From positions 1 to 64,000 of the forward strand of contig VBWA01000029.1 of assembly GCA_006218025.1 (NCBI GenBank): a stretch of 64,000 nucleotides of DNA. The letters run 5' to 3'. This document shows positions 1 to 64,000 of this stretch, one piece after another. Position 1 is the stretch's first letter, and each line of letters starts with the position of its first letter. The notes below the pieces were generated by a model. It had not been told where the DNA came from. It did not search any database and saw only the letters and a list, made by a program, of their open reading frames with translations. Both the position numbers and the translations under genes were made by a program. This DNA is from Rhodocyclaceae bacterium. Lineage in GTDB: Bacteria; Pseudomonadota; Gammaproteobacteria; Burkholderiales; Rhodocyclaceae.

Positions 1-23
1 CTCCCATCCGCTGCGCGGCCCAC

Positions 24-45
24 GGCTGGCTTTGCACAGCCAGCC
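24..45. repeat. Perfect 8-bp-arm hairpin upstream of feoB-like gene
   Basis: GGCTGGCT, six bases, then AGCCAGCC form a perfect stem. The rest of 1-166 shows no supportable gene. It carries a second weaker GC-rich palindrome (CCTCGCCCC facing GGGGAGG, about 85-109). The stretch looks like extragenic repeat sequence, or the tail of a terminator region belonging to a gene left of the window. There is no U-tract, so a terminator is not proven. Confidence 0.45.
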
Positions 46-166
46 GGCTGCGGCGGCGCGACGCATGCGTCGCGAATTCCCGCCTCGCCCCCTCACGGGG
101 AGGCTTCTGATCAGCTCGCTTCGCTCGACTATCACCCGTCGCTCCGAACGAGTTATTTCACTTTAA

Positions 167-2218
167 ATGGCAGAGGTTTCCGTCCCCCTGCATACTCCGC
201 TGTTCCGTGGCGAACGGCGGCTGCGCATTGCCCTGGTCGGCCTGCCCGGCGGCGGCAAGACGACACTGTTCGACGCCGTTTCGAGCACCGCGCCGCACCT
301 CGGGGAGTTGACCGGTACGCATCGCATTTATCGCGAGTGCACGGTACAGATCGGTTTCGACGAAGCCAGCGTGGTCGATCTGCCGAGCATCCATTCCCTG
401 CATCATCTGCAGGGCGACGATCTCTCCGCGCTGAAATACCTGCTCTGGGGCGACGACCGCCCGCCCGTTTCGCTGCACGAGCAGTCCGGCCCGCCGGCAC
501 CCCTGGCCCCGCCCGACCTGATCATCCAGGTGATCGATGCCACCAGCCTGCAAGCTCACCTCGAGCTGACGCTGGAACTGAGCCAGTTGGGGCGGCCCAT
601 CGTGCTGGCGCTGAACCACATGGACGAGGCGGCGCGGAAGGGGCTCTACATCAACATCAAGGCCCTGGAAAAGCTGCTGGGCATGCCGGTGGTGCCCACC
701 GTGGCGCTGATGGGGCAGGGCATCGCGCAACTGTTCGGCGCCGCCGTAAATGCGGCGCGCGAGGCCACCTGTCCCTTGCCACAGCCGCCCAGCCGGCACA
801 TTGCGGAGAGCCTGCGGTCGCTGACGGAGGCGCTGAACCGCCCCGAGATCCATGCCGCGTTTCGCGTGCCGCACCCCATGCTGCTGGTCCAGTACGCCGC
901 CCATGACGGCTTCGTCGAGGACGAACTGCGCCAGCATTTTCCCGAACTGCTGCCGCAACTCGAAGCCCTGCGCGAAGCTGCGGGACTGCGGCTGCCGCGA
1001 CCGCTGGCGGAGGAACTGCATGCCGATCGCCACCATCGCGCCGCCACCCTGGTCGAGGCCGCGATGCGCATGGGATCGCCGGCCGAGGGTTACGGAGCGC
1101 ACGACTGGCGCTACTGGCTCGACGAGTTGTTCCTGCATCCGCGCTGGGGCCTGATCGGCGGCCTCGCCGTGTTCGCCGCGGTGCTCTTCGTGGTGTTCGA
1201 GATCAGCGGCTGGATCGATTCGATGACCACGGTGCGCCTGGCCGCGGCCTTCGCCGACTGGCAACCGCAATCCACCGGGGGCGTGGTCGGGCGTGCCGTA
1301 CTCGACGGCCTGATCGGACTGGTCGGCATCGTGGTGCCCTACATGATTCCGCTGGTCATGCTGCTGGTGACGCTGGAAGAAGCAGGACTGATGCACCGCA
1401 TCGCCTTCGTCGTCGACCGCGGCTTCCACCAGATCGGCCTGCACGGCGGCGTCGCCGTGCCCTTCCTGCTCGGCCTGGGCTGCAACGTGCCGGCCATCTC
1501 CGGTGCCGCCAGGGCCACTAGCGGCCGCGAGCGCGTGATTGCGTCGGTGCTGATCACCTTCGTCCCCTGCTCGGCACGTTCAGCCATCATCCTCGCCATC
1601 GCCGGCAAGTACCTCGGCGCTGTCGGCGTGTTCGGCATCTTCGCCCTGACCCTGATCGTGATTGCCGTCATGGGTCGTCTGCTTTCGCGCCGCGATCGCG
1701 AACTCGGCCCCGGCCAGGTACAGGAAATCCCCGCCTATGCACTGCCGACCTGGCGCATCCTGCTGGGCGAGACATGGGCCCGCACCAGCGACATTCTCAC
1801 CATCGTGACGCCCCTGCTGGTGGGCGGCAGCGTGGTGCTGGCGCTGCTCAATCACGTCGGCGCCGACAGCCTGATCAACACCTTGCTGATGCCGGTGACG
1901 GTGTGGTGGCTGGGCCTGCCCCTGGCGCTCGGCGTGCCCTTGCTGTTCGGCGTGCTGCGCAAGGAACTCTCGCTGCTGATGATCTACCAGGCGCTGGGCA
2001 CCCAGGAAATCGGCAGCTTGCTCGGTTCGGTACAGATCGTTACCCTGTTGTTGTTTCTCACCTTTTACGTACCCTGCGTGTCCACCTTCGCCGTCATGCT
2101 CAAGACCATCGGGCGCAAGGATGCCTTGTTCTCGGTGGCGGTATCGGTTGGCGTGGCGCTACTGGTCAGTGGTGTCGTGCGCGCAGGCTTGAATGGAGCT
2201 GAATTCCTTGCGTACTGA
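167..2218 (+). CDS. FeoB-like ferrous iron transporter, divergent
   Basis: A 683-residue inner-membrane protein with FeoB architecture: an N-terminal GTPase domain (about residues 18-190), a linker, then a polytopic membrane domain. Visible motifs are a P-loop GLPGGGKTT (FeoB normally has NCGKT), DLPS in the place of the G3 DLPG, and NHMD for the G4 NxxD. Both FeoB gate signatures are recognisable: GLGCNVPAISGAARATSGRE with FVPCSARSAI, and a RKELSLL segment near the C-terminus. In FeoB the protein imports Fe2+ with GTP hydrolysis. No FeoA or FeoC lies next to it. The altered G1 and G3 motifs make nucleotide specificity or even the metal uncertain. The ATG at 167 is taken as start because the P-loop follows at the usual distance, but no clear ribosome-binding site is seen. 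Confidence 0.8.
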   Translation: MAEVSVPLHTPLFRGERRLRIALVGLPGGGKTTLFDAVSSTAPHLGELTGTHRIYRECTVQIGFDEASVVDLPSIHSLHHLQGDDLSALKYLLWGDDRPPVSLHEQSGPPAPLAPPDLIIQVIDATSLQAHLELTLELSQLGRPIVLALNHMDEAARKGLYINIKALEKLLGMPVVPTVALMGQGIAQLFGAAVNAAREATCPLPQPPSRHIAESLRSLTEALNRPEIHAAFRVPHPMLLVQYAAHDGFVEDELRQHFPELLPQLEALREAAGLRLPRPLAEELHADRHHRAATLVEAAMRMGSPAEGYGAHDWRYWLDELFLHPRWGLIGGLAVFAAVLFVVFEISGWIDSMTTVRLAAAFADWQPQSTGGVVGRAVLDGLIGLVGIVVPYMIPLVMLLVTLEEAGLMHRIAFVVDRGFHQIGLHGGVAVPFLLGLGCNVPAISGAARATSGRERVIASVLITFVPCSARSAIILAIAGKYLGAVGVFGIFALTLIVIAVMGRLLSRRDRELGPGQVQEIPAYALPTWRILLGETWARTSDILTIVTPLLVGGSVVLALLNHVGADSLINTLLMPVTVWWLGLPLALGVPLLFGVLRKELSLLMIYQALGTQEIGSLLGSVQIVTLLLFLTFYVPCVSTFAVMLKTIGRKDALFSVAVSVGVALLVSGVVRAGLNGAEFLAY

Positions 2219-2308
2219 TATTCGCCATCTACCCTCGACGCGGGTTTCCGGCCTGTACCGGCTATCATCTTGACCATTCCCCAAACCCGGGAAGAAAAGG
2301 CGCTACCC

Positions 2309-2674
2309 ATGCAAGCATTCGATTTTGACCAGGCCATCGCCCTGCACCGGTCGTGGAAGATGAAATTCCACCTGGCCCTCGATCGTGTTGAAGGCCGGGA
2401 CTTCGACACCCAGCCGATCGGCGATGCCGCACAGTGCAGCCTCGGCCAGTGGTTGGCGGCCAACGCCGGCGAGCTGGAAGACTACGCTTCGGCCAGGGAG
2501 CTGCTGACAGTGCACGAGGAATTTCACCGCCAGGCACAATCCATCGCCGACGCAATCAGGAGTGGCAAAATTGTTCGCTTGAGTGACAAATTCATCATTG
2601 AGTTCGGCGTCCTTTCGGGAAGAATCGAAGCCTTGCTGGCGCGGCTCAAGACGGAGCTGCAGCAGACCGGGTGA
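2309..2674 (+). CDS. CZB (chemoreceptor zinc-binding) domain protein
   Basis: A soluble protein of 121 residues made almost entirely of a CZB domain, the helical zinc-binding module first defined at the end of bacterial chemoreceptors and diguanylate cyclases. The diagnostic pattern is present: LHRSWK near the N-terminus (first His), QCSLGQWL in the middle (Cys ligand) and VHEEFH (two further His). No receptor or GGDEF domain is attached, so it may sense zinc or redox state as a free-standing partner. The start at 2309 is preferred over an in-frame ATG at 2270 because GGGAAGAAAAGG lies just upstream and the CZB homology begins there. Confidence 0.82.
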
Positions 2675-2744
2675 GCAGAGCTCGAGCCTTTGCTTGTCCG
2701 GCCCACCAACCTCGCGACCATTATCGAGTGCCAATCCAGACACC

Positions 2745-5594
2745 ATGACTAGAGCGACCATCTATACCAGGACCGACAAAGGCGAGCAGACGGCGGCCTC
2801 GGAATCCCGCGAGCTCGCGAACGATCTGCGCAAGGCACTGGACGCTATCGATGGAATTTCTTCCGTCGATGCGCTGCTACACAAGCTCAACTTCCGGGAC
2901 GCCGCGTGGCTCGACAGGGCGCTGGCGGCTCTCGTCACAAAGGACCTGATCCGCGAAGCCGAGAGCTCGGAAGGAGCGCTCGACTTCACCGCGCCCCCGC
3001 CGATCGATGACTCCAAGCGCAAGGCCGAGGAAAAGGTCCGACACGAGGCGGAACAAAAGGTCCGACACGAGGCGGAACAAAAGGCGCGACACGAAGCAGA
3101 GCAGAAAGCCCGACACGAGGCGGAAGTAAAGGCGAAACACGAAGCCGAACAAAAGGCGAAACACGAAGCCGAGCAAAAGGCCCGGCACGAAGCCGAACAA
3201 AAGGCCAAACACGAGGTCGAGGCAAAAGCCCGACACGAAGCCGAGCAAAAGGCCCGGCACGAGGCCGAACAAAAGGCGCGGCAGGAGGCCGAACAAAAGG
3301 CCCGGCACGAGGCGGCAGAAAAGGCGAAGCACGAAGCCGAGGCAAAGGCCCGACCGAAGCACGAAGCCGAGGCAAAGGCCCGACATGAGGTGGAAGAAAA
3401 GGCGAAGCGAGAGGCCGAGGAGCAGGAGCTGAAATTGGCCGCGGAACGGGTGCGGCTCAAGGCCGCTGAGCGCGCCCGGCAGGACGCTGAGGAACAGGCG
3501 CGAAAGCTGGAAGAGCAGGAACTGAAATTGGCCACGGAACGGGTGCGGAGTAAAGCCGCTGAACACGCCCGGAAGGACGCCGAAGTACAGGCGCAAAAGC
3601 TGGCCGAAGAACAGGCGCTGCGAGAAACCGCTGAACGAGCTCGGCTGGAAGCCGAAGCACAGACGCGAAAGCTGGCCGAAGAGCAGACGCTGCGCGAAGC
3701 CGCCGAACGCGCCCGGCGGGAAGCGGAGGAAAAGGCGCAACGGATGGCCGAGGAACTGGCGCGACGCGACGCCGAAGAAAAGGCCCGGCGCGAGGCCGAA
3801 GAAAAGGCCCGGCGCGAGGCCGAAGAAAAGACCCGACGCGACGCAGAAGAGAAGGCCCGGCGCGAGGCCGAAGAGAAGGCCCGGCGCGAGGCCGAAGAAA
3901 AGGCGCGGCGGGAGACCGAGGAAAAGGTGCGGCGCGACGCCGAAGCAAAAGCCCGACAGGAGGCCGAAGCAAAAGCCCGACGCGAGGCCGAAGATAAGGC
4001 CCGGCGCGAGGCCGAGGAAAAGGCCCGGCAGGAGGCCGAAGAAAAGGCCCGGCAGGAGGCCGAAGAAAAGGCCCGGCAGGAGGCCGAGGAAAAGGCCCGG
4101 CAGGAGGCCGAGGAAAAGGCCCGGCAGGAGGCCGAGGAAAAGGTCCGGCAGGAGGCCGAAGAGAAGGCCCGGCGCGAGGCCGAGGAAAAGGCCCGGCGGG
4201 ACGCCGAGGAAAAGCAGCAGCGGGACGCCGAGGAAGTCGCCCGACGCGAGGACGCCGAGCGCCCTCGCCAGGAAGTCGAAGCGCAGGAGCGCATGGCGGT
4301 GGAAGAAAAGGCATGGCGCGAAGCCGAGGAGAAGTTCCGCCGCGAGGAGCAGGAGGCCGCCGCAAAGAGGGGCAAGCGGGCGGCCGCGAAGGAAGTCAAT
4401 GCCGGTGCGGCGAAGCCGAGCAAACGGGCCCAGCAACTCGCGATCGGAATCACTGCACTGCTTCTGGTTGGCCTGGTGGCCATCCACCTGATCTCGTTCG
4501 ATGGACAGATTCCGCAGTTCGAGAAATCGCTGGCCGCGCAGTTTCAGCAGCCGGTGAAAATCCAGGCGCTGCGCCTGTCGCTGGTGCCGCAGCGGCACGT
4601 GCGGCTCGAGGGTGTTTCAATCGGCAGTGAAGGGCAGATCAAGATCCTCCAGATCAAGGCGACGGGGGCGCTTGGCAACCTGTTCGCAGACAAGAAGGCG
4701 TTCTCGTCGGTTGAGCTGGACTCCCCCGTCATAACGGAAGAGGGCTTGGGCTGGCTCCTGTTCGGCAAGCCGTCGGCGGGGGGCACTGTGTTCGGTCCGG
4801 TCAGTGTGCTGAACGCCACACTTCAATCGAAGAATGTCAGTTTTCCCGCTTTCGACGCAAAACTGCAACCCGACGGCGAGGGCGCGTGGAAAACCATTGC
4901 CATCGAATCGGCGGACAAGAACCTCAACCTGGAACTGACGCCGAAGGGTGAGTCGGTGCAGGCCGACTTCAAGGCGAGGTCATTCAGGATTCCTTTCGGG
5001 TCGAACCTCACGCTCGACGACCTGGTGGTCAGCGGCACGGCGGACAGAACCGGACTTTCCGTGACGGAGTTCAAGGCCTTTGCCCATGGCGGCATCCTCG
5101 GCGGCAGCGCCAGACTGACATGGGGTACGCAGTGGAATCTTTCCGGAAAGTTGAACGCCAAGCAGGTCGACGCTTCCCGGCTCGTTCCCGGCTTGGTGGA
5201 CGGCGGAAGGCTGGTGGGGGCTGCCACCTATGCCATGCAGGCACCGGATGCCGCCGGGCTCTTCGCGGCCAATCGCCTGGAAGGCGAATTCATTGTCTCG
5301 AGAGGAACCCTGCTGGGAGTGGACCTCGGACGCATGCTGCAGGGGGGAGGGATGAGCGGCGAAACCCGGTTCTCCGAGCTCGCCGCAGATGTTGTGCATG
5401 ACCGTGGCACGACTCAACTCCGGCAGGTGCGCCTGACCGAGGGCGCGCTGTCAGCCAATGGCACGGCCGAGGTCGATGTGAACAGCAATGTCCGCGGGCG
5501 GTTCGCCGTAGAGCTCAGGATGTCCGGGGGGCAGCGGCGGGCCAATCTTGCGGTAGTCGGCACCCTGAAGAAAATCGAATGGCGCCGGCAGTAG
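2745..5594 (+). CDS. Coiled-coil octapeptide-repeat membrane protein with AsmA-like C-terminus
   Basis: About 949 residues in four parts. Residues 1-90 are a small helical, possibly winged-helix-like domain. Residues 92-545 are a highly charged coiled coil built of an eight-residue unit ([16 protein letters not shown] and variants). One membrane helix ([20 protein letters not shown]) lies at about 565-585. A C-terminal region of about 360 residues has AsmA-like features: short beta-rich stretches, '[14 protein letters not shown]' and a late '[12 protein letters not shown]' segment. The likely topology is cytoplasmic coil and periplasmic AsmA-like domain. AsmA-family proteins act in envelope biogenesis and lipid transport; the role here is not known. 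The start at 2745 is chosen over 2583 because the upstream extension overlaps the CZB gene and is low quality. The 24-bp DNA repeat is prone to expansion, so length may vary between strains. Confidence 0.8.
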
Positions 5595-5661
5595 GACTCG
5601 ACGGACCGGCGGCGATGAACTTCGACATGGCTGACGGCCCGGATCACCACAAAGGACTCCG

Positions 5662-6111
5662 ATGAATCCACAGAACGGTTACGACGTCGAAGACATCACT
5701 GTCGGTATGAGCGCAGAAACCGCCAAGACCATTACCGATGCGGACATCGTGCTTTTTGCCGGCGTGTCTACCGACGTCAACGCGGTGCACATGGATGAAG
5801 AGTACGGGCGGACCACCCAGTTCGGCGGCCGCATCGCCCACGGCATGCTGAGCGCCAGCCTGCTGTCGTCGGTGCTGGGCAATCGCTTGCCGGGGCCGGG
5901 CGTGATCTACATGAGCCAGTCCCTGCGCTTTCGCGCGCCGGTGCGCATCGGCGACACGGTGCATGCCAAGGTCACGGTCAAGGAGGTCATCGCGGAAAAG
6001 TGCCGGGTGATTCTCGACACCGTGTGCACCGTGGGCGACAAGGTGGTCATCGATGGTGAAGCGATGGTGATGGCAACCTCGCGGCGCAAGCGCGAGGCGG
6101 CCGCCAAATAG
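5662..6111 (+). CDS. MaoC-family (R)-specific enoyl-CoA hydratase
   Basis: A 149-residue single hot-dog-fold protein of the MaoC/PhaJ family, which hydrates trans-2-enoyl-CoA to (R)-3-hydroxyacyl-CoA. It contains the hydratase signature: 'ADIVLFAGVSTDVNAVHMDEEYG' carries the catalytic Asp and His five residues apart, followed by 'FGGRIAHGMLSASLLSSVLG'. The length matches PhaJ-type enzymes. In polyester-making bacteria such enzymes feed beta-oxidation intermediates into polyhydroxyalkanoate synthesis; that role here is inference, as no pha gene is in the window. It lies directly upstream of hslR. Confidence 0.88.
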   Translation: MNPQNGYDVEDITVGMSAETAKTITDADIVLFAGVSTDVNAVHMDEEYGRTTQFGGRIAHGMLSASLLSSVLGNRLPGPGVIYMSQSLRFRAPVRIGDTVHAKVTVKEVIAEKCRVILDTVCTVGDKVVIDGEAMVMATSRRKREAAAK

Positions 6112-6137
6112 TCCGCTTCGATCCCGCTCCCTGTTTC

Positions 6138-6530
6138 ATGACAGAGCATGACGACCAGCCACGGCAGCGCATCGACAAGTGGCTCTGGGCGGCGCGCTTC
6201 TTCAAGACGCGCAGCCTCGCCGCCGCCGCGGTCGATGGCGGCCGGGTCAAATGGAACGGCCAGCACGTCAAGCCGGCGCGCGAACTGAAGGCAGGCGACG
6301 AGCTGGATATAGTTGCCGGCGAACTGCGCTGGACCGTCCTCGTGCGCGGCGTGAACGCCCAGCGCCGGCCCGCGCCGGAAGCCCGCCTGCTTTATGAGGA
6401 AACCGCGGAGAGCGCGGCCCGCCGCCTGCAGCAGCAGGAAATTCGCCGTCTGGCGCCGATGCCCGGCGCGGACCTGAAGGGCCGGCCGACGAAGAAGGCC
6501 GGGAGACTGATTCGCGGCTTCAATGAATGA
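6138..6530 (+). CDS. hslR: Heat-shock protein 15, S4-domain RNA-binding protein
   Basis: A 130-residue protein with an N-terminal S4 domain beginning 'QRIDKWLWAARFFKTRSLA', followed by 'GGRVKWNGQHVKPARELKAGD', and a basic C-terminal tail ending in a Lys/Arg-rich stretch. This is the HslR (Hsp15) pattern. Hsp15 binds free 50S subunits that carry a stalled peptidyl-tRNA and helps recycle them after heat stress. It starts 27 bp after the MaoC gene. Confidence 0.9.
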   Translation: MTEHDDQPRQRIDKWLWAARFFKTRSLAAAAVDGGRVKWNGQHVKPARELKAGDELDIVAGELRWTVLVRGVNAQRRPAPEARLLYEETAESAARRLQQQEIRRLAPMPGADLKGRPTKKAGRLIRGFNE

Positions 6531-6596
6531 GGATCGCCTGGTGAGCCCGTCCCCGGTGATACTCTCCGCTCTTGGCGAATTGAGGCGGGGCAGCAG

Positions 6597-7946
6597 ATGG
6601 AAATGAGCATTGCACTGGTGGCGGGCCTGGTGATCGGCGGCGTGCTGGTCGCCTGGGTTCTCGGCGTGCGCGTGCGCGAGGCGCAGGCTCGGCTGGCCCG
6701 GCAGGAAAGCGAACTGGCGGCGCTGCGTGCCCAGGAGTCGGCGCTGGCGATACGCTGCGCCACCCTGCAAACCGAGCTGGAAAAGGACCAGGCCCTGTTC
6801 GCCGAGCGGCAAGCCACGCTCGAAGCCGCGCGCGACAGCTTCGCCGACGCCTTCAAGGTGATTTCGGCCGATGCGCTGGCGAAGAACAACCAGTCATTCC
6901 TCGAACTCGCCCGCGCCACGCTGGAGGCGCAGCAGGCGGCCGCGCTGGCCTCGGCGCGGACCGATCTGGACAAGCGCCAGCTGGCCATCGGCGAGCTGGT
7001 GGCGCCGGTCAAGGTGTCGCTGGAAAAATTCGAACTGCATATCCAGGGCATCGAAAAGTCGCGCATCGACGCCTACGCCACGCTGACCGAGCAGGTGCGC
7101 GCCATGGCCGAGGCGCAGGGGGCATTGCGCCTGGAAACCGGCAACCTGGTCAAGGCCCTGCGCGCGCCGCAAACGCGCGGGCGCTGGGGCGAGCTGCAAC
7201 TCAAGCGCGTGGTCGAAATGGCCGGCATGCTCGATCACTGCGACTTCTTCGAGCAGGAAAGCACCACCACCGAAGACGGCCGGCTGCGCCCCGACATGGT
7301 CATCAAGCTGCCTGGCGGCAAGAACATCGTGGTCGATGCCAAGGCGCCGCTGGCCGCCTACCTCGAAGCGCTGGAAGCGACCGACGAGGAGGAGAAGAAG
7401 CGCAAGCTGGCCGATCACGCACGCCAGGTGCGCGAGCACCTCAAGAAGCTCGGCCAGAAAGCCTACTGGGAGCAGTTCCAGCCCTCGCCCGATTTCGTCG
7501 TGCTGTTCCTGCCCGGCGAGATGTTCTACTCGGCCGCGCTGGAGGCCGATCCCTCGCTGATCGAGCAGGGCGTCGAGCAGCGCGTGATCCTCGCCACGCC
7601 GACCACGCTGATCGCGCTGCTGCGCGCTGTCGCCTATGGCTGGACGCAGCAGGCGCTGACCGAAAACGCCGAGCGCATCAGCCAGCTCGGGCGCGAGCTT
7701 TACGACCGCATCGCGACGGTGGCCGAACACTGGGGCCGCGTCGGCAAGAACCTCGGCGAGGCGGTCGGCGCCTACAACGAGTCGGTGGCCTCCATGGAGA
7801 GGCGGGTGCTGGTCTCGGCGCGCAAGTTCCGCGACCTGAAAGTAGGCAGCGAGGACAAGGAAATCCGCGACCTCAACCCGGTCGAGGCGCTGCCGCGCGA
7901 GCCGCAGGCGCCCGAATTGCTGGCGAAGGATAGGCTCATCCCATGA
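6597..7946 (+). CDS. rmuC: DNA recombination protein RmuC
   Basis: A 449-residue protein with an N-terminal membrane anchor (residues about 4-22), a long coiled coil (about 25-150) and the RmuC domain (PF02646) from about 170 to 400. Conserved stretches include '[22 protein letters not shown]', '[22 protein letters not shown]' and '[11 protein letters not shown]'. The RmuC core resembles PD-(D/E)XK nucleases, and the family limits inversion at short inverted repeats. An in-frame ATG two codons downstream (6603) is an equally possible start. A variant copy of the bipartite 21-bp motif lies on the opposite strand at 6736-6756. Confidence 0.9.
6736..6756 (-). repeat. Bipartite 21-bp motif, weaker copy
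   Basis: On the minus strand AGCGT, ATCG, CCAGCGCCGACT, antisense in rmuC. The right half is perfect; the left half has two changes. Confidence 0.6.
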
Positions 7947-7992
7947 GCCTTGCGGCGGGCAGACTGTTCTCCATTCTCAAGGAGGCAGTCAC

Positions 7993-8109
7993 ATGTACAT
8001 CGATCAGGTATTCGTCCAGCAATCCGTTCATCCCGCCGATCTCGCCGTGTTCATCGTCACCACGACCCTGTGTGCACTCGGCGCCCTGATGTTGCCGCTG
8101 GCGGGATAA
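7993..8109 (+). CDS. 38-residue single-membrane-span peptide
   Basis: A short open frame of 38 codons encoding a peptide with one hydrophobic helix ('DLAVFIVTTTLCALGALMLPL') after a polar N-terminus of about 15 residues. The support is a near-perfect ribosome-binding site AAGGAGG ending six bases before the ATG, stronger than most in this window, and a clean gap between rmuC and the ORF6N gene. No family is recognised. It could be a regulatory membrane peptide or a small toxin-like peptide; no evidence separates these. Confidence 0.5.
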   Translation: MYIDQVFVQQSVHPADLAVFIVTTTLCALGALMLPLAG

Positions 8110-8144
8110 TCAATCAAGGTGTGGCCCAAAAAGTCTGATTCCCA

Positions 8145-8699
8145 ATGACCAAAATCGCTCCCCAGCCGGAAAATCTTGCCCCGCTCGTCCTGGCCATCCG
8201 TGGCGAAAAGGTACTGCTGGATATGGACCTCGCGGAACTCTATGACGTGGGAACAAAAGTTCTTAATCAAGCGGTAAAGCGAAACCTCGACCGGTTTCCT
8301 GCCGATTTCATGTTCCAACTCACGATCGGGGAATGGGAGAAGTTGCGGTCACAAACTGTGACCGCATCATCAAGAGCGAGCCCTATGCGGTCACAAGTTG
8401 TGACCGCATCCCGGCGTAATGTCAGCGCCTTGCCCTACGCCTTCACCGAGCAGGGTATCGCCATGCTCTCCAGTGTCCTGCGTTCGCCGCGTGCGGTTGA
8501 AGTGAATATCGCCATCATGCGCACCTTCGTCCAGCTTCGGCGTCTCATGGACTCGAATAGCGACCTCGCCCGCAAGATCGAGGCGATGGAAATGAGATAC
8601 GACGAGCAGTTCTCTGCGATCTTCGATGCGATCAAACAACTGATTGCGGACGATCAGACGCACAAGGCCAAGCCCAAGCGCTCCATCGGATTCCTCTGA
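8145..8699 (+). CDS. ORF6N-domain DNA-binding protein
   Basis: A 184-residue protein with an N-terminal ORF6N domain: 'IRGEKVLLDMDLAELYDVGTK', 'LNQAVKRNLDRFPADFMFQLT' and 'LPYAFTEQGIAMLSSVLRSPRAVEVNIAIMR' are hallmark stretches. A helical tail follows. ORF6N proteins are typical of phages and other mobile regions, and this gene looks less GC-rich than its neighbours, which suggests acquisition. Odd feature: the variable segment before 'LPYAFTEQG' carries two copies of an RSQxVTAS peptide whose DNA forms two large palindromes (8344-8409). Confidence 0.85.
   Translation: MTKIAPQPENLAPLVLAIRGEKVLLDMDLAELYDVGTKVLNQAVKRNLDRFPADFMFQLTIGEWEKLRSQTVTASSRASPMRSQVVTASRRNVSALPYAFTEQGIAMLSSVLRSPRAVEVNIAIMRTFVQLRRLMDSNSDLARKIEAMEMRYDEQFSAIFDAIKQLIADDQTHKAKPKRSIGFL
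8344..8409. repeat. Two near-perfect palindromes inside the ORF6N gene
   Basis: The first palindrome (8344-8366) has ten-base arms TGCGGTCACA/TGTGACCGCA around three bases. The second (8385-8409) has twelve-base arms ATGCGGTCACAA/TTGTGACCGCAT around a single base. Each encodes an RSQxVT peptide, so part of the symmetry may follow from a conserved peptide. The perfect duplicated arms also resemble a repressor operator. Confidence 0.7.
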
Positions 8700-8722
8700 T
8701 CTGCGGACGTGTGGGGTCCACG

Positions 8723-11437
8723 ATGATTCGTTCCGATTTGCCCTTTGTTTCGCTGGCCGAGCTGCCCGGCGGGCCGGAGCCGTTGGTGCTGTGCGCCACG
8801 GCGCGCCTGGCGACCGGGCTGCGCCGGGCTCACGGTGAGTTGCAGGCGGCGCGCGGCGCCGTGACCTGGCAGGCGTTGCAGAGTTCGACGCCGGCCATGT
8901 GGCTCGACCACCTGAGCTCATCGGCACTGTTGCGCGGCGAGATCCAGCCGGCCAGCGTGCCTGGAACTTTTCTGTCGCGTGCGCAGGAGCGGAGCTTGTG
9001 GGAGCAGGCGATTGCGCGCGATACGGGCGCGGTGGCGGAACTGTTCGATCGCGAAGGGATGGCGCTGGCGGCGATGGAGGCCGCGAGCCTGCAGCGGGCA
9101 TGGCGCATCGAGGTGCCGGAGCCACTGCATACCGAGGAGTACCGCGCCTTCCTGCGCTGGCGCGACGCCGTGGCCGAAGCCTGCCAGGCCGGTTCCTGGC
9201 GCACGGCGGATGAGGTCATGGCATGGCGCATCGAATGCATAGCACGTGGCATCGGCGGTCTGCCGGCGCGCCTCGGCATTGCCGGCTTCATTGCGCCCGA
9301 TCCGCTGGTCTCGCGCCTGCTGGTGGTGCTGGAAGCGCGCGGCGTCGAGTTGTTCCGGCTCGATTTCGGGCGCGGAGAAACCATGCTTGCGGCCGGCGCC
9401 GAATTGCCGGACGCCGAAGCCGAATGCATCGCCGCGGCGAACTGGGCGCGTGACCGGCTGGCGCGGGATGCGTCGTCCCGCGTGCGCATCGCCGTCGCCG
9501 ATCTGCCGGCGCGCCGGCGGCTGCTCGAATCCGCGCTCGAAAATAGTCTGCATCCCGATGCCGTCGGCGTCGGCTGGGCGGCGCTGGAACGCGACTTTGC
9601 GTTCGCGGCCGGCTCGCCGCTGGCGGCCGAGCCGCTGGTCGATGTCGCCCTGCGCCTGCTGCAGCTACTGGTTCATTCGCAGCGCGTGGCGCAGACCGAG
9701 TTCGGTGCCTTGCTCTGCGGTCCCGGCTGGTCGGCCGATGTCGACGAAGCCGATGCGCGCGCGAGCATCGAAGCCGTATTGCGCGAACTTCTGCCGCCCG
9801 AAACCAGCCTCGAACGCCTCGTCCGTGCGGTACTGCGCCAGGCCGACGCCCTGCAGGCGTCGCGCCTTGCGGCCGATCTCGGTGCGCTGCTGGAGGCCGC
9901 GCGCCGCGCGCCGCGCCGCCAGTTGCCATCGGCGTGGGCTGCGGTCTTCGCCGCGCTGCTCGATGCCCTCGGCTGGCCCGGGCAGCGCACTCTGCTGGCG
10001 ACGGAGCGCGCGGCGGTCGACGAATTGCGCGAGGCTCTCGGCGGCCTGCTCGCGCTGGACGGCATCCTCGGCCGCGTCGATGGCGGCGAGGCTCTGCGCC
10101 AATTGCAGCGGCAGTGTCGCGATCAGGCGTTTGCCGCCGCGCGCCAGACCCCGGCACGGGTCGAGATATGCAGCCTGGCAGATGCCCTCGCCGGTCCGGT
10201 GGACGGGCTCTGGGTCATGGGCCTCAACGAAGGCGCATGGCCGCCTGCGCCGCGACCGAACCCGCTGTTGCCCGCGGAATTGCAGCGTCGCGCCGGTATC
10301 GCCGCAGCGCGTGCCGACAGCCTGGCGGTCGAGGCGCAAAGCCTGCAGGCCTTGTGGTGCGAAAGCGCCGGCGAGGTGGTGTTCTCCTGGGCGCAGCGCG
10401 AAGGCGAGCGGCCGCTACGCGCCAGCCCGCTACTGGCGGAAATTCCGCGCCGCGAGTGGCCGTCGCTGCCGGTGATGCCGTTCTCGCCGGAACCGCTTGA
10501 GCGGCTCGATGACGCGAAGGCACCTCCCGTCGGTGCGGACGAACGCATCCGCGGCGGCACGGCGCTGCTGGCGGCGCAGGCAGTGTGCCCGGCATGGGCT
10601 TTCTATCAATACCGGCTCGGGGCCGCCGTGTTGCCAGCGCCGACTTTCGGGCTCGATGCGCGGGCACGCGGCTCGTTGCTGCATGCGGCGCTCGAGGAAT
10701 TCTGGCGTGGGCGCAGCCTGGCCGATCTGACACGGATGGATGAGGTCACCCGCGGCGCCGAAATCCGGCGCGTGGTGGCGCATGCGCTGGCCGAGTTCGA
10801 CCGCGATGCGGTCGAGCCGCTGCCGCCGCGCTTGCGCCAACTCGAAGGCGAGCGGCTGCAGGCGCTGCTTGCGGTCTGGCTCGAGGTCGAGGCGCAGCGC
10901 GCGCCTTTCCGCGTGGTTGGCTGCGAGGAAAGACATGCACTCGACATCGAAGGCCTGCCGGTGCGCGTGACGATCGACCGCATCGACGAACTCGAAGACG
11001 GGCGGCTGGTGGTGATTGACTACAAGAGCGGCCGCAAGGTTTCGGCCGACAGCTGGGCCGAACAGCGCATCAGCGAACCGCAACTGCCGATCTATGCGGC
11101 GCTGGCCTTCCCCGGCCGCGCCGTGGCGGCCGTGGCGCTGGCCCGCGTCACGCGCGACGAGCCGGGCTTTCTCGGTGTGGCGGAAAGCGACGGCCTGTTG
11201 CCCGACGTGAAAGCTCTCGATGCCCAGCGCAAGCGCTATGCGGAAGACGAGTTTCCCGACTGGCAGACGCTGCGCCGCCTCTGGGCCGAGCGCATCACCG
11301 ATCTCGCGCGCGAAGTGCGCGACGGCATCGCGGCGGTCGTCTTCGATGATGAAAAGAATATCCAGTATTGCGATGTGCGGCCGCTGCTGCGCGTCGCCGA
11401 GCGACGGCAACAATTCGACGAGACGGGCGAGCCATGA
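8723..11437 (+). CDS. AddB-like double-strand-break repair nuclease subunit
   Basis: About 904 residues, matching the betaproteobacterial AddB-like 'probable DNA repair protein' family that pairs with an AddA-like helicase. The body is a diverged, helicase-like fold without a convincing Walker A. The C-terminus is a PD-(D/E)XK nuclease: 'ARGSLLHAALEEFW' (about residue 650), 'VTIDRIDELEDGRLVVIDYKSG' (about 755-770), with the Asp and the DYKSG Lys as catalytic residues. With the downstream helicase it should process double-strand ends before RecA loading. ATG 8723 is chosen; an in-frame GTG at 8711 is possible. The stop overlaps the next start (ATGA), indicating translational coupling. Confidence 0.85.
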   Translation: MIRSDLPFVSLAELPGGPEPLVLCATARLATGLRRAHGELQAARGAVTWQALQSSTPAMWLDHLSSSALLRGEIQPASVPGTFLSRAQERSLWEQAIARDTGAVAELFDREGMALAAMEAASLQRAWRIEVPEPLHTEEYRAFLRWRDAVAEACQAGSWRTADEVMAWRIECIARGIGGLPARLGIAGFIAPDPLVSRLLVVLEARGVELFRLDFGRGETMLAAGAELPDAEAECIAAANWARDRLARDASSRVRIAVADLPARRRLLESALENSLHPDAVGVGWAALERDFAFAAGSPLAAEPLVDVALRLLQLLVHSQRVAQTEFGALLCGPGWSADVDEADARASIEAVLRELLPPETSLERLVRAVLRQADALQASRLAADLGALLEAARRAPRRQLPSAWAAVFAALLDALGWPGQRTLLATERAAVDELREALGGLLALDGILGRVDGGEALRQLQRQCRDQAFAAARQTPARVEICSLADALAGPVDGLWVMGLNEGAWPPAPRPNPLLPAELQRRAGIAAARADSLAVEAQSLQALWCESAGEVVFSWAQREGERPLRASPLLAEIPRREWPSLPVMPFSPEPLERLDDAKAPPVGADERIRGGTALLAAQAVCPAWAFYQYRLGAAVLPAPTFGLDARARGSLLHAALEEFWRGRSLADLTRMDEVTRGAEIRRVVAHALAEFDRDAVEPLPPRLRQLEGERLQALLAVWLEVEAQRAPFRVVGCEERHALDIEGLPVRVTIDRIDELEDGRLVVIDYKSGRKVSADSWAEQRISEPQLPIYAALAFPGRAVAAVALARVTRDEPGFLGVAESDGLLPDVKALDAQRKRYAEDEFPDWQTLRRLWAERITDLAREVRDGIAAVVFDDEKNIQYCDVRPLLRVAERRQQFDETGEP
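10625..10645 (+). repeat. Bipartite 21-bp motif, exact copy
   Basis: GCCGT, GTTG, CCAGCGCCGACT, inside the AddB-like gene. It is read there as A-V-L-P-A-P-T, in frame. Confidence 0.85.
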
Positions 11438-14400
11438 GCGACTTGCTGCGGGAAGACGAGGCCAACCGCCGCCGTGCGCTGGAGATTGCCTCCTTCATCG
11501 TCGAGGCGCCGGCCGGGGCAGGCAAGACCGAGCTGCTCACGCAGCGCTACCTGCGCCTGCTGGCGACGGTGGACGAGCCCGAAGAAATCATCGCCATCAC
11601 CTTCACCAACAAGGCGGCCGGCGAGATGCGCCAGCGCATCGCGGACAGCCTCGCGCTGGCAAGGCAGGCAGGCATGCCCGAGGCCGCGCACAAGCGCGTC
11701 ACCTGCGAGCTGGCACGTGCCGCGCTGGCGCGCTCGGCCGAGCTGGGCTGGCAGATCGAAACCCAGCCGGGGCGGCTGCGCCTGACCACCATCGACGCGC
11801 TATGCGCCGGCCTGGCGCGGCAGATGCCGCTGCTGTCGCGCTTCGGCGCGCAGCCTGCCGTGGCCGAGGAAGCCAAACGGCATTACGACGAGGCCGCGCG
11901 GCGGGCGCTCGATCATCTCGAAGGCAAGGGTGAGCGAGTTGAAGATGGGCGCGAGCATGCCGAGGCGGTGGCCACCGCGCTGGCGCATCTCGACAACGAC
12001 GTCACGCGGCTGGCGCGCCTGCTGGCCGAGATGCTGGCGCGGCGCGAGCAGTGGCGCGAGATTGGTGAACTCGACCATCCCGAGTCGGCGATCGGCGAGG
12101 CACTCGAGGAGATGGTCGGTGAGGAAATGGCGCTGATCGCGGAGGTGCTCGACGACGAATGGCAAGGGCAATGGATGCCGCTGGCGCGCTTCGCCGCGGA
12201 CAAGCTCGGCGGCGCGAATTTGGCAAACTCGCTGAGCGACTGGACCGAAGCGCTGAGCGATGATCCGCAGCAACTGCCGTGCTGGCGGGCGCTGGCCGAA
12301 TTGCTGCTGACGCAGAAGGACGAGCCGCGCAAGACCGTGACGGTGAAGAACGGCTTCCCGGCGGGCAAGGAATTCAAGGCACAGAAGGACGCCATGCTGG
12401 AACGTCTGGCCGCGCTCGACGGCGGGGCAGTTGCCGCCCTGCAGCGACTGCGCGAACTGCCGGCGCCCGACCACGACAACGATGCCGTGGTGCGTGCGCT
12501 GGCGCGTCTGATGAAGCTCGCCGCAGCCGAACTGTGGCTGGTGTTTCGCGAAGCCGGCGAGGTCGATTTCGGCGAGCTCGCGGCGCGCGCCATTGACGCG
12601 CTGGGCGACGAGCTCGATCCGTCGGAACTCGGCCTGCGCCTCGATTACCGCATCCGCCATCTGCTGGTCGACGAATTCCAGGACACCAGTCCGGCGCAGA
12701 TCGAATTGCTCGAGCGCCTCACCGCCGGCTGGCAGCTGGACGACGGCCGCACGCTGTTCGCGGTGGGCGACCCGATGCAGTCGATCTACCGTTTCCGCAA
12801 GGCCGACGTCGGGCTTTTCCTGCGTGTCGCCGAGAACGGCATCGGCGCGCTGCGGCTGACGCCCCTGCGCCTGTCGCGCAACAACCGTTCCTGTGCGGCC
12901 GTGGTGGACTGGATCAACGCGAGCTTCCCGGCGGTGTTCCCGGCCATCGACGATCCCCTGCGCGGCGAGATTCGCTATCGCGAGTTCGTCGCCACGCGCG
13001 ATGCGCTGCCGCAGGCCGGCGTCATGATTCACCCGGTACTGGCGGCAAAAGGAGAGGGCGCCGCGGGCGCCCGTGGCGAGGCGCAAAAGATCATCGATTT
13101 GATCGAAGCCGAATGGTGCGAGGACCCGACGCGCAGCATCGCCGTGCTGGTGCGCGCCCGCGATCACCTCGCTGCGCTGGTCGCCGCGATCCGCCGCCAT
13201 GGCGCCGCCTGGCGTTTCTCGGCGGTCGAAATCGAGCCGCTGGCGGACCGTCAGGCGGTGCAGGACCTGATCTCGCTGACCCGCGCGCTGCATCACCGCG
13301 CCGACCGCGTGCATTGGCTGGCCGTCCTGCGCGCGCCGTGGTGCGGCCTGACGCTTTCCGATCTGCACGCGCTGGCCGGCGACGATCACGACGCCACGAT
13401 CTGGGTACTGATGAACGATGCCGCGCGCATCGAACGGCTGTCCGCCGATGGCCGCCAGCGGCTCGCCCATGTGCGCGAGGTGCTGGCCGAGGCGCTGGCC
13501 GGGCAGGGTCGGCAGCGGCGCCGGCGCTGGGTCGAGGACGCCTGGAAAAAGCTCGGCGGGCCGGCCTGCCAGGGCGGCGCGAGCGAGGCCGCCGATGCGC
13601 AGGCCTACTTCAATCGCCTCGACGCGCTGGATGCGGCGGGGCGCTTCGTGCTCGACAGTCTCGAAGACGACATGGGCCGCCTCTATGCCGCGCCCGATGC
13701 GCAGGCCGATGGCCGGCTGCAGCTGATGACCATTCACAAGGCCAAGGGGCTGGAGTTCGACACCGTGATCCTGCCCGGGCTGCATCGCGAAGCGGCGGGG
13801 CGCGATATGCCGCTCCTGGCATGGGACAGTTTTCCGCTGGCCTCGGGCGAGCGCCTGATCGCCGCGCCGGTGAATCCGCGCCGCGGCAGGACGGCCGGCG
13901 AGCCGACGCTGTATGACTTCCTGCAGCGCATGGAGCGCGAGCGCAGCCGCAACGAGGAGGCCCGCGTGCTCTATGTCGCCGCCACGCGCGCGGTGCGCCG
14001 CCTGCATCTGGTCGCGGTCGCGCTGCTCGACGAGGATGGGGCGCTCGTGGCGCCGCGCGCCGCTTCGCCGCTGGCGCGGCTGTGGCCGGCCGTCGAGGCA
14101 GAGTTCGTGCGGGCGGCCGCCGCACCACCAGCGCCGACTTCGGAAGTCTCCAATGATCTGGCGCACTTCGTGCCGCAATTGCTGCGTTTGAAGGAACCAG
14201 TCGCAACGCCAGGCTGGCACGCACCTGATCTCCCGGCACCCGCGACGGACCAGCGCGAGGAGACCGCCGACCCGCTGGCCGCCGCGGTGGGCACCCTGAC
14301 CCACGCCGTGCTGGAACTGATCGCGGCCGATCCGGAAGCCTGGACCGGCCCGCGCGTGATGGAGCGCCAGCCCGGCTTCGAGCGCTGGCTGGCCAGCCGC

Positions 14401-14835
14401 GGCTGGTCGCCGGCGGATGCGCGGGCGGGAGCGGCCCGTGTCGCGAGCATGCTGGCGACGACGCTGGCCAGTGCAGATGGCCAGTGGGTGCTGCGCCGCC
14501 GCGCCGATGCGGCGGCCGAACTGGCACTGACAAGAGTCGGCGGGGAAGATGACGGCGGCGCGCTCTGCGTACCTGGGACTCCGCTTCGCGGGCAGGTAAC
14601 CCGCGTCGTCGATCGCAGTTTTGTCGAAGACGGCGTGCGCTGGATCATCGACTACAAGACCGCCGACCTGGGCCCGGCCGCCGGTCTTCGGCAGCTTGCG
14701 GACCACGCCGCGCGCTACCGGCGGCAGCTCGAATCCTATGCCGCGCTGTTCGCCGCCGAGCGTGTGCCGCAGCGCCTCGCCGTGTTCTATGTTGCCCATG
14801 GCATTTTGGCGCGTCTGGAATACAATCCCTCCTGA
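11434..14835 (+). CDS. AddA-like UvrD/Rep-family helicase-nuclease
   Basis: About 1133 residues, a superfamily 1A helicase with a C-terminal nuclease. Motifs in order: Walker A 'EAPAGAGKTELL' (about residue 28), Ia 'AITFTNKAAGEM', II 'LLVDEFQDTSPAQ' (about 412), III 'FAVGDPMQSIYRFRKAD', V 'LMTIHKAKGLEFDTV' (about 765), VI 'VLYVAATRAVRRLHLV', and nuclease 'WIIDYKTAD' (about 1070). It is the motor partner of the AddB-like protein, with which it overlaps by four bases. The pair replaces RecBCD in many betaproteobacteria. The C-terminal nuclease region also has 'GTLTHAVLEL', the GxxxH element of the fold. Confidence 0.9.
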   Translation: MSDLLREDEANRRRALEIASFIVEAPAGAGKTELLTQRYLRLLATVDEPEEIIAITFTNKAAGEMRQRIADSLALARQAGMPEAAHKRVTCELARAALARSAELGWQIETQPGRLRLTTIDALCAGLARQMPLLSRFGAQPAVAEEAKRHYDEAARRALDHLEGKGERVEDGREHAEAVATALAHLDNDVTRLARLLAEMLARREQWREIGELDHPESAIGEALEEMVGEEMALIAEVLDDEWQGQWMPLARFAADKLGGANLANSLSDWTEALSDDPQQLPCWRALAELLLTQKDEPRKTVTVKNGFPAGKEFKAQKDAMLERLAALDGGAVAALQRLRELPAPDHDNDAVVRALARLMKLAAAELWLVFREAGEVDFGELAARAIDALGDELDPSELGLRLDYRIRHLLVDEFQDTSPAQIELLERLTAGWQLDDGRTLFAVGDPMQSIYRFRKADVGLFLRVAENGIGALRLTPLRLSRNNRSCAAVVDWINASFPAVFPAIDDPLRGEIRYREFVATRDALPQAGVMIHPVLAAKGEGAAGARGEAQKIIDLIEAEWCEDPTRSIAVLVRARDHLAALVAAIRRHGAAWRFSAVEIEPLADRQAVQDLISLTRALHHRADRVHWLAVLRAPWCGLTLSDLHALAGDDHDATIWVLMNDAARIERLSADGRQRLAHVREVLAEALAGQGRQRRRRWVEDAWKKLGGPACQGGASEAADAQAYFNRLDALDAAGRFVLDSLEDDMGRLYAAPDAQADGRLQLMTIHKAKGLEFDTVILPGLHREAAGRDMPLLAWDSFPLASGERLIAAPVNPRRGRTAGEPTLYDFLQRMERERSRNEEARVLYVAATRAVRRLHLVAVALLDEDGALVAPRAASPLARLWPAVEAEFVRAAAAPPAPTSEVSNDLAHFVPQLLRLKEPVATPGWHAPDLPAPATDQREETADPLAAAVGTLTHAVLELIAADPEAWTGPRVMERQPGFERWLASRGWSPADARAGAARVASMLATTLASADGQWVLRRRADAAAELALTRVGGEDDGGALCVPGTPLRGQVTRVVDRSFVEDGVRWIIDYKTADLGPAAGLRQLADHAARYRRQLESYAALFAAERVPQRLAVFYVAHGILARLEYNPS
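14119..14139 (+). repeat. Bipartite 21-bp motif, one mismatch
   Basis: GCCGC, ACCA, CCAGCGCCGACT, inside the AddA-like gene. Only the last base of the left half differs from the consensus. Confidence 0.75.
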
Positions 14836-14858
14836 CACAGCGTTCTCTGGGGGAAGTC

Positions 14859-15791
14859 ATGTCCGACAAGAAATACCGCCTCGTGACACGCAGCGATTTC
14901 GATGGCCTGGCCTGCGCCGTTCTTCTCAATGAACTCGACATGATCGACGAGATCACCTTCGTCCATCCCAAGGACATGCAGGACGGCAAGGTGGAGATTT
15001 CCGAAAACGACATCACGACCAACCTGCCCTTCGTCCCGGGCGTGTTCCTGGCCTTCGATCACCACCTCTCCGAGACTTTCCGCAACCCCGGCGAGCGCCC
15101 CAACCACATCATCTATCCCGACGCGCCGTCAGCCGCGCGCGTGGTGTACGAGCACTTCGGCGGCAAGAACAAGTTCCCGCTGTCCTTCACCGAGATGATG
15201 CTGGCCGTCGACAAGAGCGATTCGGGGAATTTCACGCGCCAGGAAATACTCGACCCGAAGGACTGGGTGCTGCTCAGCTACATCATGGATTCGCGCACCG
15301 GCCTCGGCCGCTTCCGCGAGTTCCGCGTCAGCAACTACCAGCTGATGATGGATCTGATCACCTACTGCCGCAACCACAGCATCGACGAGATACTGGCCCT
15401 GCCGGATGTCAAGGAGCGCGTCGATCTCTATTTCGAGCATGCCGACAAGGCCAAGGAGCAGATCCGGCGCCACACGAAGCTGCACACGAACCTCGCGGTG
15501 CTCGATCTGCGCAACGAAGAAACGGTTTTTGCCGTAAATCGCTTCATGATCTACGCGCTCTTCCCCGAGATCAACATCTCCATTCACGTCCTGTGGGGCA
15601 TGCAGAAGCAGAACACGATCTTTGCCGTCGGCAAGTCGATCGTCAATCGCACATCGAATACCAATGTCGGCGAACTGATGCTGTTCTACGGCGGTGGCGG
15701 GCACGAAAATGCCGGCACCTGCCAGATCGCCAACGAGCGGGCCGACAAAGTACTGCATGAGTTGGTAGAGACCATCAACGCCGACGGCTGA
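14859..15791 (+). CDS. DHH-family phosphoesterase (exopolyphosphatase-like)
   Basis: A 310-residue soluble enzyme with the DHH and DHHA1 signatures: 'VTRSDFDGLACAVLL' (metal-binding Asp residues), 'LAFDHHLSET' (DHH motif) and 'FYGGGGHENAGTCQI' (the DHHA1 GGGH motif). The family includes RecJ, nano-RNase, cyclic dinucleotide phosphodiesterases and exopolyphosphatases. The exact substrate cannot be read from sequence. It has its own start 23 bp after the AddA-like gene, with GGGGGAAG upstream as a ribosome-binding site. Confidence 0.8.
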   Translation: MSDKKYRLVTRSDFDGLACAVLLNELDMIDEITFVHPKDMQDGKVEISENDITTNLPFVPGVFLAFDHHLSETFRNPGERPNHIIYPDAPSAARVVYEHFGGKNKFPLSFTEMMLAVDKSDSGNFTRQEILDPKDWVLLSYIMDSRTGLGRFREFRVSNYQLMMDLITYCRNHSIDEILALPDVKERVDLYFEHADKAKEQIRRHTKLHTNLAVLDLRNEETVFAVNRFMIYALFPEINISIHVLWGMQKQNTIFAVGKSIVNRTSNTNVGELMLFYGGGGHENAGTCQIANERADKVLHELVETINADG

Positions 15792-15852
15792 ACGCCTGCT
15801 TTACCGGCAGGCATCCGCTTGCCGGCGCCGGTAGAAGACTGGCGCACCCAAA

Positions 15853-16938
15853 ATGACATTGCTCGAAATCCGCAACGTAACCCGCCGCTTCGGCTCGCTC
15901 GAGGCGGTGAAGGACGTTTCCATTTCGATCGAGGCGGGCGAGTTCTTCACCCTGCTCGGTCCTTCGGGCTGCGGCAAGACCACCATCCTGCGCATGATCG
16001 CCGGCTTCGACGAACCCGACGAAGGCGAGATCCTGCTCGACGGCAAATCGCTGGCCGGCGTGCCGCCGGAAAAGCGGCCGTTGCACACGGTGTTCCAGAG
16101 CTACGCACTGTTTCCGCACATGACCGTGGCCGGCAACATCGCGTTCCCGCTGGAAATGACCGGAAAGTCGGCGCTGGAGATACGGCGCCGCGTTGATGAA
16201 ACCCTGGCGCTGGTGCATCTGGAGGACAAGGCCGACAGCTTTCCCCACGAACTCTCCGGCGGGCAGAAGCAGCGCGTGGCGCTGGCCCGCGGCCTGGTGA
16301 ACAAGCCACGCCTGTTGCTGCTCGACGAACCGCTCGGCGCGCTCGACGCCAAGCTGCGCGTCGAAATGCAGATCGAATTGATCGCGCTGCAGCGCGAAGT
16401 CGGCATCACCTTCATTTTCGTCACGCATTCGCAGCAGGAAGCGCTGGCCCTGTCGCACCGCATCGCCGTCATGAAGGACGGCCGCGTCGAGCAGTGCGAC
16501 GAGCCGGACCAGCTCTATACCCAGCCCGCCAACCGCTTCGTCGCCGACTTCATCGGCAAGATCAACCTGCTCGACGTCGAGGTGACCGCGTCGAGCAAGG
16601 TCCTGTTGAGCCTGCGCGCCGCCGGTCTCGGCGAGATTGCCGCGACCGATCCGCGGCCGATCGCGGTGGGCGAGCGCGGCGTCTTCGCCCTGCGCCCCGA
16701 GCTGATCCGCGTCTTCGGTCATCGCGAAGCCGCCGACCTGAAGAACCGCTTCGAGGGCGTGGTGCGCGAGCTGCTCTATCTCGGCGACGTCACGCTGTAC
16801 AAGATCGAGCTGGCCAACGGCGCCCTGATCGAGGCGCTGATGCCCAACGCCGCGCCGGGCCGCGCCAAGTTTCACGAGGTCGGCGACGCGGTCGGCGTCT
16901 GCTGGCGGCACGACGCCGGCGTGTACTTACGGAGTTGA
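15853..16938 (+). CDS. potA: Polyamine-type ABC transporter ATP-binding protein
   Basis: A 361-residue ATPase with Walker A 'GPSGCGKTT', Q-loop region 'VFQSYALFPHMTV', signature 'LSGGQKQRVALARGL', Walker B 'LLLLDEPLGALD' and the His switch 'IFVTHSQQEAL'. A C-terminal TOBE_2 domain follows, typical of PotA/PotG. It energises import of spermidine or putrescine with the next three genes. The substrate is inferred from the binding protein family. An exact copy of the bipartite 21-bp motif lies on the opposite strand inside this gene. Confidence 0.9.
   Translation: MTLLEIRNVTRRFGSLEAVKDVSISIEAGEFFTLLGPSGCGKTTILRMIAGFDEPDEGEILLDGKSLAGVPPEKRPLHTVFQSYALFPHMTVAGNIAFPLEMTGKSALEIRRRVDETLALVHLEDKADSFPHELSGGQKQRVALARGLVNKPRLLLLDEPLGALDAKLRVEMQIELIALQREVGITFIFVTHSQQEALALSHRIAVMKDGRVEQCDEPDQLYTQPANRFVADFIGKINLLDVEVTASSKVLLSLRAAGLGEIAATDPRPIAVGERGVFALRPELIRVFGHREAADLKNRFEGVVRELLYLGDVTLYKIELANGALIEALMPNAAPGRAKFHEVGDAVGVCWRHDAGVYLRS
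16166..16186 (-). repeat. Bipartite 21-bp motif, exact copy
   Basis: On the minus strand GCCGT, ATCT, CCAGCGCCGACT, antisense inside potA. Confidence 0.85.
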
Positions 16939-16952
16939 GAGGAGAGGGCGCC

Positions 16953-17786
16953 ATGTCCGAACCGAGAACCCAGCCGTCGGGCTTGACCAAGTGGGTGGTG
17001 ACGCTGCCGCCGACGATTTTCCTGCTGGCCTTCTTCCTCGTCCCGGCGCTGATCGTGGTGCTCGCCGGCTTCCGCGAAACCGGCGAATTCGGCGGGCTCG
17101 CACCGTTGCCGCAGCTCTCGCTGGATGCCTACCGCTTTCTCGGCGGCGACGTCATCTACCTCGAAATCTTCGCGCGCTCCTTCCTGGTCGCCGCGCTGAC
17201 CACGCTGATCTGCATTGTGCTGGCCTATCCGCTGGCCTGGCTGATCGCGCGCAGCCCGAAGCAGCGCCGCGACTTCCTTGTGCTGCTGGTGATCCTGCCC
17301 TTCGCCAGCAATTTCCTGGTGCGCATCTATGCCTGGATCATGCTGCTGGGCCCGGTCAACCTGCTCTACACGCCCTTCGCGGTGATCGTCGGCATGGTCT
17401 ACGCGCACCTGCCCTTCATGGTGCTGCCGCTCTACACCAATCTGGAAAAGCACGATCCGGCGCTGCTCGAAGCCGCGCAGGATCTCGGCGCCAATGCCTG
17501 GACGCGCTTCTGGCGCGTGACTTTCCCGCTCTCGCTGCCGGGCATCTTCTCCGGCTCGGCGCTGGTCTTCATCCCGGTGCTGGGCATGTTCGCCGTGCCC
17601 GAACTGCTCGGCGGCACCGGGGACATCCTGATCGGCAACCTGATCAAGGAACAGTTTCTGGAGAACCGCGACTGGCCGCTCGGCTCGGCACTGTCGATCA
17701 TGCTCACGATCTGCGTGCTTCTGCTCGCAGGCCTAACGGCCTGGGGCTCGAAGCGCGGGCTGCACGGCACTGAGGCAGTGACATGA
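16953..17786 (+). CDS. potB: Polyamine ABC transporter permease (PotB/PotH type)
   Basis: A 277-residue inner-membrane permease with about six membrane helices and the EAA loop 'LEAAQDLGANAWTRFWRVTFPLSLPG' that contacts the ATPase. The start at 16953 follows GAGAGGAGAGGG, and begins 14 bp after potA. It overlaps the next permease by ATGA. It forms one half of the membrane channel of the importer. Confidence 0.88.
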   Translation: MSEPRTQPSGLTKWVVTLPPTIFLLAFFLVPALIVVLAGFRETGEFGGLAPLPQLSLDAYRFLGGDVIYLEIFARSFLVAALTTLICIVLAYPLAWLIARSPKQRRDFLVLLVILPFASNFLVRIYAWIMLLGPVNLLYTPFAVIVGMVYAHLPFMVLPLYTNLEKHDPALLEAAQDLGANAWTRFWRVTFPLSLPGIFSGSALVFIPVLGMFAVPELLGGTGDILIGNLIKEQFLENRDWPLGSALSIMLTICVLLLAGLTAWGSKRGLHGTEAVT

Positions 17787-18562
17787 AGAAGGCCCAGTTC
17801 TGGTTGTGGACGGCATCGCTCGCCACCTACGCCTTCCTCTACATTCCGCTGGCGGTGGTGGTGCTGTTTTCCTTCAACGACTCGGTGCTCAATGCCGAGT
17901 GGGTCGGCTTCACCACGCGCTGGTACGTCAAGCTGCTGCACGACGACGACATGCTCCACGCCGCCGCCAACTCGCTGCTGATCGCGCTGGTATCGAGCAG
18001 CGTGTCGACCGTGCTCGGCGCCATGGCAGGGCTTGCGATGCATCGCTACCGCCCGCGCTGGCTGCCCTTTCTGGTGCTGACACCCGTGGCCATGCCGGAA
18101 ATCCTGCTCGGCGTCTCGCTGCTGCTGTTCTTCCGCCAGGTGCTCGATCTGTCGCTCGGCCTGTTCTCCATCCTCGCCGCGCACATCACCTTCAGCATCG
18201 GCTTCGTCGCCGTCATCGTGCGAGCGCGCCTGGCCGGCATGGACGAAAGCATCTTCGAAGCGGCGCGCGACCTCGGCGCCACGCCCTGGGCCACCTTCCA
18301 CCGCGTTACCCTGCCGCTGATCATGCCGGCGCTGGTGGCCGGCTTCCTGATGGCCTTCACGCTTTCGATCGACGATTTCGTCATCACCTTCTTCGTCGCC
18401 GGCGTCGGCGTGAACACCTTGCCGCTGCAGATCTACTCCATGATCAAGGTCGCCGTGACGCCCGAGGTCAATGCCGTTTCGACCCTGCTGATGGCGCTGA
18501 CCCTGACGCTGATCCTCGTCGCCAGCCGCTTCGCTCCCGACGTGCTGAAGGGGCGGTCGTGA
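17783..18562 (+). CDS. potC: Polyamine ABC transporter permease (PotC/PotI type)
   Basis: A 259-residue permease with the second EAA loop 'FEAARDLGATPWATFHRVTLPLIMPA' and the family-typical segment 'FTLSIDDFVITFFVAG'. It pairs with the upstream permease. Start and stop overlap both neighbours (ATGA before, GTGA after), so the four genes form one translational unit. Confidence 0.9.
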   Translation: MKKAQFWLWTASLATYAFLYIPLAVVVLFSFNDSVLNAEWVGFTTRWYVKLLHDDDMLHAAANSLLIALVSSSVSTVLGAMAGLAMHRYRPRWLPFLVLTPVAMPEILLGVSLLLFFRQVLDLSLGLFSILAAHITFSIGFVAVIVRARLAGMDESIFEAARDLGATPWATFHRVTLPLIMPALVAGFLMAFTLSIDDFVITFFVAGVGVNTLPLQIYSMIKVAVTPEVNAVSTLLMALTLTLILVASRFAPDVLKGRS

Positions 18563-19647
18563 AATCGCCGTCTTACCAGCGCCGACTTCTAGCCGTCGTT
18601 CTGCCGGCCTTGCTGCTGCTGGCGAGCCTGCCGGCCCGCGCCGCCGACACGCTCTACCTCTACAACTGGAACAACTACATTTCCGAGGACACGGTGCAGC
18701 GCTTCGAGGCGCATTGCCGCTGCCGGCTCAAGCAGGACTACTACTCCGACAACGAGGAAATGCTGGCCAAGCTGGAAGCCGGCGCCGTCGGCTACGATGT
18801 CCTGGTGCCCACCGGCAATGCCGTCGAATCGCTGGTGCGGCGGAATGCGCTGCGCGAGATCGACCGCGCCCGCCTGCCCAACCTGCGCAACATCAAGCGC
18901 GAATTTCTCGACACATGGTTCGATCCGGGCAACCGCTACTCGGTGCCCTACGCCACCTCCGTCACGCTGATCGGCTTCAATGCCAACAAGATGCAGGAGC
19001 TCGGGCTGCCCACCGACAGCTGGGCGCTGATCTTCGAGCCGAAGCACTTGAAGAAGATCAAGGGCCGCGTCACGGTGCTCAACAGCCAGCGCGAGCTCAT
19101 GGCGGCGGCGATGCGATATCTCGGCCATTCGGTGCAGGAGCACGACCCCGCAAGGTGGGAGGAGGCCAAGCAGGTGATCCTGCGCGCCAAGCCCTACTGG
19201 GCGGCGTTTTCCAACAGCACCTACATCAAGGACCTGGCCATCGGCACCATCTGGGTCGCTCACGGCTATTCGAACGACATGTGGCGGGCGCAGCAGGATG
19301 CCGCCGCGGCGAAGCGGCCCTTCGCCATCGGCTTCGCCACGCCGAAGGAAGGCGCGGTGCTGGCGGTGGATAATTTCGTGCTGCACAAGTCCGGCCGCCG
19401 GCCGGACCTGGCGCACCAGTTCATCGACTTCATGCTCGCCGGCGAAAACGCCGCCGACGTCTCCAACCTGATCGGCGCCGGCAATCCCAATGGCGCCGCG
19501 ACGCCGCGCATCCTGCCCGAGATCGCCGCCAACCCGGGCATCTTCCCGCCGCCGGCCGAATTGCAGCGGCTGGAAATGCTGAGGGACTTCGATCCGAAAC
19601 TGCGGCGGACTCTGTCGCGGATGTGGACCGAGATCAAGGTTCGGTGA
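18559..19647 (+). CDS. potD: Periplasmic polyamine-binding protein (PotD/PotF type)
   Basis: About 362 residues with a Sec signal peptide (LLAVVLPALLLLASLPARA, cleavage after ARA) and the spermidine/putrescine-binding fold starting 'DTLYLYNWNNYISEDTV'. Further hallmarks are 'YDVLVPTGNAVESLVRR', 'YSVPYATSVTLIGFN' and 'AVLAVDNFVLHKSGRRPD'. It delivers the substrate to PotBC. The GTG start overlaps the potC stop by four bases. The signal-peptide region contains an exact copy of the bipartite 21-bp motif (18567-18587). Spermidine versus putrescine cannot be decided. Confidence 0.88.
   Translation: MKSPSYQRRLLAVVLPALLLLASLPARAADTLYLYNWNNYISEDTVQRFEAHCRCRLKQDYYSDNEEMLAKLEAGAVGYDVLVPTGNAVESLVRRNALREIDRARLPNLRNIKREFLDTWFDPGNRYSVPYATSVTLIGFNANKMQELGLPTDSWALIFEPKHLKKIKGRVTVLNSQRELMAAAMRYLGHSVQEHDPARWEEAKQVILRAKPYWAAFSNSTYIKDLAIGTIWVAHGYSNDMWRAQQDAAAAKRPFAIGFATPKEGAVLAVDNFVLHKSGRRPDLAHQFIDFMLAGENAADVSNLIGAGNPNGAATPRILPEIAANPGIFPPPAELQRLEMLRDFDPKLRRTLSRMWTEIKVR
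18567..18587 (+). repeat. Bipartite 21-bp motif, exact copy
   Basis: GCCGT, CTTA, CCAGCGCCGACT, inside the potD signal-peptide region. It is in a different frame from the copy in the AddB-like gene (read as S-P-S-Y-Q-R-R-L). Confidence 0.85.
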
Positions 19648-19883
19648 CGCTGATCTATGTCGGCACTGGCGCTAAGGCGATTTATGTACTTGTGGCAACG
19701 CACTGCAATATCGATCCGCGATTCTTCAATCCCGATGGGCTTGCCGAGCTCGGTGTTTTGGGCTATGACGATGGAAGATGCGCTCTGCCGCCTTCGTCGC
19801 TTCCATGGCAGAAATGCAATTGCCCTCATCGAAAAGCGTCGGCAGCACTATGCCTGCCGTACCTATTCTTCAAAGGAGACATC
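19648..19883 (+). other. Non-coding stretch upstream of the HAD lipoprotein gene
   Basis: Short open frames run through this 236-bp interval on both strands but none has a convincing start, ribosome-binding site or family match. The composition is more AT-rich than the flanking pot operon, as in the following gene. It probably holds the promoter of the HAD gene. Confidence 0.4.
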
Positions 19884-20453
19884 ATGCGTACCTTTATAGT
19901 TGTTCTGCTGGCTATCGTGGGGAGTGGTTGTGCGCGACTACCGGCGCAGAACGTTCCTCCCGCACGACAGACAAAGGCCGTCGTGTTTGATATTGACGGA
20001 ACGCTAACTCCGCAGGTATTTGCCATTTTCGAAGCGCGCGAGGACGCCGCGAGGGCCGTACGTATCTTTGCCGACAAGGGCTACAAGATCATCTATCTCA
20101 GCAAGCGTTTCAGCTGGTTTCAGTCTGGAGTGCCTGGCTGGTTGCACAAGCATGGCTTTCCTGAGGGGAGCATCCAGTTATCGCAAAGCGACTACGATGA
20201 TGAGCATGCGCGTGACTTCAAGTTGAGGATATTGAAGAGCTTTAAGTATCGCGGTTGGAAAGTCCAGTATGCATACGGTGACTCGGCCACGGACTTCGAA
20301 GCCTATGCAGACGCGAAGATTTCTCATGTCTTCGCACTCCAGCGCCGTGGCGAGGACAAGTGCGAACATGGCAGCTATAAGGAATGCTTGACGGGCTGGA
20401 CTCAGCACTTGGACTTCATTGCGAAATCGGTGCCGTCTGTGCTGGATGACTGA
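19884..20453 (+). CDS. HAD-superfamily (LNS2-like) predicted lipoprotein
   Basis: A 189-residue protein with a lipoprotein signal (hydrophobic segment ending 'AIVGSGC', lipobox Cys about residue 16) and a HAD domain starting 'AVVFDIDGTLTP', with both catalytic Asp residues. 'GYKIIYLSKR' (motif II) and 'YAYGDSATDFEAYADA' (acidic motif) follow. The arrangement resembles the LNS2 phosphatidate-phosphatase-like group. It should be membrane-anchored, probably on the periplasmic side, and act on a phosphate ester. A good ribosome-binding site (AAAGGAGA) precedes the ATG at 19884. Its base composition looks lower in GC than its neighbours, suggesting transfer. Confidence 0.78.
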   Translation: MRTFIVVLLAIVGSGCARLPAQNVPPARQTKAVVFDIDGTLTPQVFAIFEAREDAARAVRIFADKGYKIIYLSKRFSWFQSGVPGWLHKHGFPEGSIQLSQSDYDDEHARDFKLRILKSFKYRGWKVQYAYGDSATDFEAYADAKISHVFALQRRGEDKCEHGSYKECLTGWTQHLDFIAKSVPSVLDD

Positions 20454-20686
20454 CTGCCTCGTTCGTCAGTCGCGTCATCTGGTCCATGCTCAAACGCGGC
20501 CGCGACCACCAACCCGATTCGCCAGCAAAAAGATGTTGAAAGTTCGGGAGAGATATTCAGGGTCGAATTGATTTCCATGGCAGCATGAATCGCCGTCCCG
20601 CCAGCGCCGACTCTTGGAACGACCAATGCTGCGCGAACATGACCGAAGTCCATCCCGAATCGTTGTACATGCGAAGGAGACCAAAC
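20454..20686 (+). other. Intergenic stretch carrying a copy of the 21-bp motif
   Basis: No supportable gene. It contains one exact copy of the recurrent bipartite motif (20592-20612), the only copy in this window lying outside a coding sequence. The ribosome-binding site of the next small gene (GAAGGAGA) is at its right end. Confidence 0.45.
20592..20612 (+). repeat. Bipartite 21-bp motif, exact intergenic copy
   Basis: GCCGT, CCCG, CCAGCGCCGACT, between the HAD and LiaI-like genes. Confidence 0.85.
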
Positions 20687-20866
20687 ATGCGATCCCGCTC
20701 CAATCTCGGTGCCTATATCCTGATCGGCCTGGGCACATACTTTCTGTTGTCGAAGTTCGGATGGATACCGAGCCTCGGTCCCCTGATCGCGGAGTGGTGG
20801 CCCGTCATTCTCATCATCGTTGGCGTTTCCATGCTGATGCGGCGGTCCGATCGCGACAAGGGCTAG
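20687..20866 (+). CDS. Small LiaI/LiaF-like two-helix membrane protein
   Basis: A 59-residue protein with two hydrophobic segments, 'LGAYILIGLGTYFLLSKFG' and 'WWPVILIIVGVSMLMRR', the pattern of the LiaI-LiaF-like transmembrane region (DUF5668 type). In LiaF and related envelope-stress proteins this module is the membrane anchor; here it stands alone. The start is fixed by GAAGGAGA seven bases upstream of the ATG at 20687. Function is unknown. Confidence 0.7.
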   Translation: MRSRSNLGAYILIGLGTYFLLSKFGWIPSLGPLIAEWWPVILIIVGVSMLMRRSDRDKG

Positions 20867-20905
20867 ATTTCGCCGGCGCTCGCGCAAGCAAATCGTTGCC
20901 CTGCC

Positions 20906-21916
20906 ATGCCAAACGAGATTCAGGCCTTCCACCAGCAAGTCAATCACGCCCGATTCCAAGGTCAGGCGGCGGGGCATTACGAGAGCTTCTTCCTGCGGGC
21001 CAATCATCCGACCCGGCCTCTGGCGTTCTGGATCCGCTACACGATTTTCTGTCCGCGGGGTTTGCCCGGGAATGCGGTGGGCGAGCTCTGGGCGGTTTTC
21101 TTCGATGGCGAGACCAACCGGCATGTGGTCGCCAAACAGGAATATCCATTGGCCGACTGCCTGTTCGATACGGCGGGGTTCGGGGTCCGGGTCGGCACGG
21201 CGACGCTCGGTCCGCATCGCCTGCAGGGGGCGGTCGCGAGCAGGGGACAGGCATTGGCGTGGAACCTGGCATTCGAGGGCGAGTCCGCGCCCATCCTGCT
21301 GTTGCCTTTCAAGCTGTACCAGGGCGGCTTCCCCGCGGCGAAAAGCCTGGTGAGCTTGTCGCTGGCGCGCTTCGGCGGCGGCTTGTCGGTGAATGGCGAA
21401 GCGATCGACGTTACGGGTTGGGTGGGGAGCCAGAACCACAATTGGGGCAGCCGCCATACCGATCTCTACGCATGGGGCCAGGTGGCGGGTTTCGATACCC
21501 ACCCGGAGAGTTTTCTCGAGGTCGCGACGGCGAAGTTGCGCATCGGCCCGTTGTGGACGCCGCCGCTGACGCCGCTGGTGCTGCGCCACGGGCAAAGGGA
21601 ATACGCGCTCACCGGGCTGGTGCAGGGGCTCCGCGCGCGCGGCTCGTTCGGCTACTTCCACTGGGAATTCAGGTCGGAAACGGCCGAGGTCGCGATCGAG
21701 GGAAGGATATCGGCGCCGCGCGAGGCATTCGTCGGCCTTGCGTATCGCAACCCGCCGGGCGGCGTCAAACATTGCCTCAACAGCAAAATCGCGGCGTGCA
21801 CGCTGCAGTTCCGCGACAAGCGGACCGGCAGCACGGAGATTCTGGAAACCAAAAGCCGTGCCGCATTCGAGATATTGACCAGCGATCCGAACCACGGCAT
21901 CGCAATTTCAGCCTAG
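20906..21916 (+). CDS. AttH/CrtC/tocopherol-cyclase-like lipocalin-fold protein
   Basis: A 336-residue soluble protein with no signal peptide. Recognisable family stretches are 'PTRPLAFWIRYTIFCP' near the N-terminus and 'GSQNHNWGSRHTDLYAWGQV' in the middle. They match the double-lipocalin fold shared by AttH-like proteins, hydroxyneurosporene synthase (CrtC) and tocopherol cyclase. Those enzymes act on isoprenoid or carotenoid lipids, but no carotenoid gene is nearby, so the substrate is unknown. It starts 39 bp after the LiaI-like gene. Confidence 0.65.
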   Translation: MPNEIQAFHQQVNHARFQGQAAGHYESFFLRANHPTRPLAFWIRYTIFCPRGLPGNAVGELWAVFFDGETNRHVVAKQEYPLADCLFDTAGFGVRVGTATLGPHRLQGAVASRGQALAWNLAFEGESAPILLLPFKLYQGGFPAAKSLVSLSLARFGGGLSVNGEAIDVTGWVGSQNHNWGSRHTDLYAWGQVAGFDTHPESFLEVATAKLRIGPLWTPPLTPLVLRHGQREYALTGLVQGLRARGSFGYFHWEFRSETAEVAIEGRISAPREAFVGLAYRNPPGGVKHCLNSKIAACTLQFRDKRTGSTEILETKSRAAFEILTSDPNHGIAISA

Positions 21917-21977
21917 GGATTCAGCCGTCGCGGCGCCGGGCGTAGAATCCTTGCTCCCGGGGTGCGGAGGAGGTGCC

Positions 21978-22253
21978 ATGAAATATCACATCGAGAAGCA
22001 GGGCGACGAAGTTGTGATCCGTTTCGAGAAACTGGGCAATCAGGCCCAGGCGGTGGTCGCCGCCATGGGCCGCTGCCGGCAAAGCGCATGGGCCTGCCCC
22101 TCGGGTGAGTGCATGAAGATCGCCGGCATGGAGACCAGTGGCGACGGGGATGCGCTGGCGGTCAGGCTGAAGCCCCGGGGCGATTCCGAACTGAGCATTG
22201 CCGGCCTCGGCGAGTGCCTGAAATATCAGTTGCCCAAGGAAATCCAGGACTGA
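21978..22253 (+). CDS. Conserved-looking 91-residue protein with four cysteines
   Basis: A small soluble protein, not recognised. It has a cysteine cluster (CRQSAWACPSGEC) and a fourth Cys near the C-terminus ('GECLKYQLPKEIQ'), a possible metal or disulfide site. The start is well supported by GGAGGAGG five to six bases before the ATG at 21978. It lies between the AttH-like gene and the bacteriohemerythrin gene, both plus strand, which might hint at a redox-related role, but this is only context. Confidence 0.6.
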   Translation: MKYHIEKQGDEVVIRFEKLGNQAQAVVAAMGRCRQSAWACPSGECMKIAGMETSGDGDALAVRLKPRGDSELSIAGLGECLKYQLPKEIQD

Positions 22254-22401
22254 TTGCCGCCGGGCGGCGGCCGCCGAAAACAACTCCTGTCTACAAGGTT
22301 GTTATTCCGTCGGCCTTATCGCAATATATGCGCATGAAGTAGATTCCCGGTGTCCGCGACGGGCGCGGGGGAAATCCCGACAATTCTCCGGAAGACAGAG
22401 C

Positions 22402-22869
22402 ATGGCGATGGCATGGGCGAGCTACCTGGAAACTGGAATCGAGGTAATCGACAATCAGCACATGCGAATTGTCGATTACATCAACCGGCTGGAGGAAGCA
22501 ATCAACGGGTCGGACAAGAGCCTGGTCGGGCTGGTGCTGGTCGAACTGGAGGATTACTGCCTGTCGCACTTTGCCTTCGAGGAACATCTGCAGGAGCAGG
22601 CCGGGTACAAGTTCGCAGCGGAGCACAAGGCCACCCACGAGAACTTCGCCAAGCGCCTGGGGAAGTACCGGGAGAAGTACAAGGCCGGAGAAGATGTCGC
22701 CCAGCAGCTGCACAGCATGCTCAGTACCTGGCTGGTGCACCACATCAAGCGCGACGACATGGCCTATGTGCCGGATGTGACGGGCGGTATCGACCGCATG
22801 AACGGGGACAGGCAGAAGGGCGACTGGCTCACCCGCTCGGTCGCGGGTTTCTTCGGCAAGGACAGCTAG
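22402..22869 (+). CDS. Bacteriohemerythrin
   Basis: A 155-residue non-heme diiron O2-binding protein. Iron ligands are visible in order: 'EVIDNQHMRIVDYINRL' (His), 'HFAFEEHL' (His, Glu, His), 'EHKATHENF' (His residues) and 'WLVHHIKRDDMAY' (His, Asp). Such proteins bind O2 reversibly and serve in O2 sensing, storage or delivery in microaerobic bacteria. An insert-free single domain with a short tail means it is soluble rather than a chemoreceptor part. Convergent with glnD, with only six bases between stop codons. Confidence 0.92.
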   Translation: MAMAWASYLETGIEVIDNQHMRIVDYINRLEEAINGSDKSLVGLVLVELEDYCLSHFAFEEHLQEQAGYKFAAEHKATHENFAKRLGKYREKYKAGEDVAQQLHSMLSTWLVHHIKRDDMAYVPDVTGGIDRMNGDRQKGDWLTRSVAGFFGKDS

Positions 22870-22875
22870 GCAGGG

Positions 22876-25449
22876 TCAAACCTGCAGCACGGTCAGCAGG
22901 TCCTGTTCCAGCCTGACCAGTGTGGCCGTCTGCGCCAGTTCCTTGCCGCTGATGAGGAAGACGTCCTCGACGCGTTCGCCGAGCGTGGCGATCTTCGCAG
23001 TGTGCAGGGTGATGCCGTGCTGGCCCAGCACGCGGGCGATGGCGTACAGGAGCCCCGGCCGGTCTGCCGCGCTGATCGACATCAGGTACTGGCTGCCGCG
23101 CTCGTCGGCGCGAATGTCCACTTCCGGCGTCACCGGGAAATGGCGCACCTGTCGCGACAGGCGTCCGCTGATGGGCGCCGGCAGCGGCGGCAACTGCTCG
23201 AGTTGTTCGGTGATGTCGTGCTCGATCAGGCCGATCATGTCGCGATAGGGCTGGGTGGCGCCGAAGGCAAAGATCACGAAACTGTCCAGCGCATAGCCGT
23301 GGCGCGTGGTGTGGATCTTGGCATCGACGATGCTGTAGCCCAGGCGCGCGAAGAAGCCGCAGAGGCGGGCGAACAGCAGGGGTTGGTCCTGCACATAGAC
23401 CATCACCTGCAGGCCGTCGCCCATCGGGTTGAGGCGCGCGCGCACCACCGGTTCCGGGCTCGACGGGCGATGGTAGAGGGTGCGCGTGTGCCAGGCGATC
23501 TCCTCCGCGGCGTGGCGCATGAAATAGCCGGTATCGAACTGGCTCCACAATTCGAGTTCGACGTCCGGACGCAGTCCGTAGTAGCGCAGGATGCGCCGCG
23601 CCTCTTCCTGCCGTTCGGAGACGCCGGTGAGCTGCAGCACCGCAGTGCCCTTGAGGACGCCGGCGGTCATGCGGAACAGGTCTTCGAGCAGCTTGCCTTT
23701 CCAGGCGTTCCACACTTTCGGGCTGGTGCCGCGAATGTCGGCCACCGTCAGCAGGTAGAGCGCGGTGAGGCGGCGCACGGTGCCGACCCGGCCGGCAAAG
23801 GCGAGGATGACTTCGGGATCGGCCAGATCCTGTTTCTGCGCCACTTGCGACATGGTCAGGTGCTGTTCGACGAGGAAGCCCACCAGATCGGCGTCGTCGC
23901 CGGTGATGCCGTGGTCGCGGCAAAAGCGCGCGGCGTCCTTCTTGCCGAGCTGGGAGTGGTCGCCGCCGCGGCCCTTGGCGATGTCGTGGAACAGGGCGGC
24001 GATGTACAGCAGCCAGCGCTTCTCGAAGCCGGCCATCAGGCGCGAGCAGAACGGGTACTCGTGGGCGAACTCGGGCATCGCAAAGCGCCGCAGATTGCGC
24101 ATCACCTGCAGGATGTGCTGGTCGACGGTGTAGACATGGAACAGGTCGTGCTGCATCTGTCCGACGATGTGGCCAAAGGCCGGCAGATAGCGGCCCAGGA
24201 TGTCGTACTGGTTCATGCGCCGCAACGGACTGATCAGGTGCTGCTGCTGGAACAGCTTGAGAAACAGCGCGCGGTTTTCGGGATCGCGGCGAAACTGGGC
24301 ATCGATGCATCCCTGCGCGCGCCACAGGGCGCGCAGCGTGCGCGGCGTCATGCCCTTCAGCTCCGAGCGCTGCATTTGCAGCAGGAAGCATTCGAGAATG
24401 GCGCGCGGATGGCGCTGGAAGACGTCTTCCTCGCGCACGTCGAGATGCTCGCGCACCATCTGGAAGTCGGCATCGATGATGATCGGCGGCCCCGACGGCG
24501 CCGGCAGCAGGCGGTCGGCCAGGATCTGCATGACCAGCGCATTGAGCTGGGTCACCAGTTTGGCATTCTGGTAGTAGCGTTGCATCAGCACTTCGGAAGC
24601 GCGCTTGGTCTCGGTCGCCGTGATGCCCATGGCGCCGGCGAGCTTCTCCTGGTGGTCGAACAGCAGCCTGTCCTCGCGGCGGCCGGCGACCAGATGCAGC
24701 TCGATGCGCAGGTCGCGCAGCAGCGCGTCGGTGCGTTCGAACTGCCGTACCTCGGGCGTCGTGATCAGCTTCGCCTGCGCCAGCGATTTCCAGTCATCGC
24801 CGATGCCCGCCGCGCGCGCCACCCACTGGATCACCTGCAAGTCGCGGCGGCCGCCGGGGCTTTCCTTGCAGTTGGGTTCGAGGCTGTAGGGCGTGTCGTT
24901 GAATTTGGCGTAGCGCTCGGCCTGCTCCAGCTGCTTGGCCCTGAAGAAGGCTGCGGGTTCCAGCGAGGCGTTGTAGCTCTGCTCGAAATCATCGTAGAGC
25001 CCACGCGCCCCGGCAAGGTAGCGCGCCTCGAGCAGCGAGGTCTTCACCGTGATGTCGGATTCGGCCTGATCCAGGCACTGGTTGATGCTGCGCACGCTGT
25101 GGCCGATGTCGAGGCCGATGTCCCACAGCAGGCCGATGAGTTTTTCGAGGTGCGGCGCGGCGCACGACTCGTGGGTCGCGCTGTCGTCGTCGGGCAGCAG
25201 GATCAGCAGGTCGACGTCGGAGGCAGGGTAGAGTTCGCCGCGCCCGTAGCCGCCAACCGCCGCCAGCGCGCAGTTGCCGGGCATGGCCAGTGCGGTCCAG
25301 ACTTCCTGCAGCACGCTGTCCACCAGGGCCGCGCGCCCGCCAAGCAGGGCCGGGCCATTCCTCTTTTCCCGCCAGGCAGCGGTCAGTGCCTGCTGTCCGG
25401 TGCTCAGGCGCTCCCGCGCGGCGGTCGCCAGATTGCGTAGTTCGCTCAT
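22876..25449 (-). CDS. glnD: Bifunctional PII uridylyltransferase/uridylyl-removing enzyme
   Basis: An 857-residue nitrogen sensor that adds UMP to PII proteins when glutamine is low and removes it when glutamine is high. Domains in order: nucleotidyltransferase with 'AVGGYGRGELYPASDVDLL' (about residues 65-85), the linker region 'NCKESPGGRRDLQVIQW', an HD hydrolase with 'ALFHDIAKGRGGDHS', and two C-terminal ACT domains ('QVMVYVQDQPLLFARLCGFF' and 'YLMSISAADRPGLLYAIARV'). All catalytic motifs look intact. It lies 22 bp downstream of map, likely in one transcript. Confidence 0.95.
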   Translation of the reverse strand: MSELRNLATAARERLSTGQQALTAAWREKRNGPALLGGRAALVDSVLQEVWTALAMPGNCALAAVGGYGRGELYPASDVDLLILLPDDDSATHESCAAPHLEKLIGLLWDIGLDIGHSVRSINQCLDQAESDITVKTSLLEARYLAGARGLYDDFEQSYNASLEPAAFFRAKQLEQAERYAKFNDTPYSLEPNCKESPGGRRDLQVIQWVARAAGIGDDWKSLAQAKLITTPEVRQFERTDALLRDLRIELHLVAGRREDRLLFDHQEKLAGAMGITATETKRASEVLMQRYYQNAKLVTQLNALVMQILADRLLPAPSGPPIIIDADFQMVREHLDVREEDVFQRHPRAILECFLLQMQRSELKGMTPRTLRALWRAQGCIDAQFRRDPENRALFLKLFQQQHLISPLRRMNQYDILGRYLPAFGHIVGQMQHDLFHVYTVDQHILQVMRNLRRFAMPEFAHEYPFCSRLMAGFEKRWLLYIAALFHDIAKGRGGDHSQLGKKDAARFCRDHGITGDDADLVGFLVEQHLTMSQVAQKQDLADPEVILAFAGRVGTVRRLTALYLLTVADIRGTSPKVWNAWKGKLLEDLFRMTAGVLKGTAVLQLTGVSERQEEARRILRYYGLRPDVELELWSQFDTGYFMRHAAEEIAWHTRTLYHRPSSPEPVVRARLNPMGDGLQVMVYVQDQPLLFARLCGFFARLGYSIVDAKIHTTRHGYALDSFVIFAFGATQPYRDMIGLIEHDITEQLEQLPPLPAPISGRLSRQVRHFPVTPEVDIRADERGSQYLMSISAADRPGLLYAIARVLGQHGITLHTAKIATLGERVEDVFLISGKELAQTATLVRLEQDLLTVLQV

Positions 25450-25471
25450 GCGGCCACCTTGAGCGGCCCGC

Positions 25472-26281
25472 TCAGGGATGGATCCGGATGTGGGCCGGGC
25501 AGGGTGGGGCGCCGGCGGACAGGGTCATCACTTCGACGCCGGTTTCGGTAACGCAGACGGTGTGCTCGAATTGTGCGGAAAGGCTGCGATCCTTGGTAAC
25601 GATGGTCCAGCCGTCCGGGAGTTCGGATATCGCCGCCTTGCCGGCATTGATCATCGGCTCGATGGTGAAGACCATGCCCGGCACCAGCAAGGGGCCGTCC
25701 GTGGCCTTTCCGTAGTGGAGCACCTGCGGTTCCTCGTGGAAGTTGCGCCCGATGCCGTGGCCGCAGAACTCGCGCACCACGGAAAAACCCGCGCCTTCGG
25801 CATGTTTCTGGATCGCCGCGCCTACCGCGCCGAGATGCACGCCCGGCCTGACTTGCGCGATGCCGACCCACATGCATTCGTGCGTCATCGACACGAGTCG
25901 CTTGGCGAGGATCGACGCCTCGCCGACGCAGAAGGTGCGGCTGGTGTCGCCGTGCCAGCCGTCCTTGATGTTGGTGATGTCGAGGTTGACGATATCGCCT
26001 TTTTTCAGCGCGCGGTCATTGGGGACCCCATGGCAGACCTGATGGTTGACCGATGCGCAGATCGACTTGGGATAGGGCGTGTAGCCCGGCGGCGCGTAGT
26101 CGAGCGGGGCGGGGATGCAGCCCTGGACATTGACCGTGTAGTCATGACAGAGGCGGTCGAGCTCCGCGGTGGTGACGCCCGGCTTGACGAAAGGCTCGAT
26201 GTAGTCGAGGACTTCGCCCGCGAGGCGACAGACGACCCGCATCGCGGCAATGTCTTGGGCGGTTTTTATGGAAATGGCCAT
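25472..26281 (-). CDS. map: Type I methionine aminopeptidase
   Basis: A 269-residue enzyme that removes the initiator Met from new proteins. Metal-binding residues can be seen: 'CHGVPN' (substrate His), 'DIVNLDITNIKDGWHGDTSRTF' (two Asp), 'CGHGIGRNFHEEP' (His), 'FTIEPMI' (Glu) and 'FEHTVCVTE' (Glu). It is placed opposite rpsB, the arrangement common in proteobacteria. The C-terminus is slightly longer than in E. coli Map. Confidence 0.95.
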   Translation of the reverse strand: MAISIKTAQDIAAMRVVCRLAGEVLDYIEPFVKPGVTTAELDRLCHDYTVNVQGCIPAPLDYAPPGYTPYPKSICASVNHQVCHGVPNDRALKKGDIVNLDITNIKDGWHGDTSRTFCVGEASILAKRLVSMTHECMWVGIAQVRPGVHLGAVGAAIQKHAEGAGFSVVREFCGHGIGRNFHEEPQVLHYGKATDGPLLVPGMVFTIEPMINAGKAAISELPDGWTIVTKDRSLSAQFEHTVCVTETGVEVMTLSAGAPPCPAHIRIHP

Positions 26282-26382
26282 GAACGCAGGACTGGATTGG
26301 GGAAACCCATTTTACCCGCTGGCCGCCTGCGGCGCGCGGCGAAGGCCGGATTCCGGCGCGGCGACACAAGTCCTCTGCGACT

Positions 26383-27144
26383 TCAGAAGAACAGGCGCTG
26401 GCCTTTGCGGAAAAACTCAACCGCGTAGGCGAGTTGTCCCTGTGGGTATTCCTTGCTCGCCACCGATTTCCGCTCGACCTGGTAGGAAAGGTCCTCCGAC
26501 AAACGGCCGCAGAATTCCGTCATCCCTTCCATGAGACGGCTGCCGGGGTAGGCGTTGAGCAGCAGATGGTAGGGCGGGCAGGAGTCGCACATCCGCACCG
26601 CACCCACTATCGGCGAGCCGATGATGGTCAGATCGCCCACAATCGGCGTCAGGTAGCAGGGGCCGGCGTCCACGCCGATGGACAGCCCGATGCCCTCGGG
26701 CTCGTTGCGCATGTTGGCGACAAACGCGGGATAGTAATAGGTGCGGAAATTGTCCATCACGGAACAGCAGAAATCGAGCACGGTGTCCATGTGGTCGGTA
26801 AACGGGTTCTCCACCAGCCAGTAGCAGATGAAGCCATCGCCGGTGAACTTGTCGAACCAGCCGCCGTGGTAGTGCAGGACGGTGCGGAATTCGGCCACGA
26901 AATCGTCGAGGATCTTGGCGTATTGCGGGATGTCGATCGATTCCTTGAGCACGCAGGACGAGCGCCGGATATCCACGGTTAGCACGATGGCTTCGATGGC
27001 CGAAACTTCGGTGATGGCTTTCCTGATGGAGGGGGAGACGTTGGTCCGCGTCGGATCGAAGCGATCGAGCGGCGCGTGGCTGCGAAACTGGCGGTCGGCG
27101 TCCTCGCCGTCGGGAGTGAGGCGATTCACGGCAAGCATGCTCAT
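26383..27144 (-). CDS. Stand-alone class III nucleotide cyclase domain protein
   Basis: A 253-residue protein with one class III adenylate/guanylate cyclase catalytic domain. The first metal-binding motif reads 'IVLTVDIRRSS' and the second 'WFDKFTGDGFICYW' carries the conserved GDG and Asp. There is no transmembrane or sensor domain, only a short N-terminal extension of about 45 residues. It may make cAMP or cGMP; the substrate-specifying residues are not clear enough to choose. It is transcribed divergently from rpsB. Confidence 0.72.
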   Translation of the reverse strand: MSMLAVNRLTPDGEDADRQFRSHAPLDRFDPTRTNVSPSIRKAITEVSAIEAIVLTVDIRRSSCVLKESIDIPQYAKILDDFVAEFRTVLHYHGGWFDKFTGDGFICYWLVENPFTDHMDTVLDFCCSVMDNFRTYYYPAFVANMRNEPEGIGLSIGVDAGPCYLTPIVGDLTIIGSPIVGAVRMCDSCPPYHLLLNAYPGSRLMEGMTEFCGRLSEDLSYQVERKSVASKEYPQGQLAYAVEFFRKGQRLFF

Positions 27145-27468
27145 GGAAGGGACGTCCTCAAGTTTGAACTGCGGCAGGGCCGGGCAAGCGCAGCACCAGT
27201 CATCCTATGTCGAATGGCATAGTCTAGCGCGATTTTCGCTGCGGCATGGCGCGCCTTTGCGGAAATGCCCCGGGGTGGCTTGTGCCGGACCACAAGTCCA
27301 GCTTCCGCGGCTTGTGCCTGCCGGCGCAAGCCGCTATAATCGCGGGCTTGTCCGGGATGGTCCCGGTCAAAATCCACACGCCCGGCGCCGATAGGGTGGC
27401 TTCCCGCATGAAATCAGCGCGAAGCAGCACGGCCAGGCGGAGGTTTAACCCATATCGGAGATAGTTCT
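27145..27468. other. Divergent intergenic region: rpsB promoter and leader
   Basis: This 324-bp stretch has no gene. Its right half holds a strong-looking promoter (27312-27340) and about 120 bases of rpsB leader ending with a ribosome-binding site CGGAGA. An S2-responsive leader RNA is common upstream of rpsB in other proteobacteria, but I could not recognise its fold here. The left half should hold the promoter of the divergent cyclase gene; none is obvious. Confidence 0.5.
27307..27340 (+). promoter_or_regulatory. Putative sigma-70 promoter of rpsB-tsf with embedded inverted repeat
   Basis: A perfect -10 box TATAAT (27335-27340) is preceded at exactly 17 bp by TTGTGC (27312-27317) as a weak -35. 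The inverted repeat GCGGCTTG (27307-27314) and CAAGCCGC (27327-27334) covers the -35 and runs up to the -10. That placement could be an operator or a cruciform affecting RNA polymerase. Confidence 0.6.
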
Positions 27469-28218
27469 ATGAGTACTACCATGCGCCAGATGCTGGAGGC
27501 AGGAGTTCACTTCGGCCACCAGACCCGTTTCTGGAACCCCAAGATGGCCCCGTACATCTTCGGCCATCGCAACAAGATCCACATCATCAACCTCGAAAAG
27601 ACCCTGAGCAAGTATCAGGAAGCCATCGCGTTCGTCAAGAAGATGGCGGCCAAGAAGGGCACCATCCTTTTTGTCAGCACCAAGCGCCAAGCGCGCGAAA
27701 TCATCGCCGAGGAAGCCCAGCGCTGCGGCATGCCTTTCGTCGATGACCGCTGGCTGGGCGGCATGATGACCAACTTCAAGACCCTGAAGCTGTCGGTCAA
27801 GCGCCTGAAGGACCTGGAAACCGCGATGTCGGAAGGCAACTTCGAGAAACTGTCGAAGAAGGAAACCCTGACCCTGCAGCGCGAGATGGACAAGCTGAAG
27901 AAGTCCATCGGCGGCATCAAGGACATGGGCGGCCTGCCCGATGCAATTTTCGTCATCGACGTCGGCTATCACAAGATCGCGATTACCGAAGCCGGCAAGC
28001 TCGGCATCCCGGTGATCGGCGTGGTCGATACCAACCACTCCCCCGAAGGCGTCAGCTACGTGATCCCGGGCAATGACGACTCCTCCGGCGCGATCCGCCT
28101 GTATGCCCGCGGCGTGGCCGATGCCATCCTCGAAGGCAAGAACCAGTCGATCAACGAGGTGGTGCAACAGCTGGCCGGCGACGACGAGTTCGTCGAAGTG
28201 TCCGACGCGGCTGAATAA
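27469..28218 (+). CDS. rpsB: 30S ribosomal protein S2
   Basis: A 249-residue S2 with the family starts '[20 protein letters not shown]' and '[19 protein letters not shown]', plus '[19 protein letters not shown]' and '[22 protein letters not shown]'. It is the first gene of the block running through tsf, pyrH, frr and the lipid genes, a conserved order. Full length, with no abnormality. Confidence 0.97.
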
Positions 28219-28227
28219 AAGGCCTGA

Positions 28228-28299
28228 ACCACAGAGGCACAGAGACACAGAGAAGTTCAGAGATCTGTGTTTTTCTCCGTGCCTCTGTGTCTCTGTGGT
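28228..28299. repeat. Imperfect ACAGAG/CTCTGT palindromic repeat in the rpsB-tsf gap
   Basis: The left arm ACCACAGAGGCACAGAGACA is mirrored on the right by TGCCTCTGTGTCTCTGTGGT, with a short loop containing TGTGTTTTTC. Arms of about 27 bases match with few mismatches. The arm sequence is of a kind dispersed between genes in many environmental bacterial genomes. The RNA would fold into one long hairpin between the rpsB and tsf cistrons and might act as a partial terminator or a stability element. Confidence 0.8.
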
Positions 28300-28327
28300 G
28301 AAAGTATCTGATTCTGGAGTAAGAGCA

Positions 28328-29196
28328 ATGGCGGAAATTACCGCAAGCATGGTCAAGGAACTGCGCGAGAAGACCGACGCGCCGATGATGGAATGCAAGC
28401 GAAAGCCGAGGAAATCCTCCGCGTCAAGCTGGGCAACAAGGCCAGCAAGGCGGCGACCCGCGTCGCGGCGGAGGGCGTGGTGGCGATCCACATCGCCGCC
28501 GACGGCAAGCTGGGCAGCATTTTCGAAATCAACAGCGAAACCGACTTCGTCGCCAAGAACGACGAGTTCCTCAAGCTGGCCGCCGACTGCGCGCGGCTGG
28601 TGGCGGAAAAGAATCCGGCCGACGTCGCCGCGCTGTCGGCCCTGCCGCTGGGCGAGGGCACGGTCGAATCCACCCGCACTGCGCTGGTGGGCAAGATCGG
28701 CGAGAACATGAGCATCCGCCGTTTCGTCCGCGTTGCGGCGAAGGGCAAGCTGGCGTCCTACATCCACGGCGGCTCGAAGATCGGCGTGCTGGTCGACGTG
28801 GTCGGCGGCGACGAACAACTGGCCAAGGATCTGGCAATGCACATCGCCGCGTCGAAGCCGAAGTCGCTGGATTCGTCCGGCGTGCCGGCCGAGTTGCTGG
28901 ACATGGAACGTCGCATTGCCATCGAGAAGGCGCGCGAAGCCGGCAAGCCGGAAGCGATGCTGGAGAAGATCGCCGAAGGCACGGTGCAGAAGTACCTCAA
29001 GGATGTGACGCTGCTGGGCCAGGTATTCGTCAAGGCCGAGGACGGCAAGCAGACCATCGAGCAGCTGCTGAAGGCCAGGGGCGCTTCGGTGGCCGGCTTC
29101 ACGCTGTTCATCGTCGGGGAAGGCATCGAAAAGAAGGTGAATGACTTCGCCGCCGAAGTGGCTGCGCAAGCCGCGGCTGCCGCCGGCAACAAGTAA
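28328..29196 (+). CDS. tsf: Elongation factor Ts, reading frame broken by a small deletion
   Basis: EF-Ts recharges EF-Tu with GTP. The start at 28328 (GGAG upstream) gives the normal N-terminus '[20 protein letters not shown]', then 'MECK'. The expected segment (about KALTEAxGDxA in other EF-Ts) is missing, and the sequence resumes in another frame with '[20 protein letters not shown]', which runs to 29196. About 31 bp appear lost at 28397-28401. Reading on from 28328 gives 127 residues ending at 28711. The lost part belongs to the conserved EF-Tu-binding N-terminal module. An internal ATG at 28393 could restart the correct frame but has no obvious ribosome-binding site. As tsf is normally essential and single-copy, a sequencing or assembly error is the first explanation. 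Confidence 0.85.
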
Positions 29197-29210
29197 GCGT
29201 CCGCCAGACG

Positions 29211-29927
29211 ATGCCCGCTCCGAAATTTCGCCGCATCCTGCTCAAGCTTTCGGGCGAGGCACTGATGGGTGATGATGCCTACGGCATCAACCCGGCCATG
29301 CTCGGCGCCATCGTGGCGGAAATCAAGGAAGTCACCGATCTCGGCGTCGAGATCGGTGTCGTCATCGGCGGCGGCAACATTTTTCGCGGCGTTGGCGGCA
29401 CGGCCACCGGCATGGATCGTGCTACGGCGGATTACATGGGCATGCTGGCCACGGTGATGAATGCGATGGCCCTGTCGGATGCGATGCGCCAGGCCGGGAT
29501 CAACGCCCGCGTGCAGTCGGCGCTGAACATCGAACAGGTGGTCGAGCCCTATATTCGCGGCAAGGCCATTCGCTATCTGGAAGAAGGCAAGGTGGTGATT
29601 TTCGGTGCCGGCACCGGCAACCCCTTCTTCACCACCGACACGGCCGCCGCCCTGCGCGGCTCGGAGATTGGTGCCGAAATCGTGCTGAAGGCGACCAAGG
29701 TCGATGGCATCTATACCGCGGATCCGAAGAAGGACCCGTCGGCTGCCCGCTTCGCCCGCATCAGCTTCGACGAGGCGATCGGCCGCAACCTGGCAGTGAT
29801 GGACGCCACGGCGTTTGCCTTGTGTCGCGACCAGAAGCTGCCGATCAACGTGTTCTCGATCTTCAAGGCCGGCGCGCTGAAGCGCGTGGTGATGGGAGAG
29901 GACGAGGGCACCCTGGTTCACGTCTAG
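29211..29927 (+). CDS. pyrH: UMP kinase
   Basis: A 238-residue amino-acid-kinase-fold enzyme converting UMP to UDP. Motifs: '[16 protein letters not shown]' (phosphate-binding), '[12 protein letters not shown]', '[18 protein letters not shown]' and '[20 protein letters not shown]'. It starts 14 bp after tsf. Its TAG stop lies four bases before a 203-bp palindromic element. Confidence 0.96.
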
Positions 29928-29931
29928 GATT

Positions 29932-30134
29932 AGAGTCTATTTCAGCAGGAATCATGTCCCGCGTTGAGACCAGGATCGGATGGATGCAAGGCGCAGCGCG
30001 CGGCCAATGGTTGTTCCATTGGCAAGCGCTGCAACGCCGCAGACGCCGATCCTGGTTCCACGGCGCAAGCCGTGCCTTGCACTGCATCCCGCTGCCCACC
30101 GGCGCGGGATATGATTCCTACTGAAATAGACTCT
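29932..30134. mobile_element. 203-bp MITE-like palindromic element between pyrH and frr
   Basis: Terminal inverted repeats of 32 bases (29932-29963 and 30103-30134; outer ends AGAGTCTATTTCAG/CTGAAATAGACTCT) match except at two positions. Inside are nested perfect arms CCAGGATCGG (29970-29979)/CCGATCCTGG (30046-30055), a hairpin GCCAATGG/CCATTGGC (30003-30023), and CACGGC-GCAA-GCCGTG (30059-30074). No transposase is encoded. TAGGA occurs on both flanks (29925-29929 and 30135-30139), possibly a target duplication. A MITE is the best reading; a REP-like or RNA-structural repeat is the alternative. Confidence 0.8.
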
Positions 30135-30147
30135 TAGGAGTGGCAGC

Positions 30148-30705
30148 ATGATTCCCGAACTGAAAAAGACTTCTGAACAGAAGATGCAAAAGAGCCTCGA
30201 GGCGCTGAGGGCAGACCTCGGCAAGGTGCGCACCGGGCGCGCGCATACCGGCATCCTCGACCATGTGCAGGTGGACTACTACGGTTCGCTGGTGCCGATC
30301 ACCCAGGTGGCTAACGTCACGCTGATCGATGCGCGTACCATCGGCGTGCAGCCATGGGAAAAGCCCATGGTGGGCAAGGTGGAAAAGGCGATTCGCGATT
30401 CCGAGCTGGGCCTCAATCCATCGTCGCAGGGCGAAGTGATTCGCGTACCGATGCCGGCCCTGACCGAAGAGCGGCGCCGCGATCTGATCAAGGTGATCAA
30501 GCACGAGGGCGAGGACGCCAAGATAGCCATTCGCAATCTGCGCCGCGATGCAATCTCGCATCTGAAGGAAGCGCTGAAGAAGAAGGAAATCTCCGAGGAC
30601 GACGAGCGCCGCGCCCTGGACGACATGCAAAGGCTCACCGACCGCTACGTCGCCGAAGTCGATCGGATGCTGGCCGAAAAAGAGAAGGACCTGATGGCGA
30701 TCTGA
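30148..30705 (+). CDS. frr: Ribosome recycling factor
   Basis: A 185-residue RRF that, with EF-G, splits ribosomes after termination. The sequence is typical: '[27 protein letters not shown]', '[16 protein letters not shown]', '[26 protein letters not shown]'. The ribosome-binding site AGGAG directly abuts the right end of the palindromic element, so the insertion has preserved initiation. Confidence 0.96.
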
Positions 30706-30815
30706 TTCCGGGTCGCATTCGAGGCAAAACGCTGTTGTCGGGTCCGGCTGAACCGTTCGTGCAGCGCCGCGACTAGGTCGCGCCCGGGTAATATCAAAGG
30801 CTCTGAGAGGGTGTC

Positions 30816-31661
30816 ATGGCAGGAAAATTCACCAGCTCGACACAGGCAATTCCCGACGTGGGCAATGTTCCGCGCCACATTGCCATCATCATGGACGGCA
30901 ACGGGCGCTGGGCCAAGCAGCGCTTCATGCCGCGCGTCGCCGGCCACAAGCGCGGCGTCGAGACCGTACGGGCGATGGTCAAGGCCTGCATCGCGCGCGG
31001 CGTGGAATATCTCACGCTGTTCGCCTTTTCCTCGGAAAACTGGCGGCGCCCCGCTGAGGAAGTGTCCTTCCTCATGAACCTTTTCATCAACGCCCTGCAG
31101 GGTGAAATCGGCAAGTTGCATGCAAATGGCGTGCGCCTCAAGGTGGTCGGTGATCTTTCCGCGTTCGAGCCGCGCCTGGTGGCGCTGATTCGCGAAGGCG
31201 AGGCGAAGACGGCCAACAATTTCCGCCTGACGCTGACCATCGCCGCGAACTACGGCGGCCGCTGGGACATCCTGCAGGCCATGAACCAGCTGGCGCTGGC
31301 CCATCCTGAAAAAGCCGGTTCCTACGGCGAGACGGATCTTGCGCCGCATCTGATGATGGCCTACGCATCGGAGCCCGACCTGTTCATCCGCACCGGCGGC
31401 GAACAGCGCATCAGCAACTTCCTGCTCTGGCAGCTGGCATACAGCGAACTGCATTTCACCGATACCCTGTGGCCGGATTTCGACGACGCCGCGCTGGATG
31501 CCGCGATCGTTTCGTATCGCCGGCGCGAGCGCCGTTTCGGGCGAACGAGTGAGCAACTCGGTGAGCAGCTCGGCAAGTCGGCGCTCGCCGTACCGCCAGC
31601 GCCAGCGCGGTGCGTCCCTCCGGGAACTTCTGCGCCGCCGGTCGCGGACAAAGATGCTTAG
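30816..31661 (+). CDS. uppS: Undecaprenyl (di-trans,poly-cis) diphosphate synthase
   Basis: A 281-residue cis-prenyltransferase that makes the C55 lipid carrier for cell-wall synthesis. Catalytic Asp27 lies in '[15 protein letters not shown]'; other family stretches are '[15 protein letters not shown]', '[20 protein letters not shown]' and '[14 protein letters not shown]'. Homology ends at about residue 247, and a Pro/Ala-rich tail of about 30 residues follows, longer than usual. It overlaps cdsA by eight bases. Confidence 0.95.
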
Positions 31662-32460
31662 GACCCGGGTCGTCACCGCGCTGCTGCTGGTAGCTGGCCT
31701 CGCGCTGATTCTGTTTGCCATGCCGCCGCTGGCGGCGCTGCTTACGTTTGCCGCCATCGCTGCACTCGCGGCATGGGAGTGGGGCGGCCTGATGAAGCAG
31801 GACAAGCCGGCGCGCGTGATGTACGGATTCGTGCTGCTGCTGTTCTGCTGGCAGCTGACGGTGGGGGCGCCGCAACTCGTGCCCGTGTTGCTCGGCGTGT
31901 CGGTGGCGTTCTGGATTCTTGTCGTGCCGCTGTGGTTCCGCTTCAAATGGACGTTGGCCGGCAACGACTTCTTTGGCTACCTGCTCGGCGCTCTGGTGAT
32001 TCTGCCGACCTGGGCCGCGATGGTCGCCCTGCACGCAGTGAGCACCTGGCTGATGCTGGCCGCCATGGCGCTGGTCTGGGTCGCCGATATTTCCGCCTAC
32101 TTCGCTGGCCGGACATTTGGTAAACACGGCAAGCACAAGCTCGCGCCGAGCATCAGTCCGGGCAAGACCTGGGAGGGAGTGGCCGGAGCGGTGGTCGGCG
32201 TGCTGATCTACGGCGGCATCGTGCTGATGTTCTCGCCCTTGAAGGACACGCTGCCGCTGCCGCTTGTCGTTCTGCTGCTGGTTCTGCTCACATTGGTGAG
32301 CGTCATGGGCGATTTGTTCGAATCGCTATTGAAGCGTCAGGCCGGGATCAAGGACAGCAGCAATCTGCTGCCGGGCCACGGCGGGGTGCTGGACCGCATC
32401 GACGCGCTGACCTCGGCCCTGCCCCTGGCGGCGCTGATTTTGTATTTCGTCCAGCGATGA
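31654..32460 (+). CDS. cdsA: Phosphatidate cytidylyltransferase (CDP-diglyceride synthase)
   Basis: A 268-residue polytopic membrane enzyme making CDP-diacylglycerol from phosphatidate and CTP. The CTP_transf_1 signature is at the C-terminus: '[20 protein letters not shown]' and '[14 protein letters not shown]'. '[18 protein letters not shown]' lies before it. ATG 31654 is chosen, inside the end of uppS, because the hydrophobic N-terminus begins there. It overlaps dxr by ATGA. Confidence 0.94.
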
Positions 32461-33644
32461 AACTGACCATTCTCGGCGCCACCGGCTCGATCGGCGTCAG
32501 CACGCTTGACGTGGTGGCGCGCCATCCGGACCGCTTCGAGGTGGTGGCCTTGAGCGGCCACCGACAGGTCGAGCTTCTTGCCGAGCAGTGCCGCCAGGTC
32601 CGTCCCGTCTACGCGGTGGTGGGCAGCGCGGCGGATGCGCAGCGTCTTGCGCTGCTGCTCAGGGACGCCGGCTTGCGCACCGAGGTGCTGCATGGGGCAG
32701 ACGCATTGGTGCAGGTCGCGGCTTTGCCCGAGGTCGATGCCGTGATGGCCGCCATCGTCGGCGCCGCCGGGCTGCCGCCGACGCTGGCCGCCGCGCGTGC
32801 CGGCAAGCGCGTGCTGCTGGCCAACAAGGAAGCGCTGGTGATGGCCGGCGCGGTGTTCATGGCCGAGGCGCGCCGCGCTGGGGCCACGCTGCTGCCGATC
32901 GACAGCGAACACAATGCGATCTTCCAGTCGATGCCGTACGACTATGCGGGCGACATGGCGCGGGGCGGGGTCAGGCGGATCCTGCTGACCGCCTCGGGCG
33001 GGCCGTTTCGTACCACGCCGCTCGACGTGCTGACCACTGTGACGCCCGAGCAGGCGGTGGCGCATCCGAACTGGGTGATGGGCCGCAAGATTTCGGTCGA
33101 TTCGGCGACCATGATGAACAAGGGCCTTGAAGTGATCGAGGCGCACTGGCTGTTCAACGCGCCGGCCGACCGGATTGAAGTGGTGATTCACCCGCAGAGC
33201 GTGATCCATTCCCTGGTCGATTACGAGGACGGTTCCGTGCTGGCCCAGCTGGGCAATCCCGACATGCGCACGCCCATCGCCCACGCCCTGGCCTGGCCCG
33301 AGCGGATCGATTCCGGCGTCGCCCCGCTCGACCTGTTCGCCGTGGGCCAGCTCAACTTCGAGCGCCCGGATCTGGCGCGCTTTCCCTGCCTGGACCTGGC
33401 CTATCGGGCCTTGCGTGCGGAGGGTAACGCGGCGGCGGTGCTCAACGCCGCGAACGAGGTGGCAGTGGAGGCATTTCTCGACCGCCGTCTGCCTTTCCTC
33501 GGCATCGCCGAACTCATTGCGGCAACGCTGGACGTCGTGCCCCAGGCTGCGGTGCCCGACCTGGACGCGGTGCTGGAGGCCGACCGTCAGGCGCGGGCGG
33601 CAGCGCTGAAGATACTCGCCCGCCAGGCGGCGAAGCGCGCATGA
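32457..33644 (+). CDS. dxr: 1-deoxy-D-xylulose 5-phosphate reductoisomerase
   Basis: A 395-residue enzyme of the MEP pathway, converting DXP to 2-C-methylerythritol 4-phosphate with NADPH. Motifs: nucleotide-binding '[15 protein letters not shown]', '[12 protein letters not shown]', metal and substrate binding '[12 protein letters not shown]', '[14 protein letters not shown]' and '[18 protein letters not shown]'. It supplies isoprenoid precursors to UppS encoded just upstream. Overlaps both neighbours by ATGA. Confidence 0.96.
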
Positions 33645-35014
33645 ATCCTCAATCGCTGGTCTGGTACGCAAGCGCTTTCCTGCTGGCGCTGGCGGTGCTG
33701 GTGGTGGTCCACGAGATGGGCCATTACCTTGCGGCGCGCGCCTGCAACGTCAAGGTACTGCGCTTCGCCTTCGGCTTCGGCAAGGTGATCTGGATGCGCC
33801 GCCATGGACGCGATGGTACCGAGTGGGCGATCTCGGCTTTTCCCCTGGGCGGCTACGTCAAGATGCTCGACGAGCGCGAGGGCGAGGTTATGCCGGAGGA
33901 ATTGCCGCGCGCTTTCAATCGGCAATCCGTCGGCCGTCGGGCGTTCATCGTGGCGGCCGGACCGGCGGCAAATTTTCTGTTGGCGATCGTGCTGTACTGG
34001 CTGTTGTTCATGTACGGCGTGACCGAACTCAAGCCGCGCCTCGGACCGCCGCCCCTCGGCACTCCGGCCGCAATGGCCGGCATCAGTGAAGGTGTGACGG
34101 TGCGCGCGGTGAATGGCCAGGCCATCGACACATGGCAGCAGCTGCGCTGGGAAGTCATGCGGCGGGCGCTCGACAAGGAGGCCGTGCAACTGGAAGTCGT
34201 CAGTCCGCAACGGGAGATCGGTGTCTACCGGATCGCCAGCGATCGCTTCGATCTGGAAGAGCTCGAAAAGGATCCCTTGCGCGCACTCGGGCTGGTGCTT
34301 TACCGGCCACGCTTGCCGGCCGTCGTCGGCCGCGTGCTGCCTGATTCGCCCGCCGACCTGGCAGGATTTCGCGAGGGCGACCGGGTGCTGTCGATCGACG
34401 GCAAGGCGATTGCGGACTGGGCCGAATTGGCGGCCATTGCGCGTGCCGCGGTAGGACGCCAGTTGAAGTTCGACGTCGAGCGCGAGGGCCGGCGAATCTC
34501 TCTGGCTGCCAGTCCGCGTCTGTCGGAGGAGGGCGGGCAGAAGGTCGGGCGCCTGGGCCTGATGGCAAGGGAAGGCCAGGGCGAGGCCTTCGAGATGACC
34601 ACGGTGGTAAGTTACGGCCCGCTGGAATCCGTCAGTCGGGCGCTGACGCAGACCTGGGACACCTCGGTCCTCAGTCTGCGCATGATGGGCCGCATGCTCA
34701 CGGGCGAGTTGTCGTGGAAGAACCTTTCCGGGCCGGTGACCATCGCCGATTACGCGGGGCAGTCGGCGCGGCTTGGCCTCAGCTATTACCTGCGTTTTCT
34801 CGCCCTGATCAGCATCAGTCTCGGGGTGCTCAACCTGCTGCCCGTGCCTGTTCTGGACGGGGGGCATTTGATGTATTATCTCGTCGAGTTTCTCAAGGGT
34901 GGCCCGGTGTCAGAACGGGCTCTGGAAGTCGGCCAACAGATCGGTTTTGCCTTGCTGGGGCTGCTGATGGCTTTTGCCTTCTACAACGATATCAACCGTC
35001 TTGTTTCCGGCTAA
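33641..35014 (+). CDS. rseP: Site-2 intramembrane zinc protease RseP
   Basis: A 457-residue protease that in E. coli cleaves anti-sigma factor RseA during envelope stress. The zinc site '[15 protein letters not shown]' is in the first membrane helix, two PDZ domains lie in the middle ('[20 protein letters not shown]' is the clearer one), and the third metal ligand is in '[17 protein letters not shown]'. Placement before bamA is conserved. Confidence 0.95.
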
Positions 35015-35030
35015 TTTTCGTCCAAACTAC

Positions 35031-37310
35031 ATGAATAAGAAACTGCTTGCCGGTCTGATCTCCTCCCTGCTGGCCCATTCCGCTTTCGCGTTTGACGCGT
35101 TTCAAATCAAGGATATTCGGGTCGAGGGCATTCAGCGCACCGAGGCAGGCACCGTGTTCTCCTACCTGCCGGTCAAGGTGGGCGACACCATGAACGACGA
35201 GAAGGCGGCGGCCGCCATCAAGGCATTGTTTGCCACCGGCTTCTTCAAGGATGTGCGCCTGGAAATCGACGGGCAGGTGCTGGTGGTGGTGCTCGAAGAG
35301 CGCCCGGCGATCGCCTCGCTCGAATTCAGCGGCCTCAAGGCCTTCAAGCCGGAAGACCTGAAGAAGTCGCTGCGCGACGTCGGTCTAGCCGAGTCGCGCA
35401 TTTTCGACCGCGCCATGGTCGAACGGGCGGAGCAGGAACTCAAGCGCCAGTATCTGGCGCAGGGACACTACGCGGTTCAGGTGACGACCACCATCACGCC
35501 GCTGGAACGCAATCGGGTTGGCGTGAACTTCGCGGTCACCGAGGGCGACATCGCCAAGATCAAGCAGATCAACATCATCGGCGCTGGCGCCGTCAAGGAG
35601 TCCGACCTGCTTGACCTGATGGTCCTGCGTACGCCGGGCTTGCTGACTTGGTACACCAAGAACGATCAATACTCGAAGCAGAAGCTGTCAGGCGACCTGG
35701 AGACCCTGCGTTCCCATTACCTCGATCGCGGCTATCTCGAATTCAATATCGAGTCGACCCAGGTGTCGATCTCGCCGGACAAGCAGGACATCTACATCAC
35801 CATCAACATCACCGAGGGTGAAAAGTACTCAGTCTCCTCGGTCAAGCTGGCCGGTCAGTTGCTGCTGCCGGAAGATGAATTGACCCGGCTGGTAAAGGTC
35901 AAGCCAGGGGACGTGTTCTCGCGCGAGAAGATGGCCGATACCACCAAGGCCATCAGCGAACGTTTGAGCAACGAAGGCTATGCCTTTGCCAACGTCAATG
36001 CGGCGCCGGAACTGGACAAGGAAAAGCGCCAGGTGGCCTTCACCGTGTTCATCGATCCGGGGCGCCGCGTCTATGTGCGCCGCATCAATGTCACGGGCAA
36101 CACGCGGACGCGCGACGAAGTGGTGCGTCGCGAATTGCGTCAGGCCGAATCCGGCTGGTACGACGGCGACAAGATCAACAAGTCGCGCACGCGCGTCGAC
36201 CGGCTGGGGTATTTCGACGAGGTGACGGTGGAAACGCCGCCGGTCGCCGGCACCACCGACCAGGTCGACATGGAGGTCAAGGTCAAGGAAAAGCCCACCG
36301 GCAACATCATGCTCGGGGCGGGCTTCTCCAGCGCGGAAAAATTCACGGTTTCCGGCTCGGTGCAGCAGCAGAACCTGTTCGGCAGCGGCAAGCATGTCGG
36401 CGTCCAGGTCAGCACCAGCAAATCGAACAAGGTCTATTCCCTGTCGCATACCGATCCGTATTTCACGGTCGATGGCGTCAGCCAGGGTTTTGACATCTAC
36501 ACCCGCAACACCGATACCAGCAGCCTGTCGGTGGGAAGCTTCGGCTCGGATTCGATGGGCGGCGGCGTGCGCTGGGGACTTCCCATCGGCGAAGACGACT
36601 ATCTCAACCTTGGTCTTTCCGTGGATCGCACCAAGCTCAAGACCGATGCCAACAGTCCCCTGCGCTATCAGAATTATGTCACCCGTTTCGGTGCCAGCAG
36701 CAACACCGTGCTGACCACCGTCGGTTGGCAAAAGGACGAGCGCGACAGCCTGCTGGTGACTACCAAGGGGGTTTTGCGCAAAGCGACACTTGAAGTGTCG
36801 CTGCCGGGCAGTACGGCGACCTACGTACGCGCCACGTATCAGCATCAGCATTTCTTCCCTCTGAATCCCAAGCTGACCCTGGCGCTGAACGGCGAAGTGG
36901 GCGTGGCCCAGAAGTATGGCGACAAGGAACTGCCTTTCTTCAAGAACTTCTACGCCGGCGGCATCGGCTCGGTGCGCGGCTTCGACTCGGGCTCCCTGGG
37001 GCCGCGTGATGCGGCCACGGCCGAGGCAATCGGTGGCAACAAGCGGCTGATCGGCAATGCCGAACTGCTGTTCCCGGTTCCTGGCATGGGGCGCGACAAT
37101 TCGATGCGCCTTTCCGGTTTCATCGACGCCGGCAATGTCTGGGGCTACGACAGCAAGTTCAGTATGGGCAGTCTGCGCTTCAGCGGGGGCGTTGCGCTGT
37201 CATGGAATTCGCCGATGGGTCCGCTCAAGTTCTCCTATGCCAATCCGTTCAACAAGAAAGCCGAAGACAAGGTGCAACGTCTGCAGTTTCAGATGGGCTC
37301 GGTCTTTTGA
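35031..37310 (+). CDS. bamA: Outer membrane protein assembly factor BamA
   Basis: A 759-residue Omp85 protein with a Sec signal (LLAGLISSLLAHSAFA), five POTRA domains (the first starting 'FQIKDIRVEGIQRTEAG') and a C-terminal beta-barrel ending in Phe ('LQFQMGSVF'), the expected terminal signal. The barrel carries 'GGIGSVRGFDSGSLGPRD', the conserved VRGF motif in strand 12. It folds and inserts outer-membrane beta-barrels. The ATG start at 35031 is 16 bp after rseP. Confidence 0.97.
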   Translation: MNKKLLAGLISSLLAHSAFAFDAFQIKDIRVEGIQRTEAGTVFSYLPVKVGDTMNDEKAAAAIKALFATGFFKDVRLEIDGQVLVVVLEERPAIASLEFSGLKAFKPEDLKKSLRDVGLAESRIFDRAMVERAEQELKRQYLAQGHYAVQVTTTITPLERNRVGVNFAVTEGDIAKIKQINIIGAGAVKESDLLDLMVLRTPGLLTWYTKNDQYSKQKLSGDLETLRSHYLDRGYLEFNIESTQVSISPDKQDIYITINITEGEKYSVSSVKLAGQLLLPEDELTRLVKVKPGDVFSREKMADTTKAISERLSNEGYAFANVNAAPELDKEKRQVAFTVFIDPGRRVYVRRINVTGNTRTRDEVVRRELRQAESGWYDGDKINKSRTRVDRLGYFDEVTVETPPVAGTTDQVDMEVKVKEKPTGNIMLGAGFSSAEKFTVSGSVQQQNLFGSGKHVGVQVSTSKSNKVYSLSHTDPYFTVDGVSQGFDIYTRNTDTSSLSVGSFGSDSMGGGVRWGLPIGEDDYLNLGLSVDRTKLKTDANSPLRYQNYVTRFGASSNTVLTTVGWQKDERDSLLVTTKGVLRKATLEVSLPGSTATYVRATYQHQHFFPLNPKLTLALNGEVGVAQKYGDKELPFFKNFYAGGIGSVRGFDSGSLGPRDAATAEAIGGNKRLIGNAELLFPVPGMGRDNSMRLSGFIDAGNVWGYDSKFSMGSLRFSGGVALSWNSPMGPLKFSYANPFNKKAEDKVQRLQFQMGSVF

Positions 37311-37331
37311 TCGTCTACTAGTGAGAAAGTC

Positions 37332-37832
37332 ATGCTAAAGAAATACATACTTGCAGGTATCGCCTTGGTGTCGTTCTCTGTCGGCGCTCTCGCTGACAGC
37401 AAAATCGGCTTCGTCAATAGCCAGAAGATACTGAATGACGCCCCGCAGGCGGCGCGGGCGAAGAAGAAGATCGAAAAGGATTTCGAAAAGCGCGATCAGG
37501 ACTTGCAGCGCATTGCCAAGCAGTTGCAGGGCCTGCAGGAGAACCTCGACAAGAACGCGGTCACCATGGCCGAGAGCGACCGCCGCACCAAGGAGCGCGA
37601 GTTCGCCGACCTCAACCGCGAGTTTCAGCGCAAGCAGCGCGAGTTCCGCGAGGATCTGAGCCAGCGGCAAAACGAGGAAATGGCGGCGATTTTCGAGCGC
37701 GTGAACAAGATCATCAAGCAGATTGCCGAGGCCGAGAAATACGACATCATTTTCCAGGAAGCGGTCTACGCCAATCCGCGCATCGATATCACCGAAAGGG
37801 TAATCAAGGCGTTGGGCGACGGCACCAAGTGA
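37332..37832 (+). CDS. skp: Periplasmic chaperone Skp (OmpH)
   Basis: A 166-residue periplasmic chaperone with a Sec signal peptide (ILAGIALVSFSVGALA), followed by 'DSKIGFVNSQKILNDAP' and a long charged coiled coil, the tentacle region of the Skp trimer. It delivers unfolded outer-membrane proteins to BamA encoded directly upstream. Confidence 0.92.
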   Translation: MLKKYILAGIALVSFSVGALADSKIGFVNSQKILNDAPQAARAKKKIEKDFEKRDQDLQRIAKQLQGLQENLDKNAVTMAESDRRTKEREFADLNREFQRKQREFREDLSQRQNEEMAAIFERVNKIIKQIAEAEKYDIIFQEAVYANPRIDITERVIKALGDGTK

Positions 37833-37942
37833 TTCCATTCCGATATCATCCGTGACTTTGTCGACTTCGCCTTGCCGTGCAATGTGCACTGTCTGCGGCT
37901 TGTCTTCGCGTCACAAATGATCTGGAAATGGAATAGGACGCC

Positions 37943-38974
37943 TTGGCCGTGATACTGCGGCTCGACCAGATCGTCGCGCGGTTCGGCGGAGAAATAGTCG
38001 GCGCTGGCGACACGGCGATTGCGCGAATAGCCACGCTGGAAAATGCCGGACCCGGCGATCTGGCCTTCCTTGCCAACCCGAAGTACCGCCATCAATTGAC
38101 GACAACCCGGGCCGCAGCCGTGATCATGGCGCCGCCCGCAGCGGACGGACCGGCCGCCGCGATTCTGACGCCGCAGCCCTATCTCTATTACGCGCGAGTC
38201 GCGCAGTGGCTCAATCCATTGCCCGTGCCGGTAGCCGGCGTTCATTCCAGCGCGGTAGTCGAGGGTGAGGTGGCCGCCAGCGCCAGCATCGGGCCCAATG
38301 TCTGGATCGGCCCCGCGGCCAAAGTCGGCGCCGAGGTGGTGATCGCAGCCAACTGCAGCATCGGCGCGGGGGTCGAGATCGGCGCCGGCAGCCGGCTTGC
38401 GCCCAACGTAACGATCTATTGCGGCAGTCGCCTCGGTGCGCGCTGCCTGGTGCATTCCGGGGCGGTCATCGGTGCCGACGGCTTCGGCTTCGCGCGCGAA
38501 GCGACCGGCGCCTGGGTCAAGATTCCCCAAGTGGGGCGCGTGCTGATCGGGGACGATGTCGAGATCGGCGCCGGAACGACGATTGACCGCGGCGCATTGG
38601 GCGACACGGTGATTGGCGACGGCGTCAAGCTCGACAATCAGATTCAGGTTGGCCACAACGTGCGGATCGGCGCCCATACTGCAATGGCCGGCTGTGTCGG
38701 AATCGCCGGCAGCGCCGTGATCGGCGCGCGCTGCACGGTGGGCGGCGGTGCGGTGATCCTCGGCCACTTGCAGATCACCGACGACGTCGACGTGGCGGCC
38801 GGCACGCTGGTGGCGAAATCGATCCGGAACGCGGGAACCTACAGCGGTGCGGTGCCCTTTCTCGAGCGTGGCGACTGGCTCAAGAATTTCTCGCGGCTGC
38901 GTCATCTTGATGCGATGGCCGATAAAATCCGTGCCCTCGAACAGCGGCTTGCCGCACTGGAGAAGAAATCATGA
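37943..38974 (+). CDS. lpxD: UDP-3-O-(3-hydroxyacyl)glucosamine N-acyltransferase
   Basis: A 343-residue left-handed beta-helix acyltransferase, third step of lipid A synthesis. The N-terminal uridine-binding domain has '[20 protein letters not shown]' and '[14 protein letters not shown]'. Many hexapeptide repeats follow, with the catalytic His in '[17 protein letters not shown]'. The likely start is TTG 37943 preceded by ATAGGA, since no ATG is available at the homologous position; GTG 37949 is the alternative. An exact copy of the 21-bp motif lies on the opposite strand near the start. Confidence 0.93.
37996..38016 (-). repeat. Bipartite 21-bp motif, exact copy
   Basis: On the minus strand GCCGT, GTCG, CCAGCGCCGACT, antisense in lpxD. 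Confidence 0.85.
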
Positions 38975-39447
38975 GCGAAACAGGCGCCGGCGGGGCCATC
39001 GATTCCCGCATGGATATCCACCAGATTCTCGACTACCTGCCGCACCGCTATCCGTTCCTGCTGGTCGATCGGGTGCTGGAAGTGGTTCCCGGCGAGCGGA
39101 TTACCGCGCTGAAGAATGTCAGCATGAACGAACCGTTTTTCCCCGGCCACTACCCGCATCATCCGGTGATGCCCGGCGTTCTGGTGGTCGAGGCGATGGC
39201 GCAGACGGCGGCGATCCTCTCCTTCAAGACCATGGGCAGCAGGCCCGACGACAAATCGGTGTACTATTTCGTCGGCATCGACAATGCGCGCTTCAAGAGG
39301 CCGGTCGGTCCCGGCGATCAACTGGTGATCGACGTCACGCTTTCCGCAAACAAGCGCGGCATATGGAAATTTTCGGCGACAGCGAAGGTGGATGGGCAGG
39401 TTGCCGCCGAAGCCGACCTGATCTGCGCTGTTCGTCCCACGCCCTGA
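38971..39447 (+). CDS. fabZ: 3-hydroxyacyl-ACP dehydratase
   Basis: A 158-residue hot-dog-fold dehydratase of fatty acid synthesis. Conserved '[19 protein letters not shown]' is followed by the active site '[20 protein letters not shown]' (catalytic His and Glu). FabZ competes with lipid A synthesis for 3-hydroxyacyl-ACP, so its position between lpxD and lpxA is functionally meaningful. ATGA overlap with lpxD, TGATG overlap with lpxA. Confidence 0.96.
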
Positions 39448-40220
39448 TGAGCGTCCATTCCACCGCCGTCGTCCATCCCGCGGCGAGGCTCGGCAAGGGC
39501 GTCGTCGTCGGTGCCTATTCGATCGTCGGCGAGCACGTCGAGATCGGCGATCACACCGTGATCGGGCCCCATGTCGTCGTCGCCGGCCATACGCGGATCG
39601 GCCGCGACAATCGCATTTTCCAGTTTTGTTCCATCGGCGAACAGCCGCAGGACAAGAAGTATGCGGGCGAGCCGACGCGGCTGGAAATCGGCGACCGCAA
39701 CACCATTCGCGAGTTCTGCACCTTCAACTGCGGCACGGCGCAGGATGCCGGCGTCACCCGTCTCGGCGATGACAACTGGATCATGGCCTACGTGCATCTG
39801 GCGCACGATTGCCAAGTCGGCAACCAGACCATTTTCGCCAACAATGCACAGCTGGCCGGTCATGTGAAGGTTGGCGACTGGGCCATTCTCGGCGGCTTCA
39901 CGGTGGTGCATCAGTTCGTCCGTATCGGCGCCCACAGCATCACCGCGATGGGCACCATCCTGCTGCAGGATCTGCCGCCCTATGTGATGGCCGCCGGCAA
40001 TCCGGCCGCACCGCGCAGCATCAATGCCGAGGGCCTCAAGCGACGCGGCTTCTCGGGCGATGCCGTGGCGGCAGTGAAGCGCGCTTACAAGACGCTCTAC
40101 AAGAGCGGCATGAAGCTCGATGAGGCGCGCGACAGCATTGCGGCAGAGTCTGCGACCGTACCGGAACTGGCCTTGCTCGCCGGCTTTCTTGCCGCACCCG
40201 GACGCGGGATCATTCGCTGA
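39447..40220 (+). CDS. lpxA: UDP-N-acetylglucosamine O-acyltransferase
   Basis: A 257-residue beta-helix acyltransferase, first step of lipid A synthesis. Hexapeptide repeats begin at residue 1 ('STAVVHPAARLGKGVVVG'); the catalytic His lies in 'YVHLAHDCQVGNQT'; the C-terminal helical domain includes 'AEGLKRRGFSGDAVAAVKRAYKTLY'. The start overlaps the fabZ stop (TGATG at 39445-39449). Confidence 0.95.
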   Translation: MSVHSTAVVHPAARLGKGVVVGAYSIVGEHVEIGDHTVIGPHVVVAGHTRIGRDNRIFQFCSIGEQPQDKKYAGEPTRLEIGDRNTIREFCTFNCGTAQDAGVTRLGDDNWIMAYVHLAHDCQVGNQTIFANNAQLAGHVKVGDWAILGGFTVVHQFVRIGAHSITAMGTILLQDLPPYVMAAGNPAAPRSINAEGLKRRGFSGDAVAAVKRAYKTLYKSGMKLDEARDSIAAESATVPELALLAGFLAAPGRGIIR

Positions 40221-40224
40221 TTCC

Positions 40225-41376
40225 ATGAGACAGGTTCCAAGGATTGCCATGGTCGCCGGCGAAGCCTCCAGCGACCAGCTTGCCGCGCATCTCATCACCG
40301 CGCTGAAACAGCATTTGCCCGATGCGCAGTTTTACGGCATCGGCGGACCGAAAATGCAGCGCGAGGGCTTCGATTCGCTCTGGCCGGCGGAGATGCTGGC
40401 GGTGCGTGGCTATGCCGAAGTCCTGCGCCACTATCGGGCGATCACCCGTATGCGACGGCAGTTGCTGCACCGCCTGCTGAAAGACCGGCCCGATGTCTTC
40501 ATCGGCGTCGACGGTTCGGATTTCAATCTCTGGCTGGAAAAGCGTCTCAAGCACAGCGGAATCCCGACCATCCACTTTGTCAGTCCGTCGATCTGGGCCT
40601 GGCGCAGAAGCCGGATGCGCAAGATCGTCCAGGCGGTAAGCCACATTCTTGCCCTCTACCCCTTCGAGCCTGAGCTGTACCAGGGGACCGCAGTCAAGTG
40701 CAGCTATGTCGGCCATCCGCTGGCCGATGTGATTCCGCTCGAAATCGATCAGCGCGTGGCGCGCGAGCGGCTCGGCGTGCCGCAGGATCAGCCGGTGATC
40801 GCGCTGCTGCCGGGCAGCCGCCAATCCGAGCTGCATTTCATGGCCGAGACATTTGTGGAGACCGCCAAGCTGCTGCTGGCGCGCTATCCGAAATTGCAGT
40901 TCCTGGTGCCGCTGGTTTCACGCGAGACGCGTCTGCAATTCGAGACCGCCTTGTGGAAGCTGAAGGCCGACGAGTTGCCCTTCACGCTGATGTTCGGCCA
41001 TGCCGCGGAAGCCGTCGCGGCCAGCGATGCCGTGCTGGTTGCCAGCGGCACTGCGACGCTGGAGACCGCACTGGTGGGCCGGCCCATGGTGATTGCCTAC
41101 AAAATGTCGCCCTGGTCATGGCGGCTGATGCGCGGCATGCGCTATCTGCCCTGGGTCGGGCTGCCCAATATTCTCGCCGGGCGCTATGTCGTGCCCGAAT
41201 TCCTGCAGGACGAGGCGACGCCGGAGAACCTTGCCCAGGCGCTGGGCAACCTGCTGGTCGACCGTCAGGCGCGCGCTGCCATCGCCCGCGTCTTCGACGG
41301 CATTCATCGCCAGCTGCGACAGAACACGGCGCAGAAGGCGGCCGACGCGGTGCTGCCCTACCTGCAGAAGGCATGA
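40225..41376 (+). CDS. lpxB: Lipid-A-disaccharide synthase
   Basis: A 383-residue GT-B-fold glycosyltransferase joining UDP-diacylglucosamine and lipid X. Typical stretches: 'IAMVAGEASSDQLAAHLI', 'FYGIGGPKMQREGF', 'FVSPSIWAWRRSRM', 'ALLPGSRQSEL' and 'VASGTATLETALVGRPMVIAYK'. The stop is followed by a palindromic repeat that separates lpxB from rnhB. Confidence 0.95.
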   Translation: MRQVPRIAMVAGEASSDQLAAHLITALKQHLPDAQFYGIGGPKMQREGFDSLWPAEMLAVRGYAEVLRHYRAITRMRRQLLHRLLKDRPDVFIGVDGSDFNLWLEKRLKHSGIPTIHFVSPSIWAWRRSRMRKIVQAVSHILALYPFEPELYQGTAVKCSYVGHPLADVIPLEIDQRVARERLGVPQDQPVIALLPGSRQSELHFMAETFVETAKLLLARYPKLQFLVPLVSRETRLQFETALWKLKADELPFTLMFGHAAEAVAASDAVLVASGTATLETALVGRPMVIAYKMSPWSWRLMRGMRYLPWVGLPNILAGRYVVPEFLQDEATPENLAQALGNLLVDRQARAAIARVFDGIHRQLRQNTAQKAADAVLPYLQKA

Positions 41377-41393
41377 TTCTGCAGAACGCGTTT

Positions 41394-41525
41394 GATCCGC
41401 AGATTTCGCCGATTGACGCAGATGGGTCAGGGCCTTGCTTGGCCAGATCGCACCACCTGCCGGGTGACTCATGGGCGCTGGCCACTGCGTTGTTCTCCCT
41501 GCGTAATCTGCGTCATCTGCGGATC
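41394..41525. repeat. Imperfect CTGCG-rich palindromic repeat in the lpxB-rnhB gap
   Basis: The left end reads GATCCGCAGATTTCGCCGAT and the right end CTGCGTCATCTGCGGATC; the arms match over about 27 bases with a few changes, around a 75-base centre. The arm is built of a 9-10-base CGCAGAT-type unit. Such palindromes occur dispersed in other environmental genomes. It carries no gene. The right end (CGGATC) can also pair with GATCCG over the rnhB start codon. Confidence 0.75.
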
Positions 41526-41542
41526 GAACTGAGGTTTTTTGG

Positions 41543-42127
41543 ATGATCCGTCTGGTCTGCGGCGTCGACGAGGCCGGGCGCGGTCCGCTTGCCGGACCGG
41601 TCTATGCGGCTGCCGTGATCCTCGATCCGGCGCGGCCCATCGAAGGCTTGGCTGACTCGAAAAAACTCTCCGAAAGCAGGCGCGATTTTCTCGCCCTGGA
41701 AATCCGCGACAAGGCGCTGGCCTTCGGCATTGCCTGGGCATCGGTCGAGGAGATCGACAGCATCAACATCCTGCAGGCAACGCTGCTGGCGATGCGCCGC
41801 GCGGTGGAAGCCCTGGTGGTGCAACCAGGCGAGGCGCTGATCGATGGCAACCGCTGCCCGGCGCTGGCGATGCCGGCGCGCGCCATCATCGGCGGCGATG
41901 CAACGGAGCCAGCAATTTCGGCCGCCTCGATTCTCGCCAAGACGGCGCGCGATGCCGAGATGCGACGCATCCATGAGGCATTTCCGCAGTATGCGCTGGA
42001 TCGCCACAAGGGCTATGACACGGTGGCGCACCGCGCCGCGCTGGCGCTGCACGGGCCCGCTGCATTTCACCGCAAGAGTTTCGCGCCGGTGCGGGAGTTG
42101 CTCGCTGTGCGGAAGACGGAAGCATGA
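41543..42127 (+). CDS. rnhB: Ribonuclease HII
   Basis: A 194-residue type 2 RNase H that removes ribonucleotides from DNA. Active-site acidic residues sit in '[19 protein letters not shown]' (DE pair), '[10 protein letters not shown]' (Asp) and 'KTARDAEM' (Asp); '[13 protein letters not shown]' is also typical. Overlaps the next gene by ATGA. Confidence 0.95.
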
Positions 42128-42984
42128 GCGAGCCTCGCCATATCACCTCGCGCGACAATCCAAGCTTCAAGGCGCTGCGCGCCGTGGTCGACGATCCGCG
42201 CCGGCAGGGTAGGGCCTGGCTCGACGGGATTCATCTGGTGAAGACCTGCCTGGACCGAGGCGTCGGCGTCAGGCAGCTTCTGGTGAGCGAGAGCGGGCAG
42301 CGCAATGCGGAGATTGCCGAACTGCTGCAAGCGGCGGCGGGTGTCGATTGCCTGATCCTGCGCGACAGCCTGTTCCGCGAGATTTCCGGGCTGGGCAGCC
42401 CGACAGGAGTTGCCGCGGTGATCGACATACCGCCGGCGCCTGCGGGCGGGATTACGGGCGATGCGGTATTGCTCGACGCGGTACAGGATGCCGGCAATGT
42501 CGGCGCCATTCTGCGTACTGCGGCCGCTGCCGGCGTGCGCGATGTGCTGCTGGGTCCCGGCTGCGCGGGTGCATGGTCGCCGCGCGTGTTGCGCGCAGGG
42601 CAGGGAGCACATTTCTCGCTGACGATCCGCGAACAAGTCGATCTGGTTGCAGCGCTGGCCGTCTGCCCGGCGACTTCGGTGGCGACCGTCGCGCGCGACG
42701 GCGCAAGCCTCTATGACATCGATCTCACCGGGCCGATCGTCTGGCTGGTGGGCAACGAAGGCGCGGGGCTGTCGCCGGACCTTATCGCTGCGGCGAAAGT
42801 ACGCGTCACCATTCCGCTTGCGAGCGGTACCGAATCGCTCAACGTGGCAGCGGCAGCCGCGGTGTGCCTGTTCGAGGCGAGTCGTCAGCGCCTGCTCCCA
42901 CCGGGGGATACCGTCCCCAGCAGAAGCCGGGGACATATCCCACCGGGGGATACCGTCCCCAGCAGAAGCCGGGGACATAAATGA
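42124..42984 (+). CDS. TrmH-family (SpoU) RNA 2'-O-methyltransferase
   Basis: A 286-residue SPOUT methyltransferase that methylates a ribose in rRNA or tRNA. An N-terminal substrate-binding region ('[13 protein letters not shown]'-like start) precedes the knot motifs '[22 protein letters not shown]', '[14 protein letters not shown]' and '[23 protein letters not shown]'. The family normally ends soon after this. Here about 28 extra residues follow, two copies of a [13 protein letters not shown] unit, encoded by a 42-bp tandem DNA repeat. The exact RNA target cannot be assigned. Confidence 0.88.
42896..42979. repeat. Two exact tandem copies of a 42-bp hairpin-forming unit
   Basis: Units at 42896-42937 and 42938-42979 are identical. 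Each begins TCCCACCGGGGGATACCGTC and contains the arm pair GTCCCC/GGGGAC around AGCAGAAGCC. The length is a multiple of three, so both are read in frame as the tail of the upstream methyltransferase. They look like extragenic repeat units captured by the gene end. Confidence 0.88.
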
Positions 42985-42988
42985 AACA

Positions 42989-43007
42989 GGCCCGCACAAG
43001 GCGGGCC
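42989..43007. terminator. Hairpin terminator between the methyltransferase gene and hupB
   Basis: GGCCCGC, loop ACAAG, GCGGGCC gives a perfect seven-base stem between two convergent genes. A T-rich stretch follows on either side (TTAAGG to the right, and on the other strand TGTTTCATTT), weak but usable, so it may serve both directions. Confidence 0.65.
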
Positions 43008-43032
43008 TTAAGGAAACACGAAACGCTGGCTC

Positions 43033-43329
43033 TTACTTCTTCTTGGCGGCCTTCTTGCCGGCAACGGCAGCCTTGAAGGTGGCGCCGGCCGTGAAGCGCG
43101 GCACGGTGGTGGCAGCGATCTTGAGTTCCTTGCCGGTTTGCGGGTTGCGGCCAACGCGCGCGGCGCGCTTCGATGACTTGAAGCTACCGAATCCAATCAG
43201 GGTAACGGTGTCACCCTTCGACACGGTTTTGACGATGGCAGCGATCATGGCGGACAGTGCCTTTTCGGCAGCGGCCTTGCTGATGTCGGCTTCCTTGGCG
43301 GTGATTTCGATCAGTTCAGACTTGTTCAT
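43033..43329 (-). CDS. hupB: DNA-binding protein HU
   Basis: A 98-residue nucleoid protein. It begins 'MNKSELIEITAKEADISKAA' and has 'VTLIGFGSF' and 'GRNPQTGKELKIAATTVPRF', the beta-arm with the intercalating Pro region. The Lys/Ala-rich end (GKKAAKKK) is a short basic tail. It bends DNA and helps compaction and recombination. Confidence 0.95.
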   Translation of the reverse strand: MNKSELIEITAKEADISKAAAEKALSAMIAAIVKTVSKGDTVTLIGFGSFKSSKRAARVGRNPQTGKELKIAATTVPRFTAGATFKAAVAGKKAAKKK

Positions 43330-43651
43330 GTGTGACCTCGTGGGAGTGATGGTGGTAGTAGCGGGTTGAATTCTATGCGAATGCTAACGACGTGTGACAA
43401 ACAATTCTTTGCGCAGGACAGGTTTTTGAAAATTGTATCAATACTGCAGCGGGTCATGTTCCGGCGATGCACCATTGGCGCTCGAATCTTCGCGTGGCCC
43501 CGAATGCTCGCATAATCTGGCGAATCGGGAAAGACGTACAAGGCAAAGGCGATAAAATATTCTTTTTGAGAGGTAAGCTGGCCGCTGCGGCCGGATTCCG
43601 CCTGGCGGCCCGTCAATCGGCCGCGGCAGTCAACAGAAGGAAGCGAAGACA
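43330..43651. other. Divergent intergenic region between hupB and the NfeD gene
   Basis: This 322-bp stretch has no supportable gene. Toward hupB (minus strand) TTGTCA (43395-43400) and CATAGA (43372-43377) are 17 bp apart and could be a weak sigma-70 promoter. Toward nfeD an AT-rich GATAAAATATTC segment at 43551-43562 may hold a -10 box. Neither is firm. Confidence 0.35.
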
Positions 43652-44104
43652 ATGGAACTTGCTTGGTGGCACTGGATGGTTCTCGGTCTCGGCTTGGGTC
43701 TCCTGGAACTCGTCGTCCCCAGCTTCTTCATCATCTGGTTCGGCCTGGGCGCGCTGCTGGTGGGTATCGCCATGCTGGCGGCACCGGGCATCGCTTTCAG
43801 CACACAGATCGTACTGTGGACCCTGGCTTCGGTGGCCATGACCGTTTTCTGGTTCCGGGTCTTCCGCAAGGATGGCGGCAAGACGCGATCCGGCCAGGCG
43901 AACGAGGTACTCGGCGAGATCGGTGTCCTGGTCAGGGCGGTGGAACCGCTGGGAGTGGAGTCGGGGCGCGGTGAAGTGCGCTTCCAGAAGCCGGTCATGG
44001 GCTCCGACGTCTGGCCCTGCCTCGCCGACGAAGCCATTGCGGCCGGGGAGCGGGTCAGGGTATTGGCGGTAGACGGGCAACTCTTGAAGGTAGGCAAATA
44101 CTGA
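43652..44104 (+). CDS. NfeD-family membrane protein
   Basis: A 150-residue protein with two or three N-terminal membrane helices ('WWHWMVLGLGLGLLELVVPS' and following) and a C-terminal OB-fold beta-barrel ('GEIGVLVRAVEPLGVESGRG' onward). This is the short NfeD type without a protease domain, which almost always sits beside a stomatin-like gene, as here (11 bp apart). The pair may organise membrane microdomains; mechanism unknown. Confidence 0.88.
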   Translation: MELAWWHWMVLGLGLGLLELVVPSFFIIWFGLGALLVGIAMLAAPGIAFSTQIVLWTLASVAMTVFWFRVFRKDGGKTRSGQANEVLGEIGVLVRAVEPLGVESGRGEVRFQKPVMGSDVWPCLADEAIAAGERVRVLAVDGQLLKVGKY

Positions 44105-44115
44105 AGGGGCAGGTC

Positions 44116-44970
44116 ATGGGTGAATTCGCTATTTTTGTCGTTGCAGTATTTGTCTTTGTCGCCGTCACGATCGCCAAGGGCGTTCGCATCGTGCCCCAAG
44201 GTGAGGAATGGATCGTCGAGCGGCTGGGCAAGTACCACACCACGCTGCGTCCCGGACTCAACATCATCATTCCCTACATCGATCAGGTGCGCTACAAACT
44301 GGTGACCAAGGACATCATTCTCGATGTGCAGGAGCAGGAGGTCATCACCAAGGACAACGCGGTGATCCTGACCAACGCGATTGCCTTCATCAAGGTGACC
44401 GATCCGATCAAGGCGGTCTACGGCGTCACGGATTTCTCCGAGGCGATCCGCAACATGATCATGACCACGCTGCGTTCGATCATCGGCGAGATGACGCTCG
44501 ACGAAGCGCTTTCCAACCGGGACAAGATCAAAGCGCGCCTGCGCGAAGGCGTGGCCGACGAGGCCATCGACTGGGGCCTGACGGTGAAGTCGGTCGAGAT
44601 CCAGGACATCAATCCGTCCGAATCCATGCAAAAGGCCATGGAGGCGCAGGCCTCGGCGGAGCGCGAGCGCAAGGCTATGGTGACCAAGGCGGAAGGAACC
44701 AAGCAATCCACCATTCTCAATGCCGAGGCGCTACTGCAGGCCGCCCGTCTGCAGGCCGAAGCGCAGATCACGCTGGCCGATGCATCGGCCGAGGCGATCA
44801 GGCGTGTCGGCGCGGCGATCGGCAGCGAGGATGCCCCGATGCGTTATATGCTGGGTGAGAAGTATATTCAGGCCATCGGCAATTTGGCCAAGTCGGACAA
44901 TGCCAAGACGGTATTGATTCCGGCCGACATCCAGGAAACCCTGCGCGGCATCCTCGGCAGTCGCAAATAA
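44116..44970 (+). CDS. SPFH/stomatin-like membrane protein (QmcA type)
   Basis: A 284-residue protein with an N-terminal membrane anchor (FAIFVVAVFVFVAVTIA), an SPFH/band 7 domain ('GLNIIIPYIDQVRYKLVTKD' to about residue 190) and a helical coiled C-terminus rich in Glu/Ala ('ASAERERKAMVTKAEGTKQS'). Such proteins assemble into large membrane-bound rings that can regulate FtsH-type proteases. Partner of the NfeD protein upstream. Confidence 0.92.
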   Translation: MGEFAIFVVAVFVFVAVTIAKGVRIVPQGEEWIVERLGKYHTTLRPGLNIIIPYIDQVRYKLVTKDIILDVQEQEVITKDNAVILTNAIAFIKVTDPIKAVYGVTDFSEAIRNMIMTTLRSIIGEMTLDEALSNRDKIKARLREGVADEAIDWGLTVKSVEIQDINPSESMQKAMEAQASAERERKAMVTKAEGTKQSTILNAEALLQAARLQAEAQITLADASAEAIRRVGAAIGSEDAPMRYMLGEKYIQAIGNLAKSDNAKTVLIPADIQETLRGILGSRK

Positions 44971-45008
44971 GCGCAGGCCGGCGATTTCGCATCTCCCGTA
45001 ATTTTCCA

Positions 45009-45698
45009 ATGCGCCTGTTGGCTTTCGAGACCGCGACCCGGCGCCCGTCGGTCGCGCTGTGGCAGGACGGCGCGACTATCGAGCGCGCCGAGGAAGTGCC
45101 CAACGGCGGCTCCGAACGCCTGCTGCCGTGGATGCACGAGTTGCTGGCGGAGGCCGGTCTGACGCTGGCGCAGATCGACGGCATTGCCTTCGGCGCCGGC
45201 CCCGGCGGCTTTACCGGACTGCGCCTGGCCTGCGGGGTGGCGCAGGGATTGGCCTGGGGCCTCGACCTTCCCGTGATGCCGGTGTCGACCCTGGAAGCGC
45301 TGGCGCTGGCGTCCGGCAAGCGCGAGGTCTGGGCCTGCCTCGATGCGCGGATGAATGAGGTGTATAGCGCGGTCTATCTGGTCGATGGGGCTGCCGTGCA
45401 GCAAGTTACGGCCCCCGTCTGCCTGCCGCCCGCCGTGGTGCCGGCGCCGACTGTTGCCGGCGTCTGGGGCGTGGGCGACGGTTTTGCGGCCTATGGCGAT
45501 TTGCTGATCGCCGGAAAGCGGGATCTCGCGGGGGTGCGTGCCGATGTGTGTCCGACCGCCGCCGCCGTGCTGCGCATCGCCGCGCCGGCGTTTGCGCGCG
45601 GCGACGCGGTGTCGCCCGCGCAGGCGCAGCCTATCTACGTGCGCGACAAGGTGGCCTTTACGACCGCCGAGCGAATCGCGCGCGGCGGGGCGAAATAG
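45009..45698 (+). CDS. tsaB: tRNA threonylcarbamoyladenosine synthesis protein TsaB
   Basis: A 229-residue ASKHA-fold scaffold of the TsaBDE complex that makes t6A in tRNAs. Stretches: 'RLLAFETATRRPSVALW', 'SERLLPWMHELLAEAGL', 'GIAFGAGPGGFTGLRLACGV'. It contains a one-mismatch copy of the 21-bp motif. TsaB followed by RimI is a conserved order. It overlaps rimI by one base (TAGTG). Confidence 0.94.
   Translation: MRLLAFETATRRPSVALWQDGATIERAEEVPNGGSERLLPWMHELLAEAGLTLAQIDGIAFGAGPGGFTGLRLACGVAQGLAWGLDLPVMPVSTLEALALASGKREVWACLDARMNEVYSAVYLVDGAAVQQVTAPVCLPPAVVPAPTVAGVWGVGDGFAAYGDLLIAGKRDLAGVRADVCPTAAAVLRIAAPAFARGDAVSPAQAQPIYVRDKVAFTTAERIARGGAK
45432..45452 (+). repeat. Bipartite 21-bp motif, one mismatch
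   Basis: GCCGT, GGTG, CCGGCGCCGACT, inside tsaB; one A is changed to G. Confidence 0.75.
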
Positions 45699-46138
45699 TG
45701 CTGCACTTTTCGCTCATGACGGAGGCGGAGCTCGATGCGGTGGCCGCGGCGGAAGCGCGCATCTATGACTTCCCCTGGACGCGCGGCAACTTCGCGGATT
45801 CGCTGGCGGCCGGCCATGGCGCCTGGCTGGCGGAGGAGGGTGGCCGCATGGTCGGCTATGCGGTCATGATGCAGGTGGTGGACGAAGCGCACCTGCTGAA
45901 TATCAGCGTGCTGCCGGAATTGCAGCATGGTGGCCGCGGCTCGGCGCTGCTGCTCCACCTTTTCGACCAGGCCCGGCGACAGGGCACAACGCGCATGCTG
46001 CTCGAGGTGCGCCCCGGCAATGTGTCCGGGCAGGACTTCTACCGGCGCTATGGCTTTGCCGAAATCGGGCGGCGTCCGGATTATTATCCGGCGCATGAAG
46101 GCCGCGAGGACGCCATCGTGATGGCACGCGACTTATGA
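45698..46138 (+). CDS. rimI: Ribosomal protein S18 alanine N-acetyltransferase
   Basis: A 146-residue GNAT acetyltransferase. The acetyl-CoA loop is 'ELQHGGRGSALLLHLFDQA', with 'LLNISVLPE' before it and 'LLEVRPGNVSGQDFYRRYGF' after it. The GTG start at 45698 overlaps the tsaB stop; ATG 45716 would give a protein six residues shorter and is a real alternative. Confidence 0.92.
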   Translation: MLHFSLMTEAELDAVAAAEARIYDFPWTRGNFADSLAAGHGAWLAEEGGRMVGYAVMMQVVDEAHLLNISVLPELQHGGRGSALLLHLFDQARRQGTTRMLLEVRPGNVSGQDFYRRYGFAEIGRRPDYYPAHEGREDAIVMARDL

Positions 46139-46875
46139 GCAGGAACGACATTCTGCGCGAGATGGGCCTCGGCCCCGTCTGGAAATTGCGCGCTGCGCCC
46201 GCGGCAATGCCTGTCGAGCAAGCCATGATGGCATCGACTGTCGCTGCCGAGCCGCTGCCGGAGACCGCGCCGGCCATACCCGTCGTGCCCGTTTCACCCG
46301 CTCCGTCCGCCGGGATGGACTGGGATGAACTCGCCGCGACGGTGGCGGCGTGCCGTCAGTGCCGGCTTGGCGAGACGCGCAAGCAGGCCGTGCTCGGCGT
46401 CGGCGACCGCAATGCCGATTGGCTGTTCGTCGGCGAAGGGCCGGGCGCAGAAGAAGATGAGCGCGGCGAACCCTTCGTCGGCCAGGCCGGCAAGCTGCTC
46501 GACAACATGCTGGCGGCGATCGGCCTCAAGCGTGGCGAGGACGTCTATATCGCCAATGCTGTCAAGTGCCGGCCGCCCGAGAACCGTACCCCCGCGCCGG
46601 AAGAGGCGGCGGCCTGCAAGCCCTACCTGGAACGGCAGATCGAATTGATCCAGCCGAAGCTGATCGTCGCGCTCGGCCGGCCGGCGGCGCAGACGCTGCT
46701 GCAAGCCGAGGTGAAGATCGCTGCCGCACGCGGCAAGCTGCACGACTATCGCGGCATCCCGCTGATCGTCACCTATCATCCGGCCTACCTGCTGCGCACC
46801 CTGCCGGACAAGGCCAGGGCGTGGGAGGATCTTTGCTTCATGAGGCGGACGATGCAAGAAAGGAAAGGCGACTGA
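46135..46875 (+). CDS. Family 4-type uracil-DNA glycosylase
   Basis: A 246-residue iron-sulfur uracil-DNA glycosylase related to phage SPO1 DNA polymerase N-terminus. It has a variable N-terminal 60 residues, then '[11 protein letters not shown]' (two cluster Cys), motif '[20 protein letters not shown]', '[15 protein letters not shown]' and '[10 protein letters not shown]' (further cluster Cys), and the final motif '[15 protein letters not shown]'. It removes uracil from DNA to start base-excision repair. Overlaps rimI (ATGA) and the next gene (TGATG). Confidence 0.92.
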
Positions 46876-47789
46876 TGTCTCACGGCAGCGAAGGTTCGGT
46901 GCGGGCGATTTTCTATGCGCTGGGGGCGAACTTCGGCATTGCGGTGGCGAAGTACGTCGCGGCCTTCTGGACCGGTTCCGGCTCGATGCTGGCCGAGGCG
47001 ATTCATTCCACGGCCGACTGCGCCAACCAGTTGCTGCTGCTGCTGGGCTTGAAGCAGGCGCGCCGTCCCGCCAGCGCCGACTTTCCGCTCGGTCATCACC
47101 GAGTCACCTACTTCTGGTCGATGATCGTGGCATTGATGCTGTTCTTCATGGGTGGTGCGTTTTCCGTCTATGAAGGCATCGAGCGTCTGCTGCATCCGCA
47201 GCCGCTGCAACACGGTCTGATCGCCATGGCGGTACTGGCCTGTGCCGTGGTGCTGGAAGCGTTCTCGCTGTGGGGTGCGCTGAAGGAGATTCGCAAGATC
47301 GCCGGGCCCCAGCCATTTCTGGCCTGGTTCCGCGAGACCCGCCAGTCCGAATTGATGGTGGTCGCGGGCGAGGATATCGCCGCGCTGCTCGGCCTCGCGC
47401 TGGCCTTTGTTGCGGTCGCCGCCAGCGTGGTCACCGGCAACCCGATGTGGGATGCGCTGGGCACCCTGGCGATCGGCGTGGTGTTGATGGTGATCGCGAT
47501 CGCGGTGATGATCGAGGTCAAGGGCCTGATCGTCGGCGAATCGGCGGCGCCGCAACTGCGCGCCGAGATCGAGAGTTTTGTGGCCGCCCAGCCCGAAGTC
47601 GAAAAGGTACTGAACGTCATCACGCTTGCCTGGGGCGACAAGGTGGTGATAGCGGTCAAGGCACACATGCGCGACATGGAAACCCAGACCGGATTGCAGA
47701 TGGTCGATGCCATCAATGCCGTCGAGGCGCGCATGCAGGAGCGCTTTCCGAGCGCGCAGTGGGTGTTTTTCGAGCCGGATACGCGCTGA
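46875..47789 (+). CDS. Cation diffusion facilitator family transporter
   Basis: A 304-residue CDF protein with about six membrane helices and a cytoplasmic C-terminal domain. The metal site of helix 2 reads 'SMLAEAIHSTADCANQLLL' (His and Asp, HxxxD), and helix 5 'LMVVAGEDIAALLGLALAF' has Glu-Asp where zinc CDFs have HxxxD, so the metal may differ (manganese or iron rather than zinc). Contains an exact copy of the 21-bp motif at 47062. Confidence 0.88.
   Translation: MSHGSEGSVRAIFYALGANFGIAVAKYVAAFWTGSGSMLAEAIHSTADCANQLLLLLGLKQARRPASADFPLGHHRVTYFWSMIVALMLFFMGGAFSVYEGIERLLHPQPLQHGLIAMAVLACAVVLEAFSLWGALKEIRKIAGPQPFLAWFRETRQSELMVVAGEDIAALLGLALAFVAVAASVVTGNPMWDALGTLAIGVVLMVIAIAVMIEVKGLIVGESAAPQLRAEIESFVAAQPEVEKVLNVITLAWGDKVVIAVKAHMRDMETQTGLQMVDAINAVEARMQERFPSAQWVFFEPDTR
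47062..47082 (+). repeat. Bipartite 21-bp motif, exact copy
   Basis: GCCGT, CCCG, CCAGCGCCGACT, inside the CDF transporter gene, in a third reading frame (R-R-P-A-S-A-D-F). Confidence 0.85.
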
Positions 47790-47807
47790 GAACGACGGTT
47801 TCCCTTC

Positions 47808-48713
47808 GTGCATCTGGATCGCTACGTCAACACCCTCGGCCGGCATTTGAAGGCCCGCTTCGGCCAGCGCGTGCGTAAGCTCGCGCTGCATGCCGGATTC
47901 ACCTGCCCAAATCGCGACGGCACGATGGGTCACGGCGGCTGCACGTTTTGCAGCGTTCGCTCCTTCAATGAAGCCGATGCGGAAATCCCGGTGCATGAAC
48001 AGCTTGCGGCGCGCAGGGCGGACCTGAAGCGCGCCCGCCGCTTTATCGCCTATTTCCAGGCCTATACCAGCACCTATGCGGAGGTGGAGGAATTGCACCG
48101 CCTCTATGCCGAGGCGACCCGCGAGTCCGATATCGTTGGTCTGTGCGTCGGCACCCGCCCCGATTGCGTGCCCGATACGGTGCTGGAGCTTCTCGCCGGT
48201 TATCGACGGCGCGGCTATGAGGTGTGGCTGGAACTGGGCCTGCAAAGCGCTCATGACGAAACGCTGCGCCGGATCAATCGAGGACACGGATTTGCTGCCT
48301 ATGCGGATGCCGTTTCACGCGCCCATCGTTACGGCGTTCCTGTTTGCACGCATTTGATTCTCGGCCTGCCGGGGGAGTCGGCCGCGATGTGCCGCGAGAC
48401 CCATCGCCGCGTGCTCGATCTCGGTGTCGGCGGCATCAAGCTGCATCCGCTGATGATCGTCAAGGGGAGCGCCATGGCGGCCCAGTACGTGCGCGGCGAA
48501 CTGCAGGCGCCGCTGATCGGGGACTACGCCGGCACGGCGGCCGAACTGATCAGGCGCACGCCGCCGGACATCGTCTTTCACCGGGTGACGGCTACCGCCC
48601 GGGAACCGACGCTGATCGCGCCGGACTGGTGCCACACCTCATGGCCGGCGATCCATGCCATTTGCGAGGATTTGATTCGCAACGGCAGTCAGGGCTGCAA
48701 CGCCGGGAGCTAG
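47808..48713 (+). CDS. YhcC-like radical SAM protein (TIGR01212 type)
   Basis: A 301-residue radical SAM protein. The cluster Cys residues are in 'FTCPNRDGTMGHGGCTFC', a longer spacing than the classical CxxxCxxC but normal for this family. Other family stretches: 'AYFQAYTSTYAEVEELHRLY', 'VGLCVGTRPDCVPDTVLELL', 'ELGLQSAHDETLRRINRGH' and 'GVPVCTHLILGLPGES'. The reaction is not known. The start is GTG 47808. It ends tail to tail with lplT, sharing the sequence CTAG. Confidence 0.9.
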   Translation: MHLDRYVNTLGRHLKARFGQRVRKLALHAGFTCPNRDGTMGHGGCTFCSVRSFNEADAEIPVHEQLAARRADLKRARRFIAYFQAYTSTYAEVEELHRLYAEATRESDIVGLCVGTRPDCVPDTVLELLAGYRRRGYEVWLELGLQSAHDETLRRINRGHGFAAYADAVSRAHRYGVPVCTHLILGLPGESAAMCRETHRRVLDLGVGGIKLHPLMIVKGSAMAAQYVRGELQAPLIGDYAGTAAELIRRTPPDIVFHRVTATAREPTLIAPDWCHTSWPAIHAICEDLIRNGSQGCNAGS

Positions 48714-49975
48714 TGGTGCGCCGCGTCGTCCAAGTGGGCCACGTCGTCGCGTTCGCGCTGGTTGAGCTCGTGCTGACGCTTGACCAGCCACATGGTTGCG
48801 GCGACGAACAGACCGAATAGAACGATGATCCAGTAGATCGACAGCTGGGCCTTGAGCAGCACCGAATAGGTGCTGGTCATGATCAGGATCGAAAGATTCT
48901 CGTTGAAGTTCTGCACCGCGATGGAATGCCCCGCGCCCATTAGAATGTGGCCGCGATGTTGCAGCAGCGCATTCATGGGGACCACGAAGAAGCCGGAGAA
49001 AATTCCGATCAGGACCAGCAGCGGTGTCGCCAGCCACATGTCGCGCACGCCGATCATGACGATGACGCCGACGCCCATGGCGATGCCGAGCGGGATCACG
49101 CGCACCGACTTTTTCAGGGTGATCATCCGCGCTGCGAGGATGGCGCCGATGGCCACGCCGACGGCGACCACGCCCTGCAGCATGCTGGCCTTGGACAGAT
49201 CGAGATTCAGGGCGATCTTGGCCCATTCCAGCACGATGAACTGAAGCGTCGCGCCGGCGCCCCAGAACAGTGTGGTCACCGCCAACGAGATTTGACCGAG
49301 CTTGTCGCGCCAGAGCAGCTTCAGGCAGTGATTGAATTCATGGAACAGATAGATCGGGTTCTTTTTCAGCGGCTTGTGGTCGACGCCGGTATCCGGGATG
49401 TAGAGATTGAACAGCGCCGCGACGAGATAGAGCGCGCCGATGATGACGAGCGTCATCTCTGCCACGGTATCGACCCCGGTTTCGATCACGGGAAAATCCA
49501 TGGAGAGCAGGTTGTGTGCGATCTCCGGCCGGATCAGCGCACCGCCGAGTACCACGCCGAGGATGATTGCGCCGACCGTGAGGCCCTCGATCCAGCCGTT
49601 GGCAACGACCAGCAGCCGGTGCGGCAGGTATTCGGTGAGGATGCCGTACTTGGCGGGCGAGTACGCGGCAGCCCCCAGCCCGACCACCGCGTAGGCCACC
49701 AGCGGATGCATGTCGAAGAACATCAGGCTGCAGCCAAAGACCTTGATGCCGTTGCTGATGAACATGACCCGCCATTTCGGCATGGAATCGGCAAAGGCGC
49801 CGACGAAGGCAGCCAGAGCCACGTAGGAAACCGTGAAGAAGGTTTTCAGCAGGGGCTCGTATTCCGCCGGTGCGTGCATGTCGCGCAGGATGGCGATGGC
49901 GGCGATCAGCAGGGCGTTGTCGGCGAGCGCGGAAAAAAATTGCGCCGCCATGATGATGTAGAAACCTTTGGTCAT
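48710..49975 (-). CDS. lplT: Lysophospholipid transporter LplT
   Basis: A 421-residue major-facilitator-superfamily protein with about 12 helices. The N-terminus 'GFYIIMAAQFFSALADNALL' and 'LGAAAYSPAKYGILTEYLPH' are LplT features. It flips lysophospholipids inward for re-acylation. No acyltransferase (aas) gene is adjacent, unlike in enterobacteria. Confidence 0.9.
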   Translation of the reverse strand: MTKGFYIIMAAQFFSALADNALLIAAIAILRDMHAPAEYEPLLKTFFTVSYVALAAFVGAFADSMPKWRVMFISNGIKVFGCSLMFFDMHPLVAYAVVGLGAAAYSPAKYGILTEYLPHRLLVVANGWIEGLTVGAIILGVVLGGALIRPEIAHNLLSMDFPVIETGVDTVAEMTLVIIGALYLVAALFNLYIPDTGVDHKPLKKNPIYLFHEFNHCLKLLWRDKLGQISLAVTTLFWGAGATLQFIVLEWAKIALNLDLSKASMLQGVVAVGVAIGAILAARMITLKKSVRVIPLGIAMGVGVIVMIGVRDMWLATPLLVLIGIFSGFFVVPMNALLQHRGHILMGAGHSIAVQNFNENLSILIMTSTYSVLLKAQLSIYWIIVLFGLFVAATMWLVKRQHELNQRERDDVAHLDDAAHH

Positions 49976-50091
49976 TGGTCAGGCCGGTGGTCCGACCATA
50001 TTTTCGCCTGCCGGTTTATATCACGAAAGGGTGGCATCACTTGTATGCTGCGGCGCCGCAATGGTCATAAATTGCGCTCATAGCCGGTGTT

Positions 50092-50111
50092 TTGTGATTG
50101 AATAGTCACAA
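50092..50111. promoter_or_regulatory. Possible LysR-type operator upstream of the regulator gene
   Basis: TTGTGA, eight bases, TCACAA is a perfect six-base inverted repeat 32 bp before the LysR start and inside the divergent region shared with lplT. LysR regulators commonly bind such interrupted dyads next to their own gene. Binding by this protein is inference. Confidence 0.45.
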
Positions 50112-50143
50112 TAGAACAATTCATCAATTCGGAGGTGGTAGGT

Positions 50144-51058
50144 ATGGCCGATCGCCGGCTCCAGGTTTTTCACGCGGTTGCCAAGCAGCTGTCATTCACC
50201 AAGGCAGCTGAAGTGCTGTTCATGACGCAACCAGCGGTGACTTTTCAGATCAAGCAGCTGGAAGAGCACTTCAACACGCGCTTGTTCGATCGCGGTCACG
50301 GGCGCATTGCACTCACGCCGGCAGGCGAGGTGGTGCTTGGCTATGCCGAAAGAATTCTCGGCCTGGGCGCGGAAATGGACGTGCGCCTGTCGGAATTGAC
50401 CGGCGAGATCAGTGGCTCATTGATGGTCGGCGCTTCGACCACGATCGCCGAATTCATGCTGCCGGGGATTCTCGGTGAATTCAAGTCGACCTTTCCGGGC
50501 GTGCGCTCGCGCCTCATCGTCGGCAATTCGGAGTCGATCGAGAGTCGCGTCATGGAACACACCATCGACATCGGCTTCATCGAGTCCCTTTCGCATGCGT
50601 CGAATCTGGAATGCGAGATTTGCTGCGACGACGAACTGGTGGTGATCTGCCATCCGCGCTTTCCCCTGGCACGGCACAAGGAACTGACGCCGCAGAAACT
50701 GCTGGGACATCCGTTCGTTTCACGCGAGCCCGGTTCCGGAACGCGCGAGTTCACCGAAAATTACCTGCGCAGTTCGGGGGTGCCACTCGATCAGATGAAC
50801 GTGGTGATGGAACTCGGCAGCCCGATTGCACTCAATGGCGTGGTCGAAACCGGGCTGGGCTTCGCCATCGCTTCGCGTGCCTCGGTGAGCAAGGAGCAGC
50901 GTCTGGGCGACATTGTCGCGATACCGCTCAAGCCGCGCCTGATCCGCACGCTCTCGATGGTTTATCCGAAAGAGAAATTCCGCTCGCGGCTGGTGGCCAC
51001 CTTTGTCGAATTCGCATCCGCGCGGCTGCGTGCCCTGATTACCAAGAAGTCTGCATAG
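50144..51058 (+). CDS. LysR-family transcriptional regulator
   Basis: A 304-residue regulator with an N-terminal winged helix ('RLQVFHAVAKQLSFTKAAEV' and 'MTQPAVTFQIKQLEEHFNTR') and a substrate-binding domain starting at about residue 90. The start at 50144 follows GGAGG. It is divergent from lplT and just upstream of alr; the controlled genes are not known. The effector pocket gives no clear ligand. Confidence 0.9.
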   Translation: MADRRLQVFHAVAKQLSFTKAAEVLFMTQPAVTFQIKQLEEHFNTRLFDRGHGRIALTPAGEVVLGYAERILGLGAEMDVRLSELTGEISGSLMVGASTTIAEFMLPGILGEFKSTFPGVRSRLIVGNSESIESRVMEHTIDIGFIESLSHASNLECEICCDDELVVICHPRFPLARHKELTPQKLLGHPFVSREPGSGTREFTENYLRSSGVPLDQMNVVMELGSPIALNGVVETGLGFAIASRASVSKEQRLGDIVAIPLKPRLIRTLSMVYPKEKFRSRLVATFVEFASARLRALITKKSA

Positions 51059-51066
51059 GGCGGAAC

Positions 51067-52158
51067 ATGGCGCGACCGATACGCGCGCGGCTGGACTGGT
51101 CGGCGCTGCGCCACAATCACAATGTCGTGCGGCGCCATGCCGGCGGCGCCAGGATCTGGAGCGTGGTCAAGGCCGACGCCTACGGCCACGGCTTGTTGCC
51201 CGCGGCCCGTGCCTTGAACGAGGTCACCGACGGCTTTGCGCTGGTGGAACTCGAAGGCGCGATGGCGCTGCGCGATGCGGGAATTTCGCAGCCCATCCTG
51301 ATGCTGGAAGGCCCTTATCAGCCCGATGAGTTGCCGCTGTACGGCGAACTCGAGCTGACTCCCGTGCTGCATACGACGTGGCAGGTCGACGCGCTGGTCG
51401 ATGCCTGTCTGCCGATCCGCCTGCCGGTCTATCTGAAGCTCAATACCGGCATGAACCGCCTCGGCTTCAATGCCGATGAGTTCATCGAGGCACTGGCCAG
51501 GCTCGCTGCCGCAAATTGTGTCGGCTCCGTCACGCTGATGACGCATTTCGCCGATGCCGACGAAGCGCGTGGCATCGAGCAGCAACTCCAGCGGTTTCGG
51601 GTCATGGCGGGCAGCCGCGAGCTGCCCGTGTCGATGGCCAATTCCGCCGCCTTGCTGCGCTTCCCGGAGGCCCGGGGAGACTGGGTGCGCCCCGGCATCA
51701 TGCTCTACGGTGCATCGCCGTTTCCGGCCATGCAAAGCGCCGCCGAACTCGATCTGCGGCCCGTGATGACGCTCGAAAGCGAATTGATCGCCGTGCGCGA
51801 ACTCGGTCCCGGCGACACGGTGGGCTACGGCAGCAGTTTCGTTGCCGATCGGGCCATGCGCATCGGCGTGGTGGCCTGCGGCTATGGCGACGGCTATCCG
51901 CGTCATGCACCGACCGGCACGCCGGTGCAGGTTGCCGGGCAGCGTACGCATACTCTGGGCCGCGTTTCGATGGACAAGATCTGCGTCGATCTGAGCGGGC
52001 TGTCGTCAGCAGTCGGCGTTGGCGATACGGTGACCTTGTGGGGCGGCGAGGGCGCCATGTACCTGCCCGCCGACGATGTGGCCACAGCAGCCGGCACCGT
52101 GGCCTATGAATTGTTCTGCGGCCTCGCCGCGCGTGTGCCGGTAATCGAAGTCGACTGA
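51067..52158 (+). CDS. alr: Alanine racemase
   Basis: A 363-residue PLP enzyme making D-alanine for peptidoglycan. The PLP Lys is in 'WSVVKADAYGHGLLPAA'; the catalytic Tyr is in 'DTVGYGSSFVADRAMRIG'; 'MNRLGFNADEF' and 'RVSMDKICVDLS' are also typical. It starts eight bases after the LysR gene. Confidence 0.95.
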   Translation: MARPIRARLDWSALRHNHNVVRRHAGGARIWSVVKADAYGHGLLPAARALNEVTDGFALVELEGAMALRDAGISQPILMLEGPYQPDELPLYGELELTPVLHTTWQVDALVDACLPIRLPVYLKLNTGMNRLGFNADEFIEALARLAAANCVGSVTLMTHFADADEARGIEQQLQRFRVMAGSRELPVSMANSAALLRFPEARGDWVRPGIMLYGASPFPAMQSAAELDLRPVMTLESELIAVRELGPGDTVGYGSSFVADRAMRIGVVACGYGDGYPRHAPTGTPVQVAGQRTHTLGRVSMDKICVDLSGLSSAVGVGDTVTLWGGEGAMYLPADDVATAAGTVAYELFCGLAARVPVIEVD

Positions 52159-52162
52159 TCCG

Positions 52163-53530
52163 ATGGCCAAGGCAAAGACGCAGTACAGCTGCACCGAGTG
52201 CGGCGCCAGTTCGCCCAAGTGGCAGGGCCAATGTCCCGGCTGCGGACAGTGGAACACCCTGGTCGAGGCGGTGATCGAAACGGCGCAGCCGGCCGGGCGC
52301 AACTTTGCCGCGCTGGGCGGCGCCAGCGGCGTGCAGACGCTGGCGGAGATTCGTCCGCGTGAAGAGCCGCGCCAGCCCACCGGAGTCGAGGAGTTCGACC
52401 GCGTGCTGGGCGGCGGACTGGTGGCCGGCGGCGTGGTGTTGATCGGCGGCGATCCCGGCATCGGCAAGTCGACGCTGCTGTTGCAAGCCCTGGCACGCCT
52501 GGCCCAGGCCAGCGAGAACGTGCTCTATGTTTCCGGTGAGGAATCGGGCGAGCAGGTGGCTTTGCGCGCGAGGCGTTTGCAGCTCGATGTCGGCCGCATG
52601 CAGTTGCTGGCCGAGATCAATCTGGAAAAGATCCTTGCGACGCTGGTCAGTCTGCGCCCGGCGGTGGCGGTGATCGACTCGATCCAGACGGTATGGTCGG
52701 ACGCCCTGCAATCGGCGCCGGGATCGGTGGCGCAGGTGCGCGAGTGCGCGGCGCAGCTGACGCGCTTCGCCAAGCAGAGCGGCACCTGCGTGATCCTCGT
52801 CGGCCATGTCACCAAGGAAGGCAGCCTGGCCGGTCCGCGGGTACTCGAGCACATGGTCGACACCGTGCTCTACTTCGAAGGCGACACGCATTCGAGCTTT
52901 CGGCTGGTGCGTGCGGTGAAGAACCGTTTTGGCGCGGTCAATGAACTCGGCGTGTTCGCCATGACCGACAAGGGCCTGCGCGGCGTCGCCAACCCGTCGG
53001 CGCTGTTCCTCTCGCAGCACTCGCTCGACGTGGCAGGTTCCTGCGTGCTGTGCACCCAGGAAGGCACGCGGCCTTTGCTGGTGGAAATCCAGGCGCTGGT
53101 CGACAGCTCGCAGGCGCCGAGTCCGCGCCGGTTGACGGTGGGGCTCGAACAGAATCGACTGGCGATGCTGCTGGCGGTATTGCATCGTCATGCCGGCATC
53201 GTCTGCGGCGACCAGGACGTGTTCGTCAATGCGGTCGGCGGTGTCAAGATCGCCGAGCCGGCGGCCGATCTGGCCGTGTTGCTGGCCATCGTTTCCTCGC
53301 TGCGCAACAAGCCGCTGCCGGGCAAGCTGGTGGTCTTCGGCGAGGTCGGCCTCGCCGGCGAAATCCGCCCTGCACCGCGCGGCCAGGAACGCCTCAAGGA
53401 AGCCGCCAAACTCGGCTTCACCCATGCCATCGTGCCCAAGGCGAATGCGCCGCGGCAGGCCATCAAGGGCATCGAGGTCATCGCGCTCGATCGCGTCGAG
53501 CAGGCTATCGAGCAGATGCGGGCGTGGTAA
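52163..53530 (+). CDS. radA: DNA repair protein RadA
   Basis: A 455-residue RecA-like branch-migration protein. A zinc finger ('CTECGASSPKWQGQCPGC') opens the protein; the ATPase has Walker A 'GGDPGIGKSTLL', then the RadA-specific 'KNRFGAVNELGVFAM'; a Lon-like domain ends it. It processes recombination intermediates. It follows alr by four bases. Confidence 0.96.
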   Translation: MAKAKTQYSCTECGASSPKWQGQCPGCGQWNTLVEAVIETAQPAGRNFAALGGASGVQTLAEIRPREEPRQPTGVEEFDRVLGGGLVAGGVVLIGGDPGIGKSTLLLQALARLAQASENVLYVSGEESGEQVALRARRLQLDVGRMQLLAEINLEKILATLVSLRPAVAVIDSIQTVWSDALQSAPGSVAQVRECAAQLTRFAKQSGTCVILVGHVTKEGSLAGPRVLEHMVDTVLYFEGDTHSSFRLVRAVKNRFGAVNELGVFAMTDKGLRGVANPSALFLSQHSLDVAGSCVLCTQEGTRPLLVEIQALVDSSQAPSPRRLTVGLEQNRLAMLLAVLHRHAGIVCGDQDVFVNAVGGVKIAEPAADLAVLLAIVSSLRNKPLPGKLVVFGEVGLAGEIRPAPRGQERLKEAAKLGFTHAIVPKANAPRQAIKGIEVIALDRVEQAIEQMRAW

Positions 53531-53535
53531 ATCCA

Positions 53536-56037
53536 ATGTCATCGCTGCGTCTCGCCTTGCGCATGCTCGCCCGCGACTGGCGCGCCGGCGAACTGACGGT
53601 GCTCGGCATTGCGCTGCTGCTGGCCGTCGCCGCGCTGACCAGCGTCGGCTTTCTGACCGACCGCGTCGAGCAGGCGCTGAAGCTCGAATCGCACCAGTTG
53701 CTCGGCGGCGATCTGCTGCTGACCGCCGATCATCCCTGGGCCGATGGTTTTCGCCGGGAAGCCGCGGCGCGCGGCCTGCGCCAGGCCGAGAGCGCCACCT
53801 TCCCGAGCATGGTGAGTTTGGGCGACGCCACCATGCTCGCCGAAATCAAGGCCGTGTCGGCGGACTATCCCTTGCGCGGAGCCTTGCGCACGGCTCCGGT
53901 GCTCAATGCGCCCGACGTCGAAATGAATGGCGCCACCGGGCGCGTACCGAAGGCCGGTGAAGCCTGGCCCGACGAACGCCTGGCGACGACCTTGAGTCTC
54001 GCTCCGGGCACCTCGCTCGCGCTCGGCAAGATCGCGGTGGTCAGCGGCCCGGTGCTGACGCTGGAACCCGATCGCGGCATGAACGTGTTCGCGCTGGCGC
54101 CGCGCCTGATGATCAATCTGGCCGATCTGCCGGCGACCGGCCTGATCCAGAGCGGCAGCCGGATCAGCTATCGCCTGCACCTGGCCGGCGAGGCTGCCGC
54201 AGTGACGGCCTATGAGGCCTGGGCGAAATCGCAACTCGGGCGCGGCGAAAAGATCGAAAGCCTCGACAACGCGCGGCCCGAGATTCGCAACGTGACCGAG
54301 CGGGCGCAACGCTTTCTGCGCCTGGCCGCGCTGCTGGCCGTGATTCTTGCCGCGGTGGCCGTGGCGCTGGCGGCCGAGCGCTACATGCGGCGCCATCTCG
54401 ACGGCTGCGCGGTGATGCGCTGCATGGGCGCCTCGGGTCCGCAACTGCTGCTGATTCACGGCGGCGAATTCATGCTGTTCGGTTTGGCTGCAACGCTGGC
54501 TGGCTGCCTTGCCGGCTTTGCCGTGCAGGGCGCCCTGCAGCAACTGCTGGCGGGCCTGATGGTGACGAAGCTGCCCGCACCTTCGCTGCTGCCCTGGCTG
54601 CACGGCTTGCTGGTGGGGCTGACGCTGATCATCGGCTTCGCCCTGCCGCCCCTGCTGCGTTTGAAGCGCGTGCCGACCATACGCGTGCTGCGCCGCGAGT
54701 GGAGCGGGTCGGAACCCGCTTCGATCGGCGCCTACCTTCTGGGCGCACTGGTGCTGGCCGCACTGATGCTGTGGATGGCGGGGGAACTGCGCCTGGGACT
54801 GATCGTGCTGGCAGGATTCCTCATCGCGCTCGGCTTCTTCGCCCTGATGGCGCGCCTGCTGCTGGCCGCGCTGGGACGGCTGCGTCCGTCGGGCAGGGGC
54901 TATGGCTGGCGTCATGGACTGGTCAATCTGCGTCGGCGCCTGGCGGCAACCATGGTGCAGGCGGTGGCGCTGGCCCTGGGCCTCACCGCCTTGCTGCTGC
55001 TTACGGTGGCGCGCGGCGATCTGCTCGACAGCTGGCTGGCCCGCGTTCCGGCCGATGCGCCGAATCGATTCGCGATCAACATCCAGCCCGATCAGCGTGT
55101 CGCCATCGCCGACTTCTTCAAGGCGCGCGGGCTGCCGACGCCGGAACTGGAGCCGATGGTGCGCGGCCGTCTGGTGCAGGTCAATGCCCAGCGGGTCGGA
55201 CCGGAGACCTATGCCGACGATCGCGCCCAACGCCTCGTCGATCGGGAATTCAATCTGTCGTGGTCGGCCCGGCTTCCCGCCGGCAACACGGTCAGTGGCG
55301 GGCGCTGGCATGGCGCCACGCAGGCGGCGGAGTTCTCGGTGGAACAGGGTCTGGCCGAGACGCTGAATCTGAAACTGGGCGATCGCCTGCTCTACGACAT
55401 CGCCGGCAACCGGGTCGAGGCGGTGATCACCAGTCTCAGGAAGCTCGACTGGGATTCGATGCGCGTCAATTTTTTCGTCATGTCGCCGCCCGGCGTGCTC
55501 GACAATTTTCCGGTCAGCTACATCACCAGCTTTCATCTGCCGGCCGATAAGGCCGGCGCCATTCCCGAACTGGTGCGCGCCTTTCCCAACCTCACCGTGA
55601 TCGATGTCGCGGCTTTGGTCAAGCAGCTGCATGCGACGATCGACCAGGTCGCCCGCGCCGTGCAACTGGTGTTCGGCTTCGCCGTGCTGGCCGGGCTGGC
55701 GGTGCTCTACGCGGCGCTGCAAGCCAGCAGCGACGAACGCCGCCACGAACTGGCCGTGCTGCGCGCCCTGGGCGCCCGCAGCCGGCAGTTGTCCGCTGCG
55801 CTGCTCGCCGAGTTCGCCGCGCTCGGCGCGCTTGCCGGCCTGCTCGCCGGCATCGCCGCCAGCCTCATCGGCTGGGGTCTGGCGCGCTTTGCCTTCCGCC
55901 TCGACTACCTGCCGCAGCCGCAACTGTGGCTCATCGGTCTGCTGGCCGGCACCGTGCTGGTGGTTGTAGCCGGCTGGCTCGGCGCGTCCTCGATGCTGCG
56001 CCAGTCGGCGCTGCCGGCCCTGAGGGCGGCGCAGTAA
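53536..56037 (+). CDS. FtsX-type ABC transporter permease (YbbP-like)
   Basis: An 833-residue membrane protein with two FtsX-type permease units. Helices lie at the N-terminus (LTVLGIALLLAVAALTSV), in two clusters around residues 255-460, and in the C-terminal unit (about 710-825). Large periplasmic MacB-like domains lie between them. This fits YbbP, which works with the ATPase YbbA. No ATPase gene is next to it in this window. The exported or extracted substrate is unknown; lipids or lipoproteins are usual for this fold. Confidence 0.85.
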   Translation: MSSLRLALRMLARDWRAGELTVLGIALLLAVAALTSVGFLTDRVEQALKLESHQLLGGDLLLTADHPWADGFRREAAARGLRQAESATFPSMVSLGDATMLAEIKAVSADYPLRGALRTAPVLNAPDVEMNGATGRVPKAGEAWPDERLATTLSLAPGTSLALGKIAVVSGPVLTLEPDRGMNVFALAPRLMINLADLPATGLIQSGSRISYRLHLAGEAAAVTAYEAWAKSQLGRGEKIESLDNARPEIRNVTERAQRFLRLAALLAVILAAVAVALAAERYMRRHLDGCAVMRCMGASGPQLLLIHGGEFMLFGLAATLAGCLAGFAVQGALQQLLAGLMVTKLPAPSLLPWLHGLLVGLTLIIGFALPPLLRLKRVPTIRVLRREWSGSEPASIGAYLLGALVLAALMLWMAGELRLGLIVLAGFLIALGFFALMARLLLAALGRLRPSGRGYGWRHGLVNLRRRLAATMVQAVALALGLTALLLLTVARGDLLDSWLARVPADAPNRFAINIQPDQRVAIADFFKARGLPTPELEPMVRGRLVQVNAQRVGPETYADDRAQRLVDREFNLSWSARLPAGNTVSGGRWHGATQAAEFSVEQGLAETLNLKLGDRLLYDIAGNRVEAVITSLRKLDWDSMRVNFFVMSPPGVLDNFPVSYITSFHLPADKAGAIPELVRAFPNLTVIDVAALVKQLHATIDQVARAVQLVFGFAVLAGLAVLYAALQASSDERRHELAVLRALGARSRQLSAALLAEFAALGALAGLLAGIAASLIGWGLARFAFRLDYLPQPQLWLIGLLAGTVLVVVAGWLGASSMLRQSALPALRAAQ

Positions 56038-56158
56038 GGCTATTCGCCGGTAGCGCCGGGCTTGCGACGGTTGACGCCGCGCCGGGCGTGGTCAAGAATG
56101 CCATCGTCCCGCAATAAACAATTTGAGGCCCGGTCGGGGCTGCGCAAGGAGGTTCGTG

Positions 56159-56587
56159 GTGAAACGTATCCTGATGCTGTTGTGCTGTGCGATGTCTGCG
56201 GCGGCGTTGGCCGGGCCGCTTGACGAAAGGAAGGCCGCGGCTCACCTGCAGGCGATTGCCGCGGGCAATGTCGATGCGCTGATGGCCGACTACGCGGACG
56301 ATGCCTATCTGGATTGGGTGGGCGGGCCGCTCGATGGCCGCTACCGCGGCAAGGTCGAGATTCGCCAGATGTGGACCAAGTTCGTTGTCGGCAATGACGG
56401 GCAGCCGCGTCCGGTGCGTGCCGGAAAGCTTTCCGCTCGTGCCAACCCGAAAGGCGTATCGCTCGAAGCCGAGGCCGAATATGGCGGCAAGACGCCGGTC
56501 AAGGCATGGCATGTGCTGGTCTATCGCGATGGCGTGTTGACTACCGAAATATGGCAGATCGCGCCGGCCATCAAAGTCGGCGACTGA
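56159..56587 (+). CDS. Periplasmic NTF2/SnoaL-like protein
   Basis: A 142-residue protein with a signal peptide (ILMLLCCAMSAAALA, cleavage before GPLDE) and an NTF2-like domain: 'HLQAIAAGNVDALMADYADDAYLDW' and 'RYRGKVEIRQMWTKF'. Such folds bind small ligands or act as enzymes; the ligand is unknown. The GTG at 56159 is chosen over the preceding GTG because AAGGAGG is then correctly spaced. Overlaps the cupredoxin gene. Confidence 0.7.
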   Translation: MKRILMLLCCAMSAAALAGPLDERKAAAHLQAIAAGNVDALMADYADDAYLDWVGGPLDGRYRGKVEIRQMWTKFVVGNDGQPRPVRAGKLSARANPKGVSLEAEAEYGGKTPVKAWHVLVYRDGVLTTEIWQIAPAIKVGD

Positions 56588-57216
56588 CTTCGCCTCCGGT
56601 ACTGCTTGCGCTGCTGCTGGCTTGGGCCGGCGCTGCGGGTGCGGCGAGCCTGACCGCTGCCGTCAGAACGTCGGCGGGCGCGCCCGTCAAGGATGCTGCG
56701 ATCATTCTCGAGCCGACAGGCAGAACACCGCCACCCGTGCGTGCGCGCGCAACCATCGAGCAGCGTGACCGGGAATTCATCCCATACCTGAGCATCGTGC
56801 GGAAGGGAACGTCGATCGAATTCCCCAACCACGATCCGGTCAAGCACCACATCTACTCCTTCTCGCCGGCAAAGGTCTTCGAGATCAAGCTCTACGCCGG
56901 CAAGTCGGTCAATCCCGTGGTCTTCGACAAGACCGGGGAAGTCGTGCTCGGTTGCAACATCCACGACTGGATGGCCGCCCATGTCCTCGTGGTCGATACG
57001 CCCTGGTTCGCGAAAACCGGTGCCGACGGCCTTGCGCGAATAGACGGTGTGCCGGCGGGCACCTATCGCCTGCGTCTTTGGCATCCGCGGCAGAAGGTGG
57101 CCACGCCAGACAGGGACCTGAGTCTCGGTGCCGCTGTGCGCCGCATCGAGTTCACGGTCGACCTGACGCCTCGCCTCATCGTGCCCAAGCCGCCGCTGGA
57201 CGCCGGCGGCTATTGA
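56551..57216 (+). CDS. Secreted cupredoxin-like protein (methylamine-utilisation-type)
   Basis: About 221 residues: a signal peptide (PPVLLALLLAWAGAAGA) and a cupredoxin-like beta-sandwich. Copper ligands are suggested by 'FPNHDPVKHHIYSFS' (His), 'VVLGCNIHDWMAAHV' (Cys, His, Met). The last part resembles a carboxypeptidase-regulatory-like domain ('GLARIDGVPAGTYRLRLW'). Proteins of this type are often annotated as methylamine utilisation proteins without proof. ATG 56551 is chosen. A CTG at 56584 overlapping the previous stop would give a tighter signal peptide. Confidence 0.72.
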   Translation: MADRAGHQSRRLTSPPVLLALLLAWAGAAGAASLTAAVRTSAGAPVKDAAIILEPTGRTPPPVRARATIEQRDREFIPYLSIVRKGTSIEFPNHDPVKHHIYSFSPAKVFEIKLYAGKSVNPVVFDKTGEVVLGCNIHDWMAAHVLVVDTPWFAKTGADGLARIDGVPAGTYRLRLWHPRQKVATPDRDLSLGAAVRRIEFTVDLTPRLIVPKPPLDAGGY

Positions 57217-57247
57217 TGTCCGTTTCTGCCGGATAGATTCTTGAGCG

Positions 57248-59563
57248 ATGACCCTGTTCCGAACTCTTGAAAGGCGCATCGCCGTCGTTTTCGTCGGTCT
57301 GCTGGTGTTCGTCGTGCTGTTGATGCTGCTGATCGTGGCGCGCAGCGGCGAAGCCATCATCCTGGCGGAGTCGCAGCGCCAGCTTGAGGCCGGGGCGCGC
57401 AATTTCAGCAATCTGATCGACAGGGACCAGCGCCAGCTCGAACTCGCGGCCAGCGTGCTGACGGGGGATTTCGGTTTCCGCGAAGCCATCGCCACGCAGG
57501 ATCGCGCCACCGTGCGTTCGGTATTGCGCAACCACGGCTCCCGCATCGGCGCCCGCGTCATGATGGTGGTTTCGCTGGACGGAAAGGTGATCGTCGATAC
57601 CCAGCCCCTCGGCGAGGCGGCACGAGCCTTTCCGTTCGGCGACTTGCTGCGCGCCGCGCAACAGAGCGGCCGCAGCGGCGGCGTCGCGTTGATGGATGAC
57701 GCCTTGCTCTACCAGATTGTCATCGTGCCGATCATGGCGCCGGTTCGCATTGCATGGGTGGTGATGGGCTTTCCGGTGGAGGATGCCTGGGCACTCGAAT
57801 TTTCGCGAGCCAGCGGGCTCGATGTCAGCGTCATCACCGGCGATGGCGCCATCCAGGCCAGTTCGCTGGCGCCGACGCTGCGCAGCGCGCTGAAAATTCT
57901 GCAATTGACTGCGCTGGGCGAGCAGCCCCGGCAACTCGTGCTCGAGGGTCGCAACTACCACGCCGTGGCCTTGCCTTTCGGTCCCCAGGCGCGCGTGGTG
58001 TTGTTGCATTCGCTGGAGCACAGCGAGGCGGCATTCCGCGAACTGGAACGCATCCTGGAAATCATCGCCGGTGCCGGCATTGCGCTGTTCGTGGTCGGCA
58101 GCTTCGGTCTGGCGCGGCGCATTGCCGGCCCTCTCAATACCCTGGCGCGGGCCGCGCGACGCATCGAGGCCGGTGACTATAGCCAGGCCGTGGCGGTGGA
58201 GGCGCCGGACGAGATCGGCCAGCTTGCGGCGGGTTTCGAAAACATGCGTACCGGCATTGCGGCGCGCGAGCAGAAAATAATACGACTGGCGTACGAAGAC
58301 ACGCTCACCGGGTTGCCGAATCGCATCCGGCTGACGGAATACCTGGCCGGACTCGACCCTGCGGCCGCAGCGATAGTCACCGTTCTCGGCCTCGATCGCT
58401 TCGCGCCGATCAACGACGCCCTCGGCCACCCCATTGGCGACCGCCTGTTGCAACAGGTCGGTGTCCGCCTCGCCGGACTGCTCCCGCCGCGCGGCATGCT
58501 GGCGCGGCTATGGGGCGACGAGTTTGCGTTCGTCGTCGAAAGCCCCGATCAGGAGTGGGCGCGCAAGTTTGCAGCAAGCGTGCTGGCGGCCTTGCGCGAG
58601 CCGATCGAGCTCGACGGCCAGCGGCTCGACGTCAGCGGCAGTCTCGGTATCGCCTTCCGTCCCGCGGACGGTCGGGATATGGATGCCCTGTTGCGACGGG
58701 CGGAGTTGGCGATGTACTCGGCCAAGCGTCGCCAGTGCGGCTATGCGCTGGCCGGGGACGTCGGCGACGGCCCGCCTCCGGAACAACTGTCGTTGATCGG
58801 CGAAATGCGCCATGCACTCGAGCGGCGCGAGTTCGTCCTTCACTATCAGCCAAAGCTCGCCCTGGCCTCCGGCCGCGTCGTCGGTGCCGAGGCCCTTGTG
58901 CGCTGGCAACACCCCGAGCGCGGCATGATGCCGCCCGCCCGTTTCATCCCGTTTGCCGAGCAGACAGGCTTCATTCGCGAAATCACTCCCTGGCTGCTGG
59001 AGGAAGTTGCGGCGCAGGCCGCCGCATGGCGCCAGCGTGGCATGGCGGTGGTCCTTTCGGCCAACCTCTCGGCGCGCGATCTGCTCAATCCCGAGCTCGT
59101 CGGGCTGATGCGCAAGCTGCTCGCTGCGCACGAGTTGCCGGCGGCAGCCTTGTGTCTGGAAATCACGGAAAGTGCACTGATGGAGGACCCCGCGCTTGCC
59201 TTGTCCCATCTGGCCGAACTCGCCGCAATCGGGCTCAAGCTCTCGATCGACGATTATGGTGCGGGGCAGGCTTCGCTGTCCTACCTCAAGTCGCTGCCGG
59301 TGCATGAACTCAAGATCGACCAGAGCTTCATCGGCTCCCTGGCCGCATCGCCCAAGGATGCGGCCATCGTTCGCTCGACGATTGCGCTGGGCCACGCGCT
59401 GGGCCTGACCGTCGTTGCCGAAGGCATAGAAGTCGAGGCAGATCTCAAGTGGCTTGCGGCGGCAGGCTGCGATATCGGCCAGGGCTATTTCATCTCGCGT
59501 CCGATGGCAGCCCCGGCATTCGCGGACTGGATATCCGCCCATGCTGCAATCCCGTCGATCTGA
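57248..59563 (+). CDS. Membrane-bound GGDEF/EAL protein, probable c-di-GMP phosphodiesterase
   Basis: A 771-residue sensor: first membrane helix (VVFVGLLVFVVLLMLLIVA), a periplasmic sensor domain of about 240 residues, a second helix (IIAGAGIALFVVGSFGLA), HAMP, GGDEF and EAL. The GGDEF site is degenerate (WGDEF in 'LARLWGDEFAFV'), so cyclase activity is doubtful. The EAL site looks intact: 'GAEALVRW', 'LCLEITES', 'LSIDDYGAGQASL', 'LKIDQSFI', 'VAEGIE'. Expected role: hydrolysis of c-di-GMP in response to a periplasmic signal. It starts 31 bp after the cupredoxin gene, so the secreted protein may provide that signal. Confidence 0.92.
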   Translation: MTLFRTLERRIAVVFVGLLVFVVLLMLLIVARSGEAIILAESQRQLEAGARNFSNLIDRDQRQLELAASVLTGDFGFREAIATQDRATVRSVLRNHGSRIGARVMMVVSLDGKVIVDTQPLGEAARAFPFGDLLRAAQQSGRSGGVALMDDALLYQIVIVPIMAPVRIAWVVMGFPVEDAWALEFSRASGLDVSVITGDGAIQASSLAPTLRSALKILQLTALGEQPRQLVLEGRNYHAVALPFGPQARVVLLHSLEHSEAAFRELERILEIIAGAGIALFVVGSFGLARRIAGPLNTLARAARRIEAGDYSQAVAVEAPDEIGQLAAGFENMRTGIAAREQKIIRLAYEDTLTGLPNRIRLTEYLAGLDPAAAAIVTVLGLDRFAPINDALGHPIGDRLLQQVGVRLAGLLPPRGMLARLWGDEFAFVVESPDQEWARKFAASVLAALREPIELDGQRLDVSGSLGIAFRPADGRDMDALLRRAELAMYSAKRRQCGYALAGDVGDGPPPEQLSLIGEMRHALERREFVLHYQPKLALASGRVVGAEALVRWQHPERGMMPPARFIPFAEQTGFIREITPWLLEEVAAQAAAWRQRGMAVVLSANLSARDLLNPELVGLMRKLLAAHELPAAALCLEITESALMEDPALALSHLAELAAIGLKLSIDDYGAGQASLSYLKSLPVHELKIDQSFIGSLAASPKDAAIVRSTIALGHALGLTVVAEGIEVEADLKWLAAAGCDIGQGYFISRPMAAPAFADWISAHAAIPSI

Positions 59564-59737
59564 TCCCGAACCACACCGAGGCGCCAGGCCAGAGAGGATT
59601 CGCTACAATCCGGCCAGCCGACAAGTCCATCTGCGCCCGAAGAATCATCCGCACCCGTCGATTCCCGTCCGACCCAAGGCAGGTTTCTTTCTTCCCGCGG
59701 CGGCGATGACCTCCCGCCATTCACCTGAGTCCTCCCA

Positions 59738-60007
59738 ATGAAAAGAACCGATCTCGCAAAGAACATGGCCGTCAAGCTCACCGAGCGCATGAAACACGCC
59801 GGGACGCCGGAGCGATTCGCCGGGGAAGCCGCGCTCGACCGCAAGGAGCAACGCAAGCTGGACCAGGCGAAGGGCCTGATGCCCTTTGCGGTAAAGCTCG
59901 ACGCGCAGCTGGTCGGGGAAATCCGCGCCCTGGCCGAATCACGGCGGATGGGCGTAAATGAGCTGGTCGCTGAACTCCTGCGCAAGGGACTGGCTGCGGG
60001 CGCCTGA
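59738..60007 (+). CDS. Small RHH-like protein
   Basis: An 89-residue basic, soluble protein. The C-terminal half ('PFAVKLDAQLVGEIRALAES', then 'MGVNELVAELLRKGL') has the strand-helix-helix spacing of ribbon-helix-helix DNA-binding proteins. The N-terminal half is charged and helical. It could be a transcriptional regulator or an antitoxin, but no toxin gene is adjacent. The ATG at 59738 gives a sensible N-terminus; the ribosome-binding site is weak. Confidence 0.6.
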   Translation: MKRTDLAKNMAVKLTERMKHAGTPERFAGEAALDRKEQRKLDQAKGLMPFAVKLDAQLVGEIRALAESRRMGVNELVAELLRKGLAAGA

Positions 60008-60061
60008 GCGATCCGGGCGGCCATCCGGATAGATATTCGGTATGGGCGAATAGGGATTGCG

Positions 60062-60067
60062 TATAAT
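60062..60067 (+). promoter_or_regulatory. Possible -10 box upstream of isocitrate dehydrogenase
   Basis: A perfect TATAAT occurs about 150 bp before the start codon at 60220. No good -35 is found 16-18 bp upstream, so the assignment rests on the -10 alone. Confidence 0.35.
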
Positions 60068-60219
60068 CCGGCCCCGCCACGGGAGGGCTGTAAGCGGCTA
60101 TTCAGTCACCCGTGCCATGCTTCAGAGCGCGCGCCCGGATTCACCGATGCATTGCCGGTCGGGACCCTGGTACGGCGCGAAGACCATCGATGTTCCTTGC
60201 CGAAACTGCGGAGACCCTT

Positions 60220-61251
60220 ATGAGCGCGACCCTTATCCCTGCCACCCTGATCCCGGGAGACGGCATCGGCCCCGAAATCACCGCCGCGACGCTGGCGGTC
60301 CTGGATGCCCTCGGCGCGCCCTTCCAGTGGGACACCCAGGTTGCCGGCCTGGCAGGCGTCACGGCCTTTGGCGACCCGCTGCCGCAGGTCACGATCGATT
60401 CCATCGAGCGCACCCGGCTGGCGCTCAAGGGCCCGCTGGAAACTCCGTCGGGCGGCGGCTACCGCTCGTCCAACGTGCGCCTGCGCGAGAAGTTCAAGCT
60501 CTACGCCAATCTGCGGCCGGGCAAGTCGCTGATCCCGGGCGGCCGCTTCGAGAACATCGACCTGGTGCTGTGCCGCGAGAACATCGAAGGCCTGTACATG
60601 GGTTACGAGCATTACGTTCCGATCGACGGCGACCCCCACGCCGTGGGCATGGCCACCGGCATCAATACGCGTCAGGGCTGCCGCAACATCCTCAAGTTCG
60701 CCTTCGACTACGCGATCGCCAACGGCCGCAAGAAGGTCACCGTGGTGCATAAGGCCAACATCATGAAGGCGCTGACCGGCATCTTCCTCGAAACCGCGCA
60801 GCAGATGTACCGGGACCAGTATCAGGGCAAGTTCGAGTTCGAGGAAGTGATCATCGACGCCTGTGCCATGAAGCTGGTGATGAACCCCTGGCAGTTCGAC
60901 GTGCTGGTCACCACCAACCTGTTCGGCGACATCCTCTCCGACGAAATCGCCGGCCTGGTCGGCGGTCTCGGCATGACGCCGGGCGCCAACATCGGTGAGC
61001 AGGCGGCGATTTTCGAAGCGGTGCATGGCTCGGCGCCGGACATCGCGGGCAAGGGCATCGCCAATCCCACCGCGCTCTTGATGGCGGCCGCCATGATGCT
61101 CGACTACGTCAAGCGCAAGGATCTCGGCGATCGACTGCGGCAGGCCATCGACGACGTCCTCAACAAGGACAAGATCCGCACCGGCGATATCGGCGGCAGC
61201 GCCACTACCGATCAGTATGCGAAGGCTCTGGTCGCACGCGTCAAGGGCTGA
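60220..61251 (+). CDS. NAD-type isocitrate dehydrogenase (isocitrate/isopropylmalate family)
   Basis: A 343-residue decarboxylating dehydrogenase of the homodimeric, NAD-type short class. Motifs: 'TLIPGDGIGPEITAATLA', the substrate loop 'ETPSGGGYRSSNVRLREKFKLYANLRP', 'DLVLCRENIEGLYMGYEHY' and the metal site 'TNLFGDILSDEIAGLVGG', then 'AVHGSAPDIAGKGIANPTAL'. The substrate-loop sequence favours isocitrate over isopropylmalate. The start at 60220 is preferred over 60112 because of GGAGA just upstream and the family start. Confidence 0.9.
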   Translation: MSATLIPATLIPGDGIGPEITAATLAVLDALGAPFQWDTQVAGLAGVTAFGDPLPQVTIDSIERTRLALKGPLETPSGGGYRSSNVRLREKFKLYANLRPGKSLIPGGRFENIDLVLCRENIEGLYMGYEHYVPIDGDPHAVGMATGINTRQGCRNILKFAFDYAIANGRKKVTVVHKANIMKALTGIFLETAQQMYRDQYQGKFEFEEVIIDACAMKLVMNPWQFDVLVTTNLFGDILSDEIAGLVGGLGMTPGANIGEQAAIFEAVHGSAPDIAGKGIANPTALLMAAAMMLDYVKRKDLGDRLRQAIDDVLNKDKIRTGDIGGSATTDQYAKALVARVKG

Positions 61252-61299
61252 TTCCGCAAGGTGCCGGGCGAGGCGGCAGAGTGATCCGCTGCCGTTCGT

Positions 61300-63657
61300 T
61301 CAGCGCCTGAGCTTGGCGAATGCGGCCGCCATGGCGCCGGCACTGGCCGGCTCGCGCTTTTCGGGCGCCGGCTTGCCGGCGCTGCCGCCGCGATTCGCCG
61401 TATCACTAGCGCCGACTCTTGCCGGTGCCTTCGATGACGCTGCCTTTGGCGGCACATCGTCGGCGAGGCGCATGGTCAGCGCAATGCGCTTGCGTGCGGC
61501 GTCGACTTCGATCACCTTGACCTTCACCACGTCGCCGGCCCTGACCACCTCGTGCGGGTCCTTGACGAAGCGATTGGCCAGTGCGGAGACATGCACCAGG
61601 CCGTCCTGATGCACGCCGATATCGACGAAGGCGCCGAAGTTGGTGACGTTGGTCACGACGCCTTCCAGCAGCATGCCGGGCTGGATATCCTTGAGTTCTT
61701 CGACGCCTTCCTTGAAGGTAGCCGCCTTGAATTCGGGGCGCGGGTCGCGGCCGGGTTTTTCCAGCTCTTTCAGGATGTCCTGCACGGTCGGCAGGCCGAA
61801 GCGCTCGTCGGTGTACTTGCGGGCATCGAGCGTGCGCAGGGTGGCGGCATCGCCGACGAGTTCCCTGACGCCCCGCCTGATGTCCCTGAGAATGCGTTCG
61901 ACCACCGGATAGGCCTCCGGGTGCACCGCCGAGGCATCCAGCAGATTCTCGCTGGCGCTGACGCGCAGGAATCCCGCCGCCTGTTCGAAGGCCTTGTCGC
62001 CGAGCCGCGGCACCTCCTTCAGCTCGGCACGTGACTTGAAGGCGCCGTGGGCGTCGCGATAACTGACGATGTTGCCGGCCAGCGTCGCGTTGAGTCCGGA
62101 GATGCGCTTGAGCAGCGCCGCGCTCGCGGTATTCACATCGACGCCAACCGAGTTCACGCAGTCCTCCACCACGGCATCGAGCGAGCGCGCCAGGCGCGAC
62201 TGGTTGACGTCGTGCTGGTACTGGCCGACACCGATGGCCTTGGGGTCGATCTTCACCAGCTCGGCCAGCGGGTCCTGCAGGCGGCGCGCGATGGACACCG
62301 CTCCGCGCAAGGACACGTCGAGATCGGGGAACTCCTTCGCCGCGAGTTCGGACGCCGAATACACCGAGGCGCCGGCTTCCGACACCACGATGCGGGTCAG
62401 CTTGAGTTCCGGATGACGGCGCATCAGTTCGGCGGCGAGCTTGTCGGTTTCGCGGCTGGCCGTGCCGTTGCCGATGCTGATCAGGCCGGCGCCGTGCTTC
62501 TGCGCCAGTTGGCGCAGCACGGCAAGCGAACCTTCCCAGTCGCGCCGCGGCTCGTGCGGGTAAATCGTCGTGGTATCGACCACCTTGCCGGTGACATCGA
62601 CCACCGCCACTTTGACGCCGGTGCGGATCCCGGGGTCGAGCCCGATCACCGTGTGTAGCCCGGCGGGCGCCGCCAGCAGCAGGTCGTGCAGGTTGCGCGC
62701 GAAGACGCGGATGGCTTCCTCCTCGGCGCGCTCGCGCAACTGGTTCATCAGTTCCGATTCGAGATGCAGCGAGAGCTTCACCAGCCAGGCCCAGCGCGCG
62801 GTTTCCTGCAGCCACTTGTCCGCCGCACGGCCCTCGTCGCGAATCGCGAAATGGCTGGAGACCATGCCGACGCAAGGCGATGATTCAGGCGGGTCGCGCA
62901 GCTCCTGATCGGCCTTCAGGGCCAGACGCAGGATGTCCTCGTTGCGTCCGCGCAGCAGCGCCAGGGCGCGGTGCGAGGGCACCGTCTTGATGGCTTCGCG
63001 GAAGTCGAACCAGTCGCGGAACTTCGCGCCTGCTGCTTCCTTGCCCGCGACCACGGTGGAGACGAGCAGGGCGTAGTCGCCTAGATAGCTGCGCAGCTTC
63101 GCCAGCAGCGCGGCGTCCTCGCTGAAGCGCTCCATCAGGATCTGGCGCGCGCCATCGAGCGCGGCCTTGATGTCGGGAACGTGCCGCTCCGCAGGCTCCT
63201 GCTGCGGGTTTACGTACTTGGCCGCTTCGACTTCCGGCGTCAGGGTCGGATCGGCGAACAGCGCGTCGGCCAGCGGTTCGAGGCCGGCCTCGCGGGCGAT
63301 CTGCGCCTTGGTGCGGCGCTTCTGCTTGTAGGGCAGGTAGAGGTCTTCGAGGCTCTGCTTGGTTTCCGCCGCGTCGATCGCGGCCTGCAGTTCGGGCGTC
63401 AGCTTGCCCTGTTCCGCTATCGAGGAAAGGATCACGGCGCGGCGATCTTCCAGCTCGCGCAGGTAGTTCAGCCGCTCTTCGAGATTGCGCAACTGCGTGT
63501 CGTCGAGGTTGTCAGTCACTTCCTTGCGGTAGCGCGAGATGAAGGGCACGGTGGCGCCCTCGTCGAGCAGTTGCACGGCGGCGGCAACCTGTTGCGGGCG
63601 GACGCCGAGTTCTTCGGCAATGCGTTGGGCGATGCGCGACTGAATCGAGGGCGGCAT
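61300..63657 (-). CDS. tex: Tex-family RNA-binding transcription accessory protein
   Basis: A 785-residue Tex protein. The N-terminus reads '[20 protein letters not shown]' and the helical '[19 protein letters not shown]'; the YqgF/RuvC-like domain has '[18 protein letters not shown]'; a helix-hairpin-helix region follows ('[19 protein letters not shown]'); the C-terminal S1 domain is '[21 protein letters not shown]'. It has a low-complexity Ala/Lys/Pro tail. Tex affects transcription of virulence genes in other species. A one-mismatch copy of the 21-bp motif lies in the tail. Confidence 0.95.
61397..61417 (+). repeat. Bipartite 21-bp motif, one mismatch
   Basis: GCCGT, ATCA, CTAGCGCCGACT, antisense to tex, in its low-complexity tail. 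Confidence 0.75.
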
Positions 63658-63735
63658 GGGTTTCTTTGAAATTGTCAGAGGACAGGGCGCGCACCTTACT
63701 GGTAGAGGCGCGCAAAGACAAGTCTTGACGACGGC

Positions 63736-64000
63736 CTAGTTCAGCGTGCGCGCCAGCTGGATGCGGAATTCGCGCACCAGGTCCTCGTGTTGCGGGTCGC
63801 CACCGAGCAGGGTGAACAAGTCGAGCATGGTCTTGCGTGCGGCTTCGTCCTGCCACTTGCGATCGCGGCGCACGATTTCGAGCAGTTGCTCCAGCGCCGT
63901 GCGGTAGTCATGCGCCAGCGCCTGCGTGTTGGCCAGTTGCAGGCGGGCATCGAGATCGTTCGCGTTGGCATCGATGCTGGCCTTGAGCGCCGCCGGGTCG
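63736..64000 (-). CDS. cnoX: CnoX/YbbN-like thioredoxin-TPR protein, C-terminal part
   Basis: Only the last 88 codons are in the window; the gene continues beyond 64000. The frame reads 'DLDARLQLANTQALAHDYRT', 'LLEIVRRDRKWQDEAARKT' and ends 'LVREFRIQLARTLN'. This matches the C-terminal TPR segment of CnoX (YbbN), which protects proteins from chlorine stress by cooperating with GroEL. The thioredoxin domain lies outside, so the assignment is moderate. Confidence 0.78.
   Translation of the reverse strand, partial: DPAALKASIDANANDLDARLQLANTQALAHDYRTALEQLLEIVRRDRKWQDEAARKTMLDLFTLLGGDPQHEDLVREFRIQLARTLN

What the first reader, a model, noticed from the sequence alone, without database searches (positions are those of the whole stretch)
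6736..61417. Recurrent bipartite 21-bp DNA motif on both strands: possible uptake, Chi-like or chromosome-organising signal
GCCGT, four free bases, then CCAGCGCCGACT, usually followed by a pyrimidine-rich triplet. Six sites match all 17 fixed bases (10625, 18567, 20592 and 47062 on the plus strand; 16166 and 37996 on the minus strand). Three more have one mismatch (14119, 45432, 61397), and one has two (6736). A rough composition-based estimate expects far fewer than one exact hit in 64 kb. The coding copies fall in three reading frames and on both strands, so codon use or a shared peptide does not explain them; one copy is intergenic. Dispersed, frame-independent motifs of this kind are known as DNA uptake sequences, recombination hotspots or nucleoid-protein sites. 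One copy sits in each AddAB-like gene. The right half alone (AGCGCCGACT) also occurs at about 31575 and 56003 on the minus strand.
Basis: partly seen in the sequence, partly recalled or inferred. Interest (0 to 1): 0.8.

Follow-up and report, generated by a model that had tools for sequence, protein, structure and literature searches.

The report
Uptake-like DNA signature of Sterolibacteriaceae bacteria
A 25-letter DNA word is repeated hundreds of times on both strands across the genomes of one group of environmental bacteria, in the pattern of the "self" labels that two other bacterial families use to choose which loose DNA to take up; if that is what it does, it would be a third such family.

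Summary
The window lies in a genome of the genus inferred to be Sulfuritalea (Betaproteobacteria), with 413 exact copies of the 17 fixed bases (206/207 by strand; reversed control 0). The full site is about 25 bp, rtCGCCGTnYCRCCAGCGCCGACTYYY, about one per 4.5 kb. All 31 genomes of that genus searched have it (6-413 exact copies), as do genomes of five more genera. In a Tex tree the six motif-bearing genera that could be included form one clade. One genome, G098, carries a one-base dialect.

Sites use five of six reading frames, are three-fold enriched between genes, show no leading/lagging polarity (43:43) and persist at orthologous places while flanks diverge. Several species have few copies left. 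This is the signature of Neisseria DUS and Haemophilus USS; a DNA-uptake signal is the best reading (about 0.6).

Against: no ComEA was found in five of six motif-rich genera; the ComP-type pilin family is equally common in motif-free relatives; G016, nearly motif-free, keeps ComEC and pilin genes. The receptor is unidentified and nothing was tested at the bench. Chi-like and mobile-repeat readings are contradicted; a chromosome-organising site is not excluded.

The parts
6736..6756 (-). motif copy, 2 mismatches, in rmuC (antisense)
   Evidence: host gene PF02646 RmuC; 1 mismatch at the same place in closed genome G002
8711..11437 (+). addB-like gene (TIGR03623 probable DNA repair protein, PDDEXK_1), host of the 10625 site
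10625..10645 (+). motif copy, exact, in addB-like gene (sense, frame 0)
   Evidence: compared in 23 genus genomes
11434..14835 (+). addA-like helicase gene, host of the 14119 site (best NCBIfam hits AddA/RecB, all below their cut-offs)
14119..14139 (+). motif copy, 1 mismatch, in addA-like gene
   Evidence: also 1 mismatch in G002
16166..16186 (-). motif copy, exact, antisense in potA-like ABC ATPase gene
   Evidence: 1 mismatch in G002
18567..18587 (+). motif copy, exact, intergenic in my gene calls
   Evidence: 1 mismatch in G002
19658..19678 (-). degenerate motif copy, 3 mismatches, intergenic in my gene calls
20592..20612 (+). motif copy, exact, intergenic in my gene calls
31576..31596 (-). 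motif-like copy, 2 mismatches, overlapping the next one, in uppS
   Evidence: not kept in G002 (6 mismatches, gap included)
31587..31607 (+). motif copy, 3 mismatches, in uppS; the orthologous G002 site is exact
37996..38016 (-). motif copy, exact, antisense in lpxD
   Evidence: exact in G002
45432..45452 (+). motif copy, 1 mismatch, in tsaB
   Evidence: also 1 mismatch in G002
47062..47082 (+). motif copy, exact, in cation-efflux gene (frame 1)
   Evidence: exact in G002
52011..52031 (-). motif copy, 2 mismatches, antisense in alanine racemase gene
   Evidence: also 2 mismatches in G002
55094..55114 (+). degenerate motif copy, 3 mismatches, in ybbP-like permease gene
61397..61417 (+). motif copy, 1 mismatch, antisense near the 3' end of the gene at 61300-63657 (-), which I call tex-like
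   Evidence: S1-domain hits below cut-off, HHH domain at 61963-62157; the name Tex is recalled

Best explanation
The motif is a genome-wide DNA uptake signal: a roughly 25-bp bipartite site (GCCGT, four semi-free bases, CCAGCGCCGACT, pyrimidine tail) read as double-stranded DNA by a cell-surface receptor of a DNA-exchange machine. Shown here: copy number far over chance, both strands equally, frame independence, intergenic enrichment, no replication polarity, restriction to one clade among the genera tested, a one-base dialect in one genome, conservation at orthologous places and repeated reduction. Inferred: copies spread by molecular drive, since fragments carrying the site are taken up and recombined more often, and decay where that preference is lost. 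Not shown: that these bacteria take up DNA, the receptor (a type IV minor pilin is the default guess), or binding.
For: 413 exact copies, 206/207 by strand, reversed control 0; codon shuffle 31 exact observed vs mean 0.11. Mismatch classes 0/1/2/3 = 48/23/20/13 in 463 kb against a mean of 0/0/0/2.7 for three scrambled motifs. 28 of 91 sites (up to 2 mm) intergenic with 9.4% of DNA intergenic, P about 1e-8. 72 coding sites use five of six frames (31, 17, 11, 7, 6, 0), 30 sense and 42 antisense. No polarity: 43 vs 43 among 86 of 89 sites in closed G002 (counts, tally mine). 31 of 31 genus genomes carry it; the 30 other genomes of that sample have 0-2 copies; in a wider draw 21 of 199 family genomes (6 of 68 genera) have at least 100. 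Six of the seven motif-bearing genera could be put in a Tex tree and form one clade at 100/100. Dialect: right half CCAGCGTCGACT 18 times and CCAGCGCCGACT once in 145 kb of G098, against 0 and 70 in 531 kb of own DNA. Orthologous sites: fixed bases 0.98 identical vs 0.84 in flanks (8 sites); at the addB site 20 of 23 genomes are within three mismatches, 9 exact (my count), and synonymous identity is 0.82 vs mean 0.61, third of 909 overlapping windows. Low-count genomes G016, G015+G027, G021 and G025 sit among motif-rich ones in the AddB tree, and G016, G021, G025 have degraded the addB site. PilE-, FimT-, PilV-, PilW- and PilX-like genes stand in a row in G000, G002 and G016 (names mine); ComEC is found in 30 of 31 genus genomes.
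Against: ComEA was not found in five of the six motif-rich genera: no hit in the genus passes the TIGR00426 cut-off (31 genomes); HHH_3 gives only Tex-length frames in G000, G007, G017 and nothing in closed G002; of 14 further motif-bearing handles (13 distinct genomes, G248 being G099) only three have a small HHH_3 protein above cut-off. The ComP_DUS family matches the PilE-like pilin, but 185 of 199 family genomes have it, many motif-free ones score higher, and dialect genome G098 has none. G016 has lost nearly all copies but keeps ComEC and pilE- to pilX-like genes, so no machinery correlate was found. In the Tex tree G016 groups with Sulfurisoma (93/86), not with its genus, so its history is less clear than the AddB tree suggests. 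Motif-bearing G010 is also degraded at the addB site, and two unrelated addB windows have higher synonymous identity. Sites are four to five times sparser than H. influenzae USS. The predicted depletion in atypical genes was not significant (8 vs 10.9 expected, P 0.22); spacing is slightly more even than random on one contig (P 0.04), not on the other (0.43). I saw no competence data for these bacteria.
Confidence: 0.6

Rival explanations
1. Chromosome-organising or repair site: a clade-specific cytoplasmic DNA-binding protein (nucleoid protein, condensin loader or similar) needs a site every few kilobases, and each copy is held by selection.
For: Spread over all 20 sampled places of closed G002 with no origin or terminus trend; slightly even spacing on one of two contigs; conservation at orthologous places; no clean link to competence genes.
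Against: Selection would have to hold some 400 exact and about 1000 near-exact long sites, many inside genes in five frames, yet several species have lost most copies. Known organising sites are shorter, palindromic or regional (recalled). Some stray copies in low-count genomes lie in short clusters, as imported DNA would.
Confidence: 0.2
2. A sequence-gated DNA exchange route other than canonical competence, such as a domesticated phage-like transfer particle with packaging preference or a ComEA-independent uptake system, drives the same accumulation.
For: Same molecular-drive signature; no ComEA found in five of six motif-rich genera.
Against: No such particle or transfer locus was searched for; type IV pilin genes and ComEC are present.
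Confidence: 0.12
3. Chi-like recombination signal for the AddAB enzyme.
For: AddAB-like genes are present and each holds a copy.
Against: No leading/lagging polarity (43:43); about 25 bp and bipartite, while known Chi sites are 5-8 bases (recalled); low-count genomes G015, G016, G021, G025 and G027 keep addB (G001, 83% complete, has no hit).
Confidence: 0.04
4. A mobile repeat or its excision footprints.
For: Many copies, some between genes next to other short repeats.
Against: Flanks carry little information beyond about three bases either side and the inner four bases vary; copies sit at the same orthologous codons in species about 65% identical in AddB.
Confidence: 0.02

Closest known systems
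Neisseriaceae DNA uptake sequence (DUS, ATGCCGTCTGAA and dialects) read by minor pilin ComP
   Same: Many dispersed copies in both orientations, within and between genes, family-restricted, with dialects of a few bases following phylogeny (passages of PMC3630211, and PMC12616744; PMC2346458 first part)
   Different: DUS is continuous, up to about 13 bases; this is bipartite, about 25 bp, sparser, in another family, with no receptor identified. Both share GCCGT, which may be chance
Pasteurellaceae uptake signal sequence (USS, AAGTGCGGT; extended T-rich parts recalled), predicted receptor PpdA/ComN
   Same: Long asymmetric site, genome-wide, under-represented in coding DNA, explained by molecular drive (PMC7811141 passages)
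   Different: Different sequence, class Betaproteobacteria, sparser (about one per 4.5 kb against about one per 1 kb)
Chi sites of AddAB/RecBCD (recalled)
   Same: Over-represented in the genome
   Different: No polarity here; much longer
KOPS, matS and SlmA-type chromosome markers (recalled)
   Same: Dispersed protein-binding sites
   Different: Those are polar, regional or few; this is uniform and unpolarised

Membership tests
DNA uptake sequence (DUS/USS kind) | Strong genome-wide over-representation of a short motif on both strands | tested here: met
DNA uptake sequence (DUS/USS kind) | Independent of reading frame; over-represented between genes | tested here: met
   (own gene caller, 463 kb)
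DNA uptake sequence (DUS/USS kind) | No replication-strand polarity | tested here: met
   43 among 86 sites of one genome
DNA uptake sequence (DUS/USS kind) | Lineage-restricted, with dialects | tested here: met
   one dialect, in one genome
DNA uptake sequence (DUS/USS kind) | Depleted in newly acquired segments and rRNA genes | tested here: inconclusive
   GC3 proxy only, P 0.22; rRNA not examined
DNA uptake sequence (DUS/USS kind) | Organism has the core competence machinery (type IV pili, ComEA, ComEC) | tested here: inconclusive
   pilins and ComEC found; ComEA not found in five of six motif-rich genera; PilQ and DprA not searched
DNA uptake sequence (DUS/USS kind) | Motif-dependent uptake or transformation | not testable with these tools
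   needs an uptake assay
Neisseriaceae DUS/ComP system | Motif carries the DUS sequence with its CTG core | tested here: not met
   consensus is a different, longer sequence
Neisseriaceae DUS/ComP system | ComP receptor tracks the motif | tested here: not met
   PF16732 in 185 of 199 genomes regardless of motif; none in G098
Chi site | Polar relative to replication | tested here: not met
Mobile repeat | Copies share flanks or inner sequence | tested here: not met

The most novel reading that the evidence does not exclude
A third bacterial family with self-DNA recognition by uptake sequences, evolved once in the ancestor of a Sterolibacteriaceae-type clade, using a site about twice as long as known DUS and operating in many species without a recognisable ComEA, so through a partly different uptake path.
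Probability: 0.35. Interest if true: 0.9.

Novelty: new variant of a known kind. Interest (0 to 1): 0.78.

Why it matters
[quoted passage not shown] A third, environmental clade (habitat from record titles and recall) would separate explanations tied to mucosal life from general ones, give an independent set of dialects and losses for finding receptors by coevolution, and let molecular drive be studied across dozens of genomes with graded motif counts. If it is not an uptake signal, a nucleoid or repair system with about a thousand 25-bp sites per genome is itself unlike those I know of.

Tried and rejected
Chi-like reading: no polarity. Mobile repeat: flanks uninformative. Codon usage or shared peptide: five frames with different peptides, and a codon shuffle gives 0.11 exact copies against 31. 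A replacement dialect in low-count G016: none dominant in 152 kb; likewise none in samples of near-motif-free genera G032, G034, G035, G036 (20 to 100 kb each, so weak). ComP as a discriminating receptor: PF16732 is near-universal in the family. ComEA as a correlate: small HHH_3 protein only in G117, G199 and Rugosibacter-titled G250; of three extra G016 HHH hits two lie beside ORFs rich in CxxCH and do not look like ComEA, the third is next to general-secretion-like pseudopilins (my reading). Loss of the minor-pilin genes in G016: not so, pilE- to pilX-like genes are there; pilY1 would lie past the contig end. Depletion in low-GC3 genes: not significant. Clusters of stray copies in low-count genomes: I fetched twelve chosen stretches; one G135 cluster aligns with own contig C7 and a Casimicrobiaceae contig, consistent with import but not proved. 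Structure prediction was not run. Whether g88 is Rugosibacter was not settled; its member G165 has the same counts as the HGW-Betaproteobacteria-11 MAG.
Full report
WHAT WAS CHECKED. The six exact, three one-mismatch and one two-mismatch sites are all at the stated places; 15 sites appear at up to three mismatches against 0.91 expected. The window is contig C60:1-64000 of a 4.44-Mb, 141-contig genome that holds 413 exact copies, 206 forward and 207 reverse, with none for the reversed control pattern. NCBI taxonomy places Sulfuritalea, Sulfurisoma and Rugosibacter in Sterolibacteriaceae.

ANATOMY. In 463,091 bases of the own genome (399 kb of stretches plus the window) mismatch classes 0/1/2/3 hold 48/23/20/13 sites, while three scrambled versions of the motif average 0/0/0/2.7. 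That is about one site per 4.5 kb, or by extrapolation about 1000 per genome; a stricter 25-base pattern at up to two mismatches counts 665 genome-wide. The aligned sites read rtCGCCGT[ACG][CT]C[GA]CCAGCGCCGACT[CT]T[CT]g. Information falls to near background about three bases either side, and the inner bases vary, so these are not copies of a longer repeat.

PLACEMENT. With a simple codon-model gene caller of my own (406 genes, 90.6% coding), 72 of 104 sites are in genes and 32 between them. At up to two mismatches 28 of 91 are intergenic where 9.4% of DNA is (P about 1e-8). Coding sites use five of six frames, giving peptides such as KVGAGDTA, AVSPAPT and KSALA; the unused frame would encode an Arg/Trp-rich peptide. 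A synonymous-codon shuffle gives 0.11 exact coding copies against 31 observed; at one, two and three mismatches the figures are 1.5 against 17, 7.8 against 15 and 21.8 against 9 (200 shuffles). In closed genome G002 (one contig of 3,802,648 bases) twenty 20-kb samples, six of them adjacent, held 89 sites at up to three mismatches; leaving out one sample at the skew switch (3 sites), 43 lie in one orientation relative to the replichore and 43 in the other (counts; replichores assigned by me from GC skew and position). Counts per 20 kb range from 1 to 8 without an origin or terminus trend. On contig C7 spacing is slightly more even than random (CV 0.80, P 0.04); on C1 not (P 0.43).

DISTRIBUTION. 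All 31 of 31 same-genus genomes have exact copies (6 to 413), six other genera of the family 0-1, 24 other genomes of the order 0-2. A wider draw of 199 family genomes in 68 genera at up to two mismatches finds at least 100 copies in 21 genomes of 6 genera (g1, g32, g43, g62, g70, g88), 16-30 in G076, G098 and G109, and 0-11 elsewhere; reversed controls are 0-1. Twenty-two genomes were then reached through named loci, all of which held at least one copy by construction. High counts include Sulfurisoma sediminicola BSN1 201 (the same genome as G099), a Sulfurisoma MAG 473, Rugosibacter MAGs 389 and 343, and Sulfuritalea UWPOB_SULF1 624. Low ones are Curvibacter delicatus 0 at this stricter pattern, a Comamonadaceae MAG 1, Tepidicella xavieri 2, a Casimicrobiaceae MAG 5, a Betaproteobacteria MAG (G259) 8 and a Thiobacillus MAG 10; a Sulfuritalea hydrogenivorans-titled MAG has 121. 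A Tex protein tree puts the included motif-bearing genera (g1, g32, g43, g62, g70 and dialect genus g69) in one clade at 100/100, outside five near-motif-free genera of the family (0-2 copies); g88 could not be included, and only those five outside genera were available. Within that clade G016 groups with Sulfurisoma rather than g1 (93/86).

DIALECT AND LOSS. In 145 kb of G098 the right half reads CCAGCGTCGACT 18 times and CCAGCGCCGACT once; in 531 kb of own DNA the counts are 0 and 70, in 447 kb of G002 0 and 60. Genome-wide G098 has 199 matches to the T-form pattern at up to two mismatches, and the 20 listed are all exact; its 29 matches to the C-form pattern are, in the 20 listed, all T-form sites with one or two mismatches. 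A thinner mixture appears in G069 (13 matches). Because two mismatches span both forms, the counts for other genera do not separate dialects. Within the genus, an AddB tree places low-count genomes G016 (6 copies), G027 and G015 (31, 37), G021 (42) and G025 (68) among motif-rich ones, so copies were probably lost more than once (G025 is 10% contaminated and some MAGs are incomplete; G001 with 37 has no AddB hit). At the addB site 20 of 23 genomes are within three mismatches and 9 are exact, down to about 65% protein identity; G016, G021 and G025 have four or five mismatches, G027 keeps it with one, and motif-bearing G010 has three (my counts). Synonymous identity at the site is 0.82 against a gene mean of 0.61 (sd 0.075), third of 909 overlapping windows. 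Only 14 of 104 own sites fall in stretches alignable to the G002 DNA held; 13 of 14 have a G002 counterpart within three mismatches, the exception overlapping an exact one; for the 8 with at most one mismatch in the own genome, fixed bases are 98% identical and flanks 84%.

MECHANISM. Uptake sequences are the known kind of dispersed motif of this length and number that ignores reading frame and strand (my judgement). Biased uptake followed by recombination is enough to fill a genome with them, and they are expected to be under-represented in new segments, rRNA genes and coding DNA (PMC7811141, passages). The data fit: a distinct near-exact population, intergenic enrichment, conservation at old places, a dialect, and decay in some species. 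Steps shown: the pattern. Inferred: motif-biased DNA exchange. Not shown: competence, receptor, binding. The default receptor is a type IV minor pilin, as with ComP (PMC3868556, start of abstract in a listing) and the predicted ComN/PpdA (PMC12616744, passages). G000 and G002 have genes in the order pilE-fimT-pilV-pilW-pilX-pilY1, and G016 the first five up to its contig end (names from order and N-terminal motifs, with Pfam support for the first two in G000 and G002). The PilE-like protein matches ComP_DUS at 42.7 bits, cut-off 27.3, but that family occurs in 185 of 199 genomes irrespective of the motif and is missing from G098, so it does not identify the receptor.

RESULTS AGAINST. Of 14 further motif-bearing handles (13 distinct genomes) three have a small HHH_3 protein above cut-off, nine only Tex-length frames, G072 a Tex-length frame plus one hit below cut-off, and G236 none (E at most 0.001). 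ComEA is, from recall, needed for uptake in the Gram-negative bacteria studied, so either the search misses a diverged protein, another protein does its job, or the motif is not an uptake signal. G016 lost nearly all copies but kept ComEC and the pilin genes. Depletion in atypical genes was not significant. These are why confidence stays at 0.6.

NOVELTY. Paper searches in the PMC open-licence library (listings seen, the longer ones cut at 20 of 43 and 15 of 32) showed no report of uptake sequences in Rhodocyclaceae, Sterolibacteriaceae, Sulfuritalea, Sulfurisoma or Rugosibacter; 'DNA uptake sequence' with Rhodocyclaceae, and Sulfuritalea with 'natural transformation', gave no papers. PMC12616744 (passage) calls Neisseriaceae and Pasteurellaceae the only families known. 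Subscription papers and preprints were not searched. Sites lie in rmuC, addA-like and addB-like genes here, and DUS/USS have been reported biased toward genome-maintenance genes (described in PMC2346458, part 1 of 3 read); with one window this is anecdotal.

Noticed in passing
G000:C80:61030-61107 (L367); also G002:C1:2894242 and two in G016:C27: A 59-61-residue pilin resembling Geobacter-type short pilins by length and N-terminus (my reading; not searched against structures) is conserved in the three genomes looked at; such short pilins are of interest for conductive filaments.
   Followed up: no
own contig C7 about 193800-216900: A long stretch where my caller lists almost no genes within the gaps, spanning a 12-kb and a 16-kb gap between motif copies; possibly one giant gene.
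   Followed up: no
L254 629-2123 (IMG/VR contig): Tandem array of a 316-bp unit, 4.7 copies, with five motif copies in and just after it, four of them 316 apart; the unit looks integron-attC-like to my eye but was not tested.
   Followed up: no
L048 1-6122: Nine exact motif copies in 6 kb of a Sulfuritalea-titled MAG contig, not a tandem repeat; unexplained local density.
   Followed up: partly
own contigs C7:124023-124220, C1:19409-19500, C7:298921-299019: Intergenic motif copies beside short repeats of the type ccgtcattcccgcg...gcgggaatccagag, an unrelated repeat family.
   Followed up: no
L468-L470 (G135:C1:1455001-1510000): Five motif copies in 41 kb of a genome with seven; parts align at 72-88% with own contig C7 and at 75-87% with a Casimicrobiaceae contig, as for a gene cluster passed between genera.
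   Followed up: partly
window 31576-31607: Two motif-like copies overlap on opposite strands inside uppS; G002 keeps only one, exact.
   Followed up: yes
G002 and G236 genomes: No HHH_3 match at E 0.001, so the Tex-like gene found in most relatives searched appears absent or divergent.
   Followed up: no
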